From positions 38,088 through 85,884 of IMG/VR virus record IMGVR_UViG_3300029309_000009: 47,797 bases of DNA. The stretch is one strand, 5' to 3'. The stretch comes from a virus. Positions 1 to 47,797 of the stretch are shown in pieces. The translations under genes and the position numbers were made by a program. The notes under the pieces were generated by a model. That model did not search any database, was not told the origin of the DNA, and saw only the letters and a list, made by a program, of their open reading frames with translations. Positions within the stretch are counted from its first letter, which is position 1; each line of letters begins with the position of its first letter.

Positions 1-64
1 GTAATTCACCTGTTACAGAGTGTTCAATGATTACTCTGTGTAACTTTGGAAAGCGTTTGCTCAT
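1..64 (-). CDS. hypothetical protein, 5' fragment only
   Basis: Leftward gene running off the left edge, so only about 21 N-terminal residues are visible (MSKRFPKLHRVIIEHS...). The ATG at 64 is preferred because GGAGGA lies 7 bases upstream. An alternative ATG at 70 overlaps the stop of the next gene but abuts the ribosome binding site. It is the most distal visible gene of the leftward cluster. No function can be assigned. Confidence 0.6.
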   Translation of the reverse strand, partial: MSKRFPKLHRVIIEHSVTGEL

Positions 65-66
65 GT

Positions 67-411
67 TCATTCCTCCTTCATGGGCCACAAGGGTTCTTCT
101 GTAATAATAGATTTGAAATTAGGGTCGAACCCTTGAGAGATGGTCAATAACTGTTCAAGTTTATAATTCTCATTTAATATATCCTTGATGTATTCCTCTA
201 AGTCTTCAATAACACCCAAAAGGTATTCATCACCCCAACCGTTAGTTTGAATGACCCATTCAATCCAATTGAATACATTATCAAAGTCCTCCATTTCTTT
301 GTCGGTAAATTGTTCTCTCTTTTCATCCCAATAGTCGGGGTTATCACTACAATAACAGTTTAGAGTTTTGCACTTAACACAGTCTGTTTTGATTCCGAAA
401 GTAATACTCAT
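67..411 (-). CDS. hypothetical acidic protein, 114 aa
   Basis: Leftward gene of unknown function. A longer reading starts at ATG 420 (MKRMSITFG), but GGAG touches that codon directly, whereas it lies 9 bases before the ATG at 411, so MSITFGIK is the likelier start. Near the N terminus is a Cys pattern C-x2-C-x4-C-x-C (CVKCKTLNCYC) that could bind a metal. The rest is acidic with aromatic residues and looks helical. Its stop overlaps the next gene's region, suggesting co-transcription. Palindrome copy 1 lies about 125 bases upstream. Confidence 0.7.
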   Translation of the reverse strand: MSITFGIKTDCVKCKTLNCYCSDNPDYWDEKREQFTDKEMEDFDNVFNWIEWVIQTNGWGDEYLLGVIEDLEEYIKDILNENYKLEQLLTISQGFDPNFKSIITEEPLWPMKEE

Positions 412-535
412 TCTTTTCATCTCCTTTTTCTTATTAATAATGCCCGTTGTAGAAAATTCTGATAATTATCCACGATTACAATATTATTTTCCGATTTACT
501 TTCAAGATAGGGGCGCAATTAACATAGGATATTAT

Positions 536-567
536 CAAAGCCTACTATCATATGGTTGTTGGCTTTG
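536..567. repeat. palindrome copy 1 (CAAAGCC...CATATG...GGCTTTG)
   Basis: Seven-base arms caaagcc (536-542) and ggctttg (561-567) are placed symmetrically around catatg at 549-554. The element lies in the spacer upstream of the leftward gene at 67-411. An A/T run (aaaaaataatttttt on the plus strand) lies just outside it on the promoter-proximal side. It belongs to a family of five copies in the first 3.6 kb. It could be a protein-binding operator or an RNA hairpin; the sequence does not decide. Confidence 0.8.
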
Positions 568-616
568 TGGAACCCCAAAAAATAATTTTTGGAGCCTTGT
601 AAGAAATTAAACGGTA

Positions 617-1141
617 TCAGCCCTCAACCTCCGTATTATCTGAGGTTTCGGCAGGGAAATTATAGGAAATGTCTTTCATATCACCATTCCATACCTTTGC
701 AACTAGCCTATCAAGCATGTGTGACTCACACAAGTTGATTATGTTATCTGCCAATGCTTCAGCCGACTCGTGCGGCCTTGAATATTCATCACCATTTTCA
801 TTCTTGGCTTTCGTTCCACGCTTAGGATACATTCTACCTAATTGTGTGTCTTCCAAGACCTTGATTAATTTGGGTCTGATAGTTTTCTGAACTGCTGAAT
901 CCCATCCTGCTTGAACAGCACTTGGGAATACCGGAGAACTTCCGGTTAGTTCGGTTCGATTCGGTATCAACTTGTAATTCGCATTTAGCGAAACCCAAAT
1001 TGCTGCCTTTTCTTCATCTGTTTTTGCTTCTCTGATACCTTTAATCATCGCTAAACATGCACTTTGAGCGAATCCGGTAGGATTTTCACTTACACATGTC
1101 TCAATGATAGATACTTTTCTCATCATTCTTTCTATGTTCAT
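617..1141 (-). CDS. hypothetical protein, 174 aa
   Basis: Leftward gene of unknown function. The start at 1141 has GGAG 10 bases upstream. The product is soluble with no membrane segment: a helical N-terminal half (residues 1-60), a central basic stretch near YPKRGTKAKN and an acidic C-terminal tail ending DNTEVEG. No catalytic motif is recognised. Palindrome copy 2 lies about 85 bases upstream of the start and copy 1 about 50 bases past the stop, so the gene appears to be its own transcription unit in the leftward set. Confidence 0.75.
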   Translation of the reverse strand: MNIERMMRKVSIIETCVSENPTGFAQSACLAMIKGIREAKTDEEKAAIWVSLNANYKLIPNRTELTGSSPVFPSAVQAGWDSAVQKTIRPKLIKVLEDTQLGRMYPKRGTKAKNENGDEYSRPHESAEALADNIINLCESHMLDRLVAKVWNGDMKDISYNFPAETSDNTEVEG

Positions 1142-1225
1142 TTTAGTTCAACTCCGTTAGTGTTGATACTGTCTAATTTCTTACAAGACAAACATAATAT
1201 GTCACTCTACCAATAAGGTATTGAC

Positions 1226-1258
1226 ACAAAGCCATCACTACCATATGGTTGGCTTTGT
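1226..1258. repeat. palindrome copy 2 (ACAAAGCC...CATATG...GGCTTTGT)
   Basis: Eight-base arms acaaagcc (1226-1233) and ggctttgt (1251-1258) flank accatatggt. The left spacer is longer than the right. On the leftward strand a T-rich stretch ending TTTAAGG lies just upstream, which could act as an archaeal TATA element with initiation inside the palindrome. The leftward gene starting at 1141 lies 85 bases downstream. Confidence 0.8.
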
Positions 1259-1553
1259 AACCTTAAAAAAATAAAAAAGAAATCGGGAACAGAGGAAATT
1301 TCGTTGAATCTACTCCGGTTAGTTGATTTTTCTCTCTAAGAAAGATTCTTTATCGGGTGTATCTAGAATATGCCTCGATACGTCTTTCTGATTTCTAATT
1401 TGCTAATCCGAAGGAACTACTATTCCGTGTTCCGTCATTCCTTTCTATTCTAACTAGTATGGGGATAGTTGGGAAAATGAGCGAGGGGAAGGCCCGTAGA
1501 TAGGTAAGCCTTATTACTCCTTTTTCTATTTTGAAACCCTCTGTGAATTTAGT

Positions 1554-1661
1554 GGGTAGCGGATTTTATAGAGAAATTGTATATGATACAAAATCGTAAT
1601 TTTGGCTGTTATGACCGACAATGCTATGCAATCCAAGCGGGATTAAACTTATCCGCTACCC
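1554..1661. other. 11-bp inverted repeat bounding a possible structured RNA
   Basis: gggtagcggat at 1554-1564 is the exact reverse complement of atccgctaccc at 1651-1661, closing a 108-base element. The right arm can instead fold locally with gcgggat just before it (1637-1643 with 1651-1656, one bulge). Two mutually exclusive folds are therefore possible, as in attenuators or switches. It has no tRNA T-loop or cloverleaf, so it is not called a tRNA. Strand is unknown. Confidence 0.4.
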
Positions 1662-1862
1662 TTAAATGTAAGGCGAGAGAAAATCTTTATCTGCAATACC
1701 ATGAACAAACCTATCGAACAGTAGAAGATAGGTAACTGACGTATTACAGGATGCAACGATTTCGGTAGGTGCGCTGCCTACACGCCATTCAGATTTTTTT
1801 ATTTGCTCAAAACTCTCATGTGTGAAGTGGTTATACTTCGGGTGTTTCTTCTTCAAGAAAGT

Positions 1863-1882
1863 CCCATATATCTCTATATGGG
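1863..1882. other. perfect hairpin, 8-bp stem
   Basis: cccatata and tatatggg form a perfect eight-base stem around a tctc loop. There is no following T-run long enough to call an intrinsic terminator. Its arms differ from those of the CATATG palindrome family. Confidence 0.5.
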
Positions 1883-1974
1883 CTATCTTTACTACTCAAG
1901 TAAGTATCATCTCGATTCCCCCTAATAATTAACCACTACTAGCGGAAATCGCCATTATAATTACTTCATATCCA

Positions 1975-2067
1975 CTAGATGAACGTATTATGTCTGTGTG
2001 CTAATATTATGAGGTCACAAAGCATACCATATGGTTGCACTTTGTTATATGACCCCGAAGGGTTCAT
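1975..2067 (-). CDS. possible 30-aa peptide reading through palindrome copy 3
   Basis: An ATG at 2067 overlaps the TGA of the upstream small gene (ATGA) and has AGGAGG 7 bases before it, one of the best ribosome binding sites in this part of the window. The frame encodes MNPSGSYNKVQPYGMLCD... and stops at 1975-1977 after 30 residues. It runs straight through palindrome copy 3. It could be a real micropeptide, a translated leader, or chance. No function is suggested. Confidence 0.3.
   Translation of the reverse strand: MNPSGSYNKVQPYGMLCDLIILAHRHNTFI
2017..2045. repeat. palindrome copy 3 (ACAAAG...CATATG...CTTTGT)
   Basis: Arms acaaag (2017-2022) and ctttgt (2040-2045) enclose taccatatggtt. 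The symmetry extends outward with ggtca on the left and tgacc on the right. It lies downstream of the small leftward gene ending at 2064 and upstream of the gene-poor 1259-2016 stretch, so that stretch is probably transcribed. Confidence 0.75.
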
Positions 2068-2231
2068 CTTTCCACCTCCTGTAAGATATGAGAGAATAGT
2101 TTACTAGAGCCGTCTATATGTTCATACCATCCGGTTTTTACTTCTCTCCAAAATTGAACCAATATCTTACCGTCATATTCTGAGACATCAATTTTCAATC
2201 CTTGAAAATATATGGTTGTTTCTTTACTCAT
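2064..2231 (-). CDS. hypothetical small protein, 55 aa, MSKETT family
   Basis: Leftward gene encoding MSKETTIYFQGLKIDVSE... and ending LQEVER. It is short and mostly beta-like, and its function is unknown. Its first six residues and surrounding 20 bases are repeated at the start of the next gene upstream (2235-2447), so the two starts arose by duplication although the bodies differ. Its last codons carry AGGAGG, the ribosome binding site for a possible overlapping 30-residue frame. Confidence 0.6.
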   Translation of the reverse strand: MSKETTIYFQGLKIDVSEYDGKILVQFWREVKTGWYEHIDGSSKLFSHILQEVER

Positions 2232-2234
2232 TTT

Positions 2235-2447
2235 TTAAACCCCCCAATAACTCTTTGCCTTCTTTACCATATTTTTTACTTCATTTATTCCGTGAAACGC
2301 CCCTTCTTTGAACGCTGTCTCGCATACCATAGTTAAGCATTCAAGTAGTTCTTCGTTGGTTATGTTTGGTATCATTTCAATTAAATCTCTATTATACGCT
2401 ATTAATTTGTCTCTTACCTCTTTCGGCATGGTTGTTTCTTTACTCAT
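2235..2447 (-). CDS. hypothetical helical protein, 70 aa, MSKETT family
   Basis: Leftward gene encoding MSKETTMPKEVRDKL..., predicted all-helical with a basic C terminus (VKKAKSYWGV). The start at 2447 is supported by GGTGATTGA just upstream. The gene is packed between its neighbours with almost no spacing. It shares 20 bases covering the start codon and the MSKETT N terminus with the gene at 2064-2231. Function unknown. Confidence 0.65.
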   Translation of the reverse strand: MSKETTMPKEVRDKLIAYNRDLIEMIPNITNEELLECLTMVCETAFKEGAFHGINEVKNMVKKAKSYWGV

Positions 2448-2744
2448 TCAATCACCTATCCTTATCCAATCGCCATTCCAAGCCTCGCCATTCAAATACC
2501 ATACAAAGTCCTTTTGCTGAATGTGAACCCCTGTTAAACCGTTTAGTCTTTCCTTAGTTGTATTTGATTTATATCCACCGTCTGAAATGTATATTCCTCT
2601 TGGAGAACTGTATGCTATTAAATTACCATGTAAATACATTTCAGCCTCTAAATCGCTTATTCTTCTTACTTCTGTGTTGCTTTTTTTGAATGTTCCGTAA
2701 ATGCTTTCAAATGCTCTACACGCCTCTTGAGTTATTTTTTTCAT
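2448..2744 (-). CDS. conserved phage protein of unknown function, 98 aa
   Basis: The pattern FKKSNTEV, then MYLHGNLIA, then a Gly/Asp turn, KSNTTKERLNGL, VHIQQKDFVWYLNG and EAWNGDW matches, from memory, a small protein common in marine tailed phages and annotated only as hypothetical. The family is compact and beta-rich with conserved Asn and Trp residues; its function is unknown. A near-complete family motif in this putative archaeal virus suggests exchange across host domains. Palindrome copy 4 lies 38 bases upstream of the start. Confidence 0.75.
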   Translation of the reverse strand: MKKITQEACRAFESIYGTFKKSNTEVRRISDLEAEMYLHGNLIAYSSPRGIYISDGGYKSNTTKERLNGLTGVHIQQKDFVWYLNGEAWNGDWIRIGD

Positions 2745-2781
2745 AACCGTATTTATATTTTAAAATAAAATAGGGTAATAT

Positions 2782-2810
2782 CAAAGTCTATTACCATATG
2801 GTTGGCTTTG
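2782..2810. repeat. palindrome copy 4 (CAAAG...CATATG...CTTTG)
   Basis: Arms caaag (2782-2786) and ctttg (2806-2810) flank accatatggttgg. The right flank continues taatgacctca, the inverse of the gaggtca left flank of copy 3. It lies 38 bases upstream of the leftward start at 2744. Confidence 0.75.
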
Positions 2811-2895
2811 TAATGACCTCAAAAGTAAGAGCCACCGCCCCCCAACTGTGGCGAGGGGGGAGGGGCAAAATTCAACGCTTGGGGCAAGCGAGGAT

Positions 2896-3195
2896 TCAAA
2901 CTTGTTTCTTTTTCCCGTAGTGTGGCTTTATTCTGATTCCCTTATCATTGGGATGATTTAACGCATGACGCTTTCGCCTTACACTAAGAGGGATTTTTTC
3001 AATAAGCATCCTTTGAGCAGGTCTGTCATGTTTTTTTCCGGCCATAATTACCACTGTTCTAAAACTAACCGGCCTACCTAATTTAAACCCGTTTTGTGGG
3101 TCAATTAAAATATCTCCTTCTTTTGGCTTGTATATTCTGAATCCCATATCAAGCAGGGTTTCTTCTTTTATTCTTCTTCCTCTTTGTTTTCTCAT
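2896..3195 (-). CDS. hypothetical basic protein, 99 aa
   Basis: Leftward gene of unknown function. It is strongly basic, with RKQRGRR at the N terminus, SVRRKRHALNH in the C-terminal half and a KPHYGKKKQV end, so nucleic-acid binding is plausible. GAGGAGGAA inside the end of the upstream gene gives the ribosome binding site for ATG 3195, implying translational coupling to the 3198-3479 gene. A GC-rich spacer with ccgcccccc and gagggggga lies after its stop (about 2830-2870). Confidence 0.7.
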   Translation of the reverse strand: MRKQRGRRIKEETLLDMGFRIYKPKEGDILIDPQNGFKLGRPVSFRTVVIMAGKKHDRPAQRMLIEKIPLSVRRKRHALNHPNDKGIRIKPHYGKKKQV

Positions 3196-3197
3196 TT

Positions 3198-3479
3198 TTA
3201 TTCCTCCTCATCAATATTTATGTTGTGATATTCGTGCAGTTCTTGAACGAATCTACCATATAATTGATTATAGATAGTTCTCTGCATTATTTTCCATATT
3301 TCTAAACCGACATGCTCAAAGCGTATTTTATAATTAAATTGGTCGAATTGTTTTATTATGTCTGAATGATAGATGGGTGTTATACCATCTACCCATTCAT
3401 GAATATAGTCTTCATTCTTTCCGTTTTCGTCATAGTATTCCATTACATAGTCCTGCAATTCCTCTTTAGTTAAACTCAT
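3198..3479 (-). CDS. hypothetical acidic protein, 93 aa
   Basis: First gene of the leftward cluster. It encodes an acidic, aromatic-rich helical protein (MSLTKEELQDYVMEYYDE...) ending in INIDEEE. No family is recognised. It is followed after two bases by the basic 99-aa gene, an acidic/basic pair that could interact. Palindrome copy 5 lies 37 bases upstream. A TATA-like ATATAAAA sits too near the ATG to be its promoter. Confidence 0.7.
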   Translation of the reverse strand: MSLTKEELQDYVMEYYDENGKNEDYIHEWVDGITPIYHSDIIKQFDQFNYKIRFEHVGLEIWKIMQRTIYNQLYGRFVQELHEYHNINIDEEE

Positions 3480-3515
3480 ACCCTTTTTTATATTCTAGAA
3501 TAATATCTGAGGTTC

Positions 3516-3540
3516 ACAAAGCCCAACCATATGGCTTTGT
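3516..3540. repeat. palindrome copy 5, tightest (ACAAAGCC-9-GGCTTTGT)
   Basis: Perfect eight-base arms acaaagcc (3516-3523) and ggctttgt (3533-3540) are separated by nine bases, so the right arm overlaps the catatgg core (3529-3535). It lies at the leftward gene side of the divergent control region with an A/T run (aatttattttttt) beyond it. This is the most compact copy. Confidence 0.85.
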
Positions 3541-3899
3541 ATCAAAAATTTATTTTTTTTAAAACTCTTTTAATAAATTGGTTTCCCTACTTTTGCCACT
3601 CTATTTCTTCAACAATACTAAATACTATGCTATTTTAGCCTCCAAACAAGCAAAATTATAATTTAGCCGAGGAGAGAATGAGAGACTACTTTCGCCATAC
3701 CGCAATACCGTAGGTGCAAAACTAATTATTTAGAAAGTAAAAATATTAAATTATTTTTAAAAAATCTTATTCTGGGAACGGAAAAATAAAAAAATAAAAA
3801 AAAGCGCAAGTGCCAAACAAATTACGGGAAAAAATTGGAGAAATTAATATTATAGATTAGGTAAAAAAAATCCGCCACAAATTTTTTGGAGAAATTAAT
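3541..3899. promoter_or_regulatory. divergent control region
   Basis: This gene-free stretch separates the leftward and rightward transcription units. It is very A/T rich. The best TATA-like element for the rightward operon is tttttaaaa at 3754-3762, which would place initiation near 3785 and leave a long leader. A 14-base leader string, aaattacgggaaaa (3819-3832), recurs at 4711-4724 just before another tagged gene. A 16-base direct repeat at 3835 and 3886 precedes the first gene. No operator other than palindrome copy 5 is evident. Confidence 0.5.
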
Positions 3900-3901
3900 A
3901 T
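3835..3901 (+). repeat. duplicated ribosome-binding leader
   Basis: ttggagaaattaatat occurs at 3835-3850 and again at 3886-3901. The second copy supplies GGAG and the first bases of the ATG at 3900; the first copy is followed by tatagattag and opens no frame. The first copy looks like the remnant of a lost gene start or a duplicated leader. Confidence 0.7.
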
Positions 3902-4259
3902 GACATGGAAAGATACACTAAGAAAAGCACCTTTTGATACAGGTCAAATGAGAAGGGATTCACTAAAAAATATGAAAGAAAAAAACCAAAGGCGTTTGGA
4001 AGATTTTCCAAATACCTTAGAAATATATGTGGATGAGGTATTGGAAGAAGCAATAAGAACCAATCCTAAATCTGATACGGTTGAAATTAAAATAAGTGTG
4101 GGTCTAAGAAGTGCGCTAAATGATTTAGTTGAAAACGGTATTAAGATTTCCAAGTTAGAACAAATAATGGAAGATGAATATAATGTTGATGATGTAAGAA
4201 TTACTCTTACAGATAGTAAAGCACGAATAACTTTTAGAGGAATTGGGATGCGTGATTAA
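3900..4259 (+). CDS. tagged protein MTWKDTLRK, 119 aa
   Basis: First rightward gene. It opens with MTWKDTLRK, the first of the terminal Trp tags, then a basic linker (residues 10-40), then an alpha/beta part that ends in beta strands (VRITLTDSKARITF). GGAG at 3888 supports the start. The body resembles no family I recognise. Its stop is one base from the next tagged gene. Confidence 0.75.
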   Translation: MTWKDTLRKAPFDTGQMRRDSLKNMKEKNQRRLEDFPNTLEIYVDEVLEEAIRTNPKSDTVEIKISVGLRSALNDLVENGIKISKLEQIMEDEYNVDDVRITLTDSKARITFRGIGMRD

Positions 4260-4260
4260 T

Positions 4261-4455
4261 ATGACATGGGAAGATATAATAACTAAACAAAGCAGACCTA
4301 GAGAGGCACTTAAACAGGTATTAAGCGGAGTTGAGATAACTACTCTTGATGAATTGATAGGTAAATTAAGTGAAGATAACGCAAAAGAAGTTAGAAGAAT
4401 GATAGATTGGTATGTGAAGGAATATAGTCAAAAAAACCCAAAGAATGAAAGGTGA
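4261..4455 (+). CDS. tagged small protein MTWEDIITK, 64 aa
   Basis: The start is placed at ATG 4261 rather than an upstream in-frame codon at 4243, because it restores the N-terminal tag (MTWEDIITK) and follows GTGAT at normal spacing. The remainder is a short helical protein with a basic end (YSQKNPKNER). Nothing suggests function beyond membership of the tagged set. Confidence 0.7.
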   Translation: MTWEDIITKQSRPREALKQVLSGVEITTLDELIGKLSEDNAKEVRRMIDWYVKEYSQKNPKNER

Positions 4456-4460
4456 TTAAT

Positions 4461-4706
4461 ATGACATGGAAAGACGAGATTAGGAAGAATGAGCGATTTC
4501 TTACCGATATGAGAACTTACAAGCAAATGGGAATAATAGACCATTTCAAATCAATTGAAAGAATTAAGACTCTTGTAAAAGAAGGTGCTGGCGAATCAGA
4601 TATTATAGAGGCATTGAGCAATTTGCAAAAGTATCTTGCCAAGCAAAATGATTCGATTATTGATAAAATTCAATATGCTTATGAAGCAGGTATGAGGAAT
4701 GCTTGA
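4461..4706 (+). CDS. tagged small protein MTWKDEIRK, 81 aa
   Basis: The start is at ATG 4461 after AGGTGATTA; the upstream in-frame codon at 4452 would bury the tag. The protein is all-helical (LTDMRTYKQM..., then IIEALSNLQKYLAKQ). The helical body with a YL..L end is reminiscent of the short tagged proteins at 7964, 9238 and 16083, which may be distant paralogues. Confidence 0.7.
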   Translation: MTWKDEIRKNERFLTDMRTYKQMGIIDHFKSIERIKTLVKEGAGESDIIEALSNLQKYLAKQNDSIIDKIQYAYEAGMRNA

Positions 4707-4710
4707 AAAA

Positions 4711-4724
4711 AAATTACGGGAAAA
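4711..4724 (+). repeat. second copy of leader string AAATTACGGGAAAA
   Basis: Identical to 3819-3832 in the divergent control region. Both lie 15-70 bases before the start of a tagged gene and are followed by a TTGG(A/T)GA ribosome binding site. This suggests that leader and tag have been copied together. Confidence 0.6.
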
Positions 4725-4738
4725 TTTTGGTGAGAAAA

Positions 4739-5182
4739 ATGTGGAAAAGATTGCTAAAGAATCAAGTGCTAAAAGGCACAATCCAAAACTATACTTTTGA
4801 AAGGAAAATAAGGAGAATGGATAAAGGAAATAATACTATGGTTACTTATGATTATGAAGATAGAGGCAAAGATTCCGATATTGAACTTGATTGGAATACT
4901 GTAATTGTTGAATGGAGTATGAGTGTAGAAGAATATGATGATGGTTTAGAACTGAATGCTCCTCAAGTCCGAAAGGTGATTGTTGGTATTGACTTTATTG
5001 AAGATATAGGAGAAGAAGTTGAAACTTTAGCAGAAAATCTAGAATTAGAGACTACCGAAAATATCACGGTTGAAGAATTGGATAGAGTGGTCATGGGTTC
5101 CGTTATTATGCCGGAGGCCGATATTGAGATAGGGCAGAAGGATGGCAAATTTTACATCAAGAGTGTAAATATTAGTTGGTGA
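4739..5182 (+). CDS. tagged acidic protein MWKRLLKN, 147 aa
   Basis: The tag (MWKRLLKNQ) and GGTGAG eight bases upstream place the start at ATG 4739, not at the in-frame ATG 4703. A short basic stretch (residues 15-30) is followed by an acidic beta-rich body and a C-terminal NISW. The architecture (tag, then YDYEDRG..., then WSMSVEEY) is unlike its neighbours. Function unknown. Confidence 0.7.
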   Translation: MWKRLLKNQVLKGTIQNYTFERKIRRMDKGNNTMVTYDYEDRGKDSDIELDWNTVIVEWSMSVEEYDDGLELNAPQVRKVIVGIDFIEDIGEEVETLAENLELETTENITVEELDRVVMGSVIMPEADIEIGQKDGKFYIKSVNISW

Positions 5183-5209
5183 GATTAATCATTACAAGGA
5201 AGTGAAATT

Positions 5210-5695
5210 ATGAGTTGGAAAGAAATACTAAAAAACGATATGAAAAGAGTTAGAGATAAAGACAGAAGGCGTAATCCCGAAGAAAGGGATATGGTTGATA
5301 TTGAACCTAAACCTAAAGAGGAACTACCTCCACCTTCTAAGAAACCATTTAATCCATTTGGCTCCGATGCAGGTAAGAGGGCAAGGGATAGTAAGAAACG
5401 TAGAGCAGAAAGAGAAAAAAGAGAAGCATTTGATTCTATGATGGATACTAAGCCAAGTAGTAGAGAATCAGATTTATTAGAAAGAGCAAGGAAATTAAAA
5501 GAACAAAGGGCGAAGGAAGGAGAGAAATTATCTGATGAAGATGACGAATTGCTTACTAGGGAACAAAGAATAGCAAGAATAAAAGCCCTAAAAAGAGGTC
5601 ATGTAAAATCTCCAAGAATGGGAGTCGAAGGTGGCACAAAGGGAAGGGGCAGTAAAAGATACGGCAAAGGCTCAGAAGGATTTAGGGGTCAATGA
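5210..5695 (+). CDS. tagged disordered basic protein MSWKEILKN, 161 aa
   Basis: After the tag this protein is almost entirely charged and low in hydrophobic residues: Lys/Arg clusters, a Pro-rich segment (KPKEELPPPSKKP), then RARDSKKRRAEREKRE and a Gly/Lys-rich end (GGTKGRGSKRYGKGS). It is probably disordered and nucleic-acid binding, as expected for an internal DNA-associated protein; that is inference. Its TGA is followed one base later by a small frame at 5697. Confidence 0.75.
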   Translation: MSWKEILKNDMKRVRDKDRRRNPEERDMVDIEPKPKEELPPPSKKPFNPFGSDAGKRARDSKKRRAEREKREAFDSMMDTKPSSRESDLLERARKLKEQRAKEGEKLSDEDDELLTREQRIARIKALKRGHVKSPRMGVEGGTKGRGSKRYGKGSEGFRGQ

Positions 5696-5696
5696 T

Positions 5697-5804
5697 ATGA
5701 CAAGGTGCAAACTACTAGATTCGTGGTTAGATGTTAAGTCTAAAGAATTAGACAAGGCAGAAAAGAAAGCAGGTAAAGATTTGCTTACAGGTGAGAAAAA
5801 ATGA
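5697..5804 (+). CDS. small protein, 35 aa
   Basis: The ATG at 5697 is one base past the previous stop, and the TGA at 5802 overlaps the next start (ATGA). The frame encodes MTRCKLLDSWLDVKSKE..., ending LTGEKK. It fills what would otherwise be the only 100-base gap in this part of the operon, and the overlap suggests coupled translation. It contains DSWLDVKSK, possibly an internal relic of the Trp tag. Function unknown. Confidence 0.5.
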   Translation: MTRCKLLDSWLDVKSKELDKAEKKAGKDLLTGEKK

Positions 5805-5824
5805 CTTGGCAAGATATATTGAAA
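5785..5824 (+). repeat. duplicated ribosome binding site plus tag codons, copy A
   Basis: Forty bases from the ribosome binding site (ttacaggtgag) through the eighth codon of the tag match 6230-6269 at 39 of 40 positions. Directly after this unit the two proteins become unrelated. This shows tag and leader moving as a DNA unit. Confidence 0.9.
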
Positions 5825-6229
5825 TCAAGAAATTTAAGTATGTTGCTTTATGATTTTTTGAATTACATGGTTGATAAAGAAGAATTAGTAAATAGATTAG
5901 TTGGCGCACCTTTTAGAGATAAAGACCAAGTTGAAGAATGGTTTGAAGGAAACTTTGATAATTTAGATAGGGGCTTTTTAGGTAAATTACGAATGTATTT
6001 AGATTCCCCATATGATGATTCGGATTTTAGTCCTATTGAAATCTACACTAAAATAAATCCTAATGCTTCTGATGAAGAAGCGGCTAACTTCTTCAAAGAA
6101 GTCTATAATACAGGCAAGGTGGATAAGGGTTCTGAAAAAATTATATTTGAAATACTTGATAAAATTTCTAAATCAATTACCAAAGAAAGTATAGATATTT
6201 TTACAGGAAGAAACTATCTAGGATATTAA
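5801..6229 (+). CDS. tagged protein MTWQDILKS, 142 aa
   Basis: Start supported by AGGTGAG and by overlap with the preceding TGA. After the tag comes an acidic helical protein (residues 15-60 LLYDFLNYMVDKEEL...) with FEGNFDNLDRGFLGKL in the middle. No family is recognised. Its leader and first eight codons are almost identical to those of the next gene. Confidence 0.75.
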   Translation: MTWQDILKSRNLSMLLYDFLNYMVDKEELVNRLVGAPFRDKDQVEEWFEGNFDNLDRGFLGKLRMYLDSPYDDSDFSPIEIYTKINPNASDEEAANFFKEVYNTGKVDKGSEKIIFEILDKISKSITKESIDIFTGRNYLGY

Positions 6230-6269
6230 TTACAGGTGAGAAGAAATGACTTGGCAAGATATATTGAAA
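6230..6269 (+). repeat. duplicated ribosome binding site plus tag codons, copy B
   Basis: Partner of 5785-5824, differing at one base in the spacer before the ATG. The copies are 445 bases apart and in the same orientation, so recombination between them would delete or swap one protein body while keeping the tag. Confidence 0.9.
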
Positions 6270-6602
6270 AATACAAATTTCGATTTATATGAAATCAGAA
6301 GCAGGTTTGGTAAAGAAACCGCAGAAGAAGTGGAAAGAATGATTTATCTTAGAGATAATGAAGATATATTGTTTGAATTGATTGATGACATAGAAAGAAA
6401 TAAAATTAATTTTGGTCTTAAAGCCGCCACTAAAAATGCAGTAAACAATCTTAATCCATCAAGTAAATATGATGGTGATATTTTCTTTTATAACTTAGAT
6501 TTAGACAAAAGAGAAAAATATGAAAGATTCAAGAAAAACCCGTCTGTTATTATTGATGATGAACTAAACGCTATGTTGTCAGGATTTGCAGGAGACCTTT
6601 AG
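6246..6602 (+). CDS. tagged protein MTWQDILKN, 118 aa
   Basis: The tag is identical through MTWQDILK to the previous gene, including codons, but the body (NTNFDLYEIRSRFGKETAEEV...) is different. It is acidic and helical with a polar C-terminal half. Its end is followed directly by AGGTGAAAAG, the ribosome binding site of the next tagged gene. Function unknown. Confidence 0.75.
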   Translation: MTWQDILKNTNFDLYEIRSRFGKETAEEVERMIYLRDNEDILFELIDDIERNKINFGLKAATKNAVNNLNPSSKYDGDIFFYNLDLDKREKYERFKKNPSVIIDDELNAMLSGFAGDL

Positions 6603-6612
6603 GTGAAAAGAA

Positions 6613-6975
6613 ATGACTTGGCAAACAGTTTTGAAGGTTTTGACTCCTAGAATGTTTTTAGAAAATATTCGTAGTGTTATCGGTGGAGAAATTAGCGGTT
6701 CAAGTAGCAGGGCAGGAGATAGGTTTTTTTTAGATTCTAATAAAGGTAAAATTACCCTCAGTAGAAAAGGCTCATCACCCTACAATATTAGGCATTCTGA
6801 TTTCAACATAAACACACATGACTTACAAAAAGTTCTAGATAGTGTTTTATCTAAATTAATTGGAGAAACTGAAAAGGTTGCAGGTGCGGTTACTACGGGA
6901 AGTCCGGCTCATTCCCATTTATTCCGCCCTACATTCGGAGGTGGAAAACGTGCCAAAGATGAAGAAGAAGACTAA
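6613..6975 (+). CDS. tagged protein MTWQTVLKV, 120 aa
   Basis: Tag MTWQTVLKV, then a region with Ser/Gly turns (GGEISGSSSRAG) and beta strands (KITLSRKGSS), then a helix (DLQKVLDSVLSKLIG), ending in a His/Gly/Lys tail (SPAHSHLFRPTFGGGKRAKDEEED). The C terminus overlaps the next gene's start by 26 bases. No family is recognised. Confidence 0.75.
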   Translation: MTWQTVLKVLTPRMFLENIRSVIGGEISGSSSRAGDRFFLDSNKGKITLSRKGSSPYNIRHSDFNINTHDLQKVLDSVLSKLIGETEKVAGAVTTGSPAHSHLFRPTFGGGKRAKDEEED

Positions 6976-7954
6976 GACTAAAAATGGCAACACTGCTAAA
7001 CAGGAGTTGAAATCTACTAATTTTTTCAAACAGTTTCAAGAGTGGAAAGAATTAGAAGGAGTGGGATTTCTTCTAAGACATGGAATACAATCCTCAAATA
7101 CTGACAAAAGAAGAAAAACCATGCCTTCTATATCGGGTTCTCCTAGAGGACATAGAGACCATCTGCCTAGACTTTTTGAAATTATGGACTTTGATGATTT
7201 CATAGGTGAAAAGGAAAAGGACTACATTAGGGCATATTTGAAATTCATTGATGCGGCTAAAGGAACAAAGGCAGACCCCGCTATGATTCCCTATACAGAT
7301 AAAATCTACAACAGAGCAGGAAAGTTTGTAGGAACTAGGAAAGTCTACGGCCATTGGAAAACTGCAAACTTTGTAAAATATAGTAAAAAATACAAGGGGA
7401 GTTCTCCTGTTCCCGCTTCTTGGTATAGTTATGACGAAAGCAAACCGGCTACACCTCCCCCTCATCAAGCAATATACTCCAAGTCTAGCCCAAAGGGATT
7501 GAAAAGTATTCTAGAGGATGCTTTAAAGGAATTAGAAGATGGTGCTAATGTTAATTTTGAAATAACTAGGGTTTCTAATCCTAAAGAATTGTATAATTTA
7601 TCTGAAGTGAGGGAATTTTTAGAAAGCCAATTGACTCCATCTTTTGTTAAAGAGGGCTTGATAAATGCGAAGGCTATCGCTTCTAATTTAGCAGGACAAA
7701 AATTTGATGTGTCCGGAGAAACTGAAGAAGCATTAGTTAGAAGATTGAGTGGTTTTTCTGAGGATGAAATTGCAGGAGATGTAGATTTCTTTACTGTTAA
7801 GGTTTCTCCCGCTACTGTTGAAAGGGCATATCTAGCCTCTAATAAAAAGAAGGTTGGTGGGTTTTTCCTGCATGGAAGGGTTCTAGACAAAAGACCTAGA
7901 AAAGATGGAGAGCCGGTTGCTAAGTCTTGGTTAGAACTTTTAAAAGATTTTTAG
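6950..7954 (+). CDS. 334-aa protein with a C-terminal version of the tag
   Basis: The GTG at 6950 is chosen because GGAGGTG lies 5 bases upstream; a longer in-frame reading from 6860 would overlap the previous gene by 116 bases. The protein starts with a basic stretch (MPKMKKKTKTKN), has no N-terminal Trp tag, and ends VAKSWLELLKDF, matching the tag (SWxxLLK) at the C terminus. The body includes a Tyr/Lys-rich region and a segment GQKFDVSGETEEALVRR. Function unknown. Confidence 0.7.
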   Translation: MPKMKKKTKTKNGNTAKQELKSTNFFKQFQEWKELEGVGFLLRHGIQSSNTDKRRKTMPSISGSPRGHRDHLPRLFEIMDFDDFIGEKEKDYIRAYLKFIDAAKGTKADPAMIPYTDKIYNRAGKFVGTRKVYGHWKTANFVKYSKKYKGSSPVPASWYSYDESKPATPPPHQAIYSKSSPKGLKSILEDALKELEDGANVNFEITRVSNPKELYNLSEVREFLESQLTPSFVKEGLINAKAIASNLAGQKFDVSGETEEALVRRLSGFSEDEIAGDVDFFTVKVSPATVERAYLASNKKKVGGFFLHGRVLDKRPRKDGEPVAKSWLELLKDF

Positions 7955-7963
7955 GTGAATAAT

Positions 7964-8116
7964 ATGAGTTGGAAAGATTCTATAAAAAAAGGAGTTGGAG
8001 ATAGAGAGGAGGCTGCTGGACTTCTCTCTCAAGTTATAGAAGATATTAGAGATGGAAAAGAAATACTAATACTTGCTAGACTTAAACAGATTTTAGATTA
8101 CTTGGAGGGTGAGTAA
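7964..8116 (+). CDS. tagged small protein MSWKDSIKK, 50 aa
   Basis: A short gene between two larger ones. The ATG at 7964 follows AGGTGAAT, and TAA is directly followed by the ATG at 8117. After the tag is a single helical body, EEAAGLLSQVIEDIRDGKE..., ending LKQILDYLEGE. Together with those at 4461, 9238 and 16083 it represents the minimal tag-plus-helices form. Confidence 0.7.
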   Translation: MSWKDSIKKGVGDREEAAGLLSQVIEDIRDGKEILILARLKQILDYLEGE

Positions 8117-8776
8117 ATGACAGTAACTCGCAAGCGTTGTAAGTTTTGCCAACATGAAAGGCGAAGTGAACTTGAAGAAGAACTATCTTCGATGAAAATT
8201 TCTTGTGATGACTTGGATAAGAGAGAAGGTTGGAGAAGCGGAACTGCTGCCCAACATCAAAGAAATCACATGGGAGATTATGAAAATAGTAGCAATCCTA
8301 AGTGTAAGTTTTGCACAGACCCATTAAGAAGCCACTACGAAAAAGCATTGAGTTCGGGAGAAGTCACTACTGAAGGAATAGCAGAAACTTTACAAATTTC
8401 TAAGGAACAGGTGCAACGCCATATGAAGCACCATTTGGCTCCCCTAGTGCAAAAATCTGCGGCTAGTATTATTGCTAAAAAAGAAATTAATGAAATTGAT
8501 ATGTTAAGTGTAAATGTTCAGAAGTTAGATTCAAAGGTAAATGAATTGTTTAATCAAGACGATTTGAGCCATAAAGAAATTGATGCGTTAGTAAAACTAG
8601 CAAGAGAAGTCCGTGAGAGTTTGAAATATATTATGGAGTTCAAGGGTAAGTTGGTTCACAGAAGACAGGATACAATCATAGTCCATCAAATGCAAATTGT
8701 TCAGAAGGTCTTGGCACAAAACCATCCCGAAGTTTGGCTTGATGTAAAGAAGCAAATGCAGGAGGAATTACAATGA
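8117..8776 (+). CDS. tandem zinc-finger/HTH protein, possible small terminase
   Basis: A 219-aa protein with two repeats of C-x2-C-x35-H-x3-H at exactly the same spacing (C8, C11, H47, H51 and C63, C66, H102, H106). Each begins CKFC. The second repeat contains a helix-turn-helix-like stretch (TEGIAETLQISKEQVQRH). A helical region from about 120 to 219 could mediate oligomerisation. DNA-binding head plus helical tail upstream of TerL fits a small terminase subunit, but the large gap to TerL and weak family resemblance leave this tentative; a transcription regulator is the alternative. Confidence 0.6.
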   Translation: MTVTRKRCKFCQHERRSELEEELSSMKISCDDLDKREGWRSGTAAQHQRNHMGDYENSSNPKCKFCTDPLRSHYEKALSSGEVTTEGIAETLQISKEQVQRHMKHHLAPLVQKSAASIIAKKEINEIDMLSVNVQKLDSKVNELFNQDDLSHKEIDALVKLAREVRESLKYIMEFKGKLVHRRQDTIIVHQMQIVQKVLAQNHPEVWLDVKKQMQEELQ

Positions 8777-9225
8777 GTTGGGAAAACTTACTGAAAAGGT
8801 GGGCGTATGGTGCCGATAATATTGTCGAATATTTACAATCCGTTAGGCGGCAAATAGATTTAGTTTTAGATTCTGATAGGGGATTTAATCAAAAAATAAA
8901 GGAAATGAAAGAAGAAATCAAAGCCATGACTAAGGAACGATTTGATAGAATGAAAAATAATAAGAAAACAAGTGTGCAATATAGACTTGCGAAGGAATAT
9001 TTTGAAGAAGGTAGTATGTTGTATGAAAGACTTGTAAATAAATTCGGCCACTATGCGGCAAGGAGGGCTAGAATCCCCAATGAGATAATTAGAGAGATGG
9101 CTCGACATGAACATGACATGGAAATATTAAGTTTATTTGGTTTAGAAGAACCAAAAAAATATACTGTTGATATGATGGAAGATTGGTATATGTCGGGACA
9201 TTATGATGAATATGAGGACGCATAA
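8773..9225 (+). CDS. tagged helical protein MSWENLLKR, 150 aa
   Basis: The start overlaps the previous stop (ATGA) and follows AGGAGGAATTAC. After MSWENLLKR the protein is long-helical and charged (residues 20-75), then has FGHYAARRARIP followed by acidic helices. It may be a packaged or scaffolding protein; no family is recognised. The identical ribosome binding site string ggaggaattacaatga recurs before the next gene. Confidence 0.75.
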   Translation: MSWENLLKRWAYGADNIVEYLQSVRRQIDLVLDSDRGFNQKIKEMKEEIKAMTKERFDRMKNNKKTSVQYRLAKEYFEEGSMLYERLVNKFGHYAARRARIPNEIIREMARHEHDMEILSLFGLEEPKKYTVDMMEDWYMSGHYDEYEDA

Positions 9226-9237
9226 GGAGGAATTACA

Positions 9238-9417
9238 ATGAATTGGGAAGGAATAATTAAATCAACAATGCCTAAAAGATTTAATGAAATTACAGATGCA
9301 CGTGGCATGTTAAAACTGATGGTAGAAGAAAACCCAAGATATAAGGGGGATTACCTGCTTGAAAAAATCCTAAAATATTTAGAAGATTATTTAGATAGAA
9401 CGGAGAAATTGCAATGA
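9238..9417 (+). CDS. tagged small protein MNWEGIIKS, 59 aa
   Basis: A short gene with the strong leader GGAGGAATTACA, copied from that of the previous gene. It encodes MNWEGIIKSTMPKRF..., then helices ending KILKYLEDYLDRTEKLQ. Its TGA overlaps the next ATG (ATGA at 9414). It resembles the other minimal tagged proteins. Confidence 0.7.
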   Translation: MNWEGIIKSTMPKRFNEITDARGMLKLMVEENPRYKGDYLLEKILKYLEDYLDRTEKLQ

Positions 9418-9716
9418 GTTGGTCTAATTTGTTAAAAAGAATCCGTAGAGAGCAAAGAAAACGCTTTCAAGTCACCGATTATGACTCAGAATTAAACAAG
9501 AAAATAGGAGAAATGAGTAAAAAAATGAAAGAAATAGAGTCTGAACTATTTTCTCTAAGCGAAAAAAAGAAAAACGCCACAACTTTTCAAGAAAGTCAAG
9601 AAATTTCTAAAAAAATAGAAGAAACTGCCAAAAAATTGAAAGAAATTAGGAAAAAAATGGGTAAAATAGAGGCGACTAGAATAATTAGGCGTAGAGGAAG
9701 TAGAGATTTTAGGTGA
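9414..9716 (+). CDS. tagged coiled-coil protein MSWSNLLKR, 100 aa
   Basis: Tag MSWSNLLKRIRRE, then a nearly continuous Lys/Glu-rich heptad coiled coil from about residue 25 to 90 (GEMSKKMKEIESELFSLSEK...), ending in a basic RRRGSRDFR. It is probably an elongated dimer. Its neighbours are tagged on both sides. Confidence 0.75.
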   Translation: MSWSNLLKRIRREQRKRFQVTDYDSELNKKIGEMSKKMKEIESELFSLSEKKKNATTFQESQEISKKIEETAKKLKEIRKKMGKIEATRIIRRRGSRDFR

Positions 9717-9721
9717 TTTGA

Positions 9722-11728
9722 GTGTGGAATCTGCTTTTGAAAAGAACTACTCCTCTTGATATTCTAAGAGGAGGGTTAAGTCCATATTTAGATGATGCAG
9801 ATTGGGAAAGAAGGCTGGAAGAAATTGATAATTATCGTGATTCTGAGAGTCGTAGCCAAAAAAAGAGAGATTTCAACAAATTGATTGAAGAACTTGGCAA
9901 ATATTCAAAGAATAAAGACGGATTTATTAGAGAATTTAAGGAAAATTTTAGAGAAGGCATGGATATTTCTATATTTAGGGCAAAAATGGACTTAGCCTTG
10001 CAAAGATATGGAACAAAAAAGCGTCAGACCTCTGTTTCTCCTAGAGCAAAACTACTTTCTCTTGCTAGAGAAATAGAGGAGTCTATGGATAGTTCTAAAA
10101 TGAATGAATTTATGTCTTTAGCGGAAAAACATCCAAAAATAATAATAGAAAGTGAAACTTTAAGGCAATTAAAAAAGCAATTGGAAAAATTATCCAAAGG
10201 AAGCATGCTTTATTTTAAAACAGAGACTCCACCTGCCGAAGTTTTAGACGCTTTTCTTAAATTAATGGGTGGCGAAGTAATAAATTACGGAAAAACAGAT
10301 AGTGGAGAAACAATACAAACTATACTCTATCCTAATCTTTCTGTTGGCGAATGGATGAAAAGATGGAATGCTTCATTTGAAGAATTAAAACAAAATATAA
10401 GTCAAAATCCCGAAAGAGTCAAAACATTAAAGCCACTTTTAGAGGAAATAAAAGACAGTCGCCCGATTATACTTCAGGCAGGAATAAAAGAAGATGTTCC
10501 GCTAGATTCTGTTAAATTTTATTCTGTGGAAGGCTTTACCGACCAATCAATGAGAGAATTTCTTGAAATTATAAACAAAACTGGTGGAGGCGTTGATAAA
10601 TTTATTCCTTCCGGAGTTTCTTTAGAGTTAGAAGGGATTAATGTTAAAGGCTCTAGTATAAAAGAATTAATTTCTCCGTCTAAACAAGGAGGAACTATTA
10701 GAACTAATCCGTATTTGTCTCTACTATTAGAAGCGATAGGGGAAAGTGATTGGTTTTCTACGTTATTGAGCAGAACTAAACAATCTAAAATAATAAACAA
10801 GGGTAGGTTAATTGCGCTAATAAATATGGATGCCGAAAGAACTTTTAACGAAAGTCTAAGCACTAGTCCTATCTTTGGATTAGAAGTCAATGAGGATGAA
10901 GCACCGGAAGAATTAGATAAATACAAGCGATGGTTTCGTAGTCAGATAGACATTGCCTCTACTAGTAATTTACTACAAGAAGAAATAACTCCTACTATAT
11001 CTTCTAAAGTCAAAACTATATTAGATGATGCCATAGAAAAATTTGGTCTTGAAAGGTTCTTAGTTAGGCCAAATTTGCATAAAGTAAGCAGTATTGATTT
11101 TGAACCCGTAACAATAAAAGGAATATCTAGATTTAAATTAGTTGATGGAGAAAAAGAATTGACTTCTAAACAAATAGAAGCCTTATCAAACAAAATTACG
11201 CAGGAACTTCAAAAGGAAGTTAGTTCAGCGCAAAGAGATACTTCAGAAGAACTTCCGACAGGCTTCATAGCCTCTCTTGCTTCCGATAGTGCGCTTTTAC
11301 AGTCTATTAAATCAGAAACAGCCGTCAATAGACTATTAGCAGCAGGTTCATTTCAACAACTAATGAGTTCTTATCCTTTGATTAAAACTAGTAAAAAATC
11401 GGCAAAGATAACTACTCTTTCTGCTTTATCTCCGGAGAATCTGATTATATTCTTTGTTAAGTTAGATGATTTGACAGGCTTCTCAACACAATCTAATTCT
11501 GTTCTAGAGTATTATGAAAGAATAGATGCGTCTAAAGATTTTAAAGAGAGAAAAAGGATAATCTCACAATTAGAAAAATCTATTGAAGAAAAAATAATAT
11601 CTTTTAGAAATGCTTTGCAAGTATTTTTTGAAGAAAATTTGAGGAAGTTGATTTCACAAAGAAGACTTCCGAAGAAGTTATTAGATAAACTCATTGACAA
11701 GGGAATAGTTACGGAGGTTAGTGTATGA
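9722..11728 (+). CDS. large tagged protein MWNLLLKR, 668 aa
   Basis: GTG start at 9722, which begins the tag MWNLLLKRTTPLD. It is the largest tagged protein and is mostly helical and charged. No enzyme motif is visible: no Walker box, no DEDD or polymerase signature. It is directly coupled (4-base overlap) to the equally large 11725 gene, so the two may form one complex. Size and position upstream of TerL would fit an internal core or ejection protein, which is inference only. Confidence 0.7.
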   Translation: MWNLLLKRTTPLDILRGGLSPYLDDADWERRLEEIDNYRDSESRSQKKRDFNKLIEELGKYSKNKDGFIREFKENFREGMDISIFRAKMDLALQRYGTKKRQTSVSPRAKLLSLAREIEESMDSSKMNEFMSLAEKHPKIIIESETLRQLKKQLEKLSKGSMLYFKTETPPAEVLDAFLKLMGGEVINYGKTDSGETIQTILYPNLSVGEWMKRWNASFEELKQNISQNPERVKTLKPLLEEIKDSRPIILQAGIKEDVPLDSVKFYSVEGFTDQSMREFLEIINKTGGGVDKFIPSGVSLELEGINVKGSSIKELISPSKQGGTIRTNPYLSLLLEAIGESDWFSTLLSRTKQSKIINKGRLIALINMDAERTFNESLSTSPIFGLEVNEDEAPEELDKYKRWFRSQIDIASTSNLLQEEITPTISSKVKTILDDAIEKFGLERFLVRPNLHKVSSIDFEPVTIKGISRFKLVDGEKELTSKQIEALSNKITQELQKEVSSAQRDTSEELPTGFIASLASDSALLQSIKSETAVNRLLAAGSFQQLMSSYPLIKTSKKSAKITTLSALSPENLIIFFVKLDDLTGFSTQSNSVLEYYERIDASKDFKERKRIISQLEKSIEEKIISFRNALQVFFEENLRKLISQRRLPKKLLDKLIDKGIVTEVSV

Positions 11729-14085
11729 ATTTGGAACAGTTAGCCCAAGAACTTTCTTCTCTTGGTAGGAAAGAAAAAGAAGAAAGAAAGGAAGAAATTT
11801 ATGAAGAAATGCAGCAAGTCTTTGGAGATGAAGCAGATGCAAAGTTTGATGAGTTAGAGTCTTTAGAAACAGGCAAATACAATTACACTGAAAGGTTCCA
11901 AGACGCACTAAAAGGTATTAAGATAAAAACTAAAGGTAATCAAGCAATAACTTTAAATCAAGCCATTAAATCTAAACTGCCTAAAACTATACGTATTTCT
12001 TCTAGCACTAATAACCCCGATGTGGATATACCCTTACTAGAAAAAAAATTAGAAGAAGTGTTAAAGGGAACTAAAGCAACTATAAGTGAGGGGATGCAAC
12101 CATCTAGAAATCTAATAATTTCTAATATTGAAGTATTGTTGAAGGCGATTGATGACCTCAAAGCATACGCAATAACAGGAAGAAGGAGAGCAAAAGGAAT
12201 AAAAATTGACAGTTTCTTAGGGGGTCTTCCTCTTGGGCCTGTGGAAAATAGAGATGTAGTGTATAAGTTTTGGGAAGATGTTTCTAAAAAATATGACGAT
12301 GTAGAAAAGACACTAAAAGGAGTATTGGATTCTTTACAGAAATCAGTTTCTAAATATAATATAACGGTATTCGGAGAAAGCCTATTTCCAAATATGCCAC
12401 AATTCAGAAAAAAATTAAAATCACTACAAAAATTTGAAAATGTAGATTTGAGTTACGTTAGAGAATTTCAACCAATTAGCATACAAGTAGAAGAACCATT
12501 AGGACAGGCATTAGGGTATATTGGAACTTTAGAAGTTATTTACAACTTACACAAAGAAATGTTAGAGCAAGAAAAAAGAGAAACGGGAGAAATTGCAGGA
12601 GATGTAAATTCTCAAATGCAGATGGAATTAAGAACTAAATCTAAAAATAATTATGGCGACCAATTTTCTATGATAGACCCTACATTAACTAATTCTTCGG
12701 AAGATGACGAACTACTAAATCAAATAAGAAGTCTATCTGAAGATTTAGACCCTTTGCTTGTTTATTATTTCAATTCTCCAAAATCAAATCTTTCTAAGAA
12801 CATAATTGTATTGACTAGAGAGGGCAAAGAAGAAATCAAACAATATATTGAAGAAGCAGCAGAAAATATGTATCCTCAATATTCTGACTTAGAGATAATC
12901 ATATCACCTAAAATAAAGAAAGACATTGAAACCTTTTCCAATACTCTAATTTCTGAAAGAGGAAAATTTTTCTTACCTTATACGCTAAAAGAATTATTAG
13001 CGGGTGCTGAAGTCGAAGGAGAAAATAACATTGGGGATATTTTAGAATTTTTAAATGTCATAGGAGATATTCTTTTTGAAATACCTCCAAGAATACCTAT
13101 AAAATCTGTAAGAGGTAAAATGGGTGTAGAGGAAGATTTGGGACTACCTCAGACCGCTACTATGGTAGCGGGATACAAGGGAACCCCTGTTAAGTCAGAA
13201 GACATTAAAGAATTTAGAGAAGAACTTACAAAATTAGTTAAGGCGATTGATGATTATTATATATCTCCTAGTTATAGTGGAAAATTACCAATAGCAGAAA
13301 TAGACTTTACTAAAAAGAGCGGTGCAATAAAAATTACTGCTGGCGCAGTTAATTTAGGGGTTCAAAGCCTAGACGGAACAGCGTATAAAACCATAATAAA
13401 TAATAGATTTAATGTAAAAAAGAAAGACATTGATGATGTAAAGGATTTTTTGCAAACCGTTATTTCCGGAACAGGAGAGTTAGATGAAAAATTGACTCAG
13501 AAAGGAGAGGATGCCTCTACTGCTTTGACAAACATATTTGGATTAAAAGGAACTCCATTTGAAGAAGTTAATGATAATCATATGTCTGCTATAATTAATG
13601 CTCTATACTCCGAAATGGGAGAGGATTTAGGAGAGAGAAAATTTAGAGGAAAACTGATTTCTAACAGGGCAGACCGTTATGAGAACTCTTATGATAAAGG
13701 AGAGCCGCAACCATTATTTGTTTTACCGGCATTTTTAATGAGACATAAAGGGTTGATAGAAAGAAGCGGAATGAAAAATTCTGTTGGTGAATTAAAAGAT
13801 TTGCTTCGTAGGGCAGAATCCTTGCCTGTAATTTTGAAATCTTTACTAAAAGCCCACGATATTGTTAGAGAACTAAAGGGGTTGAGACCTGTATATGGGT
13901 TTAGACCATTGACCTTGAACCACTCCGAAGAAGTCATAACAAAAATGTATGGAGAATTTGGCGTAGATTTATCCTATTCTGAAATAGATAAAATAGTGAC
14001 AGAAGTAGATTCTTTCTCTAGTATAGCCAAGTCTTTAGGAATATCAGAAGAAATTGTATATCAAGTAAAAGCGCAGTTTAGGTGA
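11725..14085 (+). CDS. large hypothetical protein, 786 aa
   Basis: Starts MNLEQLAQELSS, where Leu stands in the Trp position, so it may carry a degenerate tag. It opens with an acidic helix (KEKEERKEEIYEEM), is charged and helical throughout, and ends in an HTH-like segment (SSIAKSLGISEEIVYQVKAQFR begins with a repressor-like helix-turn-helix pattern). Overlap with the preceding 668-aa gene implies stoichiometric expression. No known domain is recognised. Confidence 0.7.
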   Translation: MNLEQLAQELSSLGRKEKEERKEEIYEEMQQVFGDEADAKFDELESLETGKYNYTERFQDALKGIKIKTKGNQAITLNQAIKSKLPKTIRISSSTNNPDVDIPLLEKKLEEVLKGTKATISEGMQPSRNLIISNIEVLLKAIDDLKAYAITGRRRAKGIKIDSFLGGLPLGPVENRDVVYKFWEDVSKKYDDVEKTLKGVLDSLQKSVSKYNITVFGESLFPNMPQFRKKLKSLQKFENVDLSYVREFQPISIQVEEPLGQALGYIGTLEVIYNLHKEMLEQEKRETGEIAGDVNSQMQMELRTKSKNNYGDQFSMIDPTLTNSSEDDELLNQIRSLSEDLDPLLVYYFNSPKSNLSKNIIVLTREGKEEIKQYIEEAAENMYPQYSDLEIIISPKIKKDIETFSNTLISERGKFFLPYTLKELLAGAEVEGENNIGDILEFLNVIGDILFEIPPRIPIKSVRGKMGVEEDLGLPQTATMVAGYKGTPVKSEDIKEFREELTKLVKAIDDYYISPSYSGKLPIAEIDFTKKSGAIKITAGAVNLGVQSLDGTAYKTIINNRFNVKKKDIDDVKDFLQTVISGTGELDEKLTQKGEDASTALTNIFGLKGTPFEEVNDNHMSAIINALYSEMGEDLGERKFRGKLISNRADRYENSYDKGEPQPLFVLPAFLMRHKGLIERSGMKNSVGELKDLLRRAESLPVILKSLLKAHDIVRELKGLRPVYGFRPLTLNHSEEVITKMYGEFGVDLSYSEIDKIVTEVDSFSSIAKSLGISEEIVYQVKAQFR

Positions 14086-14089
14086 AAAT

Positions 14090-14299
14090 ATGTGGCAAGA
14101 AATTTTGAAAAAGAAAAAGAAAAAGAAGAAGTATAAAGCCCCTGCCGGAGTTTATACTAAACCGAAACTAAGAGAAAGAATACATGCTACTTTGCTTAAT
14201 CAAAATACTCATGGAACAGCAAAGGGGAAGTGGTCTGGTCGTAAGTCGCAGGAATTGAATAGAAGGTATCAAGAGGCAGGTGGCGGTTTTGTCAATTAA
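14090..14299 (+). CDS. tagged basic phage protein MWQEILKK, 69 aa
   Basis: The tag runs into eight consecutive lysines. The body then has KLRERI, GKWSGRKSQELNRRYQEAGG, a pattern familiar from many tailed phages (K-x-R-E-x-[IL]...G-x-W-[ST]-x-R-K-x-Q-x-L...Y-x-x-A-G-G-G), where function is unknown. Here a conserved phage family has acquired the local N-terminal tag. It is likely DNA- or RNA-binding from charge. Confidence 0.8.
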   Translation: MWQEILKKKKKKKKYKAPAGVYTKPKLRERIHATLLNQNTHGTAKGKWSGRKSQELNRRYQEAGGGFVN

Positions 14300-14582
14300 G
14301 TGGGTTTCTATTTTAAAGAGAAAAAAATTAACTGATGCTCAAAAGGACATGGTTGAATGGAGTAAAGAAGATTGGGTTGATATGGCTAATCCCAAAGGAA
14401 AGAAAAAGAAAGGAACTTACAAAAGAGGAAGATATGCTCCTAAAGCAGTAGCCCAAAGTCTTACTCCACAACAAAGAGCGGCTGAAAATAGAAAGAAAAG
14501 AGAAGGCCGCAAAAAAGGAAAACAACATGTTCCTAGAACAAAAGCAGGAAAAAAAGTTTATCGCAGAGTGGAAGGTAGATGA
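14289..14582 (+). CDS. tagged basic protein MSIKWVSILKR, 97 aa
   Basis: A TTG start at 14289 overlaps the previous stop and gives MSIKWVSILKRKK, a tag with two extra residues. The body has WSKEDWVDMANPKGKKKK, RGRYAPKAV, then SLTPQQRAAENRKKREGRKKGKQ. This resembles, from memory, small basic phage and giant-virus proteins of unknown function (WVD...PK...S-P-x-x-R...A-x-x-R-K). Very high Lys/Arg content suggests DNA association. Confidence 0.7.
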   Translation: MSIKWVSILKRKKLTDAQKDMVEWSKEDWVDMANPKGKKKKGTYKRGRYAPKAVAQSLTPQQRAAENRKKREGRKKGKQHVPRTKAGKKVYRRVEGR

Positions 14583-15010
14583 ATTGGAAAGAAATCCTAA
14601 AGAAAGATATGTCCTATTGTGTTTGTAGTGGGCCAAATAAAACTAAGGGATTTACTTGTAAAGCACACTGTCGTAGTAAAGAAATGAAAAAGGCTGACCC
14701 GAAAAAAGGAACGGGTAAAAAGCCAAAAGGTTCTACAAGAAGACTATATACAGATGAAAACCCAAAAGATACTGTTCCTGTAAAATTTAAAACAAGAAAA
14801 GATGTTCAAGAAACATTTAGCAGTAGTGCGTTTAAATCTAAATCCCATAAAAGGCAATCACAAATAATTAACTTAGTTGAGCAAAGATTACGAGCCGCAG
14901 TAAAAAATGCTAAAGACCCTAAAACAAAAAAAAGGTTAAAAGCGGCACATACTTACGCCAAACAAAGAAAGGAAGCGAGTAAGCAAAAAACAAAGAGGAT
15001 GAGAACATGA
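14579..15010 (+). CDS. tagged basic Cys-rich protein MNWKEILKK, 143 aa
   Basis: Tag MNWKEILKKD, then a Cys cluster CVCSG...CKAHC that could bind zinc (residues about 14-32), then a basic body with LYTDENPKDTVPVKF, a string I recall from other marine viral proteins, and a Lys/Arg-rich helical end. The start overlaps the previous stop. It is likely nucleic-acid-associated. Confidence 0.75.
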   Translation: MNWKEILKKDMSYCVCSGPNKTKGFTCKAHCRSKEMKKADPKKGTGKKPKGSTRRLYTDENPKDTVPVKFKTRKDVQETFSSSAFKSKSHKRQSQIINLVEQRLRAAVKNAKDPKTKKRLKAAHTYAKQRKEASKQKTKRMRT

Positions 15011-15447
15011 AATGGAAAACAGTTTTGAAAATGCACTGCGGAACTAACAGAGAAAAAATTGATACCGAGCGAGAAGAATTTGAAAAATTAACAGGAAACC
15101 AAAACAGAATTGATGCCAATAAAGACGGTAAAATTAGCGGTGAAGATTTTAGGATGCTCAGAGATAAAGTTAGCAAGAGAGAATTAAAAGATGGAGATAC
15201 CGTAGTTACTCATGAAGAATGTAAAGAGGCTGAAGAAAAAATTCTAGCCATTAATAAAAAAGAAGGCGGTGCTTGCTCTTTTGAAAAGAATATTCTCAAG
15301 GAATTAGGAAAGGAATATGGTGAGAAAAAACTTGAAATGGTAGTCGAAGATATGATAGAAAGGGGAACTATAAAGCGTCACAAGTATGGGGATTTATATA
15401 CAGATGAGGAAGAAGGAGATGAAGATGAAGATGAAGATGAAGAATAG
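15007..15447 (+). CDS. tagged EF-hand protein MKWKTVLKM, 146 aa
   Basis: Tag MKWKTVLKM, then an EF-hand-like calcium loop at residues 36-47 (DANKDGKISGED: acidic or Asn ligands at positions 1, 3, 5, 9-region and 12, with Gly at 6), a helical segment resembling a winged helix (residues 85-125, FEKNILKELGKEYG, then VVEDMIERGTIKRHKYGDLY), and an acidic tail of alternating Asp and Glu. A calcium-responsive or structural role in the virion is possible. The start overlaps the preceding stop. Confidence 0.75.
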   Translation: MKWKTVLKMHCGTNREKIDTEREEFEKLTGNQNRIDANKDGKISGEDFRMLRDKVSKRELKDGDTVVTHEECKEAEEKILAINKKEGGACSFEKNILKELGKEYGEKKLEMVVEDMIERGTIKRHKYGDLYTDEEEGDEDEDEDEE

Positions 15448-15471
15448 TAGAGCAAGAGGGGCGTTTACTGC

Positions 15472-15795
15472 ATGACTTGGGACTATTACAATATAGAAAA
15501 AAGAGGTAAAAGTTACCATAGAAGGAAATTTATTGAAAGGCACAATTTGCCCATTAAAAGGCTATTGGGCGAATTAGAAGAAAGGTATGAAGATGTTCAT
15601 TCTGAATTGATTGCATCTTCAACAGGCACAGTAAGAGATTTATATGGTTTTGATAAACAAATGAAAATGGTTAAGGAGTTACAAGATGTTCTTATAGAAA
15701 TAACAAAAGATATAGAAAAACAAAAAAGCAAACTAAAAACATTACCTGCTGATAAAGTAAAAGGTAAAGGAAAAGGACAAAAGAGGACAAATTAA
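15472..15795 (+). CDS. tagged protein MTWDYYNIEK, 107 aa
   Basis: First member of the MTWDYYN subtype. The first 23 bases are identical to those of the gene at 25199, 9.7 kb away. The body is a basic segment followed by a long helix (ELEERYEDVHSELI..., KMVKELQDVLIEITKD) and a Lys/Gly-rich tail (KVKGKGKGQKRTN). Function unknown. Confidence 0.75.
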   Translation: MTWDYYNIEKRGKSYHRRKFIERHNLPIKRLLGELEERYEDVHSELIASSTGTVRDLYGFDKQMKMVKELQDVLIEITKDIEKQKSKLKTLPADKVKGKGKGQKRTN

Positions 15796-15804
15796 GGTGA
15801 TTAA

Positions 15805-16077
15805 ATGTCATGGGAAAATGTCCTAAAAAAAGAAATAGATTTGGTTTTGCCAAGAGGAAAACAGAAGGTTCTCAAGGCAGAAGATAAAGACTATGACAGA
15901 GGACTTCTCGTTAAACTTCTAAAGAATGGCGGATATGAAATGGCATATTGGGCTGGTGAACATAAGCCCTATCCTGTTGAAGTATTGGTTGATGGAAAGT
16001 CAATAAAGAAAGATGCTAAGAAAGTTACTATGAAATTTCATCCCGAAATGGAGGAGAACAGAGATAAGAAGGATTGA
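15805..16077 (+). CDS. tagged protein MSWENVLKK, 90 aa
   Basis: Start at ATG 15805 after AGGTGATTA. The tag is followed by a small beta-rich domain (KVLKAEDKDYDRG..., GGYEMAYWAGEHKPYPVEVLVDG) and an acidic, charged end. It is a compact single domain rather than helical, showing that the tag is attached to different folds. Confidence 0.75.
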   Translation: MSWENVLKKEIDLVLPRGKQKVLKAEDKDYDRGLLVKLLKNGGYEMAYWAGEHKPYPVEVLVDGKSIKKDAKKVTMKFHPEMEENRDKKD

Positions 16078-16082
16078 TTTTT

Positions 16083-16283
16083 GTGGATTGGCGTATTATT
16101 CTAAAAGATTGGAGAGATAAAGCGAGGGGTGACTTAGATGCACCGGAAAGCACTATCATTTTACAGCAATCTCTATTTTATATGGAAGAAGTCAAAAAGA
16201 TGCTACAAAAGAAAAATCCTAACATACCCGATATAATTAATTTTTTAGAATATAATATTAAAATATTAAAGGAGGAATTATAG
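16083..16283 (+). CDS. tagged small protein MDWRIILKD, 66 aa
   Basis: The GTG at 16083 gives the tag MDWRIILKDWRDK; the upstream in-frame TTG at 16074 would add three residues before it. The remainder is helical (LQQSLFYMEEVKKMLQKK..., IINFLEYNIKILKEEL). The stop TAG shares its G with the next GTG start. It belongs to the minimal tag-plus-helices group. Confidence 0.65.
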   Translation: MDWRIILKDWRDKARGDLDAPESTIILQQSLFYMEEVKKMLQKKNPNIPDIINFLEYNIKILKEEL

Positions 16284-16612
16284 TGAGTTGGAAAAAAATT
16301 CTAAAAATAGATGAGATAGATATGGAATCTTCTATCAGTATGGCTACAAAATACTTAGATGAAATAGAAGGGTATGCTTCATACTATTATGGTGCTGGAT
16401 ATTCTCCCGATTTTGACGATGAGGGGGAGGCCGATACTTTTCAAAACCAAATATACAAAGATATTGAAACCATGAATAGATTATTCAAAAACCCTACTAA
16501 AGAAAATTTAGAAAAAATAGAAACAATGTCAAATGCCTTAGCCCAAGATATTGAATCTGAACATAACCCACTAGAAGTAATTCCTTCCTTTGATATTCAG
16601 TATAGAGAGTGA
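16283..16612 (+). CDS. tagged acidic protein MSWKKILKI, 109 aa
   Basis: GTG start at 16283 preceded by AGGAGGAATTATA. After the tag comes an acidic helical protein with an aromatic stretch (GYASYYYGAGYSPDFDDEGE) and a second helix (NLEKIETMSNALAQDIE). No family is recognised. Confidence 0.75.
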   Translation: MSWKKILKIDEIDMESSISMATKYLDEIEGYASYYYGAGYSPDFDDEGEADTFQNQIYKDIETMNRLFKNPTKENLEKIETMSNALAQDIESEHNPLEVIPSFDIQYRE

Positions 16613-16617
16613 TAGTT

Positions 16618-16971
16618 ATGTCTTGGCAAACTATTCTAAAGAAGAAGCCCAAAAGTGCTAAGTCAAGGGCTAAAGAAAGAGCCAAAAAGAAAGGACTCAA
16701 AGGAATAAATAAACCTCAGAGGCTAAAAGATGATTCGGATAAATCTCATCATGTTATGGCCTTTGAAGGAAAAAAGGCCAAGTATATCAAATTCGGACAA
16801 AAGGGGGTTAAGACAAATCAAACTGCCGGACAAAGAAAGGCTTTCAAATCTCGCCATGCTAAGAACATCAAGCGTGGAAAAATGTCTGCGGCATATTGGG
16901 CTAACAAAGTAAAGTGGAGTCCTAGTAAGACTAAAGAAAAGAAAAATAAAAATTGGCGAAAGGGGAGTTGA
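16618..16971 (+). CDS. tagged basic phage protein MSWQTILKK, 117 aa
   Basis: The ATG at 16618 is used because it exposes MSWQTILKKK. A Lys-rich linker is followed by a domain with VMAFEGKKAKYIKFGQKG, then RKAFKSRHAKNIKRGK and AAYWANKVKW. This order (IxFGxxG, RxxFxxRH, A-x-Y-W-x-x-x-x-W) matches a small basic family I recall from many tailed phages, of unknown function. As at 14090, a widespread family carries the local tag here. Confidence 0.8.
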   Translation: MSWQTILKKKPKSAKSRAKERAKKKGLKGINKPQRLKDDSDKSHHVMAFEGKKAKYIKFGQKGVKTNQTAGQRKAFKSRHAKNIKRGKMSAAYWANKVKWSPSKTKEKKNKNWRKGS

Positions 16972-16973
16972 AT

Positions 16974-17201
16974 TTGCCTAGATTTTCTTCTTTAAAGCAA
17001 GCCTATCACCTTTTTAAAAATAAAAAGGAAGTATTTAGGCAGATAGCAGGAGTATATGGGGTTCCTCCTAATTTTCATCCATATAAAAAAATGAGAGAAA
17101 AGGGTGTCTCACATGACGATGCTATTTTAGGAATTAATGACCCAAGATATGCTTTGAAGAAGTGGCAAACAACTCTCAAAAATCAAAAAGGAAGTAGTTA
17201 A
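16974..17201 (+). CDS. small basic protein with a C-terminal version of the tag, 75 aa
   Basis: TTG start at 16974 (MPRFSSLKQAYHLFK) just after the previous stop; an earlier in-frame TTG at 16953 overlaps that gene. No N-terminal Trp tag is present, but the protein ends KKWQTTLKNQKGSS, matching WQTxLK of the tag. The middle includes VYGVPPNFHPYKKMREKG. It is immediately followed by TerL with no spacer. Confidence 0.65.
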   Translation: MPRFSSLKQAYHLFKNKKEVFRQIAGVYGVPPNFHPYKKMREKGVSHDDAILGINDPRYALKKWQTTLKNQKGSS

Positions 17202-18656
17202 ATGGAAATTAGCGATTTCAATTTAGAACATCAGATGGATTTTGAACTATCTAGAAACTCATTTCCATATTTTTTTCAGCATGTCTGTGGCCCTGCTCTT
17301 GGATTAGAAACCTACTATTATCCAAAATATATGGAAGAATGGTTAGAACTAATGCACAGCACTCAAAGAACGGTTTTAATTTGTAGCAGAGACCACGGTA
17401 AATCTGTATTTATGCACTGTTGGGTTATTTGGAATTTAATTTTTCAGCCTAAAGGCTATCAAATGGTCTATATTTCTTCTAATCAAAAGCAGACTTTAGT
17501 GCATATGCGAGAAATTGACAAATATTTCACTCACCCTATGCTTCAAAGGTTTAAGCCGATAAGGGGATGGTCAGTAGGACATATTAGATTAACTAATGGA
17601 AATGAACTATTAGCAAGGTCAGTGGGTTCGCAAATTCGTGGTCTGCACCCAAATGAAATAATTATTGATGACCCGCTAAAAGAGTTTTCAATGTCGGCTA
17701 TCCAAAAGGTTACAGATTGGTTTTATAGCGATATGATACCGACTTTACATCATTCTGCATCTTTACGGGTTATAGGAACGCCATTTAGTTATACGGATAT
17801 TTATGCCCAACTTGCAGAAAATGACGTTTATGAAGTCAGAACCTATCCTTGCCTTAACTCCTTAAATGAACCATTGTGGCCCGATAGATGGGATTACAAT
17901 TCTTTAATGTTAAGAAAAGGAGAGATAGGCACAATAGCATTTACTAGAGAATATCTTTGCGTTCCTATGTCTACTGGAACTTCTCTGTTCAATCCCGAAT
18001 ATCTTGATAATTCTAAATCTAAAGACTATATTTTGAAGCCTCAAAGAAGAAAAGATTTCAGATATTATGTCGGGGTAGACCCTGCAATATCTACTGATGG
18101 TGATTACAATGTTATCACTGTTTTAGAAGTAGATGAAAATGATAATAAGACTGTAATATATGTTGATAGGGCAAAAAATGTAGACTTTAGGCAGAACATA
18201 GAGAAGGTCAAAATGATAGGTAAAATTTTCAATCCGGAAGTGGTTTTATTTGAAACTAATACTTTTGCCAAATCATTTACTCAAGAACTAAAGACTGTTT
18301 CTGATTTGAATGTTCACGATTTCACCACCACTAGAAAAAGAAAGCAAGAGATTATTCTCAATCTACAAATGAATTTTGAAAATGGTAAAATAAGATTGCC
18401 TTATGGTAATGAAGAAAGTAGAAGGGTTACATCTACTTTAATAGAGGAATTATCTATGTTTGCCATTACTGAAAGCGGTAGATTTGAAGGAATAGGGGCG
18501 CATGACGATATGGTTATGAGTCTCGCTTTGGCTAATGCTGCTACTCATACTTTGAGCGAGAAGTTTATTCATTTAGATGACTTGGGAATCTTTGACGATA
18601 AACCAATTGCTCCTAAGCCTTTTGCTGGAAGGGGAATTATGGGACTGAACTTTTGA
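17202..18656 (+). CDS. terL: terminase large subunit (DNA packaging ATPase/nuclease), 484 aa
   Basis: Packages DNA into the prohead with an N-terminal ATPase and cuts concatemers with a C-terminal RNase H-like nuclease. Visible motifs are: Walker A variant CSRDHGKS (61-68), Walker B IIIDD (153-157), the coupling motif IGTP (191-194), and acidic nuclease residues D293 (VGVDPAIS), E351 (LFETNT) and D435/D436 (AHDDMVMS). Length is normal for the family. The ATG follows the 16974 stop directly. It is the clearest anchor for calling this a tailed virus. Confidence 0.93.
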   Translation: MEISDFNLEHQMDFELSRNSFPYFFQHVCGPALGLETYYYPKYMEEWLELMHSTQRTVLICSRDHGKSVFMHCWVIWNLIFQPKGYQMVYISSNQKQTLVHMREIDKYFTHPMLQRFKPIRGWSVGHIRLTNGNELLARSVGSQIRGLHPNEIIIDDPLKEFSMSAIQKVTDWFYSDMIPTLHHSASLRVIGTPFSYTDIYAQLAENDVYEVRTYPCLNSLNEPLWPDRWDYNSLMLRKGEIGTIAFTREYLCVPMSTGTSLFNPEYLDNSKSKDYILKPQRRKDFRYYVGVDPAISTDGDYNVITVLEVDENDNKTVIYVDRAKNVDFRQNIEKVKMIGKIFNPEVVLFETNTFAKSFTQELKTVSDLNVHDFTTTRKRKQEIILNLQMNFENGKIRLPYGNEESRRVTSTLIEELSMFAITESGRFEGIGAHDDMVMSLALANAATHTLSEKFIHLDDLGIFDDKPIAPKPFAGRGIMGLNF

Positions 18657-18665
18657 GGTGATATT

Positions 18666-18950
18666 ATGTCTTGGAAAAACATACTAAAGGATGAGCCATT
18701 TGATGACTTTAGATTTAATATGTCTTCTATGCACCAAGAAATGCTTCAAAAAGAAAAGGAAATGGTCATCAAAGATGCTCAGTTTGAAATTGAAAAACTA
18801 TTAGATTACAAAGATAAGTTATTACAGTATAAGCAAAATGAAAGGTTAGACAAATTTGTTGATGCAGATTTGCCATTAAGACCACTTGATAATGTAATCG
18901 CTGCTATCAATAAATGGATTTCTTCTATGGAAGATAATATGGGAATGTGA
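18666..18950 (+). CDS. tagged helical protein MSWKNILKD, 94 aa
   Basis: Directly downstream of terL with GGTGATATT as ribosome binding site. The tag is followed by Met-rich and charged helices (MHQEMLQKEKEMVIKDAQ...), a likely coiled coil. Its place between terL and the portal suggests a packaging or portal-associated role, but this is positional inference only. Confidence 0.75.
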   Translation: MSWKNILKDEPFDDFRFNMSSMHQEMLQKEKEMVIKDAQFEIEKLLDYKDKLLQYKQNERLDKFVDADLPLRPLDNVIAAINKWISSMEDNMGM

Positions 18951-18954
18951 TATT

Positions 18955-19248
18955 ATGGCGGATTGGAAAGATAAACTCAAAAGAACTAAGCCCCCTAAAA
19001 AATATGGTATGAAAAGAGGAAAAAAATACGGAACTACTGTTTTTGGAGAAATAAAAGAAAAGGAAACTTCGCATACAAGAGCAAGAGATATGCCTAAGAG
19101 TATAATATTTGACTATTTTAGAATATACCAAAGACTACACAATAGAGTTCCTACGCTAAAAGAAATAGTAGAAGAAGAAGGTCGTTCATTAACTTCAGAT
19201 GAAATAGAAGATTACTACGATGAATACAAAAGAATGGGAGGAAATTAA
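18955..19248 (+). CDS. tagged basic protein MADWKDKLKR, 97 aa
   Basis: Opens MADWKDKLKRTK, a tag with one additional residue before Trp. The next 40 residues are Lys/Arg rich, followed by a helical domain (FDYFRIYQRLHNRVPTLKEIVEEEG) with winged-helix character, then an acidic Tyr-rich end. The following gene starts one base past its stop. It could be DNA-binding. Confidence 0.7.
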   Translation: MADWKDKLKRTKPPKKYGMKRGKKYGTTVFGEIKEKETSHTRARDMPKSIIFDYFRIYQRLHNRVPTLKEIVEEEGRSLTSDEIEDYYDEYKRMGGN

Positions 19249-19249
19249 T

Positions 19250-20605
19250 ATGGCAACTCCGGATGAAAAAAGAGAAGCGGCTCAAAGACTAGAACAGGTG
19301 GCCGATTTAGAGGAGGAGGCTAAAGATGCTCAGTCGGAAATAGAAGAAACATTGAATGTTACTCTAGATGATTTCATAGGCAAGTTTAGCATCATTGATG
19401 AATCAGAAGCCATAACTAAGATTTGTCAAGAATTTAAAATGAATGCTTCTCAAGCAAGAAGGCACTTAGATATGTTCCCAAATAAGTATTTAGTTCAAGA
19501 ACAATATGTTCCCGATATTATTAAAACGATGCGAAAAACTAGAAGGAAGTTAAAGGGTGAAAGTAGAACTAAAATGAGTAAGGCTATTGATACCTTAATT
19601 GATGGATATTCAGACCATTTAGATAAATGTATTAACACTATTTATTGGTTAAGACCGTATAAAGAAACGCTGCAAAAGATGAGATATACTGAAGGAGACC
19701 TATTGAAAATTCACGGTATAAAAGATATTGAAGGAAGGAGAGAAGTTATTGATTTACTATGCAAATTTTGGGAAGCGGAGTTAGAACAAAAGGATATGGC
19801 ATACGGTCAAAGATATTGCCAGTTGCAGAAAACAATGAATAATTCTAAAAGACAATTTAGGAAAAAAATTACAGATTTGTCTAAAATACGAAAAACTATC
19901 AAAGAAGAAACTAATGATTTTATTTTGAAGGCAGTTTGTAACCATCAAGGTATAAGTGCTAGAGAGATATTAGATATGATGCCAAGTAATCTCTACAAGC
20001 GAAACACTATGAAAGTAATTCCTCAACTAATTAGAAAATTAGATATTACTGATGTAGAAGGCTGCTACTATAAATTAGATGATACCATAAAGAAAAATAT
20101 CTATGCTTACACTGCGGCTTTCATAGATTCTGATGGATATATTACGGTTGATAGAAACATGAATCCTAGAGTCGGTTTAGTTGCCACCGGAGATAGGGGG
20201 AAGGCTTTCATGATTGAGATTCATAAAGCATTGGGAGTAGGAAGACTACATTTAGACCAAAAATCTCCACAAAATACTAGACCTGTTAATCGCCTTAATT
20301 TTTATTCTCAAGCAGATGTTACTGAATTATTGACAAAGTGCCTACCGCACTTTAGAATGAAAGGAAAGAATGCTGAATTACTTTTAGAATTAGTAAGAAT
20401 GAAAAAATCACATAAAAAAGCAGATTGGTATAAGTCTAGATGTGATGAAATTTTTAAACTAATGAAGTATGAAAATCATAAAGACCATGTAGGATACGAT
20501 TTTGCTAAAGATAATATAGACATTGAAACTGTTGCTAAATTGCACGATAATTGCAAAATGAGTTTAATGGATGAACTAGAAAATGTTGGGGCGATATTAG
20601 CATGA
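19250..20605 (+). CDS. LAGLIDADG-type endonuclease-like protein with a large N-terminal extension, 451 aa
   Basis: The ATG at 19250 (MATPDEKREAAQRL) follows GGAGGAAATTAAT; an upstream in-frame ATG at 19220 lies inside the previous gene. Residues 1-120 are acidic, charged and probably coiled. A winged-helix-like stretch precedes the LAGLIDADG motif AAFIDSDG (289-296; the acidic residue is D295), followed by the usual beta-rich saddle region with MIEIHKALGVGRL. A single motif implies a homodimeric or degenerate endonuclease. It sits in the operon, coupled to the next peptide by an ATGA overlap, which hints at a domesticated role. Confidence 0.7.
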   Translation: MATPDEKREAAQRLEQVADLEEEAKDAQSEIEETLNVTLDDFIGKFSIIDESEAITKICQEFKMNASQARRHLDMFPNKYLVQEQYVPDIIKTMRKTRRKLKGESRTKMSKAIDTLIDGYSDHLDKCINTIYWLRPYKETLQKMRYTEGDLLKIHGIKDIEGRREVIDLLCKFWEAELEQKDMAYGQRYCQLQKTMNNSKRQFRKKITDLSKIRKTIKEETNDFILKAVCNHQGISAREILDMMPSNLYKRNTMKVIPQLIRKLDITDVEGCYYKLDDTIKKNIYAYTAAFIDSDGYITVDRNMNPRVGLVATGDRGKAFMIEIHKALGVGRLHLDQKSPQNTRPVNRLNFYSQADVTELLTKCLPHFRMKGKNAELLLELVRMKKSHKKADWYKSRCDEIFKLMKYENHKDHVGYDFAKDNIDIETVAKLHDNCKMSLMDELENVGAILA

Positions 20606-20721
20606 GTTATTGCGGAAGGTGTTATTTCTTTGAGAATGAATACCCTTTCGGGTATTGCGAATCTTGTTGGATTAAGGCCGGAAAACCAACACCTATGTCA
20701 CAAAGCATTGATAAGAGATAG
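20602..20721 (+). CDS. 39-aa zinc-ribbon peptide
   Basis: The ATG at 20602 overlaps the previous TGA. The peptide is MSYCGRCYFFENEYPFGYC-ESCWIKAG..., two C-x2-C pairs (C4/C7 and C19/C22) in a knuckle arrangement, then a polar tail. This is a complete minimal zinc ribbon of a type used in nucleic-acid or protein contacts. It precedes the portal, which itself contains two further Cys clusters. Confidence 0.65.
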   Translation: MSYCGRCYFFENEYPFGYCESCWIKAGKPTPMSQSIDKR

Positions 20722-20748
20722 GCGGGTCGTAAAGACAGGGGTGTTGAT

Positions 20749-22380
20749 ATGGCAGAGAAAAGAAGGTTCTCCTTGACTAATTTATTTAGGAAGACTACTC
20801 CTACTCCAACGGATAGAGAGATATACAATATCGGAATACAAGAGAAAACTCCTGCTCAGATGCTAAATGGGCCATTGATTTACAATATAGTTCAAAATTC
20901 TGTGATAACTAGAACCTGTTTGACACAACTAAAACAAGAAGTTTTCAGAAGGGGATATATTTGGGAAAAGGCATATGAGGCTAGATGTGAGGAATGCGGT
21001 AAGGAGCATAAGAGGCCGGTTAAGGAATGTATGAGGTGTGGTAGTGAAAAATTACAAGTTCCTAATGTTAAGCAATTAGAATATGCTGAGAAATTTTTAG
21101 AAGGATATGTTAATGCTTCTGAACAACTTTTCATTGATGTTCTTAGAGAACTAGAAGATGATTTGAATATTATGGATGATGCCTATATTGTATTCGTAAA
21201 GGAGTATTATATTGATGGTAATGGAAAAATTAGGATGCACAGAATAAAAGAAATTTATCGTGGAGACCCTGTAAGTATGCACATATATGCTGATGAAGAA
21301 GGTGTAAGAGGGACTAAAGGTTTTACTTGTATTCATCATAGAGATTTTATTTCTAAAGAACCTCATGATTTATGTGAAAGATGTGGGGATGCTCTTTATC
21401 CTGTTCATTATGTTAATAGGGCTAAAGGAGATGACCAATATTTCATAAAAGGCGAAGTGTTACATTTTAGTAAATATAGTCCTAGTAGACTTTATGGCCT
21501 ATCTCCTATAATGACTCTTTACAATCATATTATGACTCTTATCGCTATGGAAAATTATGTCAATGCTTCCTATACTAAGAGCAGAATGCCGAGAGGAATG
21601 CTTGCCGTTCAAACTAGAAATATGGAATCAATGATGGCTTTTTGGCGTGGAGTCAAAGAAAGAATGGAGCAAGACCCTCATTATATTCCTGTAATGGGAA
21701 TAGAAGCCGAAGGAGGAAAGGGTTCTATTGAATGGATTAAATTTATGGATAGTCTAAAAGAAATGGAATATGTTTCCGTCAAAGATGATTTGCGAGATAG
21801 AATATCTGCTTTTTATGGAGTTAGTAAGATATTTATGGCAGACAATACTACTAGCGGAGGATTAAATAATGAGGGTATGCAGATACTTGTTACTAATCGT
21901 GCAGTGCAAATGGCGCAAAATGTCTACAATGAATATGTATTTCCATTCTTAACTACTCAATTTGGAATTACTGATTGGAAACTCAAATTACCACCATCTG
22001 AAGAAGAAGATGAAATTGCAGTTCTTCGTAAGAGAGAAATAGAAGTCAATATTGCTGCATCTACTAAGAATCTAGGATTTGAAATAGAAATGGATGAAGA
22101 TGGAAACTTTACCTTCACCAAACCGGAAGTAGAAAAAGAGGAACCTGCTGATGAAGAAATGTTACAGCCCGACCCACTTGCAGGGTCTAATTTAGACCAA
22201 AGAGATTTAGATGAACAGGCTAGAATATTTGCTCAAGGTGGAGGAAATCAGCAACAAAATTCACCGGCAACTAGAAATAAACCGAGTATGGAGACAGGGC
22301 CGGATAAGAGGTTTAGTGGACTTCCTAAAGAAGCAGGAAATCAGAATGTAGATTCAAGAACAGAAAGGAGAGTTGGTTGA
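20749..22380 (+). CDS. portal protein with two zinc-binding insertions, 543 aa
   Basis: Forms the dodecameric DNA entry ring at one vertex. Support comes from position after TerL, length, and portal-like text such as FSKYSPSRLYGLSPIMTLYN and YGVSKIFMADNTTSGGLNNE, followed by a Gln/Pro-rich acidic tail. Unusually, it carries C80-x2-C83-x10-C94-x2-C97 and a second cluster C194, H196/H197, C209-x2-C212, both resembling zinc ribbons. Known portal families seldom have these. The ATG follows a GGGTGTTG ribosome binding site. Confidence 0.85.
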   Translation: MAEKRRFSLTNLFRKTTPTPTDREIYNIGIQEKTPAQMLNGPLIYNIVQNSVITRTCLTQLKQEVFRRGYIWEKAYEARCEECGKEHKRPVKECMRCGSEKLQVPNVKQLEYAEKFLEGYVNASEQLFIDVLRELEDDLNIMDDAYIVFVKEYYIDGNGKIRMHRIKEIYRGDPVSMHIYADEEGVRGTKGFTCIHHRDFISKEPHDLCERCGDALYPVHYVNRAKGDDQYFIKGEVLHFSKYSPSRLYGLSPIMTLYNHIMTLIAMENYVNASYTKSRMPRGMLAVQTRNMESMMAFWRGVKERMEQDPHYIPVMGIEAEGGKGSIEWIKFMDSLKEMEYVSVKDDLRDRISAFYGVSKIFMADNTTSGGLNNEGMQILVTNRAVQMAQNVYNEYVFPFLTTQFGITDWKLKLPPSEEEDEIAVLRKREIEVNIAASTKNLGFEIEMDEDGNFTFTKPEVEKEEPADEEMLQPDPLAGSNLDQRDLDEQARIFAQGGGNQQQNSPATRNKPSMETGPDKRFSGLPKEAGNQNVDSRTERRVG

Positions 22381-22381
22381 T

Positions 22382-22609
22382 ATGACAGAAGATTTGAAAC
22401 AAAAAGAAATACGGCTAAGAAAAGAACTAGCAAAAATAAAAACACAGAATTCTGCCGAGTCTAGGACAGTAGAGAAAAATCGTGACTTTGATATTGCGGG
22501 AATAGATGTAAGGACTACTCATAAAGCAACTCATGGTGGCGCAGAAGTTCCCGATGTAGTTTTACTTCCTAAAAGAAAGCGCAACCGAAAAGAAAATATT
22601 CCTTTCTGA
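22382..22609 (+). CDS. small charged protein, 75 aa
   Basis: ATG 22382 (MTEDLKQKEIRLRKEL) overlaps the end of the portal gene region; an in-frame GTG/TTG start three residues earlier is possible. A helical, charged N-terminal third is followed by a beta-like middle with DIAGIDVRTT and a basic end (KRKRNRKENIPF). No tag is present. Function unknown. Confidence 0.65.
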   Translation: MTEDLKQKEIRLRKELAKIKTQNSAESRTVEKNRDFDIAGIDVRTTHKATHGGAEVPDVVLLPKRKRNRKENIPF

Positions 22610-22619
22610 GAGTGATATT

Positions 22620-24353
22620 ATGCTTCTTAAAAACAGAGAAAAATATATAGAAGCAGCACAAACTAAAACTGAAAAGGAACGAGAAGAACGTATCAAATCT
22701 CAAAATTCTAAATATAGAACATACCGGAGAGTAATGAAGATATTAAAACAAATGAAAAGAGATGGGACATTTGAAAAAAGAAGTCAAAGATTAAACAAAC
22801 TAATATCTTCAATATCCGGTTCATCTTCTCCTCAATTTAAATTAGAGAGAATTTTATTTTCATTTAGTAAATTAAAAGAAGTAGATTTTTTAGTTAGTGA
22901 AATGGAAGATGCAGAAAATAAAGTTGAGTCGCCTAAAGAAATTCAAGATAGCATAAAATCATCTTTATTTGAGGAAGAAGTTGTTTCTACTTTAGTAGCC
23001 TCTATATATTCAGTTGATGCTGATGTAGAAGAAATAAAACAGTCGGGAATATTGCATAACCTTTACGATGAACTTGACCCTCCTCCCGAAATATTTTACT
23101 TACAAGGAGAACCTAGCAAAATAACAGTTGTTACTTTAGATGAAAGGGATACAGATAGAATAGATAGGTATATGGATATAATATTTAAAGAAAAATTGCT
23201 TGATATTTCTACTGAGCCATATGAAACAAAGACTACTCTATTTGAAGTCTTGCAAGAATTATATTTAGATGCGTTTGGAGAGTATCCTACATTTATGATA
23301 AAATCTAAAAATATTGCTGGCTTTCTTTCCGGAATGAAATCTAACATATTAAGAAAACTTGGTAATAGAGAAACAAACAAAGAATCTTCCATCATAAAAC
23401 CTTCTCTCCAAGATTCTACTAACATTCTTCCTAAAGATAAAAGTTTTACACAACTAATTGAAGAAAAGATTGAAATTCTAAAAAATCAAAGAAAAATGTT
23501 AAGATTAGAATTAGATATTTATTCTAAAATAAATATTGAGAAGGAGATGCAAAAGTATCAAGGCATAATTGAAAAAGAAGTTGAGAGGGCCACTAAACAA
23601 TTCGATGAACTTAGGCAAAGATTTTCACAAGCGAAAAAAGAAAAAGAGGTTTTGGAAAATAAGAAAAAATCTATGGAAGAAGCAGCAGGAAAATTAACTG
23701 CTTCTGAATATGTAAAAGCAAAAGAAGAAATTGATAAGGTTAATGAGTCTCTATCTGAATTTTCAAGAATACTCTCTGTCCTACAAACAGAAGGTGGAAA
23801 TTTGAAAAGAAAGATGGAAGTTTTAGGTAGGGCGGGGATGGCCGAAGAAAGTGTTAGAACCAAAGTAGAATCTGAACTTTATGATGAATTTTCTGAACAG
23901 TTAGATAATATAGAGGAGTTAAGCCAAACCATTTCTAAGTTAGAAAGAGAATTATCTTTACCTAAACCGATTAAAAATAAAATTAAAAGGGTAACTAAAA
24001 AATTTGACGCTAACGTATTAGAGGCAGACGAATATAGAGAATATATTACTACTCTTACTTCTTATGAAAGAATATTAATGCAAGTAGGCAGAATGATAGG
24101 TAAGGAGATAAAAGAAATGAAATCTTACTTAACTAAAAATCAAAACGCTTTAGAAAATACTGCCGATTATTTTATTCGGCTGGCAAATTCTACCGATGAA
24201 GAAGAAAACGAAGAAAATTTAGGAATTGTTAGGAGATTAAATAGAAAGACTTTAACTGAATCTGACTTGGAAGAAATACAGGAGAACATATCTGAAGCAC
24301 TTCAGTTGAGAAGAAAAATAATCAATATAACTGAAAAAGCAAAGGAGGAATAG
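22620..24353 (+). CDS. large coiled-coil protein, 577 aa
   Basis: Starts MLLKNREKYIE, without a Trp tag. Residues roughly 290-400 form a long Lys/Glu heptad region (KEVERATKQFDELRQRFSQAKK...), and a second helical stretch follows at 410-500. The N-terminal half is acidic and mixed. It may act as scaffolding or a long structural protein between portal and ligase; no family is recognised. Confidence 0.7.
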   Translation: MLLKNREKYIEAAQTKTEKEREERIKSQNSKYRTYRRVMKILKQMKRDGTFEKRSQRLNKLISSISGSSSPQFKLERILFSFSKLKEVDFLVSEMEDAENKVESPKEIQDSIKSSLFEEEVVSTLVASIYSVDADVEEIKQSGILHNLYDELDPPPEIFYLQGEPSKITVVTLDERDTDRIDRYMDIIFKEKLLDISTEPYETKTTLFEVLQELYLDAFGEYPTFMIKSKNIAGFLSGMKSNILRKLGNRETNKESSIIKPSLQDSTNILPKDKSFTQLIEEKIEILKNQRKMLRLELDIYSKINIEKEMQKYQGIIEKEVERATKQFDELRQRFSQAKKEKEVLENKKKSMEEAAGKLTASEYVKAKEEIDKVNESLSEFSRILSVLQTEGGNLKRKMEVLGRAGMAEESVRTKVESELYDEFSEQLDNIEELSQTISKLERELSLPKPIKNKIKRVTKKFDANVLEADEYREYITTLTSYERILMQVGRMIGKEIKEMKSYLTKNQNALENTADYFIRLANSTDEEENEENLGIVRRLNRKTLTESDLEEIQENISEALQLRRKIINITEKAKEE

Positions 24354-24355
24354 TT

Positions 24356-24694
24356 ATGACTTGGGATTGGTATGGAGATATTTTAAAAGATGAAGGAAAA
24401 ATATTGGCTTCATTAGATAAAAAGGAAAGAAAGGCGTTAAAGAAAACCCTTCAATCCGCAGAACCTAGTGAATATTTTGGTCAAGATTTTACTAAATTAG
24501 GGGAACTTTTAGATATGATTAAAGAGTTAGATTTGGTTAAAACAGATAAGACATTATCTAAGAAGTTAGAAACAATGGATGAGGCCAACTTAGATATATT
24601 AGCCACAGCCAGCAAACTTCGTAAAGAGTATGAAGTTCTTTATAGACAAATTAGAAAAATAGTATATCCAAAAAGAGGAGGAGATTTAAGATGA
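24356..24694 (+). CDS. tagged protein MTWDWYGDILKDEG, 112 aa
   Basis: Carries a hybrid of both tag types (MTWDWY followed by DILK). The body is helical and Lys/Leu-rich, with KKERKALKKTLQSAEP near residue 25 and a basic end. Its ribosome binding site GGAGGAATAG overlaps the end of the 577-aa gene. Its stop overlaps the next ATG. Confidence 0.75.
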   Translation: MTWDWYGDILKDEGKILASLDKKERKALKKTLQSAEPSEYFGQDFTKLGELLDMIKELDLVKTDKTLSKKLETMDEANLDILATASKLRKEYEVLYRQIRKIVYPKRGGDLR

Positions 24695-24930
24695 CAGAAA
24701 TAAATGAAGAAATAGTAATGTTACTAAAGACATTAGTAGAGAGAGTTCAGCAATTAGAAAAGGTAGCATATAATGATGACAATGTTTTAATGAAGTCGGG
24801 ATTTGTTGTTACTAATAGCCCTACCCCATCAATGAATAACAAAGCCGCTTCTGCATTTTCTATGGATAGTGTGGCTAATATGTCCTTTGAAGAAATGGCT
24901 AAAATAATTGAAAAGGCAGGTGGAAGATAA
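24691..24930 (+). CDS. 79-aa protein sharing the scaffold C-terminal motif
   Basis: Has a helical N-terminal half (NEEIVMLLKTLVERVQQLEK), a Ser/Asn-rich linker, and ends FSMDSVANMSFEEMAKIIE. The core SMD-x-VANMS-[WF]-x-[ED]-[LM] is shared with the last 20 residues of the protease/scaffold at 28378-29589 (SMDDVANMSWADLNRLAGN). The common tail may contact the same partner, such as the capsid protein. The stop TAA overlaps the next ATG. Confidence 0.7.
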   Translation: MTEINEEIVMLLKTLVERVQQLEKVAYNDDNVLMKSGFVVTNSPTPSMNNKAASAFSMDSVANMSFEEMAKIIEKAGGR

Positions 24931-25193
24931 TGACTTGGGATTATTATAATGATAAAGAAATAAAAAAGAGCGAAACTTATAGTATGGTTATGTCTGTAAG
25001 TGTTCTTCTAGAAAAAGATGGCGAACAGGTAGAGGCACACGAACTTAATATTTCTGAAAGGGAGTTGCATGGAATAGTTCAAGATATTCTAAAACAGGCT
25101 AAAGGCACAAGATATTCTACTGAAGTAGAAGATGATGAAGGGGAAGAAACTCTTATCGAAGTGACTATTGAAGATGTTTCAGAAAATAGGTGA
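24930..25193 (+). CDS. tagged protein MTWDYYNDKE, 87 aa
   Basis: MTWDYYN-type tag, written with different synonymous codons from the two other members, evidence that the peptide itself is selected. The body is a small beta/alpha domain (YSMVMSVSVLLEKDGE..., EVTIEDVSENR) with acidic character. Starts at the last base of the previous stop. Confidence 0.75.
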   Translation: MTWDYYNDKEIKKSETYSMVMSVSVLLEKDGEQVEAHELNISERELHGIVQDILKQAKGTRYSTEVEDDEGEETLIEVTIEDVSENR

Positions 25194-25198
25194 GTGAA

Positions 25199-25438
25199 AT
25201 GACTTGGGACTATTACAATATTAAGAAAGAAGAAGAAACACTTACTTCTAGTAATACTATTACTGATTCTAGAAGTGCTGATTCTTATTTGTCTATGAGA
25301 ACTCGACTAAACAAAGCGTTTGATGCTATTTATGATTTAATCAATCCCCTTGTAGAGCAAGAAGTTTTGGACTATCAAGAAGATTTAATGGAATTTACAA
25401 GAGTAGTGGATAAAATTATGAAAAAACTAGGTGAGTAA
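25199..25438 (+). CDS. tagged protein MTWDYYNIKK, 79 aa
   Basis: ATG 25199 is preferred over the GTG-type in-frame start at 25190, as it gives the tag MTWDYYNIKKEEE after GGTGAGTGAA. The first 23 bases match the gene at 15472 exactly. The body is helical with LNKAFDAIYDLINPLVEQEV and an acidic/hydrophobic end. Confidence 0.7.
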   Translation: MTWDYYNIKKEEETLTSSNTITDSRSADSYLSMRTRLNKAFDAIYDLINPLVEQEVLDYQEDLMEFTRVVDKIMKKLGE

Positions 25439-25439
25439 A

Positions 25440-25805
25440 ATGCCGGAAAGAATGACAAAAGAAGAAGCAAAAATACAGCGAGCAATCGAAGCCGCTAGAA
25501 TAGCAAAGCAAACTCTACTAGAAGAAACAAGGGATAGAATGCCACTAGAGGTAGAAGAAGATTTAGTTAAGGTTACTAGACCAAAGGCTGAAAATGTTAC
25601 TATTAAAATTCCTAATCAAGATAAGGAAGGCTACGGTCTTGCAGGTGTAGAGAAGGATTATACAATTAAAAAATCTGATTCTAGATTCATAATGTCAGAA
25701 TTTGCCGAGATGGATGAAGATGAATTGAGAAGTATGGTTATGGAAAAAATAGAAAACATGACTAAAATGGAATTAGTAGAAATTCTAGAAAATTATAGAT
25801 TGTGA
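25440..25805 (+). CDS. hypothetical helical protein, 121 aa
   Basis: ATG 25440 after AGGTGAGTAAA (a GTG at 25431 is the alternative). The protein begins MPERMTKEEAKIQRAIEAAR, has a short beta segment with VTIKIPNQDKEGYGLAGVEKDY, and ends with helices NMTKMELVEILENYRL. No Trp tag. It precedes the ligase gene. Function unknown. Confidence 0.65.
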   Translation: MPERMTKEEAKIQRAIEAARIAKQTLLEETRDRMPLEVEEDLVKVTRPKAENVTIKIPNQDKEGYGLAGVEKDYTIKKSDSRFIMSEFAEMDEDELRSMVMEKIENMTKMELVEILENYRL

Positions 25806-25811
25806 TGCTCT

Positions 25812-28334
25812 ATGTCACTAACCGGCCTTCTATTTGAGAAGGAAACTGAATCCGTTTCTGATAAAATTCTCTCGCTCTTTGAAAAAACTAGAGTGGCTTA
25901 TTTATCTGCTAAAAGCGACCCTAAGAATTACGGTTCTAGGTGGAGAAAAACAATCGAGAATTTAAGAGATGAATATGATAATCTAGATTACATAGGAGGA
26001 CAACTAAAACAATATTTGGCCGAAGATATTCTAGAAAGAAAAGACGCTATGAATCCCGAAAGCCCTATTGCTGGAAAAATATACAACGCAATCAAAATGC
26101 TTAGATTTGAATCTGAAGAAGTTCAAGACCCATTTGCTAAAAGATTCAAAGGTGATGTATTAGAAGCATTACTAACAGATAGCGGAGTCATGATTAAATT
26201 TATCCACTATGCTTTAAGAAGCGATGATGAAATCCTACCCGATGAACTTTATTCTATCAAAGATATAGAGCCGGATGATATAACCGTTGGTCTAAAAGGT
26301 TTAGACTTAGACCCTAAAGATATTCCTCTTTACATAACGGAACATTATGGCGATGGTAAAAATTCTAAAAAAATAGAATCTAAATTTAAGAACGGCCTAT
26401 CTCTCTTAAAATTATTTTTCTTATCTAAAAATACTGAAGAAGAATGGAATAATCTGATGGGGATACGGCTTAACAAATCTATAATTAAAGCAGAAAAGTC
26501 TCAAGAAGAAAAAGCAGAAGTAGATTTTATAATACCTAATAAACCGATGTATAGAATTTTTGAGATAGAAGATATGAATGAACTACAAGGTTTTAGTGGA
26601 GAGTATGTCATTCAAGAAAAATATGATGGTATGAGAATACAAATTCATAAAATAGATGATAGGGTCAAGATTTATTCTTATAACGAAAAAGACATTACAG
26701 AAAAATGTCAAAAACAAGTTGAGATAATGAAGAAAAAACAATTCGGTGATTGTATTTTAGATGCTGAACTTATACTATTTGATGGTGATGATTCCTTACA
26801 TAGGGCGGATACTATTGCTCATGTATTCAAAAATCAATATCAAGATGCAGAATTAAAGGCGCACGTATTTGACATAATGAGACACGAAGAAAGAAACATG
26901 GCTGCTGAAGAATTAGGAGAGAGAATAAATATTTTATTTAATAATTATTCTATGCACTCGGATGAATACTTACAGTTTCCTTCTAAGAAAGATACTAGAA
27001 TAGCAGATAATATGAAAGACATAAAAGAATATAGCGAGACTATTATGGAAATGCCCACTGCTGAAGGCGTAGTAATAAAAGATATTACTTCTACTTATTA
27101 TATAGGAACAAAGAAAAATCCTAAGTGGATTAAATGGAAAAAATTTGTTGATTTAGATTTGATAGTCTTAGATAAAAAGAAAACTAAGTCAAATATGTTT
27201 TCATATTCTTTAGGTGCGGGGCCAGCAGAAGGAGATGGAAAATACATTAAAGTCATAGACAAAATAAAGTATATGAATGTGGGTAAGGCTAATAATACCA
27301 AATTAGTTTTAGATATTGGGGATATTTTGAGAGTTAAAGTAGATGAGGTAAAATTTAGCGGAGATAGATATACTATTTATGGCGCAAATCCCATTGAAAT
27401 ACCAGAAGTAGAATATCCCGATAAAATAGTAACTTTAGAAATGCTTTCTAAAGAAACCAAACCTACATTAAAATTCAAAACTAAGGCATTAGAGAAGGGC
27501 ATACTAATTACGGATTATGTTCATGGTGAAGCAATACTAAAATCTATGGATGGCTTTTCTTTATATGAATTTGAAAGAGATAATTTAATGTCTAAACACG
27601 CTATGATGAATTTAAGTTCTTGGAAGTCTGACGCTGAAAATATAATGAAAACTAAACAAAGCGAATTAACTGTGGCAGTTTTTCAACAATTAAAAGAAAA
27701 AGGGCCAATTAATATTAAAGACTTGCATAATTTTCTAATTAAAGAACATGGCAGATTATACGACAATGTATTAGAAAGTAAAAAGGATAGGCTAATAGAT
27801 TGGTTTGATAATAGAGATGGAATAACCTATAATAATAGAGAAAAAAAGTTTATTGCTGATTCAGATAAAATAATGTTAGCAGAAGAAGAATATAAAACTC
27901 CTCCGGAATACAGAAAGGGACTATTCAAAGTGTATTCTAGAAAAGATGACAATCTTACCTTTGCTATAAAGTTATTAGACGAAACATTATATTGGACTAT
28001 TGACATTAATTCTGATGATGATATTTTTGACTTATTTGGAAAGGCAGGAAAGTTCCCTGCCGAAGTAGCAACTAATATATCTCCGGATTCTAAAGTCATA
28101 GACGAAGGAGATATAACTTTAGGAGTTCAAAGAGATGGCTACCATGAGTATTTTATCAAGGGGAATAAATTTGAAACTAAAATGCACTATCGAATTGTTC
28201 CCGTAGAAGATAGAAAAATATGGTTGGTTTGGACTGGATTCAAACAAAGTCCTGCGGATAAAGAAGGAGATGAAGGTTTGTGGAATATTAATGAAGATAA
28301 ATATTCAAAGTTGCTAATAAATCCGGAAAAATGA
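25812..28334 (+). CDS. ATP-dependent DNA ligase with an extra C-terminal domain, 840 aa
   Basis: Seals nicks in duplex DNA through a Lys-AMP intermediate. Motif I is K270-Y-D-G273 (EKYDGMR), motif III LDAELILFDG (D317, E319), motif IV EGVVIKD (418-424) and motif V W439-IKWKK with K441/K443; an OB-like region follows. Residues 1-240 do not look like a usual ligase N-terminal domain. Residues about 560-840 hold another region with FDLFGKAGKFPAEVA and WLVWTGFKQSPADKEG. The total is far longer than the usual 550-600. It lies between portal-associated and head genes, suggesting genome-end or late repair use. Confidence 0.88.
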   Translation: MSLTGLLFEKETESVSDKILSLFEKTRVAYLSAKSDPKNYGSRWRKTIENLRDEYDNLDYIGGQLKQYLAEDILERKDAMNPESPIAGKIYNAIKMLRFESEEVQDPFAKRFKGDVLEALLTDSGVMIKFIHYALRSDDEILPDELYSIKDIEPDDITVGLKGLDLDPKDIPLYITEHYGDGKNSKKIESKFKNGLSLLKLFFLSKNTEEEWNNLMGIRLNKSIIKAEKSQEEKAEVDFIIPNKPMYRIFEIEDMNELQGFSGEYVIQEKYDGMRIQIHKIDDRVKIYSYNEKDITEKCQKQVEIMKKKQFGDCILDAELILFDGDDSLHRADTIAHVFKNQYQDAELKAHVFDIMRHEERNMAAEELGERINILFNNYSMHSDEYLQFPSKKDTRIADNMKDIKEYSETIMEMPTAEGVVIKDITSTYYIGTKKNPKWIKWKKFVDLDLIVLDKKKTKSNMFSYSLGAGPAEGDGKYIKVIDKIKYMNVGKANNTKLVLDIGDILRVKVDEVKFSGDRYTIYGANPIEIPEVEYPDKIVTLEMLSKETKPTLKFKTKALEKGILITDYVHGEAILKSMDGFSLYEFERDNLMSKHAMMNLSSWKSDAENIMKTKQSELTVAVFQQLKEKGPINIKDLHNFLIKEHGRLYDNVLESKKDRLIDWFDNRDGITYNNREKKFIADSDKIMLAEEEYKTPPEYRKGLFKVYSRKDDNLTFAIKLLDETLYWTIDINSDDDIFDLFGKAGKFPAEVATNISPDSKVIDEGDITLGVQRDGYHEYFIKGNKFETKMHYRIVPVEDRKIWLVWTGFKQSPADKEGDEGLWNINEDKYSKLLINPEK

Positions 28335-28377
28335 TAAACTATTATATACCTAATAGAAAAACAAGGGGTTGAGGAAA
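28335..28377 (+). promoter_or_regulatory. candidate promoter of the head operon
   Basis: The 43-base gap after the ligase contains attatatacc (28340-28349), a plausible archaeal TATA box, and ggggttgaggaaa, a ribosome binding site for the ATG at 28378. The spacing would place initiation close to the start codon. Highly expressed protease, scaffold and capsid genes follow, so a separate promoter is plausible but unproven. Confidence 0.3.
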
Positions 28378-29589
28378 ATGGAAACTTCCGTTATGATAGC
28401 GAAAGAAAATGACTTCCAAATACTCAAAGCACAAGACGATTTAATGATTGGAGGATATGCAAGCATAGAAATCGTGGATAAGCAAAATGATTTAATCACA
28501 CTCAAAGCACTACAAGAAGCAGTAAACAAATATATGGAGAATCCAAAATATAGAAATGTAATGACAAACCATTCAAATGTTCAAGTAGGAGAAGTAGTAA
28601 AAGAATATAGAGATAAAAATGGAAAACTATGGAAAACAGAAGTAGATGATGTAGGATTTTTTGTAGTGATAAAATTAAGAGATGACATAGAAAAAGCAAA
28701 GGAAATAAACAGAGGGATTCGCAAAGGAACATTAAGGTCTTTTAGCATAGGGGGACAGGCACTTCGGAAAGTTAAGAAGCAAAATTCGGAATTAGGCGAA
28801 TACAGCGAAATTAGCAAACTAGAATTACACGAAGTCACCATATGCGAAAAAGGAATTAATCCTGAAGCGAAATTTGATATTTTGAAACAAGAAAAAGAGG
28901 AGAAAAATATGAGCGATAAACTAGAAAAAGCACTTGCGGAACTTGACACTTTATTGGAAGAAGTCAATACCTTGAGGAAGGAAGAAGAAAAAGAAATGTA
29001 TGGAAAGGAAATGTCTATGAAAGAAGATGAGAAAATGGAAGAAAAAGAAATGTCCATGAAAGAAGATGAAGAAATGATGGATATGAAAGAGACTATGGAA
29101 TACATGGATGACGAAGCAAAAGCACAGCCGGATTTGGGCGCAGGAGTTATAGAACATGGCAACCCTGACGACAGAGTAGTTATAAGCGGTGGAAAACCCG
29201 TAGGAGAAAAGCAAGCAAAAGTTGTAAAGGCTTTTGACAATGCAGAAATTTCTACATTAAATCTATCTCCGGAAATTGTAGAGAAATCTTTCCAGCAATA
29301 CAAGGCAGAAAGACTAGAAGCAATTGCTCTAGAGAATCTAGAGAAAACCTTTGAGAGTCGCTTTGAAAACGAAGTATCTCAAAGAGAATCTATGATTGCA
29401 AAGAATAACTATGATGCAAGGTCAGAAGTTAGCGCACTAAAGGAAGAATTGGCAGACCTAAGAAAGTCATTTTCTTCAGAAAAAGAAACTATTCTCAAAG
29501 CACAGCAAACACAATCTGTTGCTCTACCATCTATGGATGATGTAGCAAACATGTCTTGGGCAGACTTAAACAGGCTCGCTGGAAATTGA
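28378..29589 (+). CDS. prohead protease fused to scaffold, 403 aa
   Basis: Matures the capsid: the N-terminal part (residues 1-170) resembles HK97/XkdF-type prohead proteases, with GGYASIEIVDKQND, TNHSNVQVGEVV and a SFSIGGQAL segment that carries a candidate catalytic Ser, then LHEVTICEKGINPEA. Next are a Met/Glu/Lys repeat region, a coiled coil (residues about 330-385) and a tail SMDDVANMSWADLNRLAGN that contains a tag-like MSWADLNRL. ATG 28378 is chosen over TTG 28369. Directly upstream of the capsid gene. Confidence 0.8.
   Translation: METSVMIAKENDFQILKAQDDLMIGGYASIEIVDKQNDLITLKALQEAVNKYMENPKYRNVMTNHSNVQVGEVVKEYRDKNGKLWKTEVDDVGFFVVIKLRDDIEKAKEINRGIRKGTLRSFSIGGQALRKVKKQNSELGEYSEISKLELHEVTICEKGINPEAKFDILKQEKEEKNMSDKLEKALAELDTLLEEVNTLRKEEEKEMYGKEMSMKEDEKMEEKEMSMKEDEEMMDMKETMEYMDDEAKAQPDLGAGVIEHGNPDDRVVISGGKPVGEKQAKVVKAFDNAEISTLNLSPEIVEKSFQQYKAERLEAIALENLEKTFESRFENEVSQRESMIAKNNYDARSEVSALKEELADLRKSFSSEKETILKAQQTQSVALPSMDDVANMSWADLNRLAGN
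28909..29589 (+). CDS. nested scaffold protein from an internal start, 226 aa
   Basis: GAGGAG lies 8 bases before an in-frame ATG at 28909 (MSDKLEKALAELDTLL), exactly where the protease domain ends. Independent initiation here would give a scaffold-only product sharing the protease C terminus, the arrangement known from lambda C/Nu3. The body is acidic and Met-rich with repeats, a coiled coil, and the VANMSWADLNRL tail. Translation from this site is inferred, not shown. Confidence 0.6.
   Translation: MSDKLEKALAELDTLLEEVNTLRKEEEKEMYGKEMSMKEDEKMEEKEMSMKEDEEMMDMKETMEYMDDEAKAQPDLGAGVIEHGNPDDRVVISGGKPVGEKQAKVVKAFDNAEISTLNLSPEIVEKSFQQYKAERLEAIALENLEKTFESRFENEVSQRESMIAKNNYDARSEVSALKEELADLRKSFSSEKETILKAQQTQSVALPSMDDVANMSWADLNRLAGN
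29008..29069 (+). repeat. short tandem repeat in the scaffold
   Basis: Two near-identical 23-base units (29008-29030 and 29047-29069) encode EMSMKEDE twice within a Met/Glu/Lys-rich stretch. The product here is low-complexity and probably flexible, typical of the linker in scaffold proteins. Confidence 0.75.
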
Positions 29590-29602
29590 GGGGGAATAAA
29601 AA

Positions 29603-30946
29603 ATGACAGGATACATTAACACAATTAGAGACTTAGAACTAGAGACATATGGATATGGTGGCGCATTTGGCGGAAACGATATTCTAAAGCAAGCAGGAGT
29701 TACGCAAGGAATTTTCACTCCACACGATATTGCTGATGCCGGTGCAAGTGGCGTTACCGGAATTTCTAACACAACAGGACTTTACAATGTTCTTTATGGG
29801 CAGAAAGTTTGGTCAATGTTGAATAGAGAAGTAAACGCTCTTTCTATGATTTCAAAGAGACCTTATTCATCTTCCGGATGGAGAGTTCTAAAGAGCCGAC
29901 CTTTCGGTGGTTCCGGAAACACACTCGCTGAAGGACTACAAAGAGATGGAAGCGGAGGAGGAATTGGTGCTGATGATGCACAATTTGATGAGATTGGTGG
30001 AGTTGCTGAAAATGCAGGACTTTCTACTGCGGCAGATGGTCTAGGTTCTATGGCTCCAACATATGCTCAACTATTTATGAGTCCTAAAACAATTGCACAC
30101 CAATTTGACTTCTCGGAGTTGGCTATGGAAATGGCAAAGATTGACGATGGAATAGGAGATATTAGGGCGCAACTTCGTGAAGATATGGGAATTGCCCACG
30201 CAGAAGCACAGAATATGATGCTCTTAACTCCTCTAGAAAACTATGGTGAGTCATCTGCGCTATCTAACATTGAGAGAAACTATACTTCTCTAAACAAGAT
30301 AGTTACAAGTCGTGCGGAACTTTTGGCTATTGATGGCGGTGTTATCGCTTCCGATGCTACAAGTGCATCAAACAATTTGGGTAAAATATTTGGTGAAGAA
30401 AGACACACTGCTGCTTCATTCCTAGATTCTGAAGTAGATTTCGGAAGCGGATATGCTAGTGGCGATGTTCGTGCTTTCACACTAACTCTACTAAATAACA
30501 TGATTCGCAACCTACGAATTGCTGGCGGTTCTCCAAAGGTTATTCTTACAGGATACGATACTATACAGGCAATTGCAGATTTGTTGCAAAGCCAAGAAAG
30601 ATTCATGGATAGAAAGGAAATTGTCCCTACTGTAAATGGAGTTCGTGGAGTAAAAGGACAAGAAGTTGGATTTAGAGTAGCGACTTACTACGACATTCCA
30701 CTAATTCCTTGTAAAGATATGGCTTCTACTGGCGGTGCTTCTACTAAACTAAGCGATTTGTTATTCTTAGATACAGACCATCTTTGGCTATCTGTTATGA
30801 GACCAACACAATACTTTGAGGATGGTATTTCTAATGGAAACCCATTCGGTGTTGGCAGACTAGGAAACCAAGCACTTTACCGAACAATTGGAGAAATGGG
30901 CTGTTCATTCTTTAAGGGTCAAGGAAAGATTACCAACATTCAGTGA
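29603..30946 (+). CDS. major capsid protein, HK97 fold, 447 aa
   Basis: Builds the icosahedral shell. It follows the protease/scaffold at normal spacing with GAGGGGGAATAAA. A Gly/Ala-rich N-terminal arm (residues 1-60), then SALSMISKRPYSSSGWRV, an E-loop-like Gly-rich section (90-130), FDFSELAMEMAKIDDG helix, and a P/A-domain region with SPKVILTGYDTIQAIADLLQ. Length is typical. Gene position is the strongest argument; codon choice shifts to more C-ending codons, as expected for high expression. Confidence 0.85.
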   Translation: MTGYINTIRDLELETYGYGGAFGGNDILKQAGVTQGIFTPHDIADAGASGVTGISNTTGLYNVLYGQKVWSMLNREVNALSMISKRPYSSSGWRVLKSRPFGGSGNTLAEGLQRDGSGGGIGADDAQFDEIGGVAENAGLSTAADGLGSMAPTYAQLFMSPKTIAHQFDFSELAMEMAKIDDGIGDIRAQLREDMGIAHAEAQNMMLLTPLENYGESSALSNIERNYTSLNKIVTSRAELLAIDGGVIASDATSASNNLGKIFGEERHTAASFLDSEVDFGSGYASGDVRAFTLTLLNNMIRNLRIAGGSPKVILTGYDTIQAIADLLQSQERFMDRKEIVPTVNGVRGVKGQEVGFRVATYYDIPLIPCKDMASTGGASTKLSDLLFLDTDHLWLSVMRPTQYFEDGISNGNPFGVGRLGNQALYRTIGEMGCSFFKGQGKITNIQ

Positions 30947-30956
30947 GGTGTTTTGA

Positions 30957-31307
30957 TTGACACACACTGTAACACTGTTGGCTGACCATAAAGGACAGAC
31001 AAGACCTAGAGTTTCCGGAGATGAATATTTCGTAGATGCAAACATTGAGATTACTTCATACACAGAAGATGGAGAAGTAATTTCTGCGTCTTCTCTAGGA
31101 CTAAGCACAATCAATGCAGTTATGATTACGGGTGCTGAAACAGCGTCCGGAGTTGCCACTGAAAGATTCGTTGTGGAATTAAGCACTGCGGGTGCTTATG
31201 AAAGTGCAAGTTCTTTCTCTCTAGTAGGAACTACTGCTAGTTCGGGTGCTGAATCGGGTAATTCTGATTTGGGATTCATTAGAGTAAGAGTTTACGGAAA
31301 CCTTTGA
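30957..31307 (+). CDS. possible capsid decoration or minor head protein, 116 aa
   Basis: TTG start at 30957 after GAGGTGTTT. It is beta-rich and Ser/Thr/Gly-rich (ADHKGQTRPRVSGDEYFVD..., AVMITGAETASGVATERFVVEL). Position right after the capsid gene and codon use like it suggest an abundant virion protein, perhaps a decoration protein. No specific family recognised. Confidence 0.6.
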   Translation: MTHTVTLLADHKGQTRPRVSGDEYFVDANIEITSYTEDGEVISASSLGLSTINAVMITGAETASGVATERFVVELSTAGAYESASSFSLVGTTASSGAESGNSDLGFIRVRVYGNL

Positions 31308-31317
31308 GGTGAAATAA

Positions 31318-31701
31318 ATGGCTAAGATTATTCTTAGTGAGACTTCTGTAATGGGAAGGTTGAGAATTGGGCGAGAAGAAATCACAAGAGAAGTTTCTTG
31401 TGAAATCTCCGCACTAAAAGGTCTGCTAAAAATGCAAGACCCCAATCTTCTCATTACATTTGAAGAATCAGATGAAGAAGAATTACTAGGCTTAGATGAT
31501 AAAATTTTAGAAATATCTCAAAGAGTTTTAAATTTATCAGATATACCTAAAGGTTCTGATTTAGTTGCTCTACTTCTACCTAAGAAAAGTGTGGCAAAGA
31601 AAGCAAAAACCACTGCTAAAAAGGCCGCTAAAAAGGTAAAAGATACAGTAGTTCCATCGAAAACTGAAGAAATTGTAGAGGAATCTCCGGATTCTGAATA
31701 A
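31318..31701 (+). CDS. head-region protein with histone H1-like basic tail, 127 aa
   Basis: Residues 1-85 are an acidic, mixed alpha/beta domain (MAKIILSETSVMGRL..., LLGLDDKILEISQ). Residues about 88-112 are a Lys/Ala string of the histone H1/PAAK kind (KKSVAKKAKTTAKKAAKK), then an acidic end (EEIVEESPDSE). It could be a virion protein whose tail meets the genome. Function not recognised. Confidence 0.65.
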   Translation: MAKIILSETSVMGRLRIGREEITREVSCEISALKGLLKMQDPNLLITFEESDEEELLGLDDKILEISQRVLNLSDIPKGSDLVALLLPKKSVAKKAKTTAKKAAKKVKDTVVPSKTEEIVEESPDSE

Positions 31702-31749
31702 CCAATATCTTCAAGTATCATTGATGTAACGACTATATGAGGAGATAAT

Positions 31750-32085
31750 ATGGATACTTGTAGGTCAAGTGGAGTTTTAACTGCATCTGCTGTTATAGCG
31801 GCTCATCAATGTAGATTAAAGAGCATACATTTCAGCGTTTTTGCCGGTGGCCCTGATGTTGTTACTATCAAAGTTTTTGATTCTAAAGATTCAACTTTGA
31901 CAGGAAATACTGAATTGGCTAGACTTGTGGTTTCTAAATCTGATGTTTTTCAAGTCGGAGTAACAAATGTAGAATATGATATGCACGGAGTTTTGGCTAG
32001 AGAAGGACTCTTTCTTCAAATTACAAATAGTGAAGGAACCCCTGATGGTGCAACATTTCATGCAGTTTCCGTAGAATTTAATTGA
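31750..32085 (+). CDS. possible beta-rich structural protein, 111 aa
   Basis: ATG 31750 after GAGGAGATAAT. Sequence is beta-strand-like throughout (LKSIHFSVFAGGPDVVTIKVFDSK..., REGLFLQITNSEGTPDGATFHAV), with two Cys near the N terminus. The pattern resembles small beta-sandwich virion or base proteins. It begins the stretch that also contains the membrane proteins. Confidence 0.6.
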   Translation: MDTCRSSGVLTASAVIAAHQCRLKSIHFSVFAGGPDVVTIKVFDSKDSTLTGNTELARLVVSKSDVFQVGVTNVEYDMHGVLAREGLFLQITNSEGTPDGATFHAVSVEFN

Positions 32086-32094
32086 GTTGATAAA

Positions 32095-32490
32095 ATGCCA
32101 GCATTACAACATGATACTAGATTAGTTATGACTATCTTATTTGTAGGGACAGTTAGCGGAGCAAATGTTTTCTTTTATGCTAGTTATGGGACTAGTTTCC
32201 CTTACACTACATTATCCCATGCAACCTTATTTGGACTTATTACAGTAGGAGCAATAATGATTCTGAAAGCAGTTTTTGATTTAGCACTAAACGAAAAAAT
32301 AGAAATGTATTTGCTAGACAGAAGGGTTAATCACTTTTGGGCGCAAAAGAGAAAAGAAGAAGAACAAAAGGGAAAGATTCGTGAAACGATGAAGAATTAT
32401 ACTACAACGTATAATACACAACCTCAATTTTCTTCTCAAATGGATACAGACGGAATAGGAAATGAATTTTTAGCGGCTATCGAACAGTGA
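32095..32490 (+). CDS. membrane protein with two transmembrane helices, 131 aa
   Basis: Transmembrane segments at residues about 10-30 (LVMTILFVGTVSGANVFFY) and 40-63 (HATLFGLITVGAIMILKAV), then a charged cytoplasmic-type helix (DRRVNHFWAQKRKEEEQKG) and a polar Gln/Thr-rich C terminus. Membrane proteins are unusual between capsid and connector genes. It precedes another membrane protein and the GTPase, so the three probably act together. Confidence 0.7.
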   Translation: MPALQHDTRLVMTILFVGTVSGANVFFYASYGTSFPYTTLSHATLFGLITVGAIMILKAVFDLALNEKIEMYLLDRRVNHFWAQKRKEEEQKGKIRETMKNYTTTYNTQPQFSSQMDTDGIGNEFLAAIEQ

Positions 32491-32500
32491 GGTGAATCCT

Positions 32501-32719
32501 TTGGTTTTTACCGGCTTTGATGAAAGTGCAATGGCCTATGATTTACAAAGGGCGCATTCTGCTGATATTTGGTTTCTTAAATTTAGAGCATATTTTTGGG
32601 GAACTTGTGCGGCTTTGTCGGGTTTTCTAATAGGAAATATTCTAGGAGTTTTTGATATAAATATTCTAGGATGGATTTTAAATTCTACACAGGATGCTTG
32701 GGAATATACATTTGGGTGA
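32501..32719 (+). CDS. small membrane protein, 72 aa
   Basis: The TTG at 32501 has GAGGTG 7 bases upstream and is preferred over the in-frame GTG at 32492, which overlaps that site. The N-terminal 30 residues are soluble (FTGFDESAMAYDLQRAHSAD), then an aromatic hydrophobic region (RAYFWGTCAALSGFLIGNILG) and a second hydrophobic stretch (INILGWIL). Stop overlaps the GTPase ribosome binding site (GGTGA). Confidence 0.6.
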   Translation: MVFTGFDESAMAYDLQRAHSADIWFLKFRAYFWGTCAALSGFLIGNILGVFDINILGWILNSTQDAWEYTFG

Positions 32720-33388
32720 TTGGATGTGTCAGTCCTTGCAGGTTTCGCAATAGTAGTTACTGAAGCAGCAATAGCATTTTACAAAAGAATACATGCTATA
32801 AATTTCGGTGTTTATGGTGCTACTAAAGTAGGCAAAACTACTTTGCACCATCAGTTAAGAACTAGAGGTGAAGTTCCCGATATTAAAAAAAGAACTGTTG
32901 GACTACATAGGGGAACTAGAAAAACCATAAAACTAGATGGAGAAACTCACACTTTGAAAACGGCTGATGTTGGGGGAGAATCTTTCTATTGGAAAGAATG
33001 GATAAAAGATATGCGAAAGCGTAAAGTGAATTATATTATTTTTATGATAGACCATAGACATTTAGAAAGTTCTGCAAATTTAGACCATCAATTAGCATGG
33101 AAATTTTTAGTAGATGCAATATGTTCTTCTACTTGGCCCGATGGAAAAAAGAAAAAAGAAGCAGACTATCCTATGGCTATTGGTATTTGGGCTAACAAAT
33201 ATGATTTGTGGGGAAAGCGTTATTCTCATGAAGGGGAAATACAAAATCACCCCATCTACGAGCCTTTTAAATATGGGATGCAAAAATTAAATGATAAAGG
33301 AATACCTACTTTCAAGTATATCGTATCGGCTAAGTCTCAGCCCGAAATGGTTTACAAAGGAGTTACAACAATGATAAAGGACTACTGA
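32720..33388 (+). CDS. membrane-anchored Arf/Ras-like small GTPase, 222 aa
   Basis: GTP switch protein with all five G motifs visible. G1 is GATKVGKT (33-40), switch region threonines at about 59-69, G3 DVGG (83-86, the Arf/Gα-type DxGG), G4 NKYD (159-162) and G5 SAK (203-205). Residues 4-20 (VLAGFAIVVTEAAIAFY) are a likely transmembrane or amphipathic anchor. The start is TTG 32720 or GTG 32726. A small GTPase in a tailed-virus head-tail operon is unusual; it may control virion assembly or host membrane processes. It lacks a typical C-terminal lipid signal. Confidence 0.85.
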   Translation: MDVSVLAGFAIVVTEAAIAFYKRIHAINFGVYGATKVGKTTLHHQLRTRGEVPDIKKRTVGLHRGTRKTIKLDGETHTLKTADVGGESFYWKEWIKDMRKRKVNYIIFMIDHRHLESSANLDHQLAWKFLVDAICSSTWPDGKKKKEADYPMAIGIWANKYDLWGKRYSHEGEIQNHPIYEPFKYGMQKLNDKGIPTFKYIVSAKSQPEMVYKGVTTMIKDY

Positions 33389-33393
33389 TTAAA

Positions 33394-34035
33394 ATGTATC
33401 AACAGAACATAATAGATAGACCAACATTTACTGCACCTTCGGCATTTTTACCGCCTTTGCAGAGAGCAAGAGCAAGTGGCCCCGTAGAGGAATATAAGTG
33501 CGTTAATATTAAACCCAAAAAGCAATTGAAGGAACTAGTTAAAGTTCTATATCCGGAAAAAAAATCATTTTTAAAAATTAAATATGGTAATAAATTTAAT
33601 TTAAAAGATAGGTGCGTAGTTTGTGGAATGCACCACGTTTGGGATAGTGGAGATTACATGAGACCACCTATTCCTCTAACACAAGTATTGAAGGGTAGGC
33701 CCATGAGAGGAACTTATTGTCCTAAACATGCAGGTATTCACAGACAAATGGAAATGCTTCAGCAACAAATTTTGGCAGAACAACATGGATTAGAATTTAA
33801 GGCATTTATTCCTAAAATGCCAAAGTTATCAAGAAAAGGCCCATTGAATACCTTAACCAAAGAAGATGTAGTCTCTCTTTCTAATGCCGGATGGCTTATT
33901 AAACCGCCCACATTAGGAGATAATAAGTCGGCTACTGATGAGGCGATTGAGATAGTAGGAGAAATAAATATTCTTACGGATAGATTAAATCATCTTATAA
34001 TACAAAAAGGGGCAAAAGTAGAGGGAGAGGACTAA
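33394..34035 (+). CDS. zinc-binding protein of the GTPase module, 213 aa
   Basis: Basic N-terminal third, then CVVCGMHHVWDSGDY (C-x2-C) and after about 30 residues YCPKHAG (C-x2-H), together a likely zinc site. A Met/Gln-rich helix follows (HRQMEMLQQQILAEQHG) and a polar C terminus. It begins five bases after the GTPase stop, so it may be its partner. No enzyme fold is recognised. Confidence 0.65.
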   Translation: MYQQNIIDRPTFTAPSAFLPPLQRARASGPVEEYKCVNIKPKKQLKELVKVLYPEKKSFLKIKYGNKFNLKDRCVVCGMHHVWDSGDYMRPPIPLTQVLKGRPMRGTYCPKHAGIHRQMEMLQQQILAEQHGLEFKAFIPKMPKLSRKGPLNTLTKEDVVSLSNAGWLIKPPTLGDNKSATDEAIEIVGEINILTDRLNHLIIQKGAKVEGED

Positions 34036-34036
34036 A

Positions 34037-34684
34037 ATGTTAGGGACAAGTAACAAGACAGTTTTGGGTGCTGTTCAAGCACAAGGAGACCAGCAATTCA
34101 AGAATGTAAATAATTTACTTTCTTTACAAGATAACCATGTAGAGGAATTTTTTCAATATCACGGAGATAAATTTTTGAAAAGTTTAGAGCAACTTATGGA
34201 AGATGTTACTGAGAGAGTAGTAAGCAGAATGCTTTCTAAACTTCAGTTAGTCCAAGATGATACTACTAAAACAATAAAGGTTCATCCCGATGCTCTTAGA
34301 GAATATGAAGGAATTACTTCTGCTAATATTGAGTTAGATGTTATGAATTTGTTAAATTCTGCGATAGATTCAGAGGTTATTAATCAAAGAAAGATGGCTA
34401 AGTCTCAATTCCTAGAGTCTCAAGGATTTAGCGGAGGGCAGCAACAAGTTGGAGTAGGTTTAGCAGTAGCAGGTTTGACAGGACAAACTCAACAATATAA
34501 TCAAGTTCAATCGGCAGTAGGAAACGGTTCAGGTTTCCCTATACCTCCTAGTGGTCAAGACATGTATGGGAGACCATATTGGTTAGATGCAAACGGTCAA
34601 GCATCATATGAAGCACCAAAGTCCGGACTTGGATTAGGTTCTAAAATACAAAAAACTGCTGCTTGGGCTAAATGGTTAATGTGA
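34037..34684 (+). CDS. hypothetical Gln/Gly-rich protein, 215 aa
   Basis: ATG directly after the previous stop. It has acidic helices (VEEFFQYHGDKFLKSLEQLMEDV, residues 30-55), then SKLQLVQDDTTKTIKVHPDAL, followed by a Gly/Gln-rich low-complexity section (GGQQQVGVGLAVAG...) and KTAAWAKWLM at the C terminus. Could be an adaptor or spike-associated protein; this is not recognised. Confidence 0.6.
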   Translation: MLGTSNKTVLGAVQAQGDQQFKNVNNLLSLQDNHVEEFFQYHGDKFLKSLEQLMEDVTERVVSRMLSKLQLVQDDTTKTIKVHPDALREYEGITSANIELDVMNLLNSAIDSEVINQRKMAKSQFLESQGFSGGQQQVGVGLAVAGLTGQTQQYNQVQSAVGNGSGFPIPPSGQDMYGRPYWLDANGQASYEAPKSGLGLGSKIQKTAAWAKWLM

Positions 34685-34685
34685 G

Positions 34686-36164
34686 TTGATTACTTTGCCT
34701 ACTAAAGTAATTGGTTTTGATGGCAGTATTGCCAATTGGCCTACTGACTATATAGATATAATAAGAAATACAGTTACAGGTAAAGATGGAGAAAGGTTTT
34801 CATTAGAAGGAAGTAAAAATATATCTACCCTTGCTCAAAATTCACAAATAAGTAATTTGATTGAATTTGATAATGATTCATTTGTAGAAGAAGGATTAGA
34901 AATATTGAAGGGAATTGAGAATGAAAAAATATTAACTTTAGCAAAAGAAGGAAATCCTTCCGCAGTTTTATATAGAGATTTAGAAAGAAGTAGAATATTT
35001 GATGATGTTAAAGATTTTACATTGAAAGATATGGAAGATTCAGATAATCTCTTAAAAATTATAGGTTATAGTTTATTTGGTAAAGTTACTGATAAAGAAC
35101 CCGAAGAAGAAATTGGCCTATATGAAGAATATGCGGATACACCGGCTGCTCAAAGATATGTAGAATCGTTTAGAAATATTCCGCAAACTGAAGCAGAAGG
35201 TAGAGATGCTCCAAATTTACCTGCTATGTTCATGACTAATAAGTATGAACCGATTGAAACCTTCACACTTAGAAGAAGAAAAATAGATACGTTAGATGAA
35301 CATTACGAAGTAGAAATAAAAAGAGCATCCTCTAGTGATAAGGTTTCAGAATTTTTCTATTTTAACTATGATAATACTTCACAAAGAAGAAATTTTTTAG
35401 AAAGATTTTATCCTAATCTAGTTTATAAAACAACAGGAAAAGATATTTTAGACTCTACTAGAGCCGTTTCGCCAAATGTTTTGAGTGGGGATATTACCAT
35501 TAATCTTGATTTTTATGAAAAACTAATAAAAAACGGAAAGTATGTTAAAGCCACCGAAGCACAAAAAATATTAAGTGATTTTTTGCAAGATGAATTTTAT
35601 AAAAAGTTCTTTTTCAAGTTTAAGAAATTTTTAGAAGAATCTAATAAGGCTGACCCTCTTAGAGATGAAAAATACAAAGTATATTTTTCAGGAACTCTTA
35701 GAAAAATTCCTGTTAAGGATGCTACGCCTAAAACATTTAAGGTCAAAGTAAAAATACAATCAGTGGAAAAAGGAAGATTTGACATTAGCCCCTTTGCTAA
35801 GAATATAAGAAGAAAAGGTAAGAAACCTAATATTGATGTTATTTTACAACAGGAAATAAAAAATAGATTGGTTGCTCCTAAAGATGTTTATATGCAAGCA
35901 GTAGAGGAATATATAGATAAGGAAAATGAACTATCAAATCTAAGCGATGAAGATACAAAACAACTTGAAGGTCAAAATATAGAGGTAGGTAAACTGCAAG
36001 AAATAATACGGGAAAGTAAAGAATCCGCTACAAAAAGAATGCAGGAATTTGAAGAATACTCTCAACGTAGAGAGTATAGATTTAATGAAAGATTAGCAGA
36101 CCACATAGAAGAAATAATGGATAGATTCTCTGTTGTAGAAAATGCAATAAAGGAGGGTGCTTGA
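34686..36164 (+). CDS. hypothetical structural-region protein, 492 aa
   Basis: TTG start at 34686 or 34695 (MPTKVIGFDG). It is charged and mixed alpha/beta, with a core rich in beta strands (YEVEIKRASSSDKVSEFFY), a basic stretch (FKKFLEES...FKVKVKIQSVEKGRFDI) and a C-terminal coiled coil from about 420 to 480 (KLQEIIRESKESATKRM). It precedes the connector gene and probably belongs to the virion, but no family is recognised. Confidence 0.6.
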   Translation: MITLPTKVIGFDGSIANWPTDYIDIIRNTVTGKDGERFSLEGSKNISTLAQNSQISNLIEFDNDSFVEEGLEILKGIENEKILTLAKEGNPSAVLYRDLERSRIFDDVKDFTLKDMEDSDNLLKIIGYSLFGKVTDKEPEEEIGLYEEYADTPAAQRYVESFRNIPQTEAEGRDAPNLPAMFMTNKYEPIETFTLRRRKIDTLDEHYEVEIKRASSSDKVSEFFYFNYDNTSQRRNFLERFYPNLVYKTTGKDILDSTRAVSPNVLSGDITINLDFYEKLIKNGKYVKATEAQKILSDFLQDEFYKKFFFKFKKFLEESNKADPLRDEKYKVYFSGTLRKIPVKDATPKTFKVKVKIQSVEKGRFDISPFAKNIRRKGKKPNIDVILQQEIKNRLVAPKDVYMQAVEEYIDKENELSNLSDEDTKQLEGQNIEVGKLQEIIRESKESATKRMQEFEEYSQRREYRFNERLADHIEEIMDRFSVVENAIKEGA

Positions 36165-36165
36165 A

Positions 36166-37287
36166 ATGCCAACCGTATTTTCCCCAAGCGACTACACTAC
36201 AATTAATCCGGATTATTCTACCGGAAAAGGATTCTATACAGATAAAGACGCTATCTCTGATTTACTACAAATACCTGCATTTACAGCAGGGACAAATCCT
36301 ACTCAAGCGCAGGTAGGTTCCATCATAAAAAGAGTAGAGGGAATGATTGATGATAAAGTCAAAAGGTCTTATCGCCCCATCCGACATGAACATGAAGTTC
36401 ATAATTTTAATTTTAGTAGAAATCCAGCAGATTCTTATTTTGGAGGATATGTAGGGTTTGTTCAATTGCAACACATGAAAGTTAGAAAGATTGTTAGCCT
36501 ACAAGTTTGGCAAGGTAATGCGTATAAAGAATTAGCATCTGCTCAAGCAAGTATAGAAATTTTAGACCATTCTAAACTAAATACAATAGTATTGACACTT
36601 CCCGATGGTTCTACAACTTTTACATTAAATGCTAGTAATAGCGTAGGAACGTCTTTATCTGATTCTAATTTTAATAAAAAGTTTGGAAATAAAACTACTG
36701 CTAAAGAAATTGTTGCTTTAATTAATGAGCAGTTCCCTTCCAAAACCTTTTCATTTACAAAAGCAGATAATAGAAAAAGTCTAACCGAAGATGGAGGAAC
36801 CGATTATGATATTTCTGATTTCTTTTATGCAAGCACTGACCCCGACAATGGAACTAAAATAAATATATCTTCTTTACTAGAAGGCGAGGATGGTTCAGAA
36901 TGTTCAATAGTTGCGACTGTTACAGCAGGAAGTGTTGCTGATTCTATTTTAGTTGAAGGATTTACCGATAGACAAGATATGAAAAGATTAGGAAGTTTCT
37001 TTAAAATTGGAAACGAAGGTCGTTTGTTTTTCTTGAAAGACTATCCATACCATACAGAAAATTCTGTAATCGTTTCGTATATTGCAGGAGATTCTAGAGT
37101 TCCTTCCGCAATACATGAAGCCGCTACTAAATTAGCAGCAGCAGAAATTTTAAGACATGATGACCAAACTATTCTAATTGCAGAAACAGGAGCAAATATA
37201 ACTACTAAAGAAAAATATGATATTCTTAAAACTGAGGCTATGGCAATTCTAGATGGCAAGAAAGATGTAGTGTATATTATTGAGTGA
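36166..37287 (+). CDS. probable head-tail connector/adaptor, 373 aa
   Basis: ATG 36166 follows GGAGGGTG. N-terminal helices (QVGSIIKRVEGMIDDKVKRSYRP) resemble the gp6-type connector that binds the portal, while the beta-rich insertion (residues 110-270) and C-terminal IHEAATKLAAAEILRHDD are compatible with an enlarged adaptor. Position between head genes and tail terminator supports this. Family assignment is tentative. Confidence 0.6.
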   Translation: MPTVFSPSDYTTINPDYSTGKGFYTDKDAISDLLQIPAFTAGTNPTQAQVGSIIKRVEGMIDDKVKRSYRPIRHEHEVHNFNFSRNPADSYFGGYVGFVQLQHMKVRKIVSLQVWQGNAYKELASAQASIEILDHSKLNTIVLTLPDGSTTFTLNASNSVGTSLSDSNFNKKFGNKTTAKEIVALINEQFPSKTFSFTKADNRKSLTEDGGTDYDISDFFYASTDPDNGTKINISSLLEGEDGSECSIVATVTAGSVADSILVEGFTDRQDMKRLGSFFKIGNEGRLFFLKDYPYHTENSVIVSYIAGDSRVPSAIHEAATKLAAAEILRHDDQTILIAETGANITTKEKYDILKTEAMAILDGKKDVVYIIE

Positions 37288-37291
37288 TAAT

Positions 37292-37498
37292 ATGTTTGAA
37301 GACATTAGCCAAAAGTTTGAAAAATATCTAGAAATAGAAAAGGAAAGAAATTTACAAATGCTTGAAGTTTCTAGATTATTAGGAGTAGACTTTACTTTTT
37401 CAGAAGAAGAACTAATTAAAAATGTAGAGCAAAAGATAGCAGACTATATGGAGAAAACTTTACAAGAAAAATTCAAAAAAATGGTTGAGGGAATATAA
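37292..37498 (+). CDS. small coiled-coil protein, 68 aa
   Basis: ATG 37292 is chosen over an in-frame TTG at 37280 within the previous gene. The protein is nearly all-helical (FEDISQKFEKYLEIEKERN..., VEQKIADYMEKTLQEKFKK), a short coiled coil. The stop overlaps the next start. It is placed among neck proteins. Confidence 0.6.
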   Translation: MFEDISQKFEKYLEIEKERNLQMLEVSRLLGVDFTFSEEELIKNVEQKIADYMEKTLQEKFKKMVEGI

Positions 37499-38007
37499 TG
37501 GATGAAGTTAGTTTACTCATTGACCTTTTAGATAGCAATTGGTCAAGTTCTGCCACTACTTTACAAAGCGCAGGAACTATTACTTCAGACCATATTGGTA
37601 AGCCTAATATTATTGACATAAGAAATTTAGATGTAAATAGGGGTAGTCGCTATGATTTATCTTTAAAAGATTTAATTGTAATTTTTGAAGATAGCCAAAC
37701 AATAGAATATCCTACCGTTCATTTTGACATAAGAAATGAAAACTATTCTTTTACACTTCATATTAGAACTGTTCAAGATGAGAGAGCAGGAACAGATGGA
37801 GATTTTGGCAAAGATAGGCTAAGGGCTTTATACTTGATAACTCGTCATGTGCTTGAGGGGAAGCGAACAGGATATACTGCATCGGATGGTTCTAAGTTTA
37901 ATCAAATATTTGTAGGCTCTAGAAATGAATCCAATGACAGGAAAAAAAGAATATTCGGATATAAGATTAGTATAGAAGCAAAAAGATTCGCACTCTCAGT
38001 CCCATAG
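37498..38007 (+). CDS. probable neck or tail terminator protein, 169 aa
   Basis: Acidic N terminus, then DNRGSRYDL-type and IEYPTVHFDIRNENYSFTLHIRT strands followed by a helix (GKDRLRALYLITRHVLEG) and a basic beta C terminus (FGYKISIEAKRFALS). Order helix-strand-helix and location before the tube gene fit tail terminators/neck proteins that cap the tail tube. No strong motif; inferred mostly from position. Confidence 0.5.
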   Translation: MDEVSLLIDLLDSNWSSSATTLQSAGTITSDHIGKPNIIDIRNLDVNRGSRYDLSLKDLIVIFEDSQTIEYPTVHFDIRNENYSFTLHIRTVQDERAGTDGDFGKDRLRALYLITRHVLEGKRTGYTASDGSKFNQIFVGSRNESNDRKKRIFGYKISIEAKRFALSVP

Positions 38008-38030
38008 TAAGTAAGTAAGGAGAGGGAAGA

Positions 38031-39647
38031 ATGACAAACACAGACATATTTTTAGGAAGCGGTGCAACATTATCATTAGTGCCGGAATTAGATTTATTTG
38101 CTTTAGTTAATCATAGTGCTAGTAACACTACTAAATTAATACCTGAAGATGCCTTTATTGTAAATTATCTTCTAGTAAATAATTTATATGTGGGTTGTGT
38201 TCTAGAACTTTACGAAACGGGAACTACTTCTCCCTTGTCTGTTCATACTGTTACTGAAAACGATTCTACTTCCTTTACTATTTCACCTGCTTGCAGAACT
38301 CCTGCTTCGGGGGATTTTATAGTAATAAAGTCCTATGGCGCACCTAGCGTTGGGCAAAGAAATTCTTCTGTTAAAAGACTAAATGCTGACAATTGGTTAG
38401 GAATTTTAGAAAGTGCAGAATTTCCAAACGTAGAAGTAGAGGTCAAGCAATCAAATCTTTCTTTGGGAGGTTCTAGAAACTTTACCCATCAGTATAAGGG
38501 AATAGAAACTGCAAGTGGAGGAAACTTGAACATTGTGGCTAATCAAGGAACTTGGCTATACTATGCTTTAGGTGCTTGTGAGCAAGTTTTAGCAAAAACG
38601 AATAATGACCATCCTACTAGTAAAACAGATGCTTCGGTGGCAGGAGATGTATATATTGATACAGGAAATGCAGGAGATTCCGGACAAAGCACAATTCAAA
38701 CTCATTTGAATCAAGGGCCAATATTTTACAAGACAGGATATGCGGCTACCGGAGTTGCGGGGGATGCTTTAACTCCTCCATTAGTAAATCATTTAGACTT
38801 ACATACTAATACAGAACAATTAGTGCTTCCATCTACTCCTTCCTCTATAACAGATGCAATCACATATACATTTATAGAGGCAAACGGAGAGGACTTACCT
38901 TCTTTTGCATTAGAACAATCTATTAGCAAACTAGTTAGTGGTTCTGAGAACTTGACAGATACTTCTGCCAATTTAGAAGACTTAAACTTCGTAAGAATTG
39001 CAAGAGGAAATAGAGTCAATACTTTTACTATGACCGCAAACGAAAACGAAGAAGTAAAAATGACTCTTGACCTAATGACAAGAACTGTTCACAAGTTAGA
39101 CCAAAACGAAGTATATGAATCTAGAGGTGGCGCAGGAACTGTCAATACCAATTTGTTTAACTTTGAAACAGATGAATTCTTAGAACCATTCTTTTTCTCA
39201 AGAGGTTCCTTTAGTTTATTCGGACAACAGTTCCTAAAGGTTACAAATATGACTTTGACAATCAATAACAATTTACAAGAAAAGAGATTCATTGGTGTAG
39301 GAAACACTTCTATTCAAGATGCTATTCCGTCAAATAGAGGATACGAATTATCATTTACTGCTTTAGTAACAGATGATTTACTCTTTGAGGAACTGTTCAA
39401 TAGAAATGAAAATACAGGAACTTCCGTAGTTACAAATGGAACAAACTTTGCCACTGATGCACAGATTGATTTGAAATTCAATAAAGCAAATAACGAAGAA
39501 ATTAATATCTCTTTCAAGAACTATTTCCTAGAAAGTGCAAACTTTACAATACCGGATGACAAAGGGCCAATAACTGTTGAAGCAATGGTAAGGCCAAGAG
39601 ATTTGAAGGAATGCACAGTAAAAACCCATTGGATTTTACAGGGGTGA
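38031..39647 (+). CDS. probable major tail tube protein, 538 aa
   Basis: ATG preceded by GGAGAGGGAAG. Beta-rich, neutral, long Ser/Thr/Asn-containing protein with segments VEVEVKQSNLSLGGSRNFT, YTFIEANGEDLPSFALEQSI and RSFSLFGQQFLKVTNMTLTI typical of tube-type repeats, and codon usage like the capsid gene. It directly precedes the tail chaperones and tape measure, the canonical tube position. It is much longer than usual (150-250 aa), so fused extra domains are likely. Confidence 0.7.
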   Translation: MTNTDIFLGSGATLSLVPELDLFALVNHSASNTTKLIPEDAFIVNYLLVNNLYVGCVLELYETGTTSPLSVHTVTENDSTSFTISPACRTPASGDFIVIKSYGAPSVGQRNSSVKRLNADNWLGILESAEFPNVEVEVKQSNLSLGGSRNFTHQYKGIETASGGNLNIVANQGTWLYYALGACEQVLAKTNNDHPTSKTDASVAGDVYIDTGNAGDSGQSTIQTHLNQGPIFYKTGYAATGVAGDALTPPLVNHLDLHTNTEQLVLPSTPSSITDAITYTFIEANGEDLPSFALEQSISKLVSGSENLTDTSANLEDLNFVRIARGNRVNTFTMTANENEEVKMTLDLMTRTVHKLDQNEVYESRGGAGTVNTNLFNFETDEFLEPFFFSRGSFSLFGQQFLKVTNMTLTINNNLQEKRFIGVGNTSIQDAIPSNRGYELSFTALVTDDLLFEELFNRNENTGTSVVTNGTNFATDAQIDLKFNKANNEEINISFKNYFLESANFTIPDDKGPITVEAMVRPRDLKECTVKTHWILQG

Positions 39648-39652
39648 TTTTC

Positions 39653-39760
39653 TTGGATAAATATACTAAGAGAAGAATTATGGCAGAAAAACTCAAGGCT
39701 CCTAAGAAAAGAGGCCGACCAAAAAAAGAGGTAGTTAAAGAAGAAGAAACTACTGAATGA
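39653..39760 (+). CDS. 35-aa peptide with AT-hook motif
   Basis: TTG start at 39653 with AGGGGTG 6 bases upstream. Sequence is MDKYTKRRIMAEKLKAPKK and then RGRPKKEVVKEEETTE. KKRGRPKK is an exact AT-hook minor-groove-binding core. It could bind A/T-rich viral DNA or be a fortuitous basic peptide; its good ribosome binding site and lack of competing frames support reality. Confidence 0.55.
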   Translation: MDKYTKRRIMAEKLKAPKKRGRPKKEVVKEEETTE

Positions 39761-39766
39761 TATTCC

Positions 39767-39793
39767 ACCAACACCGTTTGTTCGTTTGTTGGT
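39767..39793. other. hairpin in tail chaperone leader
   Basis: accaaca (39767-39773) pairs with tgttggt (39787-39793) across a 13-base loop. It ends 16 bases before the chaperone start at 39810. Could influence translation; not demonstrated. Confidence 0.4.
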
Positions 39794-39809
39794 TTTGTAG
39801 GTGGAAAGA

Positions 39810-40178
39810 ATGTTAAACAAAAAAATAGTAAGTGACAAGAGTGTAATGTTTGCACTCTCAGAAGCAAAATGCCATTGGATAAAAGTTTCAGAGGATTCTG
39901 AAGAATATCTAAAAGTATGGATTAAAGACCCTACTTGGCTAGAAGTAGAAAAAGCAGTGAACTCTTTAATGAACATTGATGCTAAGAATCAAAGTTTAGA
40001 TATTGATTTAAATAAAATGTATCGCTATATGGTTGATAATTTTATTACAAAAACTGAGCCTTCTTTATCTACGGTTGATTTAATTAGACTCAATCCCTAT
40101 ATTGGTAATCAAATAAAAGAAATACTTCCTAATCCCTTTGAATTAATGTCGGGGGATGAAGAAAAAAACGCAAATTGA
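39810..40178 (+). CDS. tail assembly chaperone, upstream frame (G-like), 122 aa
   Basis: ATG 39810 follows AGGTGG 6 bases upstream. An acidic helical product (KIVSDKSVMFALSEAKCHW..., VDNFITKTEPSLSTVDLIRL) lies exactly between tail tube and tape measure genes, the location of chaperones that coat the tape measure during tail assembly. The last codons contain an A AAA AAC slippery site at 40163-40169, so a fraction of ribosomes would continue into the -1 frame and make a 190-aa fusion. Confidence 0.8.
   Translation: MLNKKIVSDKSVMFALSEAKCHWIKVSEDSEEYLKVWIKDPTWLEVEKAVNSLMNIDAKNQSLDIDLNKMYRYMVDNFITKTEPSLSTVDLIRLNPYIGNQIKEILPNPFELMSGDEEKNAN
40163..40169 (+). promoter_or_regulatory. programmed -1 frameshift site, A AAA AAC
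   Basis: The heptamer is in the 0 frame as A-AAA-AAC (codons gaA AAA AAC), the standard X XXY YYZ pattern. A stop lies nine bases further in frame (40176-40178), and the -1 frame is open from here to 40381. Position within overlapping tail chaperone genes is where such sites occur in many tailed phages. Confidence 0.8.
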
Positions 40179-40381
40179 GGCGAGCAGTTAGGCGAGGTGA
40201 AGGAGATACCTCAACAGCAAGCCTCATAATAGTTTATACCTTAGCAAAAGCATTGGGAATAAATCCTTTAGAAGTATATGAGATGCCAGCACAACTAGTA
40301 ATGGATATGCTAACAATTCACGGCATAGTAGAAGAATATAAAGCGGAAGAACTAGAAAAGAAATCCAAGAAGGTGAAATAA
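40175..40381 (+). CDS. tail assembly chaperone, -1 frame (T-like), 68 aa
   Basis: Lies in the -1 frame relative to the upstream gene and overlaps its stop. Its only independent start would be a TTG at 40175 with no ribosome binding site, so frameshifting from the 39810 gene is the likelier route. The content is typical of T domains: YTLAKALGINPLEVYEMPAQ, then LVMDMLTIHGIVEEYKAEELEKK. It ends two bases before the tape measure gene. Confidence 0.8.
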   Translation: MRRAVRRGEGDTSTASLIIVYTLAKALGINPLEVYEMPAQLVMDMLTIHGIVEEYKAEELEKKSKKVK

Positions 40382-40383
40382 TA

Positions 40384-41739
40384 ATGGCATTTATTGGAGA
40401 AGTTGTTGAAAGGGATTTAAAGCGGCTTAGGGATTCCCAACAACAATATGAAGGAATTCTCACTAGAACATCTAAGGCCATAAAGCGATTTATGGATAAT
40501 GAAGAAGGTCTTTCGGGTTTCGTAAAGAGAACAATATATGCTTTTAGAGGATTCAGTGCAATAAATAAAGTATTTCTTGCGTTCAAAACTTCCGGAGCAG
40601 TTTATGATAAAACTGTGGGAAATCTAATAAAAGGTAATTCATTTTTAGGTAAAAGTTTTGGAGCATTATCTAAACTAAAAATTCCTAACTTTTCAGAAAA
40701 GTTGGCGGGGGGAGTAAGTTCCGGAGTAGGTGCTTTGAAGTATTTGGGTAAAATGGGTAAAAATCCTATGTCTTTATCAGAAAGGATAAATCCTATACTT
40801 GGCAAAGGTGAAGATAATCTTAACAAGCGTTTTGACCAGTTTAATAGTATTCTTAGTCCTATCAAAGATGCCATACTTAGTTTTGACTATATTGGTAAAG
40901 GTAAAGGTTTGGTTCTAGGAACATTAAAACTTTTGAGAGTTATTTTATCAAAAGCATTCAATTTTTTCATCATAGGAATATTAGGACTTATAGCAATTTT
41001 AGCCTTTGTTAAACTCTTTTGGAGTGCTGCCAAATCCTTTGGAGAAGGTCTCAAGGAATCCTTTGGGGGTTTCTTTCAAATTATTAAAGATTCATTTGAG
41101 ATAGTTGTTGATAGTGTAAAAACAATATTTGGTTTCTTTATGGGAGATACTAGTCTTGGAGAACTAATTTTTGCAGTATTAGATATTGCTGTGGTATTCT
41201 TAAATTTAGCAATACAGGTAGCAGTTAGAGTCATAGTGGGATTAGTGATAGGTTTATTTAAACTAGGTATGAAATTGGGAGAAGCAACTTTAAATTTCTT
41301 TAAGGGGTTGAGTCCTAACAAGAGAATAGCAACGGTAGTGGCGATAGGTTTCGCTATTGTAGGATTTTTATTTGGCATTCCCATTATATTTCCGGTTATT
41401 ATATTAGGTGCTTTATTCTTATTCGGTAAGTATTTATTAACTAGACTACCTAAATTAATCGGTAAAATATTGCCTTTTGCTAATGGAGGAGTTGTAACTA
41501 ATAGCGGTATGCAACTAGTTGGAGAAAGAGGGCCGGAACTAGTTTCTTTACCTAAAGGTTCTAGAGTTCACTCTAATAGAGATAGTAGAAAAATGATGGG
41601 CGGAACTCAAATCAATAATTATATTACAATTAATGCTAGAGATACTTCTGATGGAGAAATGAGGAGAATTGCAAATAAAATAAGTAGTATGGTTAATAAT
41701 AAAATTAATCGGTCTACTTCTTCTAGAACTTTAGGGTGA
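40384..41739 (+). CDS. tail tape measure protein, 451 aa
   Basis: Sets tail length and is ejected with DNA. Helical N-terminal part, several very hydrophobic segments (residues about 190-215, 260-290 and 315-345) and the C-terminal cassette FANGGVVTNSGMQLVGERGPELVSLPKGSRVHSN, a hallmark of tape measure proteins (ANGG...VGExGPE...P-K-G). At about 0.15 nm per residue the tail would be roughly 68 nm, shorter than many siphoviruses. Immediately downstream of the frameshifted chaperone pair. Confidence 0.88.
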   Translation: MAFIGEVVERDLKRLRDSQQQYEGILTRTSKAIKRFMDNEEGLSGFVKRTIYAFRGFSAINKVFLAFKTSGAVYDKTVGNLIKGNSFLGKSFGALSKLKIPNFSEKLAGGVSSGVGALKYLGKMGKNPMSLSERINPILGKGEDNLNKRFDQFNSILSPIKDAILSFDYIGKGKGLVLGTLKLLRVILSKAFNFFIIGILGLIAILAFVKLFWSAAKSFGEGLKESFGGFFQIIKDSFEIVVDSVKTIFGFFMGDTSLGELIFAVLDIAVVFLNLAIQVAVRVIVGLVIGLFKLGMKLGEATLNFFKGLSPNKRIATVVAIGFAIVGFLFGIPIIFPVIILGALFLFGKYLLTRLPKLIGKILPFANGGVVTNSGMQLVGERGPELVSLPKGSRVHSNRDSRKMMGGTQINNYITINARDTSDGEMRRIANKISSMVNNKINRSTSSRTLG

Positions 41740-41743
41740 TTAA

Positions 41744-42355
41744 ATGAGTTTCGTATATTTAAAAACAAAAGCCAATAATGGTAGTTTAGTAAAAAATGTA
41801 ATTCCATTAAAAGTTACGTCTATTAGTATTTCTACCGATAAACAAATTCCTGCTTTACCTGTTCCTGCAAGCGGTCTTACTTTTGGAGAGGCTACAACTG
41901 CGGCTTTAGATTTAGGTATGTCTAGTAAACAAATAACGATTAATGGATTTATTTTAGAAGAAACTATTACTAAAGAGGGTAATCTAGGCAGTGGACACAA
42001 TAAAGGGCCATTAGTTTATACTGCTCATGAGATTGCACAGATGATTGCTTCGGGAGTAGATTCGACAGGAGCAGCGATACACCAAGCGTTTGATGAATTA
42101 GTATTTTTAATTCCTTCAAAGGTAGATGAAAACTTTACTCAAGTGACTGAAAGAAATATTCCGTGGACTTTTACTTCAAGAGGTAAAAGAAATAAATTAG
42201 ATAATTTCCGTGTTCCTATACCAGCAGATTTTCCAACAAGCGAAACCTCTACCGGAGTTAGAGGATTTATTAGACAATTTGGTTGCGATTTTACTTCTGA
42301 TACAGTAGAGGTTTCTTTTAACATGACCTTTGAAGTAGCAAGTGTATTCCCTTGA
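41744..42355 (+). CDS. probable distal tail/baseplate protein, 203 aa
   Basis: Directly after the tape measure with GGTGATTAA. Beta-rich with segments PLKVTSISISTDKQIPALPVPASGL, SKQITINGFILEE, and a C-terminal VEVSFNMTFEVAS. It resembles small tail-tip adaptor proteins by position and composition, but no specific motif is recognised. Baseplate hub or distal tail protein are the main options. Confidence 0.55.
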   Translation: MSFVYLKTKANNGSLVKNVIPLKVTSISISTDKQIPALPVPASGLTFGEATTAALDLGMSSKQITINGFILEETITKEGNLGSGHNKGPLVYTAHEIAQMIASGVDSTGAAIHQAFDELVFLIPSKVDENFTQVTERNIPWTFTSRGKRNKLDNFRVPIPADFPTSETSTGVRGFIRQFGCDFTSDTVEVSFNMTFEVASVFP

Positions 42356-42364
42356 GGTGAATAA

Positions 42365-43504
42365 ATGTATGAAGTTTTAGCAGGTAGACAGCGAGCGTTG
42401 GTCTTTCCTGTTATGTGTAATGGTCATGTTAAGATAGATTATAGGGACAATGTTGTAGATACAGGAGGAGATTCTTCTACTACAAATGACGTTGCATATG
42501 GACTATGGGCGCATGAAGGAGATTTTACTTTTGAAAGTATAATCACTCCGTATGAAATAAATGGTCATGGAACTTATTCTTCTGCTTCTGCTCTTGCTAC
42601 CGATAGTAAAAAAGTAATGCCAGCACTTTCACAATCTGTTTATACTGCGGGAAATGAAGGAAATTTCCAAAGTGAATTGTATTTATCTAGAACTGCTAGA
42701 CTTACTCATGAAATGATGATTTTTCATAATACTAATTTTCAAATCTCTTTACTTAATTCAACCTTACATAATGAAAATAATCCTGCTAGATATAAGATTA
42801 GAGTTAGATTAAAATTAGGGACTTCTACTGAAACATACACGACTGAAGAAGTAATTACTCCTGTTGATTCCGGAAGACAATTTAGAAGTTCTACTATTTC
42901 GGGAATAACTTCCCTTCATGTAAATTCCGATGGTAGAAAAACACATAGAAAATTAGGAACGATTAGTAGTGTTAGCGGGGCAACATTTACTGTTTCTAGT
43001 GCATTCAATCTTTTTGATGGCGACAAATTAGAGTTATTTGTTGTAAGGAATGGAGAAATAGTTTCTATTGGAACCATAAAAACCATTAGCGGAAGTAACG
43101 TAACTTTAACCGCTACTCCCTCTATTAGCCTACAAAATGGAGAGGAATTTTACATCAAAGATGAGCAAATGGCAACCTACACAGAAAATACTTTTCACGT
43201 TGCTTGCACGTTTAACTCATCTTCTAGAACATTGAAAATTTTCTTAAATGGTTCTTTAGTTAAACAAGATGACCATTCAACCGATGATACTTTTTCTTTT
43301 GCTAAAGAGGATACTTATATTGGGGCTAATGGAACAGGTTCTACGGGGGCAGGTTCAGCAACAACCAATAAGCAATTTATGGGAGAATTGCACGAAATGT
43401 CTATGATGGGCGTAGAAAGAAAAGAGTTTAAAGGAGTTCTAAACTTGATACCTAAATTTGAAGATACTTTATTTTATTTCAGATTTGAGGAGGTGGACTT
43501 GTGA
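42365..43504 (+). CDS. LamG/concanavalin-like tail protein, 379 aa
   Basis: Likely carbohydrate- or receptor-contacting virion protein. The C-terminal region (about 265-360) has FHVACTFNSSSRTLKIFLNGSLVK, TYIGANGTGST and FMGELHEMSMMG, the strand pattern of laminin-G/concanavalin-fold domains; a related N-terminal part has HEGDFTFESIITPYEINGHG. An inserted beta module (about 195-260, TISSVSGATFTVSSAFNL) separates them. It overlaps the next gene by 4 bases. Location with other tail-tip genes supports host contact. Confidence 0.75.
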   Translation: MYEVLAGRQRALVFPVMCNGHVKIDYRDNVVDTGGDSSTTNDVAYGLWAHEGDFTFESIITPYEINGHGTYSSASALATDSKKVMPALSQSVYTAGNEGNFQSELYLSRTARLTHEMMIFHNTNFQISLLNSTLHNENNPARYKIRVRLKLGTSTETYTTEEVITPVDSGRQFRSSTISGITSLHVNSDGRKTHRKLGTISSVSGATFTVSSAFNLFDGDKLELFVVRNGEIVSIGTIKTISGSNVTLTATPSISLQNGEEFYIKDEQMATYTENTFHVACTFNSSSRTLKIFLNGSLVKQDDHSTDDTFSFAKEDTYIGANGTGSTGAGSATTNKQFMGELHEMSMMGVERKEFKGVLNLIPKFEDTLFYFRFEEVDL

Positions 43505-46500
43505 GTGATAGGCTGAATATTTTGGCTAAGGGCAGTGCAACCGTTTTTGCAGTTGGGGGTTCTGTATCGGGGTCATCTGCTACTCTTTCCGTTGGCTCTA
43601 TAAATAATTTAACAGTAGGCATGAAGGTTATTGGAACTACTCCATCTACTACTAATCTTAAAGAAAACACTTTTATCAAGAGCATTGATAGTAGTTCGCA
43701 AATAACTTTGAGTAAATCTACTGATGGGGCTATAAGTAGCAGAATGTTTTCTTTTTCTCAAGTAAATTACGATGTTCCTACAAATCCACATATTAATTTA
43801 GCCAAGACACTTTCTTCAACAGATAGAATGTATGCGGCAATTTTCTCTGATGATAGTAATGCAACTCTTTCTTTTGATGAAGTAGGAACTACTACTGCCA
43901 ACACAGAAAGAGAAAACCTAGCCAATACTAGAGGATATAGAATAAAATGTTTTGATACCCATACTAATACCGGAGTTCAATTGATAGATTCTACTACTAA
44001 TTATACCGATAGTGATTTTTCTACTAGCCATTATTTTGTATTGTTGCATTCAGATGACCATAATCTTCACCACTTTGCAAAACTAACGCAAGTGACTAGG
44101 GATGATGTTACAGGGGATTCTTTTGAGTTTGAACCTAGATTGGGACAGGAAATCCCAAAGGGAACAAAATTTATGTTGTTTAAAGGCCCACTAAAAAGCA
44201 CAAACCCTTTAGCGATTTCTGCTGGAATAAAAAGCAATTTGCAATTTGAGTTATTCTGTTCTAGGCCATTATTTTATTTCTTTGATGAAGATTTAGATAA
44301 AGAAGAAGAATTAGACCACGGAAGAAAATATTATGCTTATTGTCAAACTACTAACACTAACGGGGCAATAGATTTAGATGCAGGATTAAAGACTACATTT
44401 TTAACCGTCACAGAATATGCTGAAGACATTGTAGATTATAGCAAATATAATTTAAGGGCAAAAGTTGTGGATAATTTAAGACCTTTAGATGCACCTCAAA
44501 CAAATACTTCTAATGAAGGAAATACCCCAAATGCTTTGGATTTTACAGATTATAATGATGCTTTCCCTAATGCTAGGAGAGATACAGATGATAACCACAC
44601 TTCTCTACAATACCGTGGGCCTAGAAGATATTTACATTACAAATTCTCTCCGGATAAATCTAATTCTGTATTTGGCGTGTTTGATAATATAGTCTATGAA
44701 TCATATGGTCAAAGAGGAGGATATTCTGAAACTAAAATCATAGACGTTTTTAAAATTCAACATAAAAAAATAATAGAGAATGAAGGATATAGAGTAAGGC
44801 ACAAAGTTCATCGTGCAGACTTAGAAGAATTTTTTGATTTAAACGTAGAAGTTTTAACTGATTCTTCTCCAACATATACCTTTACATCTGAGTTTGATTT
44901 AAACAATTTTTTAAACGATGATGACGAAATAAAAATAGGAGATACATTATTTATCATTGATTCAATAGGAACCCATACTGCTGCTACTGGAACAACTCCT
45001 GCAACTCAAACATTAACTCTAAAAAACGCACCTAACAAATTGCATAAAAGTGATGGAGTTGCAGGAACATTTACTAGTTCTTCTAATCCTACGATTTCTA
45101 TTGGTTCTAAATTATTTAGGAGAGCATTCAATAGACAAGATAAAACTTTAATGACAGATTTTAATCTAGTTGCTGGTAGGCATGAAAATCTTTTTATTAA
45201 TTTTATCTCTGATGATTATTCTTTACTTAGGGCTAATGTTACAGCGATAGATGTAGAAAAAAAATTAATGACGCTTGCCTTTACTAATAAAACGTATGGG
45301 GTAGCCTCTGATTCGGGATTACAATGGCTAAACGGAGAGTATGAAATAGAAATAGAAAGATTTAATGGAACTATTGAAACAATAGATTTCTATCAAGAAA
45401 ACGGGCAAAGAATATTAGAAATGTCCGGAAGAAATAATTATAGCAAACTTTTATCTCCTGTAATAAATAGAGACACACTACATTCTAAAGATATTATTTA
45501 TTCTAGCACTAGCCCCTACCCTTTGCTGATAAAAGTTCCTGACGGAGATAGAAATATAGTTTCAACATTCGGAAATAAAACTGTAACTATAACAAGCGGT
45601 CACGGATGGACTACCGGAACAGAAAGTGATGGAATCGGACACCATCTGTTTGTCTATCATAGCGAACATGATACTGTGGCATATGTAGGAAAAATTTCTG
45701 CTGTTCCTAGTAGCGATACAGTAACTTTAGAAAATTTCCCTTTAGCAGAAACTAGCACGTTACCCGATGGGGGACATGATAGAGCCTATTATGCTGATTC
45801 TACCAAACCTCATTTTGTTTTGAATAAAGCACTAGCAACAAATTCTTTTGAAAGCACTAGCACTGATTTAACTGCTGCATCTAATAAAGGATTATTTTTT
45901 GAAAGCGGTCAAAGTTTATCAAGCGATGGTTCGGAATCTGCAACATTAGTAGGGACATCTGCAAGTTCTGATGCTAGAGCAATAGGATATTATATTAGTG
46001 ATACTAGAAATATGAAAAGCGATTCTAACTTTCAAACTAGATTAGATGATAATGCTTCTACGAAAGTCTTTTCTAATTTTGAAACTATCAATACTTTGAT
46101 TGATTTTACAATCTTAGGGATTTCTGATTCAGATACAGGAAAAAAGATTGAGATTGCCCCATACATACCATTGACTTTAGGTAGAGTAGATATTAATTTT
46201 GCCAATACACAAGATACTACTTTTTCTAATCTCGGTGCTTGCACAACAGGAACTTCAGGAAATAAATTCTTTACAATTGATAAAGATGTAGATAGCAGCC
46301 TATTATCTACTACTACTAGCCCTAGAAAAATGCACAACAAACCAATATATGCGAATAATATATTTATAGGAAAATGTATTTCTGCTATTCTAGAAACAGA
46401 CCATGACACAATAAAGGTATTCTTAGATAGAAAATTATCTTCTACGATAGACGGACAGACTATATCCGTTTTGACTGAAACTAACTATGGAGAAACTACC

Positions 46501-47797
46501 AAATTAACTCATGAGTTAAACATTATAAATGGAGGACATTTGCATACTGCTAAAATTATCTCTCTGTTAAATCCACATGTTTCTTCTGATTCTATTAACA
46601 AAACTATGGCTCTTAATTATCCATTATACTATGATGATATGGCAAATGGAGAGCAAGACGAAGAATTTACTTATAGTGAAAAATACGGTTCTCCATATTA
46701 TAGAATAATAAATATTGAAAAAGGAAATTACAATAAAATAAATAAGACAGTTACTACGGACTTAGATATTATTCAAGAATATTATTTAGAAGTTCCTAGT
46801 AAAGTTCCTTACTATGCTAGTTCATATAGATTTAATTTAGGCGCATTCACCAATAATGTTGGAATTGTAGGGGTTGGAAAATCGGGATTCAATGATGGGG
46901 GAACCCATAGTAGTGCTAACCATCTGCTTCCGGAATCTAGAGGAATGACTTCGGTATTTGGTTCTAGATATTTTGATACAACTATTCACAAAAGCGATGG
47001 AGAACCTACTAGAGTATTATTCCCGCTAGACCCCACAGACACATCTAAATTTGAAAGTCCTTATATTGTAAAAGACCATTTAGATTTATTAGACCATAAA
47101 GTAGCAAGAATGTTTTTATTTGCTAATTCAGATTTATTACCTTATTCTTCAAAAAGATATGATAGTTTAATGTATGGTAGTCAAACTAGAGATATTACTA
47201 ACTATAATGTGTTTGCTTTAGAACAACCTACTCTAACTTCGTCATCAGATATAAAAGAAGGAATATCTGGAAAAACAAATACAATTACTCTTAATGATAG
47301 TAATTATTCTACTGCATCAATTATTTCTGCCGATAAAACAGTTTCTTCTTTGAAAAGATTTTCTTTGATGAGATTAACTGAAGTAGTATTTGATTGGGCT
47401 TTTAATCAGATTGACCCCGAAAATATTCCCAAAGGAGATAGAGTAATTCCTACTTTTATTTATAGTGGGTTCCATTTTAATAATTTAGCAAGTCTATTTG
47501 CAGGAGATTCAGTAGTAGTAACAGCAGACTATCAAAACTATCAGATAACAGGATGCTCTTATGATACTACGAATATAATAACTCATCCAACTAATACTTC
47601 TGTAAGAGTAGGGATGCCTGTTTCGGGGAGTGGAATACCAACAGGCGCAACAATCAATGCTATTTTAGACTCTCAAAATTTTAGAATAACTCATACCACT
47701 ACGGGAGGAGCATTGACTAATCAAACTTTGACATTCGGTTCATTTATTGCTACTGATACTTCTACAAGTCCCGCTAGTAGTCCCGTTGCAGCGACAG
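43501..47797 (+). CDS. giant distal tail/fibre protein, 3' end beyond window, >1432 aa
   Basis: GTG start at 43501, with GAGGAGGTG ending five bases before it, opens a frame that has no stop to the window edge. It is Ser/Thr/Asn-rich and beta-strand rich with no catalytic motif seen. A module with NLTVGMKVIGTTPSTTNL near the N terminus and RVGMPVSGSGIPTGATINAI near the window end looks like a repeated Ig/beta unit common in tail fibres. Probably baseplate hub, central fibre or spike; its 3' end and function are unresolved. Confidence 0.75.
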   Translation, partial: MSDRLNILAKGSATVFAVGGSVSGSSATLSVGSINNLTVGMKVIGTTPSTTNLKENTFIKSIDSSSQITLSKSTDGAISSRMFSFSQVNYDVPTNPHINLAKTLSSTDRMYAAIFSDDSNATLSFDEVGTTTANTERENLANTRGYRIKCFDTHTNTGVQLIDSTTNYTDSDFSTSHYFVLLHSDDHNLHHFAKLTQVTRDDVTGDSFEFEPRLGQEIPKGTKFMLFKGPLKSTNPLAISAGIKSNLQFELFCSRPLFYFFDEDLDKEEELDHGRKYYAYCQTTNTNGAIDLDAGLKTTFLTVTEYAEDIVDYSKYNLRAKVVDNLRPLDAPQTNTSNEGNTPNALDFTDYNDAFPNARRDTDDNHTSLQYRGPRRYLHYKFSPDKSNSVFGVFDNIVYESYGQRGGYSETKIIDVFKIQHKKIIENEGYRVRHKVHRADLEEFFDLNVEVLTDSSPTYTFTSEFDLNNFLNDDDEIKIGDTLFIIDSIGTHTAATGTTPATQTLTLKNAPNKLHKSDGVAGTFTSSSNPTISIGSKLFRRAFNRQDKTLMTDFNLVAGRHENLFINFISDDYSLLRANVTAIDVEKKLMTLAFTNKTYGVASDSGLQWLNGEYEIEIERFNGTIETIDFYQENGQRILEMSGRNNYSKLLSPVINRDTLHSKDIIYSSTSPYPLLIKVPDGDRNIVSTFGNKTVTITSGHGWTTGTESDGIGHHLFVYHSEHDTVAYVGKISAVPSSDTVTLENFPLAETSTLPDGGHDRAYYADSTKPHFVLNKALATNSFESTSTDLTAASNKGLFFESGQSLSSDGSESATLVGTSASSDARAIGYYISDTRNMKSDSNFQTRLDDNASTKVFSNFETINTLIDFTILGISDSDTGKKIEIAPYIPLTLGRVDINFANTQDTTFSNLGACTTGTSGNKFFTIDKDVDSSLLSTTTSPRKMHNKPIYANNIFIGKCISAILETDHDTIKVFLDRKLSSTIDGQTISVLTETNYGETTKLTHELNIINGGHLHTAKIISLLNPHVSSDSINKTMALNYPLYYDDMANGEQDEEFTYSEKYGSPYYRIINIEKGNYNKINKTVTTDLDIIQEYYLEVPSKVPYYASSYRFNLGAFTNNVGIVGVGKSGFNDGGTHSSANHLLPESRGMTSVFGSRYFDTTIHKSDGEPTRVLFPLDPTDTSKFESPYIVKDHLDLLDHKVARMFLFANSDLLPYSSKRYDSLMYGSQTRDITNYNVFALEQPTLTSSSDIKEGISGKTNTITLNDSNYSTASIISADKTVSSLKRFSLMRLTEVVFDWAFNQIDPENIPKGDRVIPTFIYSGFHFNNLASLFAGDSVVVTADYQNYQITGCSYDTTNIITHPTNTSVRVGMPVSGSGIPTGATINAILDSQNFRITHTTTGGALTNQTLTFGSFIATDTSTSPASSPVAAT

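Follow-up and report, generated by a model that had tools for sequence, protein, structure and literature searches.

A portable tryptophan-containing terminal peptide on unrelated late proteins of a magrovirus: a proposed scaffold-mimicking capsid-targeting and release signal

Twenty-seven open reading frames (ORFs) between positions 3900 and 25438 of the window (the whole stretch of 47,797 nucleotides that was analysed, bases 38088–85884 of an 85,884-base virus record) began with a short peptide of the form M-[ST/N/K]-W-x-x-[IL]-[LIV]-K or a near variant. All were read on the plus strand (Table 1), and their number was exactly that reported for 3.9–25.4 kb in an earlier, sequence-only reading of this DNA. 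The tag was portable between unrelated proteins, its motif also formed the C-termini of two head-module proteins, a shared K-site pattern connected it with the capsid protein and the prohead protease, and K was exchanged for R in its C-terminal copies. From the sharing with the scaffold, the K-site pattern and the topology of the tags, we propose a two-part capsid-targeting and release signal, in which the W half mimics the docking tail of the scaffold and the S78 protease cuts after the K. We assign this reading a probability of about 0.7.

Table 1. Positions of tagged ORFs, head-module landmarks and proposed cleavage sites in the window. A slash within a motif marks a proposed cut or the junction in front of a C-terminal tag.
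Feature	Position	Strand	Remark
N-tagged ORF MTWKDTLRK	3900..4259	+	
N-tagged ORF MTWEDIITK	4261..4455	+	
N-tagged ORF MTWKDEIRK	4461..4706	+	
N-tagged ORF MWKRLLK	4739..5182	+	W at position 2
N-tagged ORF MSWKEILK	5210..5695	+	basic, pI 10.1
N-tagged ORF MTWQDILK	5801..6229	+	
N-tagged ORF MTWQDILK	6246..6602	+	
N-tagged ORF MTWQTVLK	6613..6975	+	
C-terminal tag PVAK/SWLELLKDF	7919..7951	+	end of ORF stopping at 7954
N-tagged ORF MSWKDSIKK	7964..8116	+	
N-tagged ORF MSWENLLK	8773..9225	+	
N-tagged ORF MNWEGIIK	9238..9417	+	
N-tagged ORF MSWSNLLK	9414..9716	+	basic
N-tagged ORF MWNLLLK	9722..11728	+	668 aa, GTG start
N-tagged ORF MWQEILK	14090..14299	+	very basic
N-tagged ORF [ATT]KWVSILK	14295..14582	+	probable ATT start
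N-tagged ORF MNWKEILK	14579..15010	+	basic, Cys-containing
N-tagged ORF MKWKTVLK	15007..15447	+	EF-hand-like stretch (below Pfam cut-off)
N-tagged ORF MTWDYYNIEK	15472..15795	+	WDYY variant
N-tagged ORF MSWENVLK	15805..16077	+	
N-tagged ORF MDWRIILK	16083..16283	+	GTG start
N-tagged ORF MSWKKILK	16283..16612	+	GTG start
N-tagged ORF MSWQTILK	16618..16971	+	pI 11.1
Large terminase subunit (TerL)	17202..18656	+	untagged landmark
N-tagged ORF MSWKNILK	18666..18950	+	
N-tagged ORF MADWKDKLK	18955..19248	+	
Portal protein	20749..22380	+	untagged landmark
N-tagged ORF MTWDWYGDILK	24356..24694	+	WDYY-class variant
79-aa head-module protein	24691..24930	+	[VL]MK/S site 24784-24798; C-terminal MSFEEM motif 24880-24927
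N-tagged ORF MTWDYYNDKEIKK	24930..25193	+	
N-tagged ORF MTWDYYNIKK	25199..25438	+	
S78 prohead protease fused to scaffold-like region	28378..29589	+	profile match
Protease-scaffold proposed cuts, after K	28428 FQILK/A; 28887 FDILK/Q; 29499 TILK/A	+	
Scaffold C-terminus MSWADLNRLAGN	29551..29586	+	motif as in N-terminal tag
Major capsid protein, SU10/HK97 fold	29603..30946	+	proposed propeptide residues 1-29
Capsid protein proposed cut DILK29/Q30	29689/29690	+	

A loose regular expression for the tag gave 22 matches on the plus strand of the window and none on the minus strand, against 0.026 expected from residue shuffles of the 59 window genes. Some tags lacked ILK and had TLR, IIT, EIR, SIK or KLK variants instead. 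The upstream 38 kb of the same genome, the early arm, contained no tag, and tags were restricted to the late, head-side module. Tagged proteins were more basic, with a pI above 9 in 52% vs 28% of the untagged proteins. The start sites used differed from those of the longest ORF in some cases (4261, 4461, 7964, 16083, 16618 and 25199). The sequence-only reading had named true starts elsewhere as a refuter, and this was checked: Shine-Dalgarno-like boxes preceded 75% of tag starts but only 14% of in-frame ATGs inside genes; of the 658 tags counted in the window and its relatives, 573 began no more than 30 nt after the preceding stop. Wrong start codons were thereby ruled out as an explanation.

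The early arm, on the reverse strand, encoded PolB, the RFC small subunit, an ATP-dependent ligase, an ERCC4-type nuclease, a Cpn60 chaperonin and a TFIIB-like zinc ribbon. PolB, RFC, the ligase and Cpn60 scored above their Pfam cut-offs, the zinc ribbon just below. The Magrovirales layout, with archaeal replication genes in one arm, oppositely oriented virion genes and about 90 kb in total, was thus fulfilled, and the capsid protein was related to Druskaviridae. Together with this relation of the capsid protein, the arm layout is the one that ICTV describes for magroviruses, which constitute the order Magrovirales and are predicted, as yet uncultured, viruses of Poseidoniales, an abundant group of ocean archaea; the virus is a magrovirus (order Magrovirales, predicted host Poseidoniales). 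Without a magrovirus in culture, there is neither a virion proteome nor a known cleavage site. The structural genes of HCTV-5 (Druskaviridae) and of the methanogen virus vir335 had no tag at the N-termini read. Among GTDB genomes, only two matching contigs were found, labelled Maricaulis and Altibacter, and they gave no host evidence; these magrovirus-like contigs (L168 and L169) are probably virus contigs misbinned into MAGs. Two distinct ATP-dependent DNA ligases were observed in one virus, a late one of 840 aa amid the head genes (25812–28334) and an early classical one (3030–4574 of locus L087).

Close relatives were represented by about 150–160 loci from TerL and capsid-protein searches, some of which overlap on one contig. 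The counts cover related sequences and not independent events. Together with the window, these loci held 658 unique N-tagged proteins, and 760 of 3098 predicted genes on the plus strand but 0 of 191 on the minus strand were tagged. The tag logo read M-[STN]-W-x-[DNE]-[IV]-[LI]-K, with conservation dropping sharply after the K; in a 150-member alignment of tagged proteins, W alone was invariant and K reached at least 90%. The bodies behind the tag formed 230 BLAST clusters, 145 of them singletons. This agreed with the earlier description of the bodies as otherwise unrelated, ruled out shared ancestry of the whole proteins, and fulfilled the membership test for a short terminal peptide on unrelated proteins, as in the capsid-targeting sequence (CTS) of T4. 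In 25 genomes of 84–97 kb, a fixed DNA pattern matched 4–16 times each, nearly always on one strand, and the reversed-pattern control matched twice. Across 31 tagged families, the tag expression was matched by 336 of 382 N-complete homologues, and many of the remainder had variant tags by eye. Another 71 loci, whose capsid proteins were as little as 43% identical to the L169 query, still had tags, 0–10 in each. Pfam and PHROGs searches with 150 tagged representatives returned essentially no functional annotation; with cargo bodies almost devoid of recognisable domains, no function supports injection.

The motif was also found at the end of two head-module proteins. The protease–scaffold ended in M-[SDE]-W-x-[DE]-[ILV] (loose form, last position [ILVA]) in 101 of 102 unique tails, and the loose motif ended the 79-aa protein in all 111 unique tails, with F for W in 11; the copy in the window ends MSFEEMAKIIEKAGGR. 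A position-specific scan for non-N-terminal matches also retrieved both tails. In both, the Met two residues ahead of the W was conserved though it is no start codon, and the tail motifs were kept in viruses with capsid proteins of 43–60% identity. The scaffold tails read IHK or IN-x rather than ILK. A C-terminal scaffold motif common to other proteins fulfilled the membership test for scaffold mimicry of the 80alpha/CpmB type when tails were compared with the tag logo. The N-terminal location described in the sequence-only reading therefore stands but is incomplete, given the C-terminal copies in the window (Table 1), and its boundary at 25.5 kb does not apply to the motif as such, since the scaffold C-terminus beyond it carries one.

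The second half of the tag recurred at sites where a maturation protease would be expected to act. The capsid protein met the requirement for HK97-fold membership (PF17236, 28.9 bits vs a cut-off of 24.1), and Foldseek matched its moderate-confidence model best to 6j3q (E 2e-5); a sequence search of solved structures with the capsid profile gave nothing meaningful. In this AlphaFold2 model, built from diverse rows (pLDDT 62) and relied on only for the overall fold and the placement of the N-terminal segment, K29 lay in a low-confidence N-terminal segment, and the ordered HK97-like core followed after about residue 94. A first model from close relatives only (pLDDT 34) was discarded. Haloviral capsid homologues aligned only from residue 47–59 onward. 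K29 was invariant in 59 capsid sequences, preceded by [LIV]-[LM] (one P2 exception) and with A, Q, S or G as the next residue, whereas neighbouring columns were variable and contained indels; two capsid proteins had ISK in place of [IL]LK. The protease (S78 family, PF04586, 36.9 bits, cut-off 21) had [IV][LIM]K/ just before its domain in 90 of the 91 sequences covering that region, and [IL][LVI]K/ was matched in 95 at the junction with the scaffold, right after the domain. The 79-aa protein had [LVI]xK/[SA], for example LMK/S, in 108 of 111 sequences. No obvious ILK site was seen near the N-terminus of the portal protein. [IL][LM]K was thus common to the tag, the capsid protein, the protease N-terminus and the protease/scaffold junction, with cleavage at these sites inferred. 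Judged from sequence and without cleavage data, the pattern is as expected of a maturation protease cutting after Lys.

If ILK is a cut site, an N-terminal tag needs the K after it, a C-terminal tag a K before it, and an internal tag both. Tags did occur at C-termini and inside proteins. Clear C-terminal tags read K-[SG]-W-x-x-[IVL]-[LIM]-[KR], as in IVLK/SWMDILRN of locus L062, and the C-tagged proteins listed had no N-terminal tag. Position +5 was R in 6 of 10 C-terminal tags vs 8 of 597 N-terminal tags (Fisher p 9e-9, or 1e-7 after reduction to families); the p-value is only a guide, because the K-[SG]-W cases were chosen after the data had been seen. Of 52 non-N-terminal [SGTN]-W matches, 27 had K in front, vs 13% K overall, and eight more had I in front, mostly from a family with an ATT start. 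Several internal matches may be chance or fold-related, and HLWLSVMR inside the capsid protein was rejected as a tag and taken as part of the capsid fold. Long proteins near TerL had one or two internal W-x-x-[IL]-[LI]-K (L060 6874–8757, L082 6061–8142, L063 5463–6746), as if several cargo units had been fused, to be cut apart later. In the window and its relatives, the small protein directly upstream of TerL (16953–17201 in the window) often ended in a weaker C-terminal tag, which in the window copy is KKWQTTLK near the end.

The whole octapeptide could instead be a docking motif for capsid protein or scaffold and nothing else, with ILK binding rather than being cut and the tag remaining on the cargo. 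ILK is possibly part of the dock, because Ile residues mediate the contact of the 80alpha/SaPI1 scaffold motif RIIK with the capsid protein (PMC5644958), and I and L at +3 and +4 from the W would lengthen a W-based hydrophobic face. Docking alone leaves unexplained, however, why W-less copies of [IL]xK close the capsid propeptide and mark both the protease N-terminus and the junction with the scaffold, why C-terminal tags often have R for K and a K placed in front, and why the scaffold tails themselves lack ILK; we therefore regard it as unlikely. The WDYY-class tags had K at residue 15 in 16 of 48 cases, mostly from one family, and ILK within residues 7–18 in 19 of 48 (4 in shuffles). The docking and cut-site parts of the tag look separable, because some WDYY-class tags carry the ILK site further along, and the class is explained in part only.

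In the two-part reading, tagged cargo would be synthesised late in infection, and the W half, M-[ST]-W-x-[DE]-I, would dock in the growing prohead where the scaffold tail would also bind, most likely on the capsid protein (its N-terminal arm or inner face) or on the scaffold assembly itself. Docking would carry about 27 different proteins into the prohead. Once the prohead had closed, the S78 protease would be activated and would recognise the [IL]-L-K half, cutting after K. Its predicted [IL]-x-K sites lie in the tags, at capsid residue 29 and, within the protease–scaffold itself, at the N-terminus, the junction and the tail, so that the 29-residue capsid propeptide would be removed and small peptides lost. 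DNA would then be packaged around the freed, often basic cargo, which may stay with the DNA and would probably be injected. Binding partner, cleavage, encapsidation and injection are all inferred, there being no virion data. Against this reading stand the window tags and the many WDYY-class tags without ILK, the two capsid proteins with ISK and the absence of an obvious ILK site near the portal N-terminus. Prohead targeting resembling that of the T4 CTS, one of two roles suggested by the sequence-only reading, is supported, as it accounts for most of the independent evidence, namely the motif at the scaffold C-termini, the shared K-site and the K flanks, with encapsidation still an inference; the other suggested role, at the portal, found no support of its own. 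The sequence-only reading had overlooked the scaffold ending and the likeness of ILK to a maturation cleavage site. More tentative, and a little short of even odds in our judgement, is the wider proposal of a position-independent, self-excising scaffold-mimic tag, bracketed by K, that fills a prohead core with dozens of fast-changing proteins delivered with the DNA.

Binding of the tag to a portal or tail-side protein, so that pilot or ejection proteins are loaded at one vertex and not throughout the prohead, would suit the several tagged genes that adjoin the terminase and portal genes. The scaffold and the 79-aa head protein nevertheless carry the motif, no evidence singles out the portal, and 27 clients would, by inference, compete for 12 sites, which makes this version improbable. 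Still less credible, in our view, is a role in which the tagged proteins are not virion cargo and the tag would send them to some other partner in the cell, such as the viral chaperonin, a membrane or a virus factory: the virus does encode Cpn60, and the small tagged proteins have no known function, but no early gene is tagged, the motif recurs at the scaffold C-termini, and the K-site pattern fits capsid maturation. The Ser, Ile, Leu and Lys codons of the tag varied, with AGT and TCN serines and all six leucine codons in use; because of this variation, including both serine codon families, selection acts on the tag peptide and not on nucleotides. A nucleotide-level translation signal or a repeated duplication of 5' gene ends without a functional peptide, to which only the preference for AGT as the serine codon beside the start lends any support, can practically be dismissed given this codon usage, the internal and C-terminal copies without a start codon and the retention of the tag by homologues in related viruses.

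The two-part reading has its closest counterpart in T4, where IPI–III and Alt carry a CTS of which, in IPIII, residues 4 and 7 serve targeting and residues 8 and 10 then serve processing; gp21 cuts after L/I-x-E, and Alt is processed at its C-terminus too (PMC9026906). Both tags are short N-terminal peptides on unrelated proteins (head-internal in T4), and the magrovirus tag is proposed to share with the T4 CTS a targeting part followed by a processing part, and a hydrophobic-x-charged cut motif for one protease that also serves capsid protein and scaffold. Unlike the T4 CTS, the magrovirus tag combines W-x-[DE]-I with [IL]LK, has about 27 clients per genome and over 200 families in the clade, belongs to archaeal viruses, occurs also at C-termini and internally, and forms the scaffold C-terminus. 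The gp21-type motif was not met, as the tag ends in K (the residue after which the cut is proposed) and not in E, and we therefore classed it as working like a T4 CTS, not as one. The 80alpha scaffold and SaPI1 CpmB share a C-terminal RIIK and bind the same capsid-protein site (PMC5644958). There, too, a second protein shares the scaffold's C-terminal peptide (binding in the magrovirus is inferred), but only two proteins are involved, at the C-terminus only, with another sequence and for size redirection instead of cargo loading. An N-terminal stretch of P1 DarB suffices to send a reporter to the capsid, and P1 also has a prohead protease, with a single client and no scaffold mimicry reported in the accessible parts of that source (PMC9024508). 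Prohead targeting is also ascribed to the N-terminal propeptides that several SPN3US head proteins lose, but these propeptides have 100 or more residues and a T4-like cleavage motif and include no portable octapeptide (PMC7411985). In HK97, the N-terminal scaffold domain that a viral protease removes from the capsid protein is 103 residues long (PMC10275583). Unlike in HK97, the magrovirus scaffold-like region is fused to the protease, the capsid propeptide is about 29 residues long and there are cargo tags. The HK97 maturation protease is S78-related and cuts after Lys (K103). Encapsulin cargo-loading peptides are likewise short and portable and dock unrelated cargo inside an HK97-fold shell; they are non-viral and usually C-terminal, and they are not known to be removed by a protease.

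No report of the tag was found in the open-licence papers searched on magroviruses and capsid targeting; to our knowledge, a capsid-targeting role, if true, would be the first known from archaeal viruses. Such a role would also allow the proteins inside the virions of this uncultured order to be read from sequence, with about 27 candidates here and over 200 families in the clade for roles in host take-over or anti-defence. Cargo loading would be linked to scaffold mimicry, and a short tag would be available to load cargo into HK97-fold shells.

Some ORFs among the tagged genes deserve separate mention. The tagged 668-aa ORF is adjoined by an untagged ORF of 786 aa (11725–14085) without a Pfam match, and an untagged 461-aa ORF (19220–20605), LAGLIDADG-like by eye and without a Pfam match at 0.01, lies between the tagged genes and the portal gene. 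The EF-hand-like calcium loop of the protein at 15007–15447 reached E 7e-5, and similar tagged proteins occurred in relatives. The tagged family of the ORF at 14295 (L019 13295, L062 12833 and others) appears to begin ATT-AAT/AAG-TGG, with a GGTGG box upstream; the codon was ATT in every relative read, as in the window copy.

Follow-up and report, generated by a model that had tools for sequence, protein, structure and literature searches.

An Arf/Ras-type small GTPase and four partner genes form a fixed unit in magroviruses and other predicted archaeal viruses

The five genes and the virus that carries them

Five open reading frames on the plus strand, with spacing between them near zero, occupy positions 32095–34684 of the window, the 47,797-nucleotide stretch of DNA analyzed here (bases 38088–85884 of the 85.9-kb virus record IMGVR_UViG_3300029309_000009). 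The first (TMa, 32095–32490, 131 aa) has, by hydropathy, two hydrophobic helices near its N-terminus, followed by a charged, probably coiled-coil tail, and the second (TMb, 32492–32719, 75 aa) has a conserved 'DExxxAYDxQRAHSADIxFL' stretch ahead of one membrane helix, likewise predicted by hydropathy. The third encodes an Arf/Ras-type small GTPase (32726–33388; 220 aa when read from GTG 32726, or 222 aa if read from TTG 32720 in the ORF 32720–33388), and the fifth a Gln/Gly-rich (Q/G) partner (34037–34684, 215 aa) that is homologous in all three clades described below. A preliminary description, made from the letters alone, had placed two small membrane proteins and almost no spacers at this locus, and the ORF calls and helix predictions bear this out.

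The fourth gene (33394–34035, 213 aa) encodes a predicted zinc-binding partner with a CxxC...CxxH arrangement (C74, C77, C109, H112). That a zinc protein follows the GTPase is upheld insofar as the candidate ligands are nearly invariant (C74 in 74/74 sequences, C109 in 74/74, and H112 in 73/74), zinc binding itself being a prediction. Its AF2 model is confident (pLDDT 81, with a core of about residues 20–130 mostly >90), and it had neither a Pfam match nor, by Foldseek and VIA, a similar solved fold; an ArfGAP-like fold was considered and rejected, as neither structural search returned such a match. Profile searches of PDB sequences with the alignment of the GTPase or of the zinc protein gave no match. 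In eight clade-1 loci (including L002, L009, L010, L012, L014, and L018), 0.4–1.2 kb of extra DNA lies between the GTPase and zinc-protein genes.

The structural operon of the window virus encodes TerL, portal, prohead protease, an SU10/HK97-type capsid protein, and tail tube. Genes in the other half of the record lie mostly on the other strand and include those for a thermosome, which we take to be a magrovirus gene, PolB, and an ATP-dependent ligase. Magroviruses have been reported to occur throughout the surface ocean. The features by which magroviruses (Magrovirales) are recognized, namely PolB, an archaeal ligase, a thermosome, an HK97 MCP, portal, TerL, opposed replication and structural modules, and a large genome, are all found in this record. 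Judged by its gene make-up (thermosome, PolB, ATP-dependent ligase, and HK97-type capsid), the window virus is thus a magrovirus, that is, a tailed virus of marine group II archaea (PMC10160649, PMC12999244). Directly 3′ of the block lies a gene for a 492-aa protein (34686–36164). Of 81 related loci only 9 have a recognizable counterpart, and a dN/dS of ∼0.22–0.25 marks it as a fast-evolving neighbor. We rejected a reading of 43.5–47.8 kb of the window as non-coding, since this region contains a single ORF, ≥1432 aa long, that runs off the contig. A scan for promoters and terminators found nothing above chance.

Motifs, fold, and selection of the GTPase

The motifs first noted in the 222-aa reading frame are all present and in the right order: G1 GATKVGKT, G3 DVGGE, G4 NKYD, and G5 SAK, with T59 (numbered from 32720) as the candidate switch-I residue and a Lys-rich insert before G4. 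Because the GTPases of relatives begin 'MSV..' at the position corresponding to GTG 32726, which is preceded by GGGTGA, that codon is probably the true start, giving 220 aa. The N-terminal helix (AF2 residues 3–24) is hydrophobic in clade 1 and weaker in clade 2 and therefore resembles an amphipathic or monotopic anchor more than an unambiguous transmembrane helix; the hydrophobic anchor of the preliminary description thus holds for clade 1 but should not be extended to a membrane-spanning segment.

Across clades 1 (n = 57) and 2 (n = 81), GKTT of the P-loop (GxxxxGK[ST]), D83-x-G85-G86, and N159-K160-x-D162 are invariant in 138/138 sequences, so the nucleotide-binding residues have not been lost among relatives, and no P-loop family other than GTPases matches better. 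At the position after DxGG, equivalent to the catalytic Gln of Ras and Arf (Gln61/Gln71), almost every member of clades 1 and 2 has E or Q, and clade 3 has H. The claim of a complete Arf/Ras-type switch is therefore sound for G1, G3, and G4 but needs qualifying at the catalytic position, and this variability suggests that a partner may be needed for GTP hydrolysis. The G5 motif reads SAK in clade 1 and SA plus K, T, or M in clade 3, and it is degenerate in clade 2; an Arg-Thr pair, a possible source of the switch-I Thr, was seen by eye in all three clades. In a single relative a stop interrupts the GTPase frame and divides it into two (L143:10318–10983), perhaps a sequencing error.

Family models place the protein within the superfamily and at some distance from its named members. 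TIGR00231 (small_GTP) matches the window protein at E 2.5e-6 (27.4 bits; curated cut-off 42.5) and all 57 of 57 relatives; Pfam Ras matches the window protein at E 1e-3 (19.2 bits; cut-off 21.6), as does Roc (E 1e-3, also below cut-off), and MMR_HSR1, Roc, SRPRB, or Arf match most relatives. Because every single-sequence score falls below its curated cut-off, we regard the viral GTPase, on these profile comparisons, as a divergent branch of a known superfamily that lies outside every curated subfamily tested.

The AF2 model (pLDDT 74, low in the P-loop and switch I) has helix 3–24 followed by the strand and helix order of a G domain, with G1, G3, G4, and G5 at the expected turns. Foldseek matched it to Ras/Rab proteins (E about 1e-7), and VIA ranked Arf6, Arl1, Arf1, and Arl8b at the top (Z 14.9–15.2, rmsd 2.7–3.0 Å over about 160 residues; Rab5 13.7), with the N-terminal helix also aligned to that of Arl2, Arl3, or Arf1 in some of the alignments (Z range overall 13–15). 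Motifs, family models, and structure thus agree on an Arf/Ras-type small GTPase, with Arf/Arl proteins the closest by fold. With Arf1, Arf6, and Arl1–3 it shares the fold (Z 14–15), DxGG, and a predicted membrane helix N-terminal to the G domain, but identity over the structural alignments is only ∼14–23%, the catalytic Gln is replaced by E or H in many viral members, and the Lys-rich insert before G4 belongs to the viral protein. The beta subunit of the SRP receptor (SRPRB) is also membrane-anchored and Arf-related, and the Pfam SRPRB model matches 28 of the 57 members (best 8e-5); however, the window protein scores 15.3 bits against a cut-off of 25, has no SRP partner, and is viral. Almost all viral models of similar predicted fold are Rab/Ras-like proteins of giant viruses; these are, as far as is known, host-derived single genes in viruses of eukaryotes, whereas the protein described here belongs to a core five-gene unit in archaeal viruses.

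Purifying selection on the GTPase (dN/dS 0.04–0.09) is stronger than that on the capsid protein (0.06–0.12). Together with the 164 relatives found and the TIGR00231 match in 57/57 sequences, this value confirms that the five-gene observation is not due to chance.

A unit of five genes in three clades

Searching IMG/VR with the window GTPase returned 164 relatives, the best 80 of these 164 at 61–95% identity, and other queries returned 389 (profile), 190 (clade-2 protein), and 7 (clade-3 protein), these being separate queries, with sequences shared between sets still counted in each. Three GTPase clades, each monophyletic in the tree, were distinguished: clade 1, with 57 members at 61–95% identity to the window protein; clade 2, with 81 members at ∼31% identity to clade 1, reached through a misbinned MAG; and clade 3, reached through the DNA pattern GKTT-x6-T-x-GE. 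The MAG, a public one labelled Maricaulis sp. IN14 (G001; L084/L249–L252), has three contigs with the viral GTPase, evidently misbinned. When contigs were instead found by the capsid protein, all those reaching far enough downstream carried the GTPase, and those without it end <2.6 kb from the capsid gene.

Iterated profiles unite all three clades for the GTPases (168 loci), the zinc proteins (162), and the Q/G proteins (158; clade 1 vs. clade 2, hhalign E 2.5e-53). The TMa proteins of clades 2 and 3 are homologous (hhalign E 3e-72), with a weaker relation to TMa of clade 1 (probability 42%, E 3e-4), where it was found in every locus complete at that end; TMb is homologous between clades 2 and 3 (E 2e-48), the clade-1 TMb being equated by position and topology only. 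The order TMa-TMb-GTPase-zinc protein-Q/G protein holds in 155 of 168 loci, and in each of the other 13 the missing gene falls at a broken-off end of the locus DNA. The block proposed for related viruses thus recurs, and the five genes are a fixed unit across three deep clades.

The unit appears to be undescribed in viruses, as the preliminary description had suspected. The GTPases of all three clades gave no tblastn match among INPHARED phages, with a limit of E 0.01 no PHROGs family matched the GTPase or any of its partners, and we found no description of the module in the literature covered, the scope of which leaves aside the papers defining magroviruses (Philosof 2017, Prabhu 2025).

Of cellular systems, the closest parallel is in Haloferax volcanii, in which ArvA (Arf-like, with an N-terminal amphipathic helix), ArvB, and the Zn-ribbon protein ArvC control vesicle budding (PMC10927574), so that euryarchaea offer a functioning precedent. 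Like the viral module, ArvABC combines an archaeal Arf-like small GTPase, an N-terminal membrane helix (predicted in the viral case), and a zinc-finger protein encoded nearby, and it acts on a membrane, as the viral module would; unlike it, the viral module is virus-encoded and includes a Gln/Gly-rich protein and two additional membrane proteins. ArvC/DUF2072 was not among the 12 families matched by any of 67 members of the viral zinc-protein family at E 0.1, and the viral Q/G protein had no match to DUF2073 (ArvB). Because the zinc protein has neither DUF2072 nor a similar solved fold, the claim is limited to analogy: the viral module may be said to work like the Arv system, not to be one.

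Among viruses, the Druskaviridae (HVTV-1 and HCTV-1) resemble the window virus in a related MCP (23–25% identity), in gene order, and in having a small TM protein, gp124, in the slot of the block, but no GTPase, zinc protein, or Q/G protein was present among the MCP-to-tail genes read. HVTV-1 gp124 (L237:14250–14582) and its HCTV-1 counterpart (L238:14212–14541), each with one TM helix and a coiled-coil-like region, may be remote counterparts of TMa.

Genomic position and possible roles of the block

The position of the block differs among the clades. In clade 1, including the window virus, it lies between the MCP/decoration genes and the head-tail adaptor and tail tube. In clade 2 (G016 and G017), TerL, HNH, portal, a large head protein, protease, and capsid are collinear with the window (as are adaptor and tail tube in G016), and the block is found about 6–10 kb upstream of TerL, ∼20 kb from the capsid gene. 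In clade 3 it follows a thermosome gene in 6/6 records, in which TerL (phrog_2), portal (phrog_12), and an SU10/HK97 MCP were not detected, although these records may be incomplete. The placement of the block inside a head-tail operon is therefore correct for the window virus and is not a conserved property. Because the block shifts as a unit relative to the head-tail genes and occurs where none were detected, gene order argues that it is a portable module and not a head-tail part.

The clade-3 records (L466 and G030–G035, the latter comprising L467–L479) are archaeal virus contigs of up to 110 kb with a thermosome and many small single-TM proteins. In G030 a HerA/FtsK-type ATPase, with close homologues in G032 and G033 (three records read), is accompanied by PolB, an archaeal primase, and an Rpb1-like RNA polymerase subunit. 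From this gene content the group is probably an undescribed tailless, membrane-containing lineage, with the reservation that in records that may be incomplete the absence of head-tail genes is no proof of a tailless virion. Besides the module, the window virus and clade 3 have in common PolB, a thermosome, a TFB-like protein, a receptor-fiber-like protein, and a 145-aa Ig-like protein. The fiber (740 aa at L082:3846–6481, and present also in clade 3) has VGIGTxSP repeats and matches the Bdellovibrio bd2133 adhesive fiber in PDB (E 6e-6). The fiber-like and Ig-like proteins being common to both, the shared late genes would be host-facing ones.

For a block that is kept while head-tail genes change, that encodes two membrane proteins and an anchored Arf-like switch, and that is shared along with host-surface genes, the best interpretation is a membrane machine. 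The preliminary description had listed virion egress, membrane remodeling, and subversion of a host GTPase as candidate jobs. We tentatively favor, with confidence just short of even, remodeling of the host membrane by an Arf-type switch that would be expressed late, be anchored in the membrane, and have partners of its own. In the scheme that we infer, the N-terminal helix would hold the GTPase against the inner side of the host membrane, TMa and TMb would be its receptor or platform, and the GTPase would pass through a GTP cycle. The zinc-binding protein would be a regulator or effector, possibly GAP-like, as it is the natural candidate for partner-dependent turnover in a GTPase without an invariant catalytic Gln, and the Gln/Gly-rich protein may provide a multivalent scaffold or coat. 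Synthesized late, alongside the virion proteins, the switch would bring its partners to the host membrane and polymerize them there, so deforming or opening the membrane, most likely for virion release or else for remodeling of the envelope during assembly.

The location of the block among virion genes is a point against this membrane-machine reading, as it would suit a virion component too. On that alternative the GTPase, the TM proteins, and the partners would be packaged or tail-bound and would act together at the host membrane, as a complex for penetration or for a post-entry step. The clade-1 position between decoration proteins and the head-tail adaptor, the single-TM gp124 in the same slot of HVTV-1 and HCTV-1, and the receptor-fiber-like protein common to magroviruses and clade 3 are consistent with such an entry role, which we nevertheless consider unlikely because a nucleotide switch is unusual in virions and the clade-2 block lies outside the MCP-adaptor neighborhood. 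It is rather more doubtful that the viral protein is a mimic acting, by competition or hijacking, on a host Arf/Ras-like protein of trafficking, vesicles, or cell division: four dedicated partner genes remain linked to it across clades ∼30% identical, and a simple mimic would need none, even if its Arf-like fold and the Rab/Ras-like proteins encoded by giant eukaryotic viruses offer precedent. A morphogenesis factor assisting capsid, neck, or tail assembly would account for the head-tail setting of the block in the window virus and for conservation of the GTPase at least equal to that of the capsid gene; we hold it improbable, since the block is mobile independently of the head-tail genes, is present in clade 3 where none were detected, and includes two membrane proteins. 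Finally, a vestigial or purely structural P-loop protein lacking a GTP cycle could explain the mixed E/Q/H position and the degenerate G5 of clade 2 but is scarcely credible given three motifs invariant in 138/138 sequences and so low a dN/dS.

Returning to the membrane machine, its broadest form, in which a portable viral Arf-type machine with partners unrelated to known systems has been exchanged between, or inherited by, tailed and non-tailed archaeal viruses and drives release or membrane acquisition, is a possibility that we put forward with greater reserve. To our knowledge, no GTPase-driven membrane-remodeling system has been known in prokaryotic viruses, and, if the portable-machine reading is true, this would be the first. 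We found no account in the literature of how magroviruses leave or reshape their archaeal hosts, and a core gene under tighter constraint than the capsid gene, encoding a membrane-type GTPase with fixed partners, offers a direct and testable handle on these steps. Arf-like membrane switches are central to eukaryotic trafficking and, more recently, to archaeal vesicles; the module described here would extend them into prokaryotic viruses.
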